A stretch of 34,129 bases of DNA, taken from positions 1 to 34,129 of the forward strand of contig SAAJ01000031.1 in assembly GCA_009929485.1 (NCBI GenBank), read 5' to 3'. This document shows positions 1 to 34,129 of the stretch, piece after piece. Every line of letters starts with the position of its first letter. The stretch's first letter is position 1. The stretch comes from Negativicutes bacterium. GTDB lineage: Bacteria > Bacillota > Negativicutes > Anaeromusales > Anaeromusaceae. The notes under the pieces are model-generated. The model saw only the letters and a list, made by a program, of their open reading frames with translations. It was not told the DNA's origin and ran no database searches. The position numbers were made by a program, and so were the translations under genes.

Positions 1-1632
1 ATTCCTAGTGACGGCGAAATTTTAGAAGGTATGGCAACGGTGGATGAAAGCGCCATTACTGGAGAATCGGCGCCGGTCATCCGCGAGTCCGGCGGTGATC
101 GATCTTCGGTGACGGGGGGCACCCGGATTTTGTCGGATTGGCTGAAGGTGAAAGTCAGCGTTAATCCGGGGGAAACTTTTTTGGACCGCATGATTTCTTT
201 AGTGGAAGGGGCCAAACGAGGTAAGACGCCTAACGAGATTGCTTTGACCATTTTGCTGATTGGTTTGACGATTATCTTTTTGGCAGTGGTGGTCACGCTC
301 CAGCCGTTTGCTCTTTATGCCAAGACCAGTCTTTCGCTGACGACGCTGGTCGCTCTTTTGGTCTGCCTGATTCCGACCACCATTGGCGGGCTGTTGTCCG
401 CCATCGGCATTGCCGGTATGGATCGACTGCTGCAGCGCAATGTGCTGGCGATGTCAGGGCGGGCTATTGAGGCGGCAGGGGATGTCAATGTGCTGCTTTT
501 AGACAAGACCGGCACGATTACCTTGGGCAATCGGATGGCGACACAGTTTTTGCCTGCGCCGGGCGTCAAAGAAGAAGAATTGGCCGATGCAGCACAGCTT
601 GCGTCGCTGGCGGATGAAACGCCGGAAGGGCGGAGCATTGTGGTGCTGGCGAAAGAGCGCTTTAATTTGCGCGAACGAGACTTAACGGGTCTAAGCGCGG
701 AATTTGTCCCCTTTACAGCGCAGACGCGGATGAGCGGGGTGAATGTTCAGGGCCGGGAGATTCGAAAGGGCGCTGTACAAGCTATGGTAGACCACATTCG
801 GGTCTGTGGAGGAAAGTGGCCGGCGGAAGTAGTGAAGACGGCGGAAGCGATTGCCAACAAGGGGGGCACGCCGCTGGTAGTGGCGGACGATAAAAAAGTG
901 CTGGGCGTAGTGTATCTAAAAGACGTGGTCAAGGGCGGCATTCGCGAACGCTTTCAGGAATTGCGGCGTATGGGTATCAAGACTGTCATGATTACCGGCG
1001 ACAATCAGCTTACGGCGGCGGCCATTGCGGCGGAAGCCGGGGTGGATGATTTTCTGGCGGAAGCTACGCCGGAAGACAAGCTGGCGTTGATTCGCTCGTA
1101 TCAACAGCAAGGCATGCTTGTGGCCATGACCGGGGACGGAACGAATGACGCCCCGGCGCTGGCTCAAGCCGATGTGGGCGTGGCTATGAACAGCGGCACC
1201 CAAGCGGCGAAAGAAGCAGGCAATATGGTGGACATGGACAGCAATCCGACCAAACTCATTGAAGTGGTGGAAATCGGCAAACAGCTGCTGATGACAAGAG
1301 GATCGCTGACCACCTTCAGTATTGCTAATGACGTGGCTAAGTATTTTGCCATCATTCCGGCGTTGTTTATGGGGACGTATCCAACGTTGGGCGAGTTGAA
1401 TATTATGGGACTGGCTACGCCCCAAAGCGCGGTACTAAGCGCCGTTATCTTTAATGCCTTGATTATCATAGCGCTGATTCCCTTGGCTTTGCGAGGAGTT
1501 GCCTACCGTCCAGAGGGAGCTGCGGCAGTGTTGCGACGCAACTTGCTTTTATACGGCGGCGGCGGCTTGGTGGTTCCTTTCCTAGGGATCAAAGTGATTG
1601 ACTGCATCTTGAGTCTGCTGGGTGTAGCCTAG
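1..1632 (+). CDS. kdpB: Potassium-transporting ATPase ATP-binding subunit KdpB (5' truncated by window edge)
   Basis: This is the catalytic P-type ATPase subunit of the KdpFABC high-affinity K+ pump in the inner membrane. The open frame runs from base 1, so the first in-frame ATG at 31 is internal; about 150 N-terminal residues of a roughly 680-residue protein lie outside the window. Visible motifs are the actuator loop TGES (bases 61-72), the phosphorylation motif DKTGTIT with the aspartate codon at 502-504, and the hinge motif [17 protein letters not shown] near 1130-1180. Hydrophobic segments sit at about 240-300, 330-420 and near the C-terminus. kdpC follows after 22 bases with a strong AGGAGG-type site between, so this is the usual kdp operon order, with kdpF and kdpA expected upstream. 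Identification is secure. Confidence 0.97.
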
Positions 1633-1654
1633 GCAGGAGGAAGGCGGGAGGAAA

Positions 1655-2218
1655 ATGATTAGTATCTTGAAAACAAGTGCAAGGCTGCTGTTCATTCTGA
1701 CCTTTTTAACCGGGTGTGCGTACCCCCTGGTTTTAACTGGTTTGGCACAGGCAATCTTTCCAGAACAGGCCCGGGGAAGTCTAATAGTAGAAGGTGGTCA
1801 TGTACGCGGCTCGCTGCTAATCGGACAATCTTTTCAAAGCGAACGCTATTTTCATGGACGGCCATCGGCAGGGGACTATGACGGTTTGCTTTCAGGCGGC
1901 TCGAATGCAGGCCCCTTAGCGTCCAAACTGCGTGAGGAAGTCGGGCAGCGGGCGATGCAGGTGCGGCAGATGGAAAAATTGACCTCGCAGCAGCTCGTTC
2001 CTGCGGATTTGGTTACCGCTTCCGCCAGCGGCTTGGACCCGCATATTTCGACGGAAGCGGCCCTGCTGCAGGTGAAGCGCGTCGCTCAGACGAGGGGACT
2101 GTCGCTGCAGCAGGTAGAAACGCTGGTGTATGAAACCTTGGAAGAGCGGCATGGCGGATTTCTCGGTGAACGCCGGGTAAATGTGCTAAAATTAAACCAA
2201 AAGCTAGACAGGGTTTAA
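1655..2218 (+). CDS. kdpC: Potassium-transporting ATPase subunit KdpC
   Basis: KdpC is the small single-span subunit that stabilises the KdpFABC complex and helps nucleotide binding by KdpB. The 187-residue product has one N-terminal transmembrane helix (about residues 8-28). The family stretch around YFHGRPSAGDYDG (about residues 68-80), the SGLDPHIS motif (about 125-132) and a C-terminal NVLKLN segment are all present. Length matches the family. The ATG is preceded by two purine-rich stretches (GGAGG-like at 1637-1652). It lies between kdpB and kdpD on the same strand and is almost certainly co-transcribed with them. Confidence 0.96.
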   Translation: MISILKTSARLLFILTFLTGCAYPLVLTGLAQAIFPEQARGSLIVEGGHVRGSLLIGQSFQSERYFHGRPSAGDYDGLLSGGSNAGPLASKLREEVGQRAMQVRQMEKLTSQQLVPADLVTASASGLDPHISTEAALLQVKRVAQTRGLSLQQVETLVYETLEERHGGFLGERRVNVLKLNQKLDRV

Positions 2219-2243
2219 AAATAAAACCATAGAGGCTGAAGAC

Positions 2244-4949
2244 ATGAAGCAAGAGCTCGAAAGAAAAAAACCGGAAGACTGGCTGGAACAGATTGCTCGG
2301 GAAAAAAAAGGCGAACTGACGGTGTTCTTAGGTGCGTCGGCAGGGGTCGGAAAAACCTATGCCATGTTGGAAACGGCTCATGAACGATTGTTGGAAGGCC
2401 AAAACGTCATTGTTGGCTGGATCGAGACGCATGGCCGGAAGGAAACGGAGAAATTGGCGGCCGGCATTCCTAAAACAGAGCCGAAAAAAATAGTCTATCG
2501 GGAACGGGAATGGCTGGAAATGGATGTGGACGCGATTGTGGCGCTGCATCCGGATATTGTTTTAGTGGATGAACTGGCGCACACGAACATTCCTGGCAGC
2601 CGTTACGTACGGCGTTTTCAAGATGTGGAAGAATTGTTGGCTGCTGGCATAGACGTCTATACGACGCTCAACATTCAGCATATTGAAAGCCTGAATGATG
2701 TGGTGGCCAAAATTACGGGCGTTGTTGTTCGCGAAACTGTGCCGGACTCCATTGTCGAACAGGCCGCTGTGGTGGAGCTTATTGACCTGCCGCCGGAGAA
2801 GCTGCTCAAACGGTTGCATGAAGGAAAAGTGTATGTAGCAGAGCAGGCGCAGCAGGCAGTACGCAAATTTTTTCGTCCAGGGAATCTAAATGCTTTGCGC
2901 GAGTTGGCGCTGCGCTATACGGCTCGCCGGGTGGATCAGGATTTGAGCGCCTATATGCGGGCTCATGGGATTCCCGGTCCGTGGCCTGCAGCAGACCGGG
3001 TCATGGTTTGCGTCAGCGCCAGTCCTTTTTCAGCGGAGCTGGTGCGAGCGGCGAAACGTCTGGCGGACGGTTTGCAGGCGGAATGGCTGGCGGTATATGT
3101 AGAAAGCTCTTCGCAGCGAGCGGCTCTTGGCGATGAAGAGAGCGCCCGGGTCAGTCGAAACTTGAAGCTGGCCGAGGAACTAGGAGCTAAAATTATAACT
3201 GTTGTGAGTTCAGAACCGGCTGAAGAAATATTATCGTTGGCCAAAAATCACAACATAACGGCTATTGTTGTTGGGAAAACCCGCAAAACAGCCTGGTGGC
3301 AGCGTTGGCAAGGCTCTATTGTCGACGAGATTTTGCGGGGAAGCGCAGGGTTCAGCGTCCATGTTATTCAGGCGGAGGACGAAAAGGTCAAAGTACCTGT
3401 TATTGCGATAAAACATCCTTTGACGCCTTTTGCCTGGCAAGAACATGGTAAGGCCATTTCCTTAGTGGCCTTGGTGACGGCGGCGCTTTGGCTGCTTCGC
3501 GAACAGATAGATGCTGCCAGTATTGTACTCATCTACCAACTGCCTACGTTATTAAGCGCCTTCTGGTGGGGGCGCTGGGAGGCTTATAGCAGCGCTGTTG
3601 CCAGCGTGCTGGTCTTTGACTATCTTTTTGTGGAACCTGTTTTTACCTTTGCTGTTTCTGATATCAAACATCTGTGGAGCTTTCTTGCCTTTTGGGGGTT
3701 GGCTGTCGTTATTGGCCGGCGGACGGAGCGAATGCGCCTGGATCTGAAATTGTCTCGGCAACGGGAAAAAAGCACGCGTTTTTTATATGAATTCAGCAGT
3801 GAGATGGCTGGTACCGTGGAGAAAAACGTAGTGGCGGAGCGACTTTCTTTGCAGGTGGCGGAGACGTTGGGTCGGGAGACCTTGGTGTTTTTGCCGGTGA
3901 AAGAGCGCTTGGAGTTGTGGGCGCGCCACAGCGGCGAGCGCAGCCGGCCAGGTCTGAATTTGAATCCGCCGGAAGCTGCGGAAATGGCGGTTGCTAACTG
4001 GTGCTTTGAGCATGGGCAAGCGGCAGGGCGGGCGACGGAAATTCTGCCTAGCGCCGCTTATTTGCATGTGCCTCTGCGGAGCCAGGAGCGGGTAATGGGT
4101 GTTTTTAGCGTGCGCTTAAATGAAAGCAAGGTTACGCAGGAAGAGCGGCGGCTGATTGACGCATGGGCGGCTTTAGCGGCGCTTACGCTGGAACGGGCTT
4201 CATTGGCGGAAGAAGCGCGCAAGGCCGCTCTTTGGAGCGAGTCGGACCGGCTGCGAACAGCGCTGTTTAATTCGGTGTCTCATGAACTGCGGACGCCCTT
4301 AACTTCTATTTTGGGAGCTATCCAGACGCTGCTTCTCTGTCGGGATCGTTGCGATGAGGGGCAGCTCCAGGAAATGTTGCAAGCTATCAGCGAAGGGGCG
4401 ATGCGCATGGAACGGGTTGTCTCTAATCTGCTGGATACGGCGCGTCTGGAAAGTGGCATGATGCAATTGAAAGCGGACTGGTGCGACGTAGAAGATATTT
4501 TGGGGGTGGTGCTGCGCCGTATGGAGGGGGCTGTCCATTCCCGAGAAATTTTAGTCAAAATGGAGCCGGGGCTGCCGATGCTTTGGGGAGACTGCGTTCT
4601 TTTGGAACAGGTTATAGTAAATTTGCTGGATAATGCGTGCAAGTACTCGCCAGTTGATACGCCGATTGAAATTTGTGTTTCCAAGGAGGTCGATGAAGTC
4701 AAATTAGAAGTGCTGGATCGGGGAACTGGTATGGCGCAGGAGGAGTTAGAGCTGGTTTTCGAGAAGTTTTATCGTGCGTCGCGAACTCATGCGTCGAAGC
4801 CTGGTGGGACCGGGTTGGGCCTGTCCATTTGCAAAGGTATTGTGGAGGCGCACCATGGACGAATCGAAGCGGTTAATCGCGAAGCAGGCGGGGCTATTTT
4901 CAGGGTCTATTTACCTGTTAAAAAAGAAGAGGAGGCCGTTTCTTTATGA
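2244..4949 (+). CDS. kdpD: Osmosensitive K+ channel sensor histidine kinase KdpD
   Basis: KdpD senses K+ limitation and phosphorylates KdpE. The 901-residue protein has the full architecture: an N-terminal KdpD domain with Walker A GASAGVGKT (residues 30-38) and a DELAHTN motif near 110; a universal-stress-protein-like domain (about 250-375); a cluster of about four transmembrane helices (about 400-500, DUF4118); a GAF-like region (about 520-655); a HisKA box SHELRTPLTSI with the phospho-acceptor His at residue 680; and a HATPase domain with N box NLLDNACKYSP and G boxes DRGTGM and GGTGLGLSI. The ATG at 2244 follows a weak GAGG-type site. The stop overlaps the kdpE start (ATGA), implying translational coupling. 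Confidence 0.97.
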   Translation: MKQELERKKPEDWLEQIAREKKGELTVFLGASAGVGKTYAMLETAHERLLEGQNVIVGWIETHGRKETEKLAAGIPKTEPKKIVYREREWLEMDVDAIVALHPDIVLVDELAHTNIPGSRYVRRFQDVEELLAAGIDVYTTLNIQHIESLNDVVAKITGVVVRETVPDSIVEQAAVVELIDLPPEKLLKRLHEGKVYVAEQAQQAVRKFFRPGNLNALRELALRYTARRVDQDLSAYMRAHGIPGPWPAADRVMVCVSASPFSAELVRAAKRLADGLQAEWLAVYVESSSQRAALGDEESARVSRNLKLAEELGAKIITVVSSEPAEEILSLAKNHNITAIVVGKTRKTAWWQRWQGSIVDEILRGSAGFSVHVIQAEDEKVKVPVIAIKHPLTPFAWQEHGKAISLVALVTAALWLLREQIDAASIVLIYQLPTLLSAFWWGRWEAYSSAVASVLVFDYLFVEPVFTFAVSDIKHLWSFLAFWGLAVVIGRRTERMRLDLKLSRQREKSTRFLYEFSSEMAGTVEKNVVAERLSLQVAETLGRETLVFLPVKERLELWARHSGERSRPGLNLNPPEAAEMAVANWCFEHGQAAGRATEILPSAAYLHVPLRSQERVMGVFSVRLNESKVTQEERRLIDAWAALAALTLERASLAEEARKAALWSESDRLRTALFNSVSHELRTPLTSILGAIQTLLLCRDRCDEGQLQEMLQAISEGAMRMERVVSNLLDTARLESGMMQLKADWCDVEDILGVVLRRMEGAVHSREILVKMEPGLPMLWGDCVLLEQVIVNLLDNACKYSPVDTPIEICVSKEVDEVKLEVLDRGTGMAQEELELVFEKFYRASRTHASKPGGTGLGLSICKGIVEAHHGRIEAVNREAGGAIFRVYLPVKKEEEAVSL

Positions 4950-5641
4950 CGGAAGGGCAACTTCGAGTTCTGGTTATTGATGATGAGCTGCCGATGCGGA
5001 GAATGCTGCGAGTTGCCTTGGAATCCTATGACTATACGGTAGCGGAGGCGGCGGACGGCAAAGAAGGCTTGGTACAAGCGGCCATGCAGCAACCCGACTT
5101 AATTCTTTTGGATTTAGGCTTGCCGGATTTAGACGGCAAGGAAATTGTACGCCGTCTGCGCGAGTGGACAAAGGCGCCCATTGTCATTTTGTCAGCCCGC
5201 GATCAAGAACAAGAGAAAATTGAAGTGCTAGATGCCGGGGCCGATGATTACTTGACTAAGCCCTTCGGTATGGGCGAGTTATTGGCAAGAATGCGTGTAT
5301 CACTGCGGCGTTCTGGACGGGAGGACAACGGGCCTGCCCTGGTATGCGGCGCCCTTTGCATGGATGTAGCCTCGCATACCATAACTTTGCAGGGGGAAGA
5401 GCTGCATCTAACGCCGACGGAATATACGCTGTTGAAAGTGCTGATACAGAATACGGGAAAAGTGATGACTCATAAACAATTATTGAAGCAAGTATGGGGC
5501 GATGCTTATTCTCAAGACACGCATTATGTGCGGGTATATATTGCGCAGTTGCGGCGGAAAATAGAGGCGAACCCCTTGCGGCCTCAGTACATTATTACTG
5601 AGTCGGGCGTGGGATATCGGTTTTCTGATCCTGGAGCGTAA
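4946..5641 (+). CDS. kdpE: Two-component response regulator KdpE
   Basis: This OmpR/PhoB-family regulator is the partner of KdpD and activates the kdp operon. The 231-residue protein has a receiver domain (residues 6-118) with acidic pocket IDDE (11-14), phospho-acceptor D56 in LLDLGLPDLDG, and the conserved Lys in YLTKPFG. A winged-helix DNA-binding domain follows (about 130-228), with LTPTEYTLLK and the recognition and wing region ending GVGYRF. It overlaps kdpD by four bases. No clear hairpin terminator follows immediately; the next feature is the putative small RNA at about 5720. Confidence 0.97.
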   Translation: MTEGQLRVLVIDDELPMRRMLRVALESYDYTVAEAADGKEGLVQAAMQQPDLILLDLGLPDLDGKEIVRRLREWTKAPIVILSARDQEQEKIEVLDAGADDYLTKPFGMGELLARMRVSLRRSGREDNGPALVCGALCMDVASHTITLQGEELHLTPTEYTLLKVLIQNTGKVMTHKQLLKQVWGDAYSQDTHYVRVYIAQLRRKIEANPLRPQYIITESGVGYRFSDPGA

Positions 5642-5720
5642 AAGATACAACAGTTTTTTTGATGGATACTATAAAATAATCAAACTGTATTGATGGTGTT
5701 GACAATGATACAATGAATTT

Positions 5721-5921
5721 AACAAGTCGTGACGGGCTTGGGGCATCTGTGGCTTTTTGGCGCGGATGTGTCTCCCCTCTGCGCGGATGCTTGAAAAGCA
5801 AGGCAGATCGCCTTGTGATTTCTCAAGTAACTGCCGCGCGTTTTGTTGCTTGGCGTTCAACAATTACATTGGAGAAGGCTGATAGCGACAGGCTCCCTGA
5901 GATGCAGGGGGCGTTTTTTTT
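5721..5921 (+). ncRNA. Candidate structured small RNA with intrinsic terminator
   Basis: No convincing protein is encoded here, but the strand folds well. An extended -10 (TG-A-TACAAT, 5706-5714) sits upstream; the -35 is unclear. A nested hairpin is formed by GCGCGG (5781-5786) with CCGCGC (5834-5839), CTTGA (5790-5794) with TCAAG (5823-5827), and CAAGGC (5799-5804) with GCCTTG (5810-5815) around a 5-base loop. A second GCGCGG at 5760-5765 could compete for the same partner. The 3' end is an 8-bp G/C stem (5892-5899 with 5905-5912) followed by eight T. The predicted transcript is about 200 nt. That size and rod-like fold would suit 6S RNA, but I cannot confirm the family. It could instead be a leader of the downstream GNAT gene. 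Confidence 0.5.
5892..5921 (+). terminator. Rho-independent terminator of the candidate small RNA
   Basis: GCTCCCTG pairs with CAGGGGGC (one G-U pair) around a 5-base loop, followed by a run of eight T. The loop AGATG plus the next base also complements GCATCT at 5743-5748, so a competing long-range pairing is possible. Confidence 0.75.
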
Positions 5922-6029
5922 GTTTAAAGAGTGCTAGTGTGTTGGGAGAACTTTGCAGGCGAGCAGGGTTTTAAGAACGGTGAAAAGAATGTATGCTTAA
6001 ATAAAGCAATACAGAGAGGGGGCGAGGCA

Positions 6030-7025
6030 GTGGAGCAGGATTTTCAGTTGGTTTCTGTTGACGCCGCCAATGCAAAACATGTAGGCGCCGTTTTTCAGTC
6101 TGTTTATGGAAATGATTTTCCGATTCAATATGTATATCAGCCAGAGGCCGTGGCCGCAGAAATTGCGGCGGAAAGGCTGACTGCGGTGTTGGCTTTTGAT
6201 GCGGAAGGACAGCCTGCGGGCTATGTGTCCATGTTTAAAAATGCTCCTAATTTTCAGCTCTGGGAAGTAGGCAATATGGTGGTGAATCCGGTGTATAGGC
6301 AAAGCCGTCTATCGTTACTGTTAGCCAATTGCTGCCAAAGCGCCGAGCTGATGAATATTGCAGGCAGCGACGGTCTATATAGTGAAGCCGTGTGCCACCA
6401 TTATATGACGCAAGTAGGCAGCGCGAAAGCGGGGATGGCGGATTATGCGCTCGAAATAGATCAGCTGGCTGGTTCTAGTTTTAAAGAGCACTGCGCCGAT
6501 ACGGAACGGATCTCCTGCGTATTTAATTTTATCGAATATACTAAGCCTTCTTTGCCTACGTATATTCCCCACGTCTATGAGGATATGGCGCGTACCTTGC
6601 TGCAGCCTTTAAAAAAGAGAGACATCCTTGTTTCAACAGCAGCGCTGCCTCAGCAAGGAAACTTGCGGCAAGAAGAAAAATATTACGAGTTTGCCGGCAC
6701 CTGGAAGCTTGCTGTATGGGAAACTGGCGCCACGTGGCGTGAAGACGTGGCAGCACTTTTGGCGGAAGCGGCGCGCCGAAACGTGGTCAGCCTGCAGGTT
6801 GCCGTCAACATGGCGTTGCCGCATCTTGGAGCGGCGGTGGAAGAACTGCGCAAGCAAGGCTTCTTTTTTGGGGGCGTTCTGCCGCGCTGGTTTGGCAGCG
6901 ACGGGCTTTTGATGCAAGTTGTATTAGGCGGGGAGCCTAATTTTGCAGGAGCTAAGTTATACACCCAGACCGCCCGCACCTTGCGGCAGTACTGCCAGGC
7001 GGACTGGGAACTAAGAAAAACCTGA
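6030..7025 (+). CDS. GNAT-family N-acetyltransferase-like protein
   Basis: The 331-residue product carries an N-terminal acetyltransferase-like fold: substrate-side strands (about residues 1-45), then a central strand pattern with PAGYVSMFK and EVGNMVVNPVYRQS, which resembles the GNAT acetyl-CoA-binding strand-loop-helix although the usual Q/R-x-x-G-x-G/A signature is weak. The C-terminal half (about 170-331) is not recognised. I chose the GTG at 6030 because GAGGGGGCG lies just upstream. The frame stays open back to an ATG at 5931, but that start sits right after the terminator and lacks a ribosome site. Substrate unknown. Confidence 0.6.
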   Translation: MEQDFQLVSVDAANAKHVGAVFQSVYGNDFPIQYVYQPEAVAAEIAAERLTAVLAFDAEGQPAGYVSMFKNAPNFQLWEVGNMVVNPVYRQSRLSLLLANCCQSAELMNIAGSDGLYSEAVCHHYMTQVGSAKAGMADYALEIDQLAGSSFKEHCADTERISCVFNFIEYTKPSLPTYIPHVYEDMARTLLQPLKKRDILVSTAALPQQGNLRQEEKYYEFAGTWKLAVWETGATWREDVAALLAEAARRNVVSLQVAVNMALPHLGAAVEELRKQGFFFGGVLPRWFGSDGLLMQVVLGGEPNFAGAKLYTQTARTLRQYCQADWELRKT

Positions 7026-7040
7026 GGGGAACGGGTTTTT

Positions 7041-7110
7041 GAACAAGAGTAAAGGGAGTAGAGTGAGGGCTCGGGTTGGATTGAACAAGAGAATCGGAGA
7101 ACCGGAGGGC
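7041..7110. repeat. Dispersed intergenic module (purine-rich orientation), two tandem units
   Basis: Two units beginning GAACAAGAG occur at 7041 and 7083. The second, 27 bases (7083-7109), is exactly repeated at 26266-26292 and, reverse-complemented, at 27739-27765. The complement of this module is the pyrimidine-rich motif seen in the other spacers. Confidence 0.85.
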
Positions 7111-7145
7111 CAAAAGGAGTGGTACGGTTTTTGTTCTTCTCTTGC

Positions 7146-8054
7146 TCATTCCTGTGTTTTCGAATCGGGGTACAAGTCCGCCAAGGCGCTGGCGAAATCA
7201 GGGAACTGAAATTGAAATCCTTCTGCCAGCAAGCGTTGCGGCAATACCTGCTGATCCGCCAGTAAGATGGCTTCCGCCATTTCGCCTAAAAGGAGTTTGG
7301 CTGCTGTACCAGGAAGGCGGGTCCAAGCGGGCTTTTTTAGTTGCTTTCCTAATGAAGCGGCAAATTGGCGCATAGAGATGGGATGAGGACTGGTGAGGTT
7401 ATAAGCTCCTTGCAGGGAAGAAGAGGTAAGGGCTAACTGCAGAATCTGCAGCAAATCTTGAAGGTGGATCCAGGACAGGTGCTGGTTGCCATTGCCGATA
7501 GTTCCACCTACGCCCCAATGAAAGGGAAGCGCCATGCGGGGCAAAGCGCCGCCGCTGACGCCGAGAACAACGCCAAAGCGGCAAAGAACCGTTCGTATTC
7601 TCAAGCGCTCAGCTTGGAGAGCTGTTTGTTCCCATTGCTGGCAGACGGAAGCTAAAAAATCACTTCCAGGAGGGCTTGCTTCGGTTTGAATGCCTGTTGG
7701 CGATATGCCGTAGTAGCCAATCCCGGAGGCGTTTATGAAAACAGAAGGAATGGGGAACTGTAAATCCTTGGCGCGCTGCAGGGAATCTACCAGAAAACGC
7801 GTGGTGTTGAGACGGCTTTCAAGAATGAGGGCTTTGTTTTTTTCGTTCCAGCGCTGGCTAATACTGACTCCGGCTAGATTGATGATGCCGGCGATGTCAG
7901 ATAGTTGATTGGCGGGAAACAATTCGTTGTTGTTTTGATAGGCAGCAATATCTTGGTGGGATAAGGGAAGAAGCTTAAACTGGCTTTCTTTCAAGAAGCG
8001 GAACAGTTCTTTACCGATGAAGCCGCTGCTTCCAGTTACTAAAATTTGTTTCAT
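7146..8054 (-). CDS. TIGR01777-type NAD(P)-dependent epimerase (YfcH/SDR39U1-like)
   Basis: An atypical short-chain dehydrogenase/epimerase with an N-terminal Rossmann motif GSSGFIGKEL (about residues 7-16), the family signature INLAGVSIS.RWN, and the SGIGYYG active-site region containing the catalytic tyrosine. The C-terminal DUF1731-like part includes LLLGEMAEAIL and ends with L.EGF.F.FP. The 302 residues match the family. Two ATGs are possible, at 8060 and 8054; AGGAGGG abuts the first, so the second, with 6-base spacing, is preferred. The physiological substrate of this family is not well established. It reads toward the preceding GNAT gene, with dispersed repeats between them. Confidence 0.88.
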   Translation of the reverse strand: MKQILVTGSSGFIGKELFRFLKESQFKLLPLSHQDIAAYQNNNELFPANQLSDIAGIINLAGVSISQRWNEKNKALILESRLNTTRFLVDSLQRAKDLQFPIPSVFINASGIGYYGISPTGIQTEASPPGSDFLASVCQQWEQTALQAERLRIRTVLCRFGVVLGVSGGALPRMALPFHWGVGGTIGNGNQHLSWIHLQDLLQILQLALTSSSLQGAYNLTSPHPISMRQFAASLGKQLKKPAWTRLPGTAAKLLLGEMAEAILLADQQVLPQRLLAEGFQFQFPDFASALADLYPDSKTQE

Positions 8055-8103
8055 AGTCATCCCTCCTTGGCATGCTAAAGAATCGGTTAACGATCATTAA
8101 AAA

Positions 8104-8137
8104 AAGGCTGTGCAGAGAGAGTATTCTGCACAGCCTT
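8104..8137 (-). terminator. Intrinsic terminator of the alpha-hydroxy-acid oxidising gene
   Basis: A 13-bp perfect stem (AAGGCTGTGCAGA with its complement, 8-base loop) followed on the minus strand by a T-run, 13 bases after the stop of the gene at 8150-9166. Confidence 0.9.
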
Positions 8138-8149
8138 GCTATTTTACTT

Positions 8150-9166
8150 CTATTTTCGCACCATATCTTTGGTAATTTCTTTTAAGCTGAAAGCGCCGCA
8201 CATGGCCATGGTGTCTTTCAGTTCTTCACCCAGTTTTTCAATATAGAGCTTGACGCCTTCGGCTTCGCCGCCATACACGGCGGTAACAAAGGGACGGCAG
8301 ATGAGTACGCCGTCAGCGCCCAAGGCCAAAGCTTTGAAGATATCCGTACCAGAGCGGATGCCTCCATCTACGAGAATTTTCAGGTCGCTGCCGACGGCGG
8401 CTGCAATTTCCGGCAAGACTTCCGCCGTGGCGGGGCATTGATCTAAGACCCGACCTCCGTGATTGGAAACAACAATGGCCGCAGCGCCGGCGTCTTTGGC
8501 TTTCATGGCGCTTTTAATGGTCATAACGCCTTTGACGATGAAGGGGATGCCAGCCAGTTCTGCGATGCGGCGGAGTTCTTCAATGGACTTGCTGCCTGCG
8601 GGCGGCGTCATATTTTTCAAGAACGGCAGGCCGGCGGCGTCAATGTCCATGGCCACAGCGAAAGCATTGGCTTTCTTTACAAGTGCTAATTTCTCTTGAA
8701 TGGTATCCAAATTCCAAGGTTTGATAGTAGGTACGCCGCAGCCGCCCGCCTTGGCGATAGCTGCAGTAGCGCCTGCCATGACCTTAGGATCAACGCCGTC
8801 GCCGGTAAAGGCGGCAATGCCGTTCTCCTTACAGGCGGAAACGAGAATGTCGTTGTAGGTGGTATCGGTATATTTGTCGCTGTAGTGCATGTTGACCGCG
8901 CCGACGGGAGCGGCAAAAAAAGGATACTTAAAAGTTTGCCCGAATAGTTCCAGCGTGGTGTTTACCGGTTTATTTTCGCAAAGGGTGTCCATGTTGACCC
9001 GAAGGTCCTGCCATTTTTGATAGTTGCGGATGGCCGTATCGCCGACGCCTTTGGCGCCGGGGCCGGGGATGGTGTTTTTGCAGACTACGCCGTTGCAAAC
9101 CGTACAGGCTTTGCAATAAGCGCCGATACAGGTGCGGGCGCTTTCGAGAAGTTCTTTGTAAGTCAT
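8150..9166 (-). CDS. FMN-dependent alpha-hydroxy-acid oxidising protein (lactate oxidase/glycolate oxidase family)
   Basis: A TIM-barrel flavoprotein of 338 residues. The signature SNHGGRVLD carries the catalytic base His, followed by phosphate-binding ILVDGGIRSGTD and GADGVLICRPF near the C-terminus. FMN-contact segments PFFAAPVG and PTIKPW are visible. The N-terminus has five cysteines in a C-x4-C-x2-C-x2-C-x4-C arrangement (C13, C18, C21, C24, C29), which I recall as common in the anaerobe branch of this family; a metal or Fe-S role is possible but unproven. The ATG at 9166 has GGAGG seven bases upstream; the frame extends to 9205 without a better start. The likely reaction is oxidation of a 2-hydroxy acid, substrate unknown. 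Confidence 0.85.
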   Translation of the reverse strand: MTYKELLESARTCIGAYCKACTVCNGVVCKNTIPGPGAKGVGDTAIRNYQKWQDLRVNMDTLCENKPVNTTLELFGQTFKYPFFAAPVGAVNMHYSDKYTDTTYNDILVSACKENGIAAFTGDGVDPKVMAGATAAIAKAGGCGVPTIKPWNLDTIQEKLALVKKANAFAVAMDIDAAGLPFLKNMTPPAGSKSIEELRRIAELAGIPFIVKGVMTIKSAMKAKDAGAAAIVVSNHGGRVLDQCPATAEVLPEIAAAVGSDLKILVDGGIRSGTDIFKALALGADGVLICRPFVTAVYGGEAEGVKLYIEKLGEELKDTMAMCGAFSLKEITKDMVRK

Positions 9167-9206
9167 GTAGGTTCCTCCCTCTTTTTTTCTATGTAGGTTC
9201 CTCACT
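9165..9206. repeat. Short direct duplication spanning the ribosome binding site
   Basis: ATGTAGGTTCCTC occurs at 9166-9178 and again at 9190-9202. On the minus strand this duplicates the GAGGAACCTACAT segment that includes the ribosome binding site and start codon of the flavoprotein gene. Confidence 0.8.
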
Positions 9207-9272
9207 AAAATGAATCAATACTATTTTTATTATACTGCGCCAGAACAACTTGGTTAAAGAGATTTTGCATAA

Positions 9273-9300
9273 TTGATAAAAATAGTTTTTATTGTATAAT
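9273..9300 (+). promoter_or_regulatory. Sigma-A-like promoter for the C39-like peptidase gene
   Basis: TTGATA (9273-9278), 16-base spacer, TATAAT (9295-9300), about 42 bases before the start codon. A 10-bp inverted repeat (CTATTTTTAT at 9221-9230, ATAAAAATAG at 9276-9285) flanks the divergent promoter region. A minus-strand TATAAT lies at 9229-9234. Confidence 0.65.
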
Positions 9301-9342
9301 TTTTACATAAAAGAAACTGTAAATTAATTGAGGAGAAGATGT

Positions 9343-10158
9343 ATGCGATTAAACCTTTTAAAATCGAGAAAGAAAGCGGCTTTTGCGGCAGCTGTGCTGA
9401 GTTTTTTAGGAACCTCTTTCCTGGCGAACCCCGTAAGTTTTGCGGCGGAAGAACGCACTGTTTCGTATCCGCCGGGCTATGTTATCGACAAAGAGGGCGC
9501 TTCGTCCTTTAAGGGCAGCGGCAATGTGGATGCATCGCCGTATTTTTCAACGCAAGATTATTATAATTTACAATCGAATAGCCATCTGACGATTTTGTCG
9601 CACTATAAGACGTATCAGCAAACGACGGAAATTACTTGCGGTCCAGCAGCGGCCTTGACGGTGCTGGAGCATTTTGAAAATCACGCTTGGGATGAATTAA
9701 AGATTGCGACAATCATGGGTACCAAGCCAGAAGTCGGCACCGATACAAAGGGCATGGTGAAATTTTTTAAAGCCATCCATTGGGACGTAACTTCCAGCTT
9801 ACAGGCTTCCGGCAAGGATGGCGCAACCTTTGCGAATTACTATGAATTCCGCGATTTTATACTGAAGAATCTGCAGGCTAATACGCCTATTATGGTGGAA
9901 AACATTGAGTGGGGCGGACATTGGCGGGTTATCATTGGCTATGACACCATGGGTACGGAGACCGTGGCGGATGATGTCTTGATTTTGGCCGACTCGTACG
10001 ATACGGCGGATCATCAGCAGGACGGCTATGCTGTTAATTCCGCTGTGAAGTTTTACTATATGTGGTTTGACGCTCATATGCTGCCTAAAGGGCAGCAAAA
10101 CCAGCAATGGCTTGTAGCTAAGCCAGTGGCGAAAGATACGGAACGCAGAACAGAGTAA
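9343..10158 (+). CDS. Exported C39-like cysteine peptidase family protein
   Basis: A 271-residue secreted protein. Residues 1-35 form a signal peptide: basic start RLNLLKSRKKAA, hydrophobic core, then a cleavage-like VSFAAEE. The papain-like C39 triad is readable as C99 (ITCGPAAALTVL), H193 (GGHWRVIIGYD) and D217 (ILADSYDT). The region between contains MGTKPEVGTD, typical of peptidase_C39_2-like proteins. The start was moved from an in-frame TTG at 9328 to ATG 9343, which has AGGAGA six bases upstream. There is no ABC transporter or bacteriocin precursor nearby, so a maturation-peptidase role is unlikely. It is probably an extracytoplasmic peptidase or amidase of unknown substrate. Confidence 0.78.
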   Translation: MRLNLLKSRKKAAFAAAVLSFLGTSFLANPVSFAAEERTVSYPPGYVIDKEGASSFKGSGNVDASPYFSTQDYYNLQSNSHLTILSHYKTYQQTTEITCGPAAALTVLEHFENHAWDELKIATIMGTKPEVGTDTKGMVKFFKAIHWDVTSSLQASGKDGATFANYYEFRDFILKNLQANTPIMVENIEWGGHWRVIIGYDTMGTETVADDVLILADSYDTADHQQDGYAVNSAVKFYYMWFDAHMLPKGQQNQQWLVAKPVAKDTERRTE

Positions 10159-10180
10159 GCAGAGGGGAACAGAGAAAATA
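10159..10180. repeat. Dispersed purine module (AGCAGAGG-AACAGAGAAA type)
   Basis: AGCAGAGGGGAACAGAGAAA directly follows the stop codon. Near-identical text is at 18597-18627 and, in reverse orientation, at 21436-21463. Confidence 0.7.
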
Positions 10181-10186
10181 ACATAG

Positions 10187-10225
10187 AAAAGCTCCGCTTT
10201 TGCTTGGCGCAAAAAGCGGAGCTTT
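10187..10225 (+). terminator. Intrinsic terminator after the C39-like peptidase gene
   Basis: A near-perfect 15-bp stem AAAAGCTCCGCTTTT with its complement around a 9-base loop, followed by a T-rich tail. Confidence 0.9.
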
Positions 10226-10320
10226 CATTTTTATGGTTGGATAATAAATTCGAGAGACGTTCTAACGAACCGCGAAATACACGAAAAACGCGAAAGGGTT
10301 AAGCGTTTTTGCATAAACGG

Positions 10321-10494
10321 CGGCATAACTGTATTTGAGACAAGATTTCCGCGCGACTCGCAAAAGCAGGAGATGACGGCAGTTCCGTGAACTCGCTGGC
10401 GCTCAGACATACGGAACTTTATTCCGTCGTCTCCTGTTTTTGCGTCCTGCGGACCGTCTTGCTCCAATAAAAGTCTCAAATACAGTCACTGCCG
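10321..10494 (+). repeat. Structured intergenic repeat, copy A
   Basis: A 174-bp element with nested inverted repeats. The outer arm CGGC...ACTGTATTTGAGAC (10321-10341) pairs with GTCTCAAATACAGT...GCCG (10473-10494). CAAGA pairs with TCTTG. The variable inner stem GCAGGAGA-x-GACGG pairs with CCGTCGTCTCCTG. The apical stem AGTTCCGT pairs with ACGGAACT around a conserved AACTCGCTG..GCTCA loop. A conserved small hairpin GTCC-TGC-GGAC follows. Copies B and C at 27490 and 30684 have the same plan with different paired arms. Confidence 0.9.
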
Positions 10495-10500
10495 TCGCAA

Positions 10501-10594
10501 CCTCAGTCGTGTCCTCACGTTACTGTTGTTGAAAATTATACCGCGTAACCCTCCGTCGAACCCTCACTCTACTCACTCTACTCTTGTTTAAATT
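10501..10594. repeat. Dispersed pyrimidine-rich intergenic module
   Basis: CCTC-rich text ending ACTCTACTCTTGTTTAAA directly follows structured repeat A. It belongs to the same family as the modules at 18781, 21364, 26441, 27666 and 30871. No gene is visible between 10159 and 10600. Confidence 0.75.
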
Positions 10595-10600
10595 TCGTAC

Positions 10601-11956
10601 CTAAATGTGCTTGAGCAGAGAAGAAGCGATGCCCACGTATTGCGCTGGTGTCAGGGAAAGCAGGCGCTGCTTGTCAGCGGCCGGCAGGTCGACGCTTTCG
10701 ATAAAGGATTTGATGTCGGTTTCGCTGATGCCTTTGCCGCGGGTAATAGCTTTGAGCTTGTCGTAGGAATTGGCATGGCCGAATTTGCGCATGACCGTTT
10801 GTACGGCTTCCGCCAGCACTTCCCAGGCATGATTCAGGTCCGCAGCCAGCGCTTCCTGGTTGACGACGGTTTTCTTCAAGCCCTTTAGGGTGTAGGTAAT
10901 GGCGATGTGGGAGTGAGCCAGGCCGGTGCCCATGTTGCGCTGCGCCGAGGAATCGCTCAAATCGCGCTGCAAGCGGGAAATGGGAAGCTTGTTGGCCAAA
11001 TGATCCAGGACCGCGTTGCTCAGACCCAGATTGGCTTCGGAGTTTTCAAAATCAATGGGATTGATCTTATGCGGCATGGTGGAGGAGCCCACTTCGCCGG
11101 GGATGGCTTTCTGCTTGAAATAGCCCATCGAAATATACAGCCACATGTCGCGGTCGAAATCCAGCAGGATGTTGTTGAACCGGGCCAGCGCATGGAAGGC
11201 TTCGGCTACATAATCATGCGATTCGATCTGCGTGGTCAGTGGATTGTAAGTAAGGCCTAAGGATTCCACGAAAGAGCGGGATACTTGCTCCCAATCTACT
11301 TCCGGGTAAGCAATGCTGTGGGCGTTGAAGTTGCCTACGGCGCCGTTGAACTTGCCTAAGTACTCCAAAGCGCGGATTTGCTTTAACTGGCGGTTCCAGC
11401 GATATACAAAGACGGCCAGTTCTTTGCCGATGGTGGTGGGCGAAGCGGACTGACCATGGGTATGGGCCAGCATGGGAATGTCTTTTTCTTCTTCCGCCAT
11501 GGCGGATACCATTTTCACCAAAGTTTCAGCAGACGGCAGCCAGACGTCGTTGACGCCGTGCTTGAGCATCAGCGCGTAGGACAGATTGTTGATATCCTCA
11601 GAGGTGCAGGAGAAGTGAATGAATTCGAGCAAATCTCCCAGGGACATGGCGCCCATGGTTTCGCGCAGGAAGTATTCGACTGCTTTTACATCATGGTTGG
11701 TAGTGCGTTCGATTTCTTTGATGCGGAGAGCTTTTTCGTCGTCAAAGGTGGCGACGATGTTGCGCAAGAAAGAAATTTCTTCTGCGGTGAAGGGGCGAAT
11801 TTCCGCAAAATCTGGGTTAGCGGCCATGGCAATTAACCATTCCACTTCCACATGCACCCGATATTTAATCAAAGCCCATTCGGAAAAATAATCGCCAAAA
11901 GGCTGGGTAATCGCTCCGTACCGTCCCTCGAGCGGCGTCAATGATTTAATGCTCAT
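10601..11956 (-). CDS. purB: Adenylosuccinate lyase
   Basis: PurB catalyses two steps of purine synthesis: SAICAR to AICAR plus fumarate, and adenylosuccinate to AMP plus fumarate. The 451-residue protein is of the E. coli type, starting MSIKSLTPLEGRYG. It has the helical lyase core with THGQSASPTTIGKE (catalytic His), the fumarase/lyase signature GSSTMPHKINP in the mobile loop, and the following LQRDLSDSSAQRNMG. Length matches the E. coli-type enzyme. The ATG at 11956 has a GAGGT site seven bases upstream. It is a lone pur gene here, divergent from the ArsC/Spx-like gene. No obvious own terminator is seen; the downstream region is repeat DNA. Confidence 0.96.
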   Translation of the reverse strand: MSIKSLTPLEGRYGAITQPFGDYFSEWALIKYRVHVEVEWLIAMAANPDFAEIRPFTAEEISFLRNIVATFDDEKALRIKEIERTTNHDVKAVEYFLRETMGAMSLGDLLEFIHFSCTSEDINNLSYALMLKHGVNDVWLPSAETLVKMVSAMAEEEKDIPMLAHTHGQSASPTTIGKELAVFVYRWNRQLKQIRALEYLGKFNGAVGNFNAHSIAYPEVDWEQVSRSFVESLGLTYNPLTTQIESHDYVAEAFHALARFNNILLDFDRDMWLYISMGYFKQKAIPGEVGSSTMPHKINPIDFENSEANLGLSNAVLDHLANKLPISRLQRDLSDSSAQRNMGTGLAHSHIAITYTLKGLKKTVVNQEALAADLNHAWEVLAEAVQTVMRKFGHANSYDKLKAITRGKGISETDIKSFIESVDLPAADKQRLLSLTPAQYVGIASSLLKHI

Positions 11957-12022
11957 GTTTATACCTCGTTATTTCAAATTTTCATGGACAGCAAATAACC
12001 ATCTGCTGCGCATATATAGTCT

Positions 12023-12051
12023 ATTGTACTACTAAACGGCTGAGGGAACAA
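12023..12051 (-). promoter_or_regulatory. Probable purB promoter
   Basis: On the minus strand TTGTTC (12051-12046), a 17-base spacer and TACAAT (12028-12023), about 70 bases upstream of the purB start. Confidence 0.6.
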
Positions 12052-12160
12052 TTGCCATCTAAGAAGTGGCTTTGAGAAAATTCCAGAGGCAGGATTTGTT
12101 GCGAAAGGCGAGAAAACTGCTTAATAAGCTATTTGGTTAATTTCTGAAGGGGGTCGAAGT

Positions 12161-12532
12161 ATGAACCGTCAATTTATTTGCTATCCCAAGTGCACCACTT
12201 GCCAGAAAGCGAAAAAATGGCTGGATGACCAGGGAATAGAGTATGAACAGCGGCATATTAAGGAACAGCATCCAACGGCGGTCGAACTGGAAGCATGGTG
12301 GAAGCAAAGCGGTTTGCCTTTGAAGCGCTTTTTCAATACCAGCGGTCTTTTATATAAATCCCTGCAATTAAAGGAAAAACTGCCAACCATGTCGGAAACA
12401 GACATGCTGGCCTTATTGGCGACGGATGGCATGCTGGTCAAACGGCCCCTGCTTATTGAGGACGGCAAAGTATTGGTGGGATTTAAGCAGGCGGAATGGG
12501 AGCAAGCCAAAGCGGCGGAGGCCGTTGAGTAA
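12161..12532 (+). CDS. ArsC/Spx-family thioredoxin-fold protein (arsenate reductase-like)
   Basis: A 123-residue single-domain protein of the ArsC/Spx/YffB superfamily. The N-terminal FICYPKCTTCQKAKKWL gives a C11-x-x-C14 redox motif plus C7. The middle FFNTSGLLYKSL and C-terminal VKRPLLIEDGKVLVGF are family hallmarks. The CxxC favours an Spx-like redox or reductase protein over glutaredoxin-linked ArsC, but true arsenate reduction cannot be judged from sequence and no ars genes are nearby. AAGGGGGT precedes the ATG. The downstream peptidase gene starts 9 bases after the stop, so the two form an operon. Confidence 0.85.
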   Translation: MNRQFICYPKCTTCQKAKKWLDDQGIEYEQRHIKEQHPTAVELEAWWKQSGLPLKRFFNTSGLLYKSLQLKEKLPTMSETDMLALLATDGMLVKRPLLIEDGKVLVGFKQAEWEQAKAAEAVE

Positions 12533-12541
12533 GGAGGACCC

Positions 12542-13969
12542 ATGGAGGCGATAAGCGGCAAAAAAGGATTGCGGGCTTCTTGGCGGACCATCGCCCAAGG
12601 CGTAGGCGTTGCTTTATTGTGGGCGTTAAGTATGTTTTGGAGCGTTGAAACAGCTTGGGCGCAGGAGAAACCGCCAGAACTGATGCAGGCACAGAGCATA
12701 AACGGAGCGTATTTGGCTGATTTTACAACTGGTTCTTTTGAGGGAACGCAACGAACGGCGCAGGGAGAACTTGTTTTAGCTGGGCCTAGGACGACCTTTG
12801 GCGTATACTACTCGCCTGTTCTCGGAAGTGCGCCTTTTACAGAGGCGGTACTGTCGTGGAATGCCGCTACCCCACAGAGAACGAACGTAGAAGTGCAGGC
12901 ACAGGTTCGTGTTGACGGCAAGTGGTCAGCTTGGTTTTCCTGGGGAAAGTGGAACTCTTGGAGCGCCGTCGGTTCGGAGAACAAGGCGATAAAAGACGAG
13001 TTAGCCGTTATGGATATTGATACTCTTAAAGTGGCAAAAGGGAAAATGGCCGATGCGCTGCGGTATCGCGTCTATTTAAGTAGTGTACAGGCTCAAGGTA
13101 CGCCTCAACTTACCCTGCTGGCGGTTGCGGTAAATGCCGGACCAACAAGGTTGAAGGAATTCGTAGCGCGAAAAGACGTGGTGCTGGAGGTCCCGGCTTA
13201 TGCGCAGCGGCGAAGTGATCCAAGTATTGCGGGGCAGATTTGCAGTCCGGTGTCGATGGCTATGGCGCTCAACTATCATGGAGTGGGCGTATTGCCGGAG
13301 GAAATGGCTTGGCGCGCGAAAGATCATAGCCAAGACCGCTTTCCCTTTGGCAATTGGTCTTTCAACTGTGCCGCTGCCGCAGACTTTGGGCTAAAAGCGT
13401 ATGTGGCGCATGAGAATTCGTTGGCAGAACTCAGAGAAACGCTGCAGCAAAAAGGCCCGGTTATCGCTAGCGTCATGTACAAGAACAGTGAAGCTGTTCC
13501 CGATGAATTGCCTGTGCTGCATGGTGCGCCGGTAGAGGAGACAGATGGACATTTGGTAGTAGTGCGAGGCCTGGTGCAGCAAGGCGGTAAGGACTGGGTC
13601 ATCGTAAACGACCCGGCAGGAGACAGCGATTCGGTGCAGCGGCAGTACGAGGCTGGGGAATTTGAAAAGGCTTGGACGCATTATGTGTATGTAATTGCAA
13701 AAGAAAAAAAGGCCGTCCTCAGGCAGCCACGGCGTATTCCGGTAAAATTATTGCAAGTATCGGCCCAGGCCATTTTGCTCCAAGGCCAAGGGGGCGAACG
13801 TATCCCCTTGGAGCTGCAAAACATCGGCAGTATTGTGAAACGAAAAAATCAGGAAACAATCGGTTTTTTACAGCCGGAAACCCTGGGGGCGTTATTGCTG
13901 AATCTAGAAAAAGACTGCGAATGGCTGCTTGTCACCAAACAGCAACAAACGTTTTGCTTAACGTTCTAA
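12542..13969 (+). CDS. Exported C39-family peptidase with N-terminal beta-rich domain
   Basis: A 475-residue secreted protein. The signal peptide covers residues 1-40 (hydrophobic VALLWALSMFW, cleavage after AWA). Residues about 45-215 are beta-rich (EVQAQVRVDGKWSAWFSWGKW) and resemble the N-terminal domain of peptidase_C39_2 proteins. The catalytic domain has C234 (GQICSPVSMAMAL), H337 (DGHLVVVRG) and D357 (VNDPAGD). The last 80 residues form an unrecognised extension. GGAGG sits 5 bases before ATG, within 9 bases of the upstream ArsC/Spx-like stop. Its 3' end overlaps the convergent AraC-type gene by 12 bases. Function is probably envelope or extracellular peptide/amide hydrolysis, substrate unknown. 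Confidence 0.82.
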   Translation: MEAISGKKGLRASWRTIAQGVGVALLWALSMFWSVETAWAQEKPPELMQAQSINGAYLADFTTGSFEGTQRTAQGELVLAGPRTTFGVYYSPVLGSAPFTEAVLSWNAATPQRTNVEVQAQVRVDGKWSAWFSWGKWNSWSAVGSENKAIKDELAVMDIDTLKVAKGKMADALRYRVYLSSVQAQGTPQLTLLAVAVNAGPTRLKEFVARKDVVLEVPAYAQRRSDPSIAGQICSPVSMAMALNYHGVGVLPEEMAWRAKDHSQDRFPFGNWSFNCAAAADFGLKAYVAHENSLAELRETLQQKGPVIASVMYKNSEAVPDELPVLHGAPVEETDGHLVVVRGLVQQGGKDWVIVNDPAGDSDSVQRQYEAGEFEKAWTHYVYVIAKEKKAVLRQPRRIPVKLLQVSAQAILLQGQGGERIPLELQNIGSIVKRKNQETIGFLQPETLGALLLNLEKDCEWLLVTKQQQTFCLTF

Positions 13970-14821
13970 CGGCAGAGAGTAATATTTTTTTGGAGATACT
14001 CCGTGCGCTTTTTTAAAGGCTCGCGTAAAATTGGCATAATCTTGAAAGCCGCTTTCTAGGCAGGCTTGGAGTACGGAATGGCCTGCGCGGAGCAATTGTC
14101 CGGCGGCGATTAAACGTCGTTGCAGGACATATTGATGCGGCGTAAAACCGGTATGCTCTTTGAATTTGCGTGAGAAGTAACTGGGCGTAAGAAAGCAAAG
14201 AGAAGCTAATTTTTCCACGGACAAGTCTTCGGCGGTGTTTTCTTGCATATAATGCAAAATCGCATTAATCGTATCGTCGCTGCGGCGCTCGATATTGCTC
14301 GGTCCTGTTTGTCTCAAAGAAAGACGATTTAGATATACTAAAAGTTGCAGGAGTAACGTGCGTTGCAGGATATCTGCACCAAAGGCAGCGCTTATTCCTG
14401 CTTCTTTTAGTTGCGCGCATAACTCCTGCAAACGAAGCTGCAGGGGCGCTTCAGGGCGAAGCAAATGCAGACCGCTAGCCGTTGGCGCAAAACAGGCTCG
14501 CAGGTCGGCGCTGGAGGTGCTGTTCGCTTCTAGAAAAGAGGGAGTGAGCCACAAAATGATACGGTTATACGGGACGGTAGAATCGATAAGCGGTTTGTGA
14601 ATGGTGTCCCTTTCAATAAGCAGCAGATCCCAAGGCTGCAGCGGATACGAGGTTCCTTCCACATAATACGTGACGTTGCCGGAAAGAAAAATGACGATCT
14701 TATTGAAATCGTGGTAGTGAGAATCAATGCGCAATTTTCCTGTGTCCTGCAAATGAAAAAAAGAAAACTCTTTGGTCAAATACCCTCTGCGGTTGGTTAG
14801 GTCCGTTCTATTATTTTTCAT
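13958..14821 (-). CDS. AraC-family transcriptional regulator with cupin sensor domain
   Basis: A 287-residue one-component regulator. The N-terminal cupin domain (about 15-150) shows the DSHYHDFNKIVIFLSG metal/ligand-site pattern and YPLQPWDLLLI. The C-terminal double helix-turn-helix (about 185-285) has LASLCFLTPSYFSRKFKEHT and ACLESGFQDYANFTRAFKKA followed by GVSPKKY. The frame also permits a GTG at 14839; neither start has a good ribosome site, so the start is uncertain. It is divergent from the DapF-like gene, whose control region it may bind, and its 3' end overlaps the convergent peptidase gene. Confidence 0.9.
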   Translation of the reverse strand: MKNNRTDLTNRRGYLTKEFSFFHLQDTGKLRIDSHYHDFNKIVIFLSGNVTYYVEGTSYPLQPWDLLLIERDTIHKPLIDSTVPYNRIILWLTPSFLEANSTSSADLRACFAPTASGLHLLRPEAPLQLRLQELCAQLKEAGISAAFGADILQRTLLLQLLVYLNRLSLRQTGPSNIERRSDDTINAILHYMQENTAEDLSVEKLASLCFLTPSYFSRKFKEHTGFTPHQYVLQRRLIAAGQLLRAGHSVLQACLESGFQDYANFTRAFKKAHGVSPKKYYSLPLER

Positions 14822-14896
14822 AGCAAAGTAATTCGCCACAGCAGGTTTTGCAACCTTTTTTTCAGCTTCTGCAATGTTTGCGCAAGCAGAGTTGTT

Positions 14897-14902
14897 TATA
14901 AT
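14897..14902 (+). promoter_or_regulatory. Candidate -10 element for the DapF-like gene
   Basis: TATAAT 35 bases before the start codon, in the spacer divergent from the AraC-type regulator. No good -35 is seen at normal spacing, as expected for an activator-dependent promoter. Confidence 0.45.
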
Positions 14903-14936
14903 GAACTTGCAAAATATAGGCAGGAGGAATGAATAG

Positions 14937-15791
14937 ATGAAATTTCATTTTTTCAAATATCATGGGTTGGGGAATGATTACTTGGTGTTAGATCCAAACT
15001 GTTTTGCCTGGGAGCTTTCGCCGGAGACGATTCGATTGTTCTGCCATCGCCATTTTGGCGTAGGGTCGGATGGTATTTTACTGGGGCCATTTCTGGAAAA
15101 TGGCCAGATGCGTTTGCGCATTTTCAATCCTGACGGCAGTGAAGCCGAAAAAAGCGGCAACGGGGTGCGCATTTTTTCGCGTTACTTGGTAGATGCTGGT
15201 TATGTTACTGGGAGCAATTTTTCGTTAACTACCTTAGGCGGTCAGGTAGAGGTAGAGCTGCTGGCCAAGGACGGCAGCCTCAGCCGGGTAGACATGGGAG
15301 CGGTGAGCTTTCTTAGCAGTCAAGTTCCGGTGAAGGGGGCCGAACAAGAACTGGTCGGCATCCCTTGGCCGGTGCAGGGAGAAAACGTGCTGATAACCTG
15401 TCTTTCTGTGGGCAATCCGCATTGCGTCATTTTACGTGACGAAGTATCGGCAGAAGAAGCTTGCCGTTTAGGTCCTGTCATTGAAAGGCATGAACGGTTT
15501 CCGCAGCGGATTAATGTGCAGTTTTTAAAAGTCTTGGACCGGCGGAATATCCAGATTGAAATTTGGGAACGAGGCGCCGGTTACACGCTGGCCTCAGGCA
15601 GCAGCAGTTGTGCTGCCGCTGCTGCCGCCTATCGCTTAGGGTTGGTAGACGCGGCGGTAGACGTGCATATGCCGGGCGGTGTGTTGGCGGTGCAGCAGCG
15701 CGAGGACGGTCATGTGCTGCAAAGCGGCGCAGTATCTTTTGTGGGAAAGGGCTGCTTTGCAGAAGAACTATTGAAGCAAGGAAAATCTTAG
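14937..15791 (+). CDS. Diaminopimelate epimerase family protein with Ser replacing both catalytic Cys
   Basis: A 284-residue protein with the two-fold DapF architecture: FKYHGLGNDYLVLD at the N-terminus, FNPDGSEAEKSGNGVRIF, GNPHCVI, and ERGAGYTLASGSSSCAAAA. In DapF the two active-site bases are Cys73 (EMCGNG) and Cys217 (LACGTG). Here the equivalents are S73 (codon 15153-15155) and S220 (codon 15594-15596). Substrate-site residues (N12, N64, GNPH, GNG) are kept. It could still be the lysine/peptidoglycan epimerase, but it is more likely a paralogue with altered chemistry. GGAGG precedes the ATG. It lies opposite an AraC-type regulator, unusual for a housekeeping dapF, so I leave the gene symbol blank. 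Confidence 0.85.
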   Translation: MKFHFFKYHGLGNDYLVLDPNCFAWELSPETIRLFCHRHFGVGSDGILLGPFLENGQMRLRIFNPDGSEAEKSGNGVRIFSRYLVDAGYVTGSNFSLTTLGGQVEVELLAKDGSLSRVDMGAVSFLSSQVPVKGAEQELVGIPWPVQGENVLITCLSVGNPHCVILRDEVSAEEACRLGPVIERHERFPQRINVQFLKVLDRRNIQIEIWERGAGYTLASGSSSCAAAAAAYRLGLVDAAVDVHMPGGVLAVQQREDGHVLQSGAVSFVGKGCFAEELLKQGKS

Positions 15792-15810
15792 ACAACAAGC
15801 GGTGTTTTAG

Positions 15811-15842
15811 GAAGGATGCGCATTGTCAGCGTCCTTCTTTTT
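15811..15842 (+). terminator. Intrinsic terminator of the DapF-like gene
   Basis: GAAGGATGC pairs with GCGTCCTTC (one G-U) around a 9-base loop, followed by a T-rich tail. Confidence 0.75.
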
Positions 15843-15888
15843 CTTTATGATGTAGATAATGAAAAAGAACGGAGGTCTGGCGGGACCC

Positions 15889-17136
15889 ATGAAAATAGGA
15901 TTATCCAAGCGGAATTTGCTGTTGTCGGCATCGGTTGCCGCAGTTTTATGGATAGGAACGTATTTTGCGCCGCTGCTGGCAGTTGCGCCAACTCATGTGA
16001 TGCTGACGCAAACGGCCAATCCGGCGGCGGAGCAGACTGTTATCTGGCATACAGGCCCTTTGAGCAAGGCTAGCAAAGTAGAATTCTCCGAGGCGACGGG
16101 CGGCGCAGTCCAAAGTATTACCGGTACGGAAAAAGAACTGCAGACGGAACGGGGAATGATTGTTGTTCATGCTGTGCAGCTGACTGGACTCAAAGCGTCC
16201 ACTTCGTATCGTTACCAGGTTGGCGACGGGGTATTCTGGAGCGAAAGCCATACCTTTACGACGGCTCCAGCTCAGGCCAAGCCCTTTCGCTTTCTGCTTT
16301 TCGGGGATTCTCAAAGCTATACGTATGAGCTGTGGCAGGAGGTGCTGCACGCAGCGTATGCCAGGAGTCCGCAGGCGTCGTTTATGGTGAATATTGGAGA
16401 TCTGGTGGACGTAGGCCTTGACTATGGTCAATGGGACGGCTGGTTCCAGGCGGGGAAAGGGATCATCGACGCCATTCCTGTGGCGGCGGTCATGGGAAAC
16501 CACGAAACCTACACGCCTCAGGGAAAGATTGCCTTGCCGGATTACTTTGACGCTTTTTTCTCTTCGCCAGGAAACGGGCCGGAAGGCCTGAAAAAACGAG
16601 TATATTCTTTTGACTACGGAGACGCTCACTTTTCGGTTCTCGACAGTCAGCGCCAAGAAGAAGAGCCTTGGCTGCCGCAGATGCTGGCATTGCAGCAGGC
16701 TTGGTTGGAACGGGACTTAGCGGCGACGGATAAACGCTGGAAGCTTGTATTTATTCATCGGCCTTTATATCACAACCGTCCGTCTTTGGATTCGGACGCG
16801 GATTTGCGAGCAGCCTTTGGGCCCATTTTAGATCGCTACGGCGTGGACGTCGCTTTTGCCGGACATGATCATGTCTACGCTCGCTCTCATCCGATGCAAG
16901 GAGGTCGATGGAGTGAAGCGCCGGGAGACGGCGTTGTCTATATCACTGTAGGCCGCAGCGGCACGAAGACCTTTGCCAGAGCGCAGCCCAAAGAATGGGA
17001 CGCCGCCTTCCATAACCCGGTGGCGCAGCCGAATTACTTGACCGTGGATGTGAGTGATACGGAGTTAACGGTGCAGAATTTTGCCGCAGACGGCACGGTC
17101 CTTGATTCTTGGACGAAAGGACTTGAGAAACGCTAG
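15889..17136 (+). CDS. Exported purple acid phosphatase-like metallophosphoesterase
   Basis: A 415-residue secreted or membrane-anchored hydrolase. An N-terminal hydrophobic segment (about residues 7-29) is followed by a fibronectin-like PAP N-terminal domain (about 30-125; GLKASTSYRYQVGDG). The metallophosphoesterase domain carries all metal-ligand blocks: LLFGDSQSY, NIGDLVDVG, GNHE, VFIHRPLYH and FAGHDHVYARSH. It ends with VYITVGRSGTK, typical of PAP-like enzymes. The frame opens at 15859, but I place the start at ATG 15889, which has GGAGGT upstream with a rather long 12-base gap. The likely role is phosphate release from extracytoplasmic phosphoesters. Confidence 0.88.
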   Translation: MKIGLSKRNLLLSASVAAVLWIGTYFAPLLAVAPTHVMLTQTANPAAEQTVIWHTGPLSKASKVEFSEATGGAVQSITGTEKELQTERGMIVVHAVQLTGLKASTSYRYQVGDGVFWSESHTFTTAPAQAKPFRFLLFGDSQSYTYELWQEVLHAAYARSPQASFMVNIGDLVDVGLDYGQWDGWFQAGKGIIDAIPVAAVMGNHETYTPQGKIALPDYFDAFFSSPGNGPEGLKKRVYSFDYGDAHFSVLDSQRQEEEPWLPQMLALQQAWLERDLAATDKRWKLVFIHRPLYHNRPSLDSDADLRAAFGPILDRYGVDVAFAGHDHVYARSHPMQGGRWSEAPGDGVVYITVGRSGTKTFARAQPKEWDAAFHNPVAQPNYLTVDVSDTELTVQNFAADGTVLDSWTKGLEKR

Positions 17137-17200
17137 TTAGCAGGCAGATGGTTTCTGGGAAAAGATTTTTCTTGCTGAGTGTTTCGTAGGTAAAAAGAGC

Positions 17201-17230
17201 TTGCCGGTTGTTTGTTGCTTCACTTATAAT
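17201..17230 (+). promoter_or_regulatory. Promoter of the LivJ-type lipoprotein gene
   Basis: TTGCCG (17201-17206), 18-base spacer, TATAAT (17225-17230), about 78 bases before the ATG at 17308. The 17137-17300 spacer otherwise shows nothing recognisable. Confidence 0.55.
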
Positions 17231-17307
17231 TATACAGACCAATAGTTATTCGTGTGTATTGGAAAAGGACGAATATGTTATTAGAGAAAGATAACGGGGG
17301 GAGAACT

Positions 17308-18474
17308 ATGAGAAAGAAGCTGTTTTGGAGAAACATGCTGCTTGGCGGGCTTGTTTTGGCGTTGGGTCTGGCGGCCGGCTGCGGCAACAGCGCCAGCGGC
17401 GATTTGAAGATCGGCATGGTCTATGAACTGACGGGGAATACGGCGACCTACGGAACTTCGGCGGCGAACGGCGCTAAGCTGGCTTTTAAAGAAATTAATG
17501 CTGCTGGCGGCGTCTTAGGTAAGCAGATTCAGATTGTAACCGCCGACAACAAGGGGGAGCCGTCGGAGTCGACGAACGCCATGACCAAGGTGATTACGCA
17601 GGATAAAGTGGTGGCTGTGACCGGCTTTACGGTCAGCTCCTGCGGCATTGCTGGTTCTTCTGTAGCGGAAGGAAGCAAGATTCCTTTTGTAGCGGCGGCT
17701 ACGGTTAATCCGAAAGTGACCGTGGATGGCAATACAGGCAAGGTGAAAAATTATACGTTCCGGGCTTGTTTTATTGATTCTTTCCAGGGAGCTGTAGGGG
17801 CGCAGTTTGCGTTGAACAGTCTCAAAGCAAAAAAGGTATCAATTCTGACGGATAGCTCCAGCGACTATAGCAAGGGCTTGACTCAGATTTTTAAAGACTC
17901 CTTTACTAAAAATGGCGGACAGATTGTCGGCGAAGAAGCGTATTTGCAAAAAGATCAGGACTTCAAGCCGGTGTTGACCAAGTTGAAATCTCAAAATCCG
18001 GATGTTTTGTACATTCCCGGCTACTATGAAGATGTTGGTAAAATTATCAAGCAAGCGCGCGAGCTAGGCATGAATATGCCCATTCTTGGTAGCGACGCCT
18101 GGGATTCGCCGAAACTGGCGGAAATAGGCGGCCCTCAAGCCTTGAATAACACGTATTTTACCAACTTCTACTCGATCGAAGATCGCAATCCGGTTTCCAA
18201 CGCTTTTGTGGAAGCGTATAAGAAAGAGTACGGGCAAGTGCCGGACTCCATGGCGGCTATGGGCTATGACGCGGCGCGGCTGCTGGTTGACGCCATCAAG
18301 CGGGCCAACAGCACCGACGCGGCGAAAATCACGAAGGCTCTGGCGGAAACCAAGGACTTTACCAGCGTCAGCGGCCCGATGTCTTTGAATGATACCCATG
18401 ACGCAGTGCGCGGCGTGGTCATCGTGGAAATGAAAGACGGCAAACAAGTCTATAAAGAAACCATTAAACCTTAG
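17308..18474 (+). CDS. Branched-chain amino acid ABC transporter substrate-binding lipoprotein (LivJ-type)
   Basis: A 388-residue type I periplasmic-binding protein. The N-terminus is a lipoprotein signal with lipobox LAAGC, so it is lipid-anchored. The mature part starts LKIGMVYELTGNTATYGTSAANGAKLAFKE in the LivJ pattern, continues with KVITQDKVVAVTG and ends RGVVIVEMKDGKQVYKETI. ATG 17308 with GGGGGGAG upstream is preferred over the in-frame ATG at 17254. No LivHMGF permease or ATPase genes adjoin, so it is an orphan receptor serving a transporter encoded elsewhere. The ligand may be a branched-chain amino acid or another small acid or amide. Confidence 0.92.
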   Translation: MRKKLFWRNMLLGGLVLALGLAAGCGNSASGDLKIGMVYELTGNTATYGTSAANGAKLAFKEINAAGGVLGKQIQIVTADNKGEPSESTNAMTKVITQDKVVAVTGFTVSSCGIAGSSVAEGSKIPFVAAATVNPKVTVDGNTGKVKNYTFRACFIDSFQGAVGAQFALNSLKAKKVSILTDSSSDYSKGLTQIFKDSFTKNGGQIVGEEAYLQKDQDFKPVLTKLKSQNPDVLYIPGYYEDVGKIIKQARELGMNMPILGSDAWDSPKLAEIGGPQALNNTYFTNFYSIEDRNPVSNAFVEAYKKEYGQVPDSMAAMGYDAARLLVDAIKRANSTDAAKITKALAETKDFTSVSGPMSLNDTHDAVRGVVIVEMKDGKQVYKETIKP

Positions 18475-18525
18475 GGGTCACTGATTTATTCATAAAATCA
18501 TCGACTCCCTGAAAAGAGTTCCGAG

Positions 18526-18567
18526 AAAAATAGCTATGTCTGCCTATGGGTAGGCATGGCTATTTTT
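18526..18567 (+). terminator. Intrinsic terminator of the LivJ-type gene
   Basis: AAAAATAGC pairs with GCTATTTTT, with an inner TGCCTA-TGGG-TAGGCA hairpin. Confidence 0.85.
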
Positions 18568-18596
18568 ATCATGACCAGGGGAACGCTTTACACAGA

Positions 18597-18627
18597 GAAG
18601 CAGAGGGAACAGAGAAAGGCCAGAGAA
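18597..18627. repeat. Dispersed purine module (GCAGAGG-AACAGAGAAA type)
   Basis: GCAGAGGGAACAGAGAAA plus GGCCAGAGA matches the reverse complement of 21436-21463 closely and the module at 10159. Confidence 0.75.
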
Positions 18628-18638
18628 ATAAAATACAG

Positions 18639-18756
18639 GAGATTGCCGCGTCGCTGCGCTCCTCGCAACGACAGGATAAGCTGGCTGTTCCAGACAAAAC
18701 AAGCTTATTGCCGTTCCGACTACCTATTGTCTTTGCGAGCGAAGCGAAGCAATCTC
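18639..18756. repeat. 118-bp palindromic element with GAGATTGC/GCAATCTC ends
   Basis: Imperfect inverted repeat along its whole length: GAGATTGC (18639) with GCAATCTC (18749-18756), CTCGCAA-x-GACA with TGTCTTTGCGAG, and ATAAGCT with AAGCTTAT. The CTCGCAA-GACA and GCAATCTC words resemble a palindromic element that I recall from many unrelated bacterial genomes. No gene is visible in 18568-18907. Confidence 0.7.
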
Positions 18757-18780
18757 TTTTTTGTTTTCCATATATATTTT

Positions 18781-18876
18781 CCCTCGTACCCTCCATCTAC
18801 TCACTCTACTCTTGTTAAAATTACGCACTCCGTAACCCTCCTGCGTACCCTCCGATTCTCTCGCGACTCTTGTTCA
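18781..18876. repeat. Dispersed pyrimidine-rich intergenic module, two units
   Basis: Two CCCTCC-containing units ending ACTCTTGTTAAAA and GACTCTTGTTCA follow the palindrome at 18639. Confidence 0.75.
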
Positions 18877-18907
18877 TTTTTTCAAATTCTAAGGAGGAGG
18901 CCTGACG

Positions 18908-19849
18908 ATGGACATTCAAACGAAATTATTGTATTTATTCCTAGATTTACTGTTGCCCTTGGCCATCGGCCAAGCCTGCAGAAGTCAAAAACGTCTGAGT
19001 GGAAGTTTCTTTCAGCGTATGATCATTCTTAATATCTGCCTGGTGTACCCGGTGCTGGCGGGGCTGACTATTTGGAGCCTGCGCCTGAATTATGAGCTCA
19101 TAGGGCTGCCGCTGATGGGCGTGCTTCTTTGCATCATTCCAGGCATTGCAGCGTACTTGCTTGTGGAACGCAAATTCGACAGCGAATTGGATAAAGGCAG
19201 CTATCTCTTAAGCGCTATGCTGTCGAATACGGGAACCTTGGGCGGGTTGTGTACCTATATCATGTACGGTGAGGCCGGCTTTGCGTATACGCAAATGGCG
19301 GTCATTTTGCAGAATGTCGTTATGTTCATGTTCTGTTTTCCCTTGGCGCGATACTATTATCAAAAAAGTATTGGCCTTCCCTTTGACAGGCAGTCGGTTC
19401 TTTCTCTTTTTATCAACCGCAATCAGCTGCCGGTTGTCGGCATGGCTGTTGGTGTTGCCTTGAACGCAGTCGGCGTGGCAAGGCCCGTATTTCTGGAAGC
19501 GGTTGTTGATCCGCTGGTGCATTTGGGTGCCTGGACAGCGCTGATGCCGATTGGTTATTCCATTGATTTATACGCCATGCGGCAGTACTACCGGAAAATT
19601 TTGGATTTGCTGCCCATCAAACTGGTGTTGACGCCGCTAGTAGCCTATGCCTTGGCCCAGGTCGTTTTTGAGGAAACGGTGCTCATCAATACCATCGTGA
19701 TTTTGGCCGCCATGCCGACGGCGATTAATGCGGTAGTGGCGGTGCAGCTCAATAAGTTGAATGTGGATTTAGCGACGGCGTCGTTTGTGTTGACGACAGC
19801 GGTATGTTTGGTGGCGGCGCTGCCCATTCTATTTGTTGTCCTGTCTTGA
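18908..19849 (+). CDS. AEC-family (auxin efflux carrier-like) permease
   Basis: A 313-residue integral membrane protein with about nine to ten hydrophobic segments in two halves. The family hallmark SNTGTLGG is present near residue 102 (MLSNTGTLGGL), and the second half contains MPTAINAVVAVQLNKL, typical of AEC carriers (malate, malonate or other organic-anion transport). AAGGAGGAGG lies upstream of the ATG. It is separated from the next carrier gene by a promoter and terminator. Substrate is unknown; proximity to a DcuC-type carrier suggests organic acids. Confidence 0.85.
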   Translation: MDIQTKLLYLFLDLLLPLAIGQACRSQKRLSGSFFQRMIILNICLVYPVLAGLTIWSLRLNYELIGLPLMGVLLCIIPGIAAYLLVERKFDSELDKGSYLLSAMLSNTGTLGGLCTYIMYGEAGFAYTQMAVILQNVVMFMFCFPLARYYYQKSIGLPFDRQSVLSLFINRNQLPVVGMAVGVALNAVGVARPVFLEAVVDPLVHLGAWTALMPIGYSIDLYAMRQYYRKILDLLPIKLVLTPLVAYALAQVVFEETVLINTIVILAAMPTAINAVVAVQLNKLNVDLATASFVLTTAVCLVAALPILFVVLS

Positions 19850-19874
19850 CAAAGAAACCGATACACGATATAGT
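19846..19874 (+). promoter_or_regulatory. Near-consensus promoter at the end of the AEC gene
   Basis: TTGACA (19846-19851), a 17-base spacer and TATAGT (19869-19874). The -35 overlaps the AEC stop codon. The start site would be near 19881, upstream of the terminator at 19935. Confidence 0.7.
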
Positions 19875-19880
19875 ATGTTT

Positions 19881-19980
19881 GCAAAAGATGCTATATTCAA
19901 AAGGATAGTTTTAAGGTATTGTAAAAGTAAGAGCAAAGAGGCTCAAAGCGGAATAAGCGCTGCTTTGAGCCTCTTTTTTT
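19881..19980 (+). ncRNA. Possible short transcript (small RNA or attenuated leader)
   Basis: The span between a near-consensus promoter and a strong terminator would yield an RNA of about 100 nt. It contains no good reading frame. It could be a small RNA, or a leader controlling readthrough into the DcuC-type gene. Alternatively the terminator simply ends the AEC transcript. Confidence 0.35.
19935..19980 (+). terminator. Strong intrinsic terminator
   Basis: A 15-bp perfect stem (AAAGAGGCTCAAAGC with its complement) with a 12-base loop, ending in a run of T. Confidence 0.92.
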
Positions 19981-20052
19981 ACGGCAAATGTAAGTTTGTA
20001 CTATCTATCGAAAAAAATGCATCAAAGATAAAACGCAAGGAGGACACAAGTG

Positions 20053-21303
20053 ATGATGACAGCAATTGGCGTAGCTATTGTGGCAGTAACGGTATATTTT
20101 TTGCTGAAACGGTATGACGCAAGATTGGTGCTTTTAGCTTCCGGGATTAGTATGGCCTGTGTGGCGGGAACGCCCATGGCTTCGTTGGACGCGTTCGCCA
20201 AAAACATGACCAATGGCGGCTTGATTCAAGCGGTTTGCTCGGTTATGGGCTTTGCGATGGTTATGCGCTACACGGAATGCGATAAGCATTTGATTAACTT
20301 ATTGGCAGGAGGGCTTTCTAAAGTTCGGCCGCTGTTGATTCCCGGCGTGGTACTGGCTACCTACGCTGTCAATGTGGCCTTGCCCAGCGCCGCCGGGACA
20401 GCGGCTGCAGCGGGCGCCATTTTTGTGCCTTTAATGATGTCGGCCGGCATTCATCCGGCGATGGCCGGGGCTGCGGTGAAATGCGGCACCTACGGAAGCA
20501 TGCTCAATCCTGGATTGGCTCATAACCCATTTGTGGCGAAAATTGCCGGCGTAGGGGTCATGGATGTGATTGCGTTCCACTTCAAAGCGAATATTGCCTC
20601 TCTTTTGACGGCGGCAGTGCTGATTACACTGATTGCCTATTACCGCAAAGAACATAAAGGGTACATAGCGGAAGGCTTGGAAGCGGAAGCTTCCTTTAAG
20701 GTTAACTGGCTTTACGCCATTATGCCTATCTTGCCGATTGTGATTTTGATTTTGGGAACAGCCGGTGTTGTGCCGGCGTTGAAAATGGATGTACCTCAGG
20801 CCATGGTCATAGGGGCGATGCTGGCACTGGTCGTGACACGCAAAAATCCGACTAACTTTAGCAATGCTTTCTTCGATGGTATGGGCAAAGCGTACGGTTC
20901 TATTTTGGGGATTATCATTTCCGCCGGTGTGTTTGTTTCAGGGATGACGGCTATGGGGCTTGTGAAAACCTTTACTACGGCCATGCTGAACAATCCGGGC
21001 ATTGTTAAAGTGTGCGCAGCGGTAGGTCCGTTTATTCTCGGCGTGGTTGTCGGGTCTGGGGATGCAGCAACGTTTGCCTTTAACGAAGCGATTACGCCGC
21101 ATGCCGAGGAGTTTGGCATGTCTGCGGTGCAAATGGGCAGCATGGCGACCTTGGGAGGCACCCTGGGGCGTACTATGTCGCCTATCGCCGGTGCAACCAT
21201 CATCATTGCCGGTATTGCCGGCGTTAATCCCATGGAAATTGCCAAACGTAATTTTTTGCCGATGGTAGGGGCCATGGTTTTAGGGATGGCCTTCTTGATG
21301 TAA
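20053..21303 (+). CDS. DcuC-type anaerobic C4-dicarboxylate transporter family protein
   Basis: A 416-residue integral membrane protein with around 10-12 hydrophobic segments. The central NVALPSAAGTAAAAGAIF and YGSMLNPGLAHNPF motifs and C-terminal GGTLGRTMSPIAGATI are typical of the DcuC/ion-transporter superfamily, which exchanges or exports fumarate and succinate under anaerobic growth. GTG 20050, ATG 20053 and ATG 20056 follow one another after AAGGAGG; ATG 20053 is taken. The exact substrate is not settled by sequence. Confidence 0.85.
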   Translation: MMTAIGVAIVAVTVYFLLKRYDARLVLLASGISMACVAGTPMASLDAFAKNMTNGGLIQAVCSVMGFAMVMRYTECDKHLINLLAGGLSKVRPLLIPGVVLATYAVNVALPSAAGTAAAAGAIFVPLMMSAGIHPAMAGAAVKCGTYGSMLNPGLAHNPFVAKIAGVGVMDVIAFHFKANIASLLTAAVLITLIAYYRKEHKGYIAEGLEAEASFKVNWLYAIMPILPIVILILGTAGVVPALKMDVPQAMVIGAMLALVVTRKNPTNFSNAFFDGMGKAYGSILGIIISAGVFVSGMTAMGLVKTFTTAMLNNPGIVKVCAAVGPFILGVVVGSGDAATFAFNEAITPHAEEFGMSAVQMGSMATLGGTLGRTMSPIAGATIIIAGIAGVNPMEIAKRNFLPMVGAMVLGMAFLM

Positions 21304-21324
21304 GCGAATTGCATAATAGAAAAC

Positions 21325-21356
21325 AAAAGAGGTAAGCCGCGCAGCTTACCTCTTTT
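21325..21356 (+). terminator. Intrinsic terminator after the DcuC-type gene (possibly bidirectional)
   Basis: 13-bp perfect stem AAAAGAGGTAAGC with its complement, loop of six bases. It is A/T-flanked on both sides, so it may also serve the convergent gene ending at 21477. Confidence 0.88.
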
Positions 21357-21363
21357 GATATTT

Positions 21364-21476
21364 TACTCCTCGTAATCCTCCTGCGTGCCCTATCGTGACC
21401 TCGGTTTCCTTGTTCAAATTCTCATTCTCTGGTTTTCCTCTGGCTTTTCTCTGTTCCTCTGCGTTTCGTATTCTTG
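21364..21476. repeat. Dispersed pyrimidine-rich modules, including a reversed GCAGAGG module
   Basis: CCTCCTGCGTGCCC...CCTTGTTCAAA and then the reversed purine module (21436-21463) fill the spacer between convergent genes. Confidence 0.7.
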
Positions 21477-24008
21477 TTACGCTGTCTCGACTTTGCTGTC
21501 TGCCGCAAGGCCCAGCTTGGCCACGGCCTGCTCGCGCATTTTGTACTTCATGATCTTGCCGGCGGCGTTCATGGGGAACTCGTGGACAAAGTCAATATAG
21601 CGAGGTGTTTTGTGCTTGGCCATATGAGAGCGGATGTAGTCTTTGAGTTCATCCGAAGTCATCGTTGTGCCGTCTTTTAAGATGACGCAGGCCATGATTT
21701 CTTCGCCGTACTGTTTGTCCGGCACGCCGATGACTTGTACATCTTTGACTTTTTCATGGGTATAGATAAAGTCTTCGATTTCTTTAGGATAGATGTTTTC
21801 ACCGCCGCGAATCACCATATCCTTGATGCGGCCTGTGATTTTGAAGTAACCCTTTTCATCGCGCTTGGCCAGGTCGCCGGTGTGGAGCCAGCCGTCCTTA
21901 TCAATAGCGGCGGCAGTAGCTTCTGGCATTTTGTAGTAACCTTTCATGATGTTATAACCGCGGGCGACAAATTCCCCGGACACATTGTCCGGCAAATCTT
22001 CGCCGGTTTCGGGGTCCACAATTTTGCACTCTACGCCCGGCAAGGCGCGGCCTACGGTGGAGACGCGCAGTTCAATGGAATCGTCTACACGGCTCTGGGT
22101 GCAGCCGGGGGCGGATTCGGTTTGGCCGAAAACAATGGTGATTTCCGTCATGTTCATCTTGTTGACCACGTCTTGCATGACTTTAGTGGGGCAGGGGCTG
22201 CCGGCCATGATGCCTGTGCGTACGTGAGAAAAATCGGTCTTGGGGAAATCCGCATGCTCCAGCATGGCGATGAACATGGTGGGAACGCCATGGAAGCAGG
22301 TGATTTTTTCGCGGTTGATGCATTCCAGCGACTGCTTGGGAGAAAAGTAAGGGAGCGGCGACATGGTAGCGCCGTGGGTCATGGCGGCCGTCATTGCCAA
22401 GACCATGCCGAAGCAGTGGAACATAGGCACCTGAATCATCATGCGGTCAGCGGTGGAGAGATCCATGCAGTCCCCAATGTTTTTACCGTTGTTGACGACA
22501 TTATAGTGGCTCAGCATGACGCCTTTGGGGAAACCCGTAGTGCCGGAAGTGTACTGCATGTTGCAGACGTCGTGCTTGTTCAAAGAGCGTTCGCGGCGAT
22601 AGACTTCCTCGACTGGTACGGTTTCAGACAGTTCAACCGCCTCGGCCCAGGTCAGGCAGCCTGGCTGCTTGGAGTCGACGGTGATGATGTTGCGCAGGAA
22701 CGGCAGACGGACTGAGTGCAGCGGCGCACCTGGTTTAGTGCGCTCCAACTCGGGACAAAGCTCCTGCATGATTTCGACGTAGTTAGAATCTTTGTAGCCG
22801 TCAATCATAACCAGCGTATGCGTATCCGATTGACGGAACAAATATTCGGCTTCGTGAATTTTATAGGCCGTATTGACCGTAACCAGAACGGCGCCGATTT
22901 TGATGGTAGCCCAGAACGTAATGAACCATTGCGGCACATTGGTAGCCCAGATGGCGACATGATCGCCTGGCTTTACGCCCAAAGCAATTAAAGAACGGGC
23001 AAAGGCGTCTACATCGTCCCGAAATTCCGCATAGGTGCGTGTGTAATCATGCGTGGTATAGCGAAAAGCGTACTGGTCAGGGAATTCGGCTACTACATGA
23101 TCCAGGACTTGGGGGAAGGTTAGGTCAATAAGGCTGTCCTTTTCCCAGATGAACTTGCCTGTTTTGGCATTGTTGTCAAATAAGCGGCCTTTAGAGGTGT
23201 TCTTTTCGATAAAGCGATTCATGTAATGAGCGAAATGCGGGAAGACAACTCCGGCATTGGCCAAGTCCGGCGCCCAGGCTTTGACCCACTCCAAGGAGAG
23301 GTAACCGGCGTATTTGATGGAATTTAAGGCGGACATAATTTGTGCAATCGGCAGATCTCCTTCGCCCAGCATGCGATATTGAATGGCATCATCTATAACG
23401 ACAGAATCTTTGACATGAGCGTATTTGATGTAAGCGCCGAGATTTTGCACGGTTTGCTCCGGCGTTTCTCCGGTAAAACGGTAGGGGTGATGAATGTCCC
23501 ACAAGGCGCCGATGGCATCGCTGGCTACCTGATTGAGGAGATTGCCCAAACGTTTTGTGTCGGCATAATCGCCGCATGTTTCTACCAGAAGCGTGACTTG
23601 ATTGGCTTCGGCGATGGGGATCAGGCGGCGCAGGGCGGCGAGGACAACTTGGTCGTCAACATCTCCCGTGGGCTGAGGTTCGCTATCGCCTAAAATACGA
23701 ATATAAGGCGTACCCAGCTTGCCGGCCAGCGTAATGTAACGTACAAGCTCTTTGTGGTTTTCTTCGGCTTTTTCGGCAAACTTCAGACAGCAGCCGGAGG
23801 AAAGGCAAGAAATTTCAAGGCGCAGCTCTTCCAATTTTTTCTTGGTCTGCGGCCATTGTTCTTCAGAAAGAGGTTGGGCCGGTCCGGTGAAGCGCTTATC
23901 TCCCAGACCGCGGACCTCAATCCCGTCAAAGCCAAAGTCTTTGGCCAGAGAATAAATGTCGCGCCAGCCGAATTCAGGACAACCCAAGGTGGAAAAAGAA
24001 ATTTTCAT
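21477..24008 (-). CDS. Fusion of sugar-isomerase-like TIM barrel and AMP-forming acyl-CoA synthetase
   Basis: An 843-residue two-domain enzyme. Residues 1-270 form an AP-endonuclease-2/xylose-isomerase-like TIM barrel with an apparently intact metal set E143 (VETCGD), D171 (WDIHH), H198 (YAHVKD) and E240 (LSLEW). Residues about 285-843 form an adenylate-forming acid:CoA ligase: P-loop YTSGTTGFPKG (486-496), FGQTESAPG, GWLHTGDLA, hinge GRIKDMVIRGGENIYPKEIE, and catalytic Lys in AAGKIMKYKM. ATG 24008 has GAGGAGAG upstream; the longer frame to 24080 runs into the T-box terminator and is rejected. The ligase likely activates a short or medium carboxylic acid to its CoA ester. The T-box leader suggests a tie to leucine supply. 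Confidence 0.9.
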   Translation of the reverse strand: MKISFSTLGCPEFGWRDIYSLAKDFGFDGIEVRGLGDKRFTGPAQPLSEEQWPQTKKKLEELRLEISCLSSGCCLKFAEKAEENHKELVRYITLAGKLGTPYIRILGDSEPQPTGDVDDQVVLAALRRLIPIAEANQVTLLVETCGDYADTKRLGNLLNQVASDAIGALWDIHHPYRFTGETPEQTVQNLGAYIKYAHVKDSVVIDDAIQYRMLGEGDLPIAQIMSALNSIKYAGYLSLEWVKAWAPDLANAGVVFPHFAHYMNRFIEKNTSKGRLFDNNAKTGKFIWEKDSLIDLTFPQVLDHVVAEFPDQYAFRYTTHDYTRTYAEFRDDVDAFARSLIALGVKPGDHVAIWATNVPQWFITFWATIKIGAVLVTVNTAYKIHEAEYLFRQSDTHTLVMIDGYKDSNYVEIMQELCPELERTKPGAPLHSVRLPFLRNIITVDSKQPGCLTWAEAVELSETVPVEEVYRRERSLNKHDVCNMQYTSGTTGFPKGVMLSHYNVVNNGKNIGDCMDLSTADRMMIQVPMFHCFGMVLAMTAAMTHGATMSPLPYFSPKQSLECINREKITCFHGVPTMFIAMLEHADFPKTDFSHVRTGIMAGSPCPTKVMQDVVNKMNMTEITIVFGQTESAPGCTQSRVDDSIELRVSTVGRALPGVECKIVDPETGEDLPDNVSGEFVARGYNIMKGYYKMPEATAAAIDKDGWLHTGDLAKRDEKGYFKITGRIKDMVIRGGENIYPKEIEDFIYTHEKVKDVQVIGVPDKQYGEEIMACVILKDGTTMTSDELKDYIRSHMAKHKTPRYIDFVHEFPMNAAGKIMKYKMREQAVAKLGLAADSKVETA

Positions 24009-24049
24009 AATAATCTCTCCTCTGCTTTTGTTTTCCAGGGGGCGGAAAC

Positions 24050-24087
24050 AAAAAAAATCGTCCCCTGGCATTGCTGCCAAGAGACGA
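24050..24087 (-). terminator. T-box regulated terminator
   Basis: Minus strand TCGTCTCTTGGC pairs with GCCAGGGGACGA, followed by eight T. The alternative antiterminator would use the T-box sequence at 24110-24101. Confidence 0.9.
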
Positions 24088-24344
24088 AAGCATACACTTC
24101 CGTGGTACCACTCTTGTTGATATGAAATATATCCACTCTGCAGGCGCGGCCCATCTAGGCGATGCCTCTCTCGTGATAACGGCGAGATGCCCGTTCACGC
24201 CTACTTGCTGATTGCGTTCGGGTGAATGCTCAAGGGTGAGTTTCGCTATAGCGCGGTACGCTGTTTCACACCAACCAACAGCTCTCTGAAGTGACGCGGC
24301 GCTAGGCTTTTTCCCTTTCAATGCATTTTGTATATTAAAATCTT
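24050..24344 (-). promoter_or_regulatory. T-box leader (tRNA-sensing riboswitch), probably leucine-specific
   Basis: On the minus strand the leader has the T-box sequence TGGTACCACG (24110-24101), the stem I block AGAGAGCTG..GGTTGGTGTGAAACAGC, and a terminator. The Stem I base pairs AAGGG (24317-24313) with CCCTT (24236-24232); TAGCGC (24304-24299) pairs with GCGCTA (24254-24249). The specifier-loop strand then reads GCGAAA-CTC-ACCC, so the codon (24240-24238) is CUC, leucine. The variable T-box base is U, matching a tRNA with discriminator A, as in tRNA-Leu. Known T-boxes permit transcription when the cognate tRNA is uncharged, so the fusion gene should be induced by leucine starvation. Confidence 0.88.
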
Positions 24345-24350
24345 GGTTAT

Positions 24351-24379
24351 AACTTAGCAAAATGACTAATCTTTGTCAA
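24351..24379 (-). promoter_or_regulatory. Promoter of the T-box leader
   Basis: TTGACA (24379-24374), 17-base spacer, TAAGTT (24356-24351) on the minus strand. Confidence 0.7.
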
Positions 24380-24577
24380 GAAGAAAGTTACAAAAAAATA
24401 TTAAAAGAGCAAAAGCAAAGATGTTAGTGTAAATTAACATCCGTTGTAATCGAAGAGGTAGTAAGTGTTATGACGTGAAGAGCATTGTAAGAAAGATGGC
24501 AGGGGCTGATTTTTGTGGTACACTAAGGAAGCGCCTGAGTCGCAATGTGTAACGAACAAGGAGGAACTAAAAAACCC

Positions 24578-26251
24578 ATGGAAATGCAAGAAAACAAAGC
24601 ATATAGCCGCAGTGATTTTTTGTCGTGGGGGATGCTGGCTTTGCTTTTTGTGTATATGTTGTCTCTGAACTTTCTCATGCCGCTGCATCGCGATGATTAT
24701 TGGTATTCCTTGATTTGGGGAACGATGGACAAGCTGGCGGTTTGGCCGGATGTATTTCAATCCATGTATGCCCATTATTTGACTCACGGCGGTCGCATGA
24801 CGGCCTATGTGGTGCTGAGCAGTTTTTTGCTGGCAGGCAAGTTTTGGTTCAACTTATTCAACTCTTTTATGTATGTAGCCTTGATTGTGCTGATGTACTG
24901 GCATTCGCAACGCCAGCTTACCTGGCGCTTTCAGCCGCATGTTTTATTGCTGCTGATTACCTTTACGTGGCTGGGGCTGCCTCATTTTGCGGAAGTGACG
25001 ATTTGGATGGCCGGCTCGTGCACCTATTTATTTACGGCTGTGTTGATTCTTGCGTTTTTTCTCCCCTACCATTTTCAAGCCTTGGGCAGAGGACTGTGGC
25101 AAGGCGGTTTTTGGGCGTCTTTAAGTATGCTGATTTTGGGCGTGCTTGCAGGCTGGGGTATTGAAAATACTTCAGCTACCACGGCTTTTGTCAGTTTTTG
25201 CGCCACCTTCTATTTTTACAAGAAGAAACAGCCGCAAACGTGGATGCTGACCGGCTGTTTTGGCGCGGTACTGGGGATGGTTATGCTGGTTGCTGCGCCG
25301 GGAAACTATGTGCGTTTTGACGATTCGAAAACAAAGCTGCTTTATCATTTTACCAATCTTATCGCTGCCGGGGCGGAGGCGCTGCTCTATGTGCTGCCGG
25401 TAGTGTTGTTTTTGCTGCTGGCCTGGCGGGTTTTGCGGGCTTGCCACGAGAAAGGCGCTGCTGCGGCAACGGAAAACCGAAAGCTGGACGGAACTTTTAT
25501 TTTTTCCTCTGTCATGACTATGGCGGCAATTGCTTTTTTGCTGCTTTCCTATAGCAACGGTCATTTCTTTTCTACTTGGCTGGGACCGCTGCTGATAGCT
25601 AAGGTGGCCGTGCCGCTGGGCGTCGCGACGCCGCGGTTGCAGGTGCAGCTTTTTAATACCTTGTCCGGTCTGGAAGAGATGCTGATCTATCTGCTTACGA
25701 TCGCGCAACTCTATCGGTATGCCTTTACCAAGCTGTCGTTGCGCAAGAAGGATTTGAGAGGCGCACGCAGCGGCTGGGGGGAGATTATGGCAGTGCATCC
25801 GGCTTGCTGGCATGTAGCGGCCTGGTTGGCGCTGGCTCTGTTTAACCATTTTGTCATGGTGGCGTCGCCCCGCTTTCCGGCGCGGGCTACCTTTGGGTCA
25901 GTCACGTTTTTACTGATTGCCACAGCCGGCGTATTCACCGTGCCCGAAGTGCGTCAATACTTTTTGGAGACGGCTCGCAGGAAATACATGGCGCTCTTTG
26001 CGGTCTTGGTTCTGCTGCCCATGATGGCGGCAACCTTGAATCAATATGTGACCATCCATCGGGAAGACGGGGCGCGGATGGCTTATGTGCGGGAAATGAC
26101 GGCTCAGGGAGCGACAGAGCTCGAAGTGGCGCCGATTTCCATCAAAAATCGCGTACTGCGCCATGTGTACTTTGAGGACTTGAACAATTCCGTCTCGCGT
26201 GACCTGCTCTGCAATTATTACGGCTTGAAAACGATCAAGCTGAAAGAATAG
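24578..26251 (+). CDS. Polytopic membrane protein, DUF6056/GT-C glycosyltransferase-like
   Basis: A 557-residue membrane protein with about ten to twelve hydrophobic segments. Near the N-terminus, after the first helix, it has LHRDDYWYS and then GRMTAYV, a pattern of the DUF6056 family; the acidic pair after helix 1 resembles the catalytic loop of GT-C glycosyltransferases that use polyprenyl-phosphate sugars. A soluble C-terminal tail of about 60 residues follows the last helix. AAGGAGG lies 13 bases before ATG 24578; the in-frame ATG at 24545 lacks a site. It shares the region with a deacetylase, GtrA and a DPM-type transferase, which supports a role in envelope glycan assembly. Confidence 0.7.
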   Translation: MEMQENKAYSRSDFLSWGMLALLFVYMLSLNFLMPLHRDDYWYSLIWGTMDKLAVWPDVFQSMYAHYLTHGGRMTAYVVLSSFLLAGKFWFNLFNSFMYVALIVLMYWHSQRQLTWRFQPHVLLLLITFTWLGLPHFAEVTIWMAGSCTYLFTAVLILAFFLPYHFQALGRGLWQGGFWASLSMLILGVLAGWGIENTSATTAFVSFCATFYFYKKKQPQTWMLTGCFGAVLGMVMLVAAPGNYVRFDDSKTKLLYHFTNLIAAGAEALLYVLPVVLFLLLAWRVLRACHEKGAAAATENRKLDGTFIFSSVMTMAAIAFLLLSYSNGHFFSTWLGPLLIAKVAVPLGVATPRLQVQLFNTLSGLEEMLIYLLTIAQLYRYAFTKLSLRKKDLRGARSGWGEIMAVHPACWHVAAWLALALFNHFVMVASPRFPARATFGSVTFLLIATAGVFTVPEVRQYFLETARRKYMALFAVLVLLPMMAATLNQYVTIHREDGARMAYVREMTAQGATELEVAPISIKNRVLRHVYFEDLNNSVSRDLLCNYYGLKTIKLKE

Positions 26252-26265
26252 CCGAGATTAGGAAC

Positions 26266-26292
26266 GAACAAGAGAATCGGAGAACCGGAGGG
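26266..26292. repeat. Dispersed intergenic module, exact 27-bp copy
   Basis: Identical over 27 bases to 7083-7109 and, reverse-complemented, to 27739-27765. It lies 14 bases after the membrane-protein stop codon. Confidence 0.9.
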
Positions 26293-26358
26293 GCCGCAAG
26301 AGGGGAAAAGCCGGTACTTCAAGTAACAACAGGATTCAGAGAGAAATTTAGAATTTTT

Positions 26359-26401
26359 AAAAGCCAGTGAAACCTTTTAAGTAAGGATTTCACTGGCTTT
26401 T
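26359..26401 (+). terminator. Intrinsic terminator of the DUF6056-like gene
   Basis: 14-bp perfect stem AAAAGCCAGTGAAA with its complement around a 15-base loop. Confidence 0.85.
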
Positions 26402-26440
26402 CTGGATACTGTTGATCTTTTTTGATTATACTTCCAAACA

Positions 26441-26535
26441 TCGTAAGCCTCATGCGAGCCCTCAGGTTCTCATCGCGACTCCTGTTCAATCCAACCTCGT
26501 CGTGCCCTCCCTTTACTCCTTCTACTCATGTTTAA
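26441..26535. repeat. Dispersed pyrimidine-rich modules, two units
   Basis: GAGCCCTCAGGTTCTC...CTCCTGTTCAA followed by GTGCCCTCC...CTACTCATGTTTAAA. No gene is visible in 26252-26550 apart from the terminator and these modules. Confidence 0.7.
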
Positions 26536-26550
26536 ACATTCCGTTCTTTC

Positions 26551-27399
26551 TCACGGAATATCCCGGAAAGAAGCCAGGGTGATCGAGCGCTCTTTGAGCA
26601 GCGATTTCGCTTGGCTGCTCAGGGCGGTTTGCAGCTCTTCTTCGAACTGGTGAGCCCAGCCGCAGGCGGCGGCTAAAGCCTGATTATCCGTGCCGGGATG
26701 AATCATGATTTCCGTGGAACCTGCAGGCAGCTTGCGCAAAATTTCTAAGAAGCTTTCTTCCCGCAGGCCGCCTCCGGCGACAATGCCGAAGAAATGGTCC
26801 GGCGTCCGAAACCCGCGCTGCCGCGCCTTGCGGCGGGCTAAAGCGGCTAGGAAGATAAGGCCGGAACGGCCGACGAACTGTCCAGGCGTACAGGAGTAGC
26901 CGCCGGTAAAGCCGAGCGGTACGGAGGGAATGCGTACGGCTTTGATTTGGTGGGCCGCGGCCAGTTCTAAGGCGATGTCGATAATTCCAGGCAGCACATG
27001 AAGATGCTGGTGGCTGTCAATATGGGTGATGCGCAGGCCGCTGTCGACAACTTTTTGAATTTGAGCGGCCAGTTCGGCGCGCACTTCTTTTAAAGAAACG
27101 GCGCCTTTAAAAAAGCGAGCCATAAACTGCGGGTATTTTTCAGCAAGCTGGCCGTTTTCATCGACTAAGCTGGGGATTTGCTCCGGCGGCAGCAAGGGCT
27201 TCTCGCCGATGAGCGTCAAATGTACCCCTACTCCTAACGAAGGATGAGCGGCTGCCTTGGTTACGGCGTCGTCAAAAGCGGCGGCGCTGGGCATCAAGGT
27301 GGCGCTGGTGATGCAGCCTTCTACATGACCTTGAATGACAGCATCGTTTATGAGAACATGACGGCCGAAATCATCGGCGTTGACAATGAGTTTTCGCAT
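26551..27399 (-). CDS. ChbG/HpnK (YdjC)-family carbohydrate deacetylase
   Basis: A 282-residue metal-dependent deacetylase fold. The N-terminal KLIVNADDFGR (catalytic and metal Asp pair), GVGVHLTL and ITHIDSHQHLHVLPGI carry the conserved D/H metal ligands. The C-terminal EIMIHPGTDN is also conserved. The N-terminal style and the HLHVLPGI block resemble HpnK-like members more than ChbG of chitobiose operons. ATG 27399 has AAGGAG six bases upstream, preferred over the open frame to 27453. In the context of GT2, GtrA and a GT-C-like protein, deacylation of a lipid-linked amino sugar is plausible but inferred. Confidence 0.87.
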   Translation of the reverse strand: MRKLIVNADDFGRHVLINDAVIQGHVEGCITSATLMPSAAAFDDAVTKAAAHPSLGVGVHLTLIGEKPLLPPEQIPSLVDENGQLAEKYPQFMARFFKGAVSLKEVRAELAAQIQKVVDSGLRITHIDSHQHLHVLPGIIDIALELAAAHQIKAVRIPSVPLGFTGGYSCTPGQFVGRSGLIFLAALARRKARQRGFRTPDHFFGIVAGGGLREESFLEILRKLPAGSTEIMIHPGTDNQALAAACGWAHQFEEELQTALSSQAKSLLKERSITLASFRDIP

Positions 27400-27489
27400 G
27401 AGTACTCCTTTTTTCTGTGTCAGATAGTAAAAATTTTTATGGTTGAAAACCAAGATGTATCAAGAAATACATGGATTTACATAAAACTA

Positions 27490-27665
27490 GCGGCATGCTT
27501 GCATTTGTGACAAGATTTGCACGCGCCTCGAAAAAGCGAGCTAAGTCGGCAGTTTCTTAACTCGCTGTGCTCAAGCAGGCGAAACTGTACTCCGCCTTAG
27601 CTCGCTTTTTCGTCCTGCGGACCGTCTTGTTCCAATAAAAGTCTCAACTACAAGCATTGCCGCCG
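27490..27665 (+). repeat. Structured intergenic repeat, copy B
   Basis: A 176-bp element. The outer arm GCGGCATGCTTG (27490-27501) pairs with CAAGCATTGCCGC. GCGAGCTAAG pairs with CTTAGCTCGC (inner stem), and CAGTTTC pairs with GAAACTG (apical stem) around AACTCGCTGTGCTCA. The hairpin GTCC-TGC-GGAC and the tail CTTGTTCCAATAAAAGTCTC are conserved with copies A and C. It lies upstream of the HpnK-like gene in the spacer after GtrA. Confidence 0.9.
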
Positions 27666-27768
27666 CGACCCTCTACATACCCTCCATCTACTCCCTTTAC
27701 TCCTGTTAAAAACATCGTACTCCGTGTCCTCCGGCGTTCCCTCCGGTTCTCCGATTCTCTTGTTCAAT
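27666..27768. repeat. Dispersed pyrimidine-rich modules following repeat B
   Basis: Three CCCTCC/CTCC units. The last (27739-27765) is the exact reverse complement of 7083-7109. No gene is seen between 27400 and 27780. Confidence 0.85.
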
Positions 27769-27780
27769 CCTGCTCCCTAA

Positions 27781-28185
27781 TTATCGGTTCCCTAGACGGA
27801 AGACCACATGCTTGCTGGCAAAATAGTTAAGAATCGCCACAAGCCCGCTTGCCGCCAGTTTCGCTGCGGCATCAGGGATGAGCAGTGCTTCGACCATGAT
27901 AATCATCGAAAGAATATCAGCAAAATACGAAAGGGTTCGGAAAAAGAGAAAACTGGAAAACTCTCTGCAGAGAAGGGCGATATCGGTTTTGCGGCTTTGG
28001 AAGACGTAGAACTTATTGGTGACAAAGGCAAAAAGGACTGCCAGAATCCAAGCCAGAGAGGCTGCGATTTTGTAGTCCAAGGGAATGACCTTGGTAAAAA
28101 ACAGGTAAACAATAAAATTAACCAGTGTGGTCAGCAGGCCAAAAACAATATAGGAACTGGTTTGGCTTATCTTGCATAGCTTCAA
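27781..28185 (-). CDS. GtrA-family membrane protein
   Basis: A 134-residue, four-helix GtrA-like protein (DPMS-associated flippase family). Helix 1 is SYIVFGLLTTLVNFIVYLFF, and the C-terminal NYFASKHVVFR is the family signature. These proteins are thought to help move polyprenyl-phosphate sugars across the membrane. I place the start at TTG 28185, one base after the upstream GT2 stop with GGGAGAG seven bases away, giving tight translational coupling. The frame stays open to an ATG at 28224, which would overlap GT2 by 38 bases. Confidence 0.85.
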   Translation of the reverse strand: MKLCKISQTSSYIVFGLLTTLVNFIVYLFFTKVIPLDYKIAASLAWILAVLFAFVTNKFYVFQSRKTDIALLCREFSSFLFFRTLSYFADILSMIIMVEALLIPDAAAKLAASGLVAILNYFASKHVVFRLGNR

Positions 28186-28186
28186 G

Positions 28187-29227
28187 TCAATTCTCTCCCT
28201 GGTCTTCAAAATGCAGGCGGTCACGGCGGTAGAGGCTTTTTTTGCCGTTGTAATCGTTTACAAGATATAAGGGGCGTCGCTTGGTTTCGTTAAAAACCCG
28301 CGCCAGATATTCGCCGATAACTCCCAGAAAAATAAGCTGGATGCCGCCCAAAAACAAGATGATCGACACCAGTGTGGGGAAGCCTTGTACAGGATCGCCA
28401 AAGATTAGGGTGTTGAAAATGATCCAGCCCATATAAGCAAAGGAGATGAGGGAAATGACCAGGCCGGCAATGGACGAAAGGCGCAAGGGGAAGGTAGTGA
28501 AGGAGGTAATGCCTTCAATAGCCAGATTGATCAGTTTCAGCCAGCTCCACTTGGTTGTACCTGCGGCTCGCAGCGCGGAGTCGAAAAGAATCTCTTTTTT
28601 GCGGTAGCCGATCCAGCTGAAAATGCCTTTGGTATAGCGCTGGGTTTCGCGCATCAATTTGATAGCTTCCACGCAGCGGCGGTCCAGCAAACGGAAGTCG
28701 CCTACATGCTCTTGAATTTTGATGGTGGATATTTTTTGCAGCAGGCTGTAAAAGGTATTGGCCGCCCAGCGGCGGATAAAGGATTCGCCGGTGCGCTGGC
28801 GTCGTTTGGCGCAGACATCGTCATAGCCTTCTTTCCAGTAGGCAATCATTTCCGGAATGAGCTCCGGAGGATGCTGTAAATCGGCATCCATAATGATCAC
28901 GGCGTCGCTGTCGGCGTAATCAAGACCAGCAATCATAGCCAGCTCTTTGCCGAAGTTACGGGACAAATCCAAATAAGAAATCTGCGGATGTTGAGCCGCG
29001 AGCTTCTTGATAACATGCAGTGTATTGTCGGTGCTGCCGTCGTTGATGAAAAGAATTTCAAAGGAGACGGCGGAAATTTCACCGAGAATTGTGTTCAAGC
29101 GCAGCCAGAGCTGTTCCAAAACTTCTTGCTCATTATAGCAGGGGATGAGGAGCGTAATTTTATCCAAAATGGTGTTCATCCTCTCATTGCGGTGGATCAA
29201 AGAAAATACATCGTGTCTATTATACAT
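28187..29227 (-). CDS. GT2 family glycosyltransferase, dolichyl/polyprenyl-phosphate sugar synthase type
   Basis: A 346-residue enzyme with an N-terminal GT-A domain (LLIPCYNEQEVLEQL, INDGSTDNT, DLSRNFGKELAMIAGLD, and the metal motif in IMDADLQHPPELIPEM) and two C-terminal membrane helices (about 262-325), as in GtrB/DPM1-like synthases. It should transfer a sugar from a nucleotide donor to undecaprenyl phosphate on the cytoplasmic face. ATG 29227 has AGGAAGG five bases upstream. It is coupled to GtrA, and the pair normally supplies sugar donors to a GT-C enzyme, for which the 24578-26251 protein is a candidate. Confidence 0.93.
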   Translation of the reverse strand: MYNRHDVFSLIHRNERMNTILDKITLLIPCYNEQEVLEQLWLRLNTILGEISAVSFEILFINDGSTDNTLHVIKKLAAQHPQISYLDLSRNFGKELAMIAGLDYADSDAVIIMDADLQHPPELIPEMIAYWKEGYDDVCAKRRQRTGESFIRRWAANTFYSLLQKISTIKIQEHVGDFRLLDRRCVEAIKLMRETQRYTKGIFSWIGYRKKEILFDSALRAAGTTKWSWLKLINLAIEGITSFTTFPLRLSSIAGLVISLISFAYMGWIIFNTLIFGDPVQGFPTLVSIILFLGGIQLIFLGVIGEYLARVFNETKRRPLYLVNDYNGKKSLYRRDRLHFEDQGEN

Positions 29228-29365
29228 CTGCGCCTTCCTATAAGTACAGATTGAATCCTAAGTCGCAGCGGGTTTGCCTTTTTTATGGGAAAAATTGTTT
29301 TTATTTGGTAAAGTAGAAGTTGAGATATATCGCTGGAAAACTCGTACGGCAAGGAGGCGGAAATA

Positions 29366-30208
29366 GTGGCGGCTGATTTTGACAGAACGCGCGCAGCCTA
29401 TTTTGCGGGCTTGTGTATGTTGCTTGCGGGCATTGCCTATTTGGATCACTTGACCATTCATGAGATTGATTTGTCTATCTTTTATTTACTGCCTGTAGGG
29501 CTGGCCGCTTGGAGACTGGGGATTGTCTGGGGACGCAGCGCAGCCTTTTTGGCGGTAGCGTCGTGGGGCTTGGCGGATTGGCTGGATGACTATGTTTATA
29601 AGCTGCCATGGGGCGTATATTGGGCTTCCGTGAACCATGCCGTCTTTTTTCTGGCTGTGGCTGAAGTAACAGGCCGGTTGCGTCTTGCCTATGAAATGAT
29701 AGAGCGGTCTGCGTTTTGTGATGCTTTGACAGGCTTATATAATCGGCGGGCGTTTTTTACCATGGCGGAAAAAGAATTGCAGCGCAGCCGGCGCTATGGA
29801 TACCCTCTAACAGTGTGCTATATTGACGTGGATCATTTTAAGCGAGTCAATGATACGAGAGGCCATGAGGCGGGGGACCAGTTGCTGTGTGAAATTGCTG
29901 CGGCGCTTACCGAACTGGTGCGCCAAAGTGACATCGTTGCGAGGCTGGGGGGAGACGAATTCGCGCTGCTTTTGCCGGAAACGGATAGAGTGGCCCAAGG
30001 CGTGCTGGAACGCCTGCGCGAGCGTCTGCAACAGCGCATGGACACAGCCGGTTGGCCGGTGACCTTCAGCGTGGGCGCTGTTACTTGTCAGCAGTCGCCG
30101 CGATCCATCGATGATCTGGTACAGTATGCCGATGCGTTGATGTATCAAGTGAAGCATCAAGGGAAAAACAAACTACTTTATGAGGTGTGGCAGGAGGAAA
30201 ATAAATAG
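29366..30208 (+). CDS. Membrane-bound diguanylate cyclase
   Basis: A 280-residue signalling protein. Residues 8-100 contain about three to four hydrophobic segments. Residues about 115-278 form a GGDEF domain with DALTGLYNRRAFF, the intact catalytic motif GGDEF (195-199) and an RxxD inhibitory site RQSD (186-189) five residues upstream. It should make c-di-GMP with product inhibition. The start is GTG 29366 with AAGGAGG upstream. It is followed by the small SH3 gene after 81 bases. Confidence 0.93.
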   Translation: MAADFDRTRAAYFAGLCMLLAGIAYLDHLTIHEIDLSIFYLLPVGLAAWRLGIVWGRSAAFLAVASWGLADWLDDYVYKLPWGVYWASVNHAVFFLAVAEVTGRLRLAYEMIERSAFCDALTGLYNRRAFFTMAEKELQRSRRYGYPLTVCYIDVDHFKRVNDTRGHEAGDQLLCEIAAALTELVRQSDIVARLGGDEFALLLPETDRVAQGVLERLRERLQQRMDTAGWPVTFSVGAVTCQQSPRSIDDLVQYADALMYQVKHQGKNKLLYEVWQEENK

Positions 30209-30289
30209 CTGTAATTTTCGGAGTTAGTAGGGTTTTGGGTGTGTAAAAAAGAATATATAAACCATAAAGAACAGCAAGAGGTGTCAAAA

Positions 30290-30604
30290 ATGAAATATTG
30301 GACGCTGATGATCCTAATGATACTTTGCTTGGCTGGCATGGGCGGGCAGCAAGGGACGGTGCAAGCGGCTGCAGCAGGTATTGTTTCAGTAGACCAGGTG
30401 AATTTACGCACGGCGCCAAACTTGGAGAGTGCCGTGATTGGCGTTTTAGTGAAAAAAGACGTTGTGCAGTACCTATATAATCGCAATCCCTGCCAGGTAA
30501 ATGGTTATGTTCGGGTGCTGGTCGTGCGGGCTGCAGACAAGAGTCTGGAAGGGATGGAAGGATGGGTTGTTGAGAAGTATTTGTATTGTCCCCAGTCTGA
30601 TTGA
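30290..30604 (+). CDS. Small exported SH3-like domain protein
   Basis: A 104-residue protein with a cleavable signal peptide (KYWTLMILMILCLAGMG, cleavage near QAAAA) and a single bacterial SH3 domain (about 30-104): VDQVNLRTAPNLESAVIGVLVKKD, then GYVRVLV and GWVVEKYL. Such domains bind cell-wall peptides or glycans. ATG 30290 follows GAGGTG at good spacing; the frame extends to 30239. It may be co-expressed with the upstream cyclase. Confidence 0.8.
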   Translation: MKYWTLMILMILCLAGMGGQQGTVQAAAAGIVSVDQVNLRTAPNLESAVIGVLVKKDVVQYLYNRNPCQVNGYVRVLVVRAADKSLEGMEGWVVEKYLYCPQSD

Positions 30605-30617
30605 GACGCATACGTAG

Positions 30618-30660
30618 AAAAGCCATGGCAAAGGGCTTGCTCTTTGCCATGGCTTTTTTT
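30618..30660 (+). terminator. Intrinsic terminator after the SH3 gene
   Basis: 16-bp perfect stem AAAAGCCATGGCAAAG with its complement, 8-base loop, then a T-run. Confidence 0.92.
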
Positions 30661-30683
30661 ACTGTATCAAGTCTTAATAAATG

Positions 30684-30859
30684 GGCGGCATGCTTGCATT
30701 TGAGACAAGATTTGCGCGTGCCTCGCAAAAGCAGGGGAAGACGGCAGTTTCTTAACTCGCTGCGCTCAAACAGGCGAAACTGTGATCCGCATTCCCCTGC
30801 TTTTGCGTCCTGCGGACCGTCTTGCTCCAATAAAAGTCTCAAATACAATCACGGCCGCC
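30684..30859 (+). repeat. Structured intergenic repeat, copy C
   Basis: A 176-bp element. GGCGGC pairs with GCCGCC at the ends, then ATTTGAGAC with GTCTCAAAT. The inner stem GCAAAAGCAGGGGAA pairs with TTCCCCTGCTTTTGC, and the apical CAGTTTC with GAAACTG around AACTCGCTGCGCTCA. The conserved hairpin GTCC-TGC-GGAC and CTTGCTCCAATAAAAG follow. Confidence 0.92.
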
Positions 30860-30870
30860 GGCGCAGCCTT

Positions 30871-30908
30871 CAATCCTAAACCTCGGAGCCCTCCCTCTAC
30901 TCCTGTTA
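30871..30908. repeat. Dispersed pyrimidine-rich module following repeat C
   Basis: CCTCGGAGCCCTCCCTCTACTCCTGTTAA, same family as the modules after copies A and B. Between 30660 and 31000 only the repeat, this module and a possible TATAAT at 30968-30973 are seen. Confidence 0.7.
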
Positions 30909-31014
30909 ATCTTTGTCCTTAAGAATGTTTTTTGCAAAAGAGGACTGCGCGCGGAATGGTTTATTGGTATAATAGATCGAAGCGTTATCAGAAATACCCT
31001 TGTACTGCCTCAAG

Positions 31015-33072
31015 ATGCCGTTTTTATTGGCGGCATACCTTGCGGCGGTTGCGAGAAAGGTTGGGTTTGCGATTAAACTTGCAAGTTGGGATGAGTTCTT
31101 TAGAGAACTGCAGCAGGACTGCAAATTGTTTGTTTTCGTCCTAGCGCTGTTTACTCTGTTTCGCATTGCCTTCATCGTCATTTTGCATTCGTTTATGAGT
31201 GATGCGGCTACATGGGAAGACATTGGAACTGCCTTATATTATGGCTTGCGTCTTAGCTTGAAGAGCACTGGCTTGTTGATTTTGGCGCCCCTTTTATGCT
31301 GTACTGGTTTACGGCTTATTTTCCCCTGGCGGCGGCTGGAACATTTGCGCTACTATTTGGGAGCGGCCTATGTGGTGGTTCTGAGCTTTTTGTTTCATGC
31401 TCGGCTGCCGTACTACCAGGAATTTCGCGTGGCTTTTAATCAATTGCTGTTCAACACGGTGCATGATGATGTGATGGCCATTATTTATACGGTTATTGAG
31501 CAGTACAATCTGCCGTTGCGCTTTGTGTTGGCTTGCGCGACAGCCTGGGCGCTGTGCCGGCTGCTCAAGCGGCTGCTGACGGCGGGGACTTTTTCTTTTC
31601 CGAAGCTGCCACGGTGGTATTTGAATTTATCTCTGCGTGCGGTGCTGCTTGTAGGGGTGTATTATTTCGCTATTTTTGTATCCTACGGCGGTACGATGGA
31701 TGATATTCATAATCTTGACTGGGAAAATGCAGGCGTTACGCGGGATCAGCTTCTCAATGAAGCCATTTTGGATGATATGCATGCGCTTTATCGAGCGTAT
31801 ATTTTGCATGAGCGCATTGCCTCGTCTACCGGCTTGTTTATGGACCCTCAAAAGCTTGGAGCTTATGGAAATTATGTGGCAGGGCGCGAGGTGGACTCAA
31901 AGGAGATCGATGATTTCCTGCGCCGCAAGGTCGTAGTAGGACAAGCTGCGCCGCCGAGGCATGTGTTCTTTATTGTCAGTGAGAGCTATGCCAATTGGCC
32001 GCTGCTGCCGCAGTACAAGTATCTAAATATCGCCAATGGGGTCAAGCGGATTATAGAGCAGGATAATGCTGCGTATTCACCCAATCTGCTGCCGAATGGC
32101 CTGAGTACGATTTCCGGCGTTATGGGAATTGTGGCCGGCTTTGCCGATGCCAATTTGTATTTGAACCAATTGCCGGATGCCTACCAAGAACCCTATAGCA
32201 CGGCCTTGGCGGCGCAAATGAAGCGTCTAGGCTATAAAAGCGATTTTTGGTATGCGGGCCCCTCTTCGTGGGAGAAAATTAGAGAATTTACCTTGGCCCA
32301 AGGCTTTGACGCTTTTTATGGTAAAGGGGATTTAGCCAGTGAAAGCGGCAATGTCTGGGGCTGCGACGACCGAGATCTTTACCAGGCTGTCTTGGGGCGT
32401 ATCCAGGATGACCAGCCGGGCTTTCATATGATCTTGAATGTATCCAATCATTCCCCGTATACGGTGGATTTGGATGCGGAAGGCTATGATCGGGCGGCCA
32501 TGGAGGCGATCTTGCCGGAGAAGGCTAAGCAAGATCCGGAAATGGTGAAAAAACTGGGCCATTTCTGGTATGCTGATAAAATGCTGTCTCAGTTTGTAGC
32601 AGAAGCTAAGAAAAGGTATCCGGACAGCGTATTTGTGATCGTTGGCGATCACGCAGATCGTTTGAACCTGGATGTTAATCCGACAATGTATGAGCGCTAT
32701 GCCATTCCGTTGGTGGTATATGGCAAAGGAATTCATAAAGAGGCCGTTCCCGAAACGGCGGCAGGCAGTCATATTAATCTGACGGCGACCTTGATGGAGC
32801 TTATTGCGCCTCCAGGCTTCGAGTACTATGCAATCGGTCCTAGTTTGACGCGGGGCAGCTCCTTTGGCATCAACTACGGCTTTTGGATTACCGCCGATTA
32901 TATCGGCGATGCCGATAGCGGCGAACGCTGCGAGCCTCATTCGGCACGGGCGGGCATTGCCCCGCCGGACGCGGAAAAGATACGCATGGAAGTGGATTCC
33001 GCCCGGGGACTGTCCTGGTGGCGCATCAAGTACGGCAAAACCCTGCGGCCATTGACCGAAGCGGACAATTGA
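31015..33072 (+). CDS. LTA synthase/MdoB-like sulfatase-family membrane protein
   Basis: A 685-residue protein with about five N-terminal membrane helices (about residues 35-240) and a large extracytoplasmic alkaline-phosphatase-superfamily domain. FFIVSESYANWP supplies the first metal Glu, NGLSTISGVMG is the probable nucleophile region (Thr or Ser), and FVIVGDHADR gives the Asp-His metal pair. The family transfers phosphoglycerol or phosphoethanolamine onto lipids or glycans. In an outer-membrane Firmicute an MdoB-like or phosphoethanolamine role may fit better than LTA synthesis. The start is uncertain: ATG 31015 (or TTG 31000) has no ribosome site, although TATAAT lies at 30968. Confidence 0.85.
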   Translation: MPFLLAAYLAAVARKVGFAIKLASWDEFFRELQQDCKLFVFVLALFTLFRIAFIVILHSFMSDAATWEDIGTALYYGLRLSLKSTGLLILAPLLCCTGLRLIFPWRRLEHLRYYLGAAYVVVLSFLFHARLPYYQEFRVAFNQLLFNTVHDDVMAIIYTVIEQYNLPLRFVLACATAWALCRLLKRLLTAGTFSFPKLPRWYLNLSLRAVLLVGVYYFAIFVSYGGTMDDIHNLDWENAGVTRDQLLNEAILDDMHALYRAYILHERIASSTGLFMDPQKLGAYGNYVAGREVDSKEIDDFLRRKVVVGQAAPPRHVFFIVSESYANWPLLPQYKYLNIANGVKRIIEQDNAAYSPNLLPNGLSTISGVMGIVAGFADANLYLNQLPDAYQEPYSTALAAQMKRLGYKSDFWYAGPSSWEKIREFTLAQGFDAFYGKGDLASESGNVWGCDDRDLYQAVLGRIQDDQPGFHMILNVSNHSPYTVDLDAEGYDRAAMEAILPEKAKQDPEMVKKLGHFWYADKMLSQFVAEAKKRYPDSVFVIVGDHADRLNLDVNPTMYERYAIPLVVYGKGIHKEAVPETAAGSHINLTATLMELIAPPGFEYYAIGPSLTRGSSFGINYGFWITADYIGDADSGERCEPHSARAGIAPPDAEKIRMEVDSARGLSWWRIKYGKTLRPLTEADN

Positions 33073-33081
33073 ATCGTATAA

Positions 33082-33117
33082 CTAAGAGGAGCCGCGCAAT
33101 TGCGCGGCTCCTCTTAG
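33082..33117. terminator. Perfect 36-bp palindrome, likely bidirectional terminator
   Basis: CTAAGAGGAGCCGCGCAA followed immediately by its exact complement, between convergent genes and overlapping the stop codon of the DUF2075 fragment. No long T-run follows on either side. Confidence 0.75.
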
Positions 33118-34115
33118 TCTAACTCTGCTATACCTATGCTTTTTAAATACGCATAGGTAGTATCATAAAAGTCATTTTGTCTCGTTGTGTCATTTTCGAC
33201 GCCTTTAGGTACAAAAATTACCATGCCTTGACGTGCTCGCGTTAGTAATACGCGATAAGCATTTTTGCGATATAATGCATTTTCTGGTTTGTTAATGCTA
33301 TGCCATTTTGAGCCAACTAAATTGTAGCAGTCAAAGGCTCCGTTGGTAAATCGAAAATCAGCATCCCAAGCAACTAGAGCCCAATCAAGTTCTAGTCCTT
33401 GAATATCAAATTCTGTGGCAGCATCTTCTAAAAAGTAAGAAGATCTAATATCATCTTTTTCATTTAGAAACCAGTCCTTGGCTTTAATTTTACATTGCGT
33501 CCAGATTCCAAAGGGTTTTAATCTTGTCGAGCCAGAGCTGGCAATTACGCCATATCGTTCGCTCCCTCTGGCCTTTTTCTTAATCCAGGTTTTTGCTCTT
33601 TTAATGTCTCTTGTTAGCGCAATAGGGTAAACGTCTTTAATTGCAGAATGAAGCTCTCTGGCTTTTGCGAGCTCAACATCTAAAATAGCTTTTACTAGAT
33701 CTGAAACGCGCTCGCTTCTAAAAGAACGTAGCGAAACTGACAAATGCAATTCTTCGCGAATCCTGTAGTTCAAACCGGATAACATTGTGTTCAAATTACT
33801 TTCACGTGTATATTCAGTGTCTAATAGCTGGTTGGATACGTAAATATTCCAATGTTTAAAACTGCGCTGCAAAGCATCAAACCATTCGGGAAGACCTGCT
33901 TCGCCTGTGTTGATTTCTTGGCCACCGCCCACTAAACATACGATTACTGACCATTCGGGGTGTCTATCCATGACACTTATAAGAAACTCTGGTTCTGACA
34001 TAAGAAAGTTCGGTTTTCCTTTTTTCTTTTGGTTGATTGTAAAATGAAGTTGAACACTTAAGAAAAAAGTCCATGGTGACTTTTCCTCGTATGGTAGAAT
34101 GGAGTTCTCACACAA
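33114..34115 (-). pseudogene. DUF2075 (Schlafen-type) ATPase/helicase, C-terminal remnant
   Basis: The frame encodes the C-terminal two thirds of a DUF2075 protein: MSEPEFLISVMDRHPEWSV, CLVGGGQEINTGEAGLPEW, TEFDIQGLELDWALVAWD, and the UvrD-like arginine motif VLLTRARQGM. The Walker A/B N-terminal domain is absent. In-frame reading meets TGA at 34121-34119, and the roughly 38 residues before MSEPEFL only partly resemble the family (QKKKGKPNF fits, the rest does not); no other frame supplies the missing DEAQ-type motif. It is likely a 5'-truncated or rearranged gene, though a break at the window edge limits the view. It is clearly more AT-rich than its neighbours, suggesting horizontal acquisition. 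Confidence 0.6.
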
Positions 34116-34129
34116 CCATCACCAACGAG

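Follow-up and report, generated by a model that had tools for sequence, protein, structure and literature searches.

Our data describe a chromosomal non-coding repeat that we judge to have about an even chance of being a hairpin-DNA element of the REP/REPIN type, one whose loop is the part recognised and which probably spreads via single-stranded DNA. The tip of the hairpin recurs on quite different stems in many phyla and is therefore likely to be read by a protein. The repeat was met in a window of 34,129 nucleotides (the whole stretch of DNA analysed, from contig SAAJ01000031.1 of a Negativicutes bacterium). The three copies proposed there by the initial annotation are real: all three sites agree with the positions it gave to within 2 nt, and the stem arms that it quoted, together with the apical AACTCGCTG(x)GCTCA, the stretch GTCC-TGC-GGAC and the element CTTGCTCCAATAAAAG (in copy B in the form CTTGTTCC), are found in the sequence. 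The copies and their parts are as follows.

10262..10318, + strand: upstream module of copy A (CTAACGAACCGCGAAATACACGAAAAACGCGAAAGGG...), missing along with the hairpin in the related species G002
10319..10494, + strand: copy A, subtype 2, loop GAACTCGCTGGCGCTCAGACA, with outer arms, inner stem and apical hairpin
10495..10581, + strand: CTC-rich module downstream of copy A (family D4), missing along with the hairpin in G002
27489..27665, + strand: copy B, subtype 1, loop TTAACTCGCTGTGCTCAAGCA
30684..30859, + strand: copy C, subtype 1, loop TTAACTCGCTGCGCTCAAACA
30694..30706, + strand: 5' outer arm of copy C, TTGCATTTGAGAC, which pairs with 30836-30848
30724..30744, + strand: 5' arm of the inner stem of copy C (helix 3, the freely drifting stem)
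30745..30782, + strand: upper stem (CAGTTTC / GAAACTG) and apical loop of copy C (helix 4)
30754-30772, + strand: exact motif of copy C, AACTCGCTGCGCTCAAACA, inside the apical loop part
30783..30786, + strand: asymmetric bulge TGAT on the 3' side of copy C (unpaired alignment columns 92-95)
30787..30807, + strand: 3' arm of the inner stem of copy C (helix 3)
30836..30848, + strand: 3' outer arm of copy C, GTCTCAAATACAA (helix 1 of the 34-copy alignment)

The exact motif AACTCGCTNCGCTCARACA is present in copy C only; the loop of copy A has one G more and that of copy B is two letters off. All three copies are single units, without an inverted partner, and tails related to the CTC-rich module of copy A also lie 3' of copies B and C. 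Terminator-like hairpins, separate from the repeat, were seen by eye 5' of copies A and C.

The expectation of a multi-copy family was borne out, since the repeat unit, about 155-176 bp long, occupies 40 places in the host genome (41 blastn matches, two of which are the arms of a single palindrome). Thirty-four full-length copies were aligned, with six places omitted (four interrupted by the end of a contig, two incomplete on the 5' side). In this alignment 91.7% of the cells of a 45-pair structure are paired and 17 pairs have changed on both sides; the covariation is 0.192 against a shuffled mean of 0.097, a value reached by none of 500 shuffles, and it falls to 0.034-0.075 when the structure is slid by 1-3 columns. 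The outer 13-bp arms (helix 1) are paired in 94.1% of cells, and the inner stem (helix 3) has changed on both sides at 14 of its 21 pairs. In a wider set of 52 distinct copies, most of which belong to other families of the class, 87.9% of cells are paired, 28 of 33 pairs have changed on both sides and covariation reaches 0.543 (0.141 when shuffled). The claim that the fold is kept while the sequence drifts is thus confirmed, with covariation higher when copies are added. The least variable part measured among the host copies is the loop with the GTCC..GGACC stretch (mean entropy 0.16 bit, compared with 0.69 for the lower stem).

The loop is a part shared far beyond this genome. An exact-motif scan found the 19-nt AACTCGCTNCGCTCARACA in at least 118 stretches, in records which by our own reading belong to at least about nine phyla. 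After removal of near-identical sites, which reduced 125 to 118 distinct ones with enough flank, the loop caps a hairpin (at least 12 inter-flank pairs in the minimum-energy fold) at 110 of the 118, compared with 116 of 597 when the flanks are exchanged among loci and 164 of 600 at randomly chosen places; by a stricter score, 72 of the 118 lie above the 99th percentile of swapped flanks. The stems under this shared loop differ from species to species. Its occurrence is patchy and mostly multi-copy: the exact motif is present in four of 119 genomes drawn from one phylum and five of 118 from another (chosen centres not counted), eight of these nine hold it more than once, the motif read backwards is absent from all 239 genomes, and 14 of 80 relatives, the host included, are carriers. 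The original reading is thus to be corrected in scope, as the class extends far beyond one genome and its loop crosses phyla. In other genomes, close neighbours (less than 500 bp) are ordered '+ then -' in nine of 11 cases, 181-255 bp apart, and the units of G015/G030 stand in alternating clusters.

Comparison at corresponding places was made with two related species, G001 and G002, which hold about 30 copies each. Copy B has an element at the corresponding place in both. The place of copy C is also common to both, with subtype 2 in G002, and at another shared place, L017, it is G001 that carries subtype 2; that the subtype changes in this way at orthologous places suggests that copies exchange sequence with one another. 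At the place of copy A, G001 retains a hairpin remnant, and therefore we read this site as a deletion, which is a better reading than an empty insertion site; G002, where the beginning of the repeated upstream module is still present, is ambiguous. No clean insertion was seen in the empty-site comparison with these two species. Among 11 ortholog pairs of the same subtype that have both flanks, nine are more similar within the element than in either of the 1.4-kb flanks (the unreliable subtype label of L264 was disregarded), and at six of 12 shared places the ortholog is more distant than the best-matching copy from another place in the host genome. Many copies seem to be inherited in place by now and to be maintained by constraint or by gene conversion among them. 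Gene conversion could raise ortholog identity, which counts against the loop-recognised element as the explanation.

In the host genus the orientation of the copies tracks replication more strictly than it tracks genes. In G001, whose genome is the only one of the genus in a single contig, all 31 copies are directed away from the replication origin, and by local GC skew the motif sites have the same polarity at 37 of 40 sites in the host and at every site in G001 (19) and G002 (14). A universal replication polarity is ruled out by two other families, where it is reversed: 18 of 55 copies point away from the origin in G006, where it is also weaker, and none of six in G034.

These orientations bear on the likeliest of the alternatives, namely a multi-copy structured RNA or 3'-UTR element, whose + strand would be transcribed behind genes and whose loop would be read as RNA. 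The initial annotation was right to raise a non-coding RNA, but we now hold it unlikely, weakened as it is by the mismatches in the stems and by the orientation that follows replication. In its favour, and with gene contexts taken from mechanical longest-ORF choices rather than annotation, the left gene is co-directional with the element in 31 of the 36 host cases that have a called left gene ('++' 18, '--' 3) and in 27 of 35 cases in G001/G002 ('++' 21, '--' 6). The stems covary in both the 34-copy and the 52-copy set, as structured RNAs do, and the predicted fold exceeds shuffled sequences in stability by a wide margin (copy C folds at -74.6 kcal/mol, 200 shuffles at -51.5 on average; z -5.8). 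However, '--' outnumbers '++' by six to three among 15 sites in G006 and by three to none among ten sites in G011/G028, so that the loop strand is there more often antisense, and the G001 copies, uniform with respect to replication, agree with the left gene in only 15 of 19 cases. Selection on RNA would moreover tolerate G·U pairs, yet stem cells are G·T 39 times and A·C 44 times in the host copies, and 35 and 68 times in the wider set, where some of the A·C cells sit at pairs that mostly do not form. G·U is thus not preferred over A·C in the strand that would be transcribed, which speaks against RNA.

The search of known RNA families points the same way. At gathering scores no Rfam family matches a hairpin in the window or at 18 loci; the matches found were a T-box (window) and a 5S rRNA (L116), neither of which overlaps a hairpin, and loose E-values gave sub-threshold matches only. 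That the initial annotation recognised no named family agrees with Rfam at the curated threshold, and we found no description of the repeat in open-licence papers. The 3' arm is not followed by the T run that a rho-independent terminator would have. A loop-coded peptide was set aside: ORFs cross the copies on both strands, but the stems covary. Three host copies (L026, L031, L040) and one of G001 (L250) lie inside ORFs of 119-179 aa, which we take to be spurious.

One would argue that the uniform polarity in G001, the conservation of the element above its flanks in the ortholog pairs and the lack of a linked mobile enzyme at the Y1 loci examined (see below) denote a chromosome signal useful to the host: polar hairpins read at the fork, like orientation-biased segregation or repair signals, and not mobile. 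We regard this as decidedly unlikely. The element is carried by few relatives and, as the exact motif, by about 4% of the drawn genomes, and thus it is dispensable; additionally, its polarity is reversed in other families, and neither sister species has copy A intact, at most a remnant being left. Very doubtful is a decaying old invasion, in which hairpin-templated (quasipalindrome) repair together with gene conversion, not selection, would have preserved the perfect stems: the near-equal frequencies of G·T and A·C in the host copies and the subtype switches agree with it, yet such repair cannot keep an unpaired loop constant, and the loop is shared across phyla and, with the GTCC..GGACC stretch, varies least of the parts measured in the host copies. 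That both-side stem changes could stem from hairpin-templated repair nevertheless counts against our preferred explanation.

As for mobility, 51 Y1-transposase matches were found in ten carrier genomes, and at the 20 loci examined, up to 1.5 kb on each side, the model of the hairpin detects no copy. Genes of RAYT length are commoner in carriers (eight of ten tested, of 14) than in genomes without a match (ten of 35 tested, of 66; Fisher p 0.008); the host genome has a RAYT-length Y1 gene (G000:C39:10687, G000 being the host), and the carriers G001 and G002 have none. The RAYT gene flanked by the repeat, which marks a REPIN/RAYT system, was not encountered at these 20 of 51 matches, where a RAYT or other Y1 transposase is thus unsupported as the linked mobiliser. 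With boundaries set at GGCGGC/GCCGCC, a test of 34 copies showed no target-site duplication (mean flanking match 3.74 nt, 3.63 in swapped controls). The suggestion of a MITE-like element was a fair one, and the repeat does have terminal inverted repeats in its 13-bp outer arms, but the other marks of a classical MITE, a target-site duplication and, at the 20 Y1 loci, a linked transposase, were not found. Phage or plasmid cargo was dismissed, as copy C has no blastn match in phages or plasmids; the exact loop occurs in 87 stretches of a viral collection, with one site each in the 80 listed.

Among known systems, the repeat is closest in kind to REPINs and GTAG REPs, described by Bertels and Rainey (2011; PMC3116915) as interspersed extragenic palindromes, often inverted doublets, whose predicted hairpins show compensatory stem changes. 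The present repeat is likewise an interspersed palindrome with compensatory stem changes; a REPIN consists of two inverted units that replicate as one hairpin, and inverted neighbours of this kind occur in other genomes of the class, while the window copies are single. In REPINs, however, the invariant 16-mers overlap two REPs at the hairpin ends, whereas here it is the apical loop that is constant, and across phyla; also, our consensus has no GTAG, and no RAYT accompanies the 155-176 bp units at the 20 loci. CGTC-tagged REPs (Di Nocera 2013; PMC3733652) likewise form palindromic families in several phyla, mostly as inverted dimers and with no transposase linked to them; they have an unpaired terminal CGTC, stems of 8-9 bp and loops of 4-5 nt. 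The same paper defines a GTAG/CGTC REP as a 20-40 bp palindrome with an unpaired terminal tag (PMC3733652), from which the host consensus departs in both tag and size: the present repeat is longer, its loop is larger and CGTC is only internal, around GTCC-TGC-GGAC. According to PMC6006769, IS200/IS605 transposases recognise secondary structures near the element ends, in subterminal position, and the lagging-strand template is the target of some members; such habits would explain both hairpin recognition and strand bias, but there is no copy at the 20 examined Y1 loci and polarity here varies between families. Haemophilus intergenic dyads, which may be related, are linked to gene mobility in H. 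influenzae (PMC4144887), and the loop motif is present in Haemophilus records. Our repeat also resembles MITE-like intergenic repeats such as ERIC and RU elements, which are 100-200 bp long, with inverted arms and many intergenic copies; in contrast to both, here there is no target-site duplication, and the loop is conserved, not the ends alone.

Returning to the loop-recognised DNA element, we propose that AACTCGCTNCGCTCARACA, set on unrelated stems, would be the target of a predicted recognising protein and that the active form would be single-stranded or cruciform DNA. A HUH/Y1-like hairpin-recognising enzyme, supplied in trans, would move the repeats, and copying or moving would occur in single-stranded DNA at the replication fork, as is thought for REP/REPIN. 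In a bolder form, which we offer tentatively, the repeats may represent a pan-bacterial class of mobile hairpin DNA that has so far escaped recognition, in which any stem could serve. One conserved protein would read the AACTCGCTNCGCTCARACA loop and the asymmetric bulge below it, and would carry such hairpins about, inside a phylum as well as from one phylum to another, via single-stranded DNA at the fork.

The usual criteria for grouping palindromic repeats are stem sequence and taxon, and such grouping would hide a class defined by its loop. A 19-nt unpaired loop common to several phyla on otherwise dissimilar stems points to one recognition event in many bacteria. If RAYT-like enzymes are not responsible, another hairpin-handling enzyme is implied; a loop oligonucleotide on any stem offers a simple bait for the partner, and, given the strict polarity in G001, a mechanism coupled to the fork is open to direct testing.

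The initial annotation had noticed three copies of a structured repeat, which are located in the window together with other dispersed repeats and a T-box leader:

10319-10494, hairpin copy A
27489-27665, hairpin copy B
30684-30859, hairpin copy C
10559-10592, 18787-18820, 26503-26536, 27678-27711 and 30878-30911, and inverted at 7038-7069, second dispersed repeat, pyrimidine-rich CCCTCYATCTACTCNCTCTACTCTTGTTTAAA
7078-7109 and 26261-26305, and inverted at 27739-27770, another dispersed repeat GGATTGAACAAGAGAATCGGAGAACCGGAGGG
24077-24330, minus strand, T-box leader (RF00230, 108 bits)

The pyrimidine-rich repeat lies downstream of all three hairpin copies and is also found without a hairpin. The GGATTGAACAAGAGAATCGGAGAACCGGAGGG repeat has 32 nt identical between the copy at 7078 and the inverted copy. 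By eye, a GAACCGCGAAATACACGAAAAACGCGAAAGGGGTT-like repeat stands upstream of about 11 hairpin copies, occupying 10262-10300 in the window, and about eight others carry TATAAGTTTTTACGGCTGAAAAACCTAG... in its place. The T-box leader is upstream of an 867-aa ORF, acyl-CoA synthetase-like with an epimerase-like N-terminal part (function judged by eye).

The expectation of more copies genome-wide was borne out: blastn with copy C found the hairpin at 40 places of the host assembly G000 (3.2 Mb, 134 contigs; 41 matches, one being the second palindrome arm of a place already counted), several of them at contig ends, and at least one further divergent copy is present (L030, 1022-1178). Two copies, L034 (G000:C79:22262) and L035 (G000:C67:2500), lack the 5' half and start immediately 3' of a T run that belongs to a terminator-like hairpin. 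The alignment of host copies, A2, holds 34 of the 40 places, these two and four cut at contig ends (L033, L037, L038, L039) being omitted. In A2 the outer arm TTGTATTTGAGAC pairs with GTCTCAAATACAA. The fold further comprises three stems (a short one of AAGA with TCTT, the long inner stem and the upper stem), an asymmetric 3'-side bulge between the latter two and a large loop at the apex; GTCC-TGC-GGAC and a conserved GCTCCAATAAAA stretch are likewise found on the 3' side. Two subtypes, ...TTTCTTAACTCGCTGCGCTCAAACAGGCGAAA... and ...TTCCGCGAACTCGCTGGCGCTCAGACATACGGAA..., occur side by side in the host. Relative to dinucleotide shuffles the predicted fold of copy C, at -74.6 kcal/mol, has a z of -5.8. 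That pairing is kept while the sequence drifts, as had been claimed, is supported by the inner stem, where both sides changed in 14 of 21 pairs, and by the whole structure, with 91.7% of cells paired and covariation of 0.192 versus 0.097 when shuffled. Column entropy averaged 0.69 bit for the lower part of the inner stem, 0.20 bit for the upper stem, and 0.16 bit both for the loop and for the GTCC..GGACC region.

A covariance model of the hairpin, R1, matched 14 of 80 relatives, host included (E <= 0.001). The host accounts for 37 matches and two species of its genus for 28 and 29; other families have at most 36, and four genomes have one each. At nine loci with distant copies the loop is nearly unchanged, the 3' side mostly carries TCCTNCGGA, and the stems are quite different but paired. 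The wider alignment A3 comprises 52 distinct R1-aligned matches (56 before identical rows were dropped) from 40 chosen loci, some of them in the host and its genus and one Bacillota MAG. In A3 87.9% of cells are paired, two-sided change affects 28 of 33 pairs (a level reached by 1 of 500 shuffles), and covariation is 0.543, versus 0.141 shuffled and at most 0.095 when slid; being fitted to R1, the alignment leans towards the model. In one species of the host genus (L074, G002:C21) two divergent copies, at 380-536 and 724-873, lie directly behind an apparent 5S rRNA gene.

The 19-letter apical-loop motif AACTCGCTNCGCTCARACA was found in at least 118 stretches by a scan of named genome contigs. 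Among the record titles are Marinobacter, Variovorax, Ralstonia, Haemophilus, Desulfobacteraceae, Flavobacterium, Sphingobacterium, Parabacteroides, Clostridium, Lachnospiraceae, Fusobacterium, Nitrospirales, Nitrospinota, and MAGs of Patescibacteria and Gastranaerophilales. Since about 15 chance matches are expected in the whole contig collection (our own arithmetic, even base use), a lone hit in a MAG carries little weight. Among the matches listed (125 sites, 118 with distinct flanks), 110 of the 118 distinct sites had at least 12 flank-to-flank pairs in the minimum-energy fold, compared with 116 of 597 controls with swapped flanks and 164 of 600 places taken at random; a cruder local-complementarity score put 72 of the 118 above the 99th percentile of the swapped-flank controls. 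A 3'-arm bulge about 8-10 bp beneath the loop is frequent by eye (uncounted), reading TTAAC in Bacteroidota and Bacillota and CTGAT or TTGAT in Betaproteobacteria. Starting from 18 motif loci, 17 genomes were examined; they have 1 to 75 sites each, allowing up to one mismatch. Read backwards, the motif is absent from 15 of them, with 9 occurrences in G086 (versus 23 sites) and 2 in G091 (versus 8). Evenly drawn genomes of two phyla, chosen centres excluded, carried the exact motif in 4 of 119 and 5 of 118 cases; the number of sites per genome ranged from 1 to 12, and eight of the nine had more than one. These counts are minima, because the exact motif misses copies whose loop has changed, such as A and B. 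The backwards motif occurred in 0 of 239 genomes of the even draw. In the viral collection the motif is present in 87 stretches, one site each in the 80 of 87 listed, and copy C has no blastn match among phages or plasmids.

A G·U pair on the + strand, which carries the loop motif, is A·C on the opposite strand, and selection on the RNA of one strand should favour one of them. We counted 39 G·T and 44 A·C in the host copies (1524 cells), and 35 and 68 in A3 (1525 cells; some A·C at pairs mostly unformed). Indirectly, these counts favour a DNA hairpin, or hairpin-templated repair, over a + strand RNA.

The orientation of the copies follows replication in the host genus. In its species G001 (one contig, 3.53 Mb, dnaA at 642.9 kb) the sign of the GC skew switches between the samples at 600-620 kb and 660-680 kb and a second time near 2.35-2.45 Mb; all 31 R1 matches (32 at E <= 0.01, minus one overlapping a stronger match on the opposite strand) are directed away from the origin, and so are 16 motif sites. 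Local GC skew gives the same orientation for 37/40 motif sites in G000, 19/19 in G001 and 14/14 in the second species, G002. Here the hairpin + strand belongs to the template for lagging-strand synthesis, a strand that is exposed in single-stranded form. Gene direction follows the hairpin less strictly than replication does: the left gene points the same way as the hairpin in 31 of 36 host cases (contexts '++' 18, '+-' 9, '--' 3, '-+' 2, one side missing in eight) and at 15 of 19 loci in G001. In G006 polarity is reversed: 18 of 55 R1 matches and 8 of 32 motif sites face away from the origin (24 sites face towards it), and local skew is positive in 1/12. It is reversed also in G034 (0 of 6 matches away; positive skew 0/4). 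A general replication polarity of the class is therefore ruled out by these two genomes. Elsewhere positive local skew was 1/5 in G011, G028 and G044 together, 6/12 in G015 and G030, 6/7 in G094, 6/7 in G262, 4/6 in G244 and 3/5 in G241.

The history of the copies was followed at 13 of the 40 host places, whose flanks match a G001 or G002 stretch among the 48 loci compared; the hairpin is also there at 12 of them. At the place of copy A, what remains in G001 is the first 5' arm and, after it, the downstream tail, which fits a deletion; G002 is without the hairpin, about 57 bp upstream and about 87 bp downstream, and alone would allow either deletion there or insertion in G000. The copy C place holds the other subtype in G002, and that of L017 likewise in G001, which points to exchange between copies. 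In 9 of the 11 same-subtype ortholog pairs for which both 1.4-kb flanks are available, the hairpin is more similar than either flank (identities from different aligners). At 6 of 12 shared places it is closer to the best copy elsewhere in G000 than to its ortholog, so gene conversion may contribute to this likeness. Among the 11 close neighbours (within 500 bp) seen in other genomes, 9 are arranged '+ then -' at a spacing of 181-255 bp, and alternating clusters occur in G015 and G030.

Tyrosine transposases were considered as movers. Y1_Tnp genes are present in 10/10 carriers tested (of 14) and in 26/35 tested relatives without an R1 match (of 66); no hairpin copy was found at the 20 Y1 loci of carriers examined (of 51 Y1 matches; R1, E <= 1). 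Genes of RAYT length, by our reading open frames of at least 240 aa, occur in 8/10 carriers versus 10/35 non-carriers (Fisher p 0.008, kinship ignored), and none in the carriers G001 and G002. Target-site duplications, which the initial annotation had proposed to look for, were not found at the 34 hairpin copies tested.

In the open-licence literature, most subscription papers being outside the search, we recognised no description of the hairpin element, and of 45 papers containing one of six 12-letter loop cores, the 20 listed look unrelated by title. An earlier catalogue of stem-loop families of 40 genomes (PMC2267715) may include it, and the Haemophilus intergenic dyads (PMC4144887) are a possible lead. 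The REP families (Di Nocera 2013, PMC3733652) and the REPINs (Bertels and Rainey 2011, PMC3116915) are the nearest frameworks. By the features tested, the hairpins fall outside the described GTAG and CGTC families. The hairpin repeats are a real, widespread, loop-defined class, REP/REPIN-like in behaviour and, as we infer, in mechanism.
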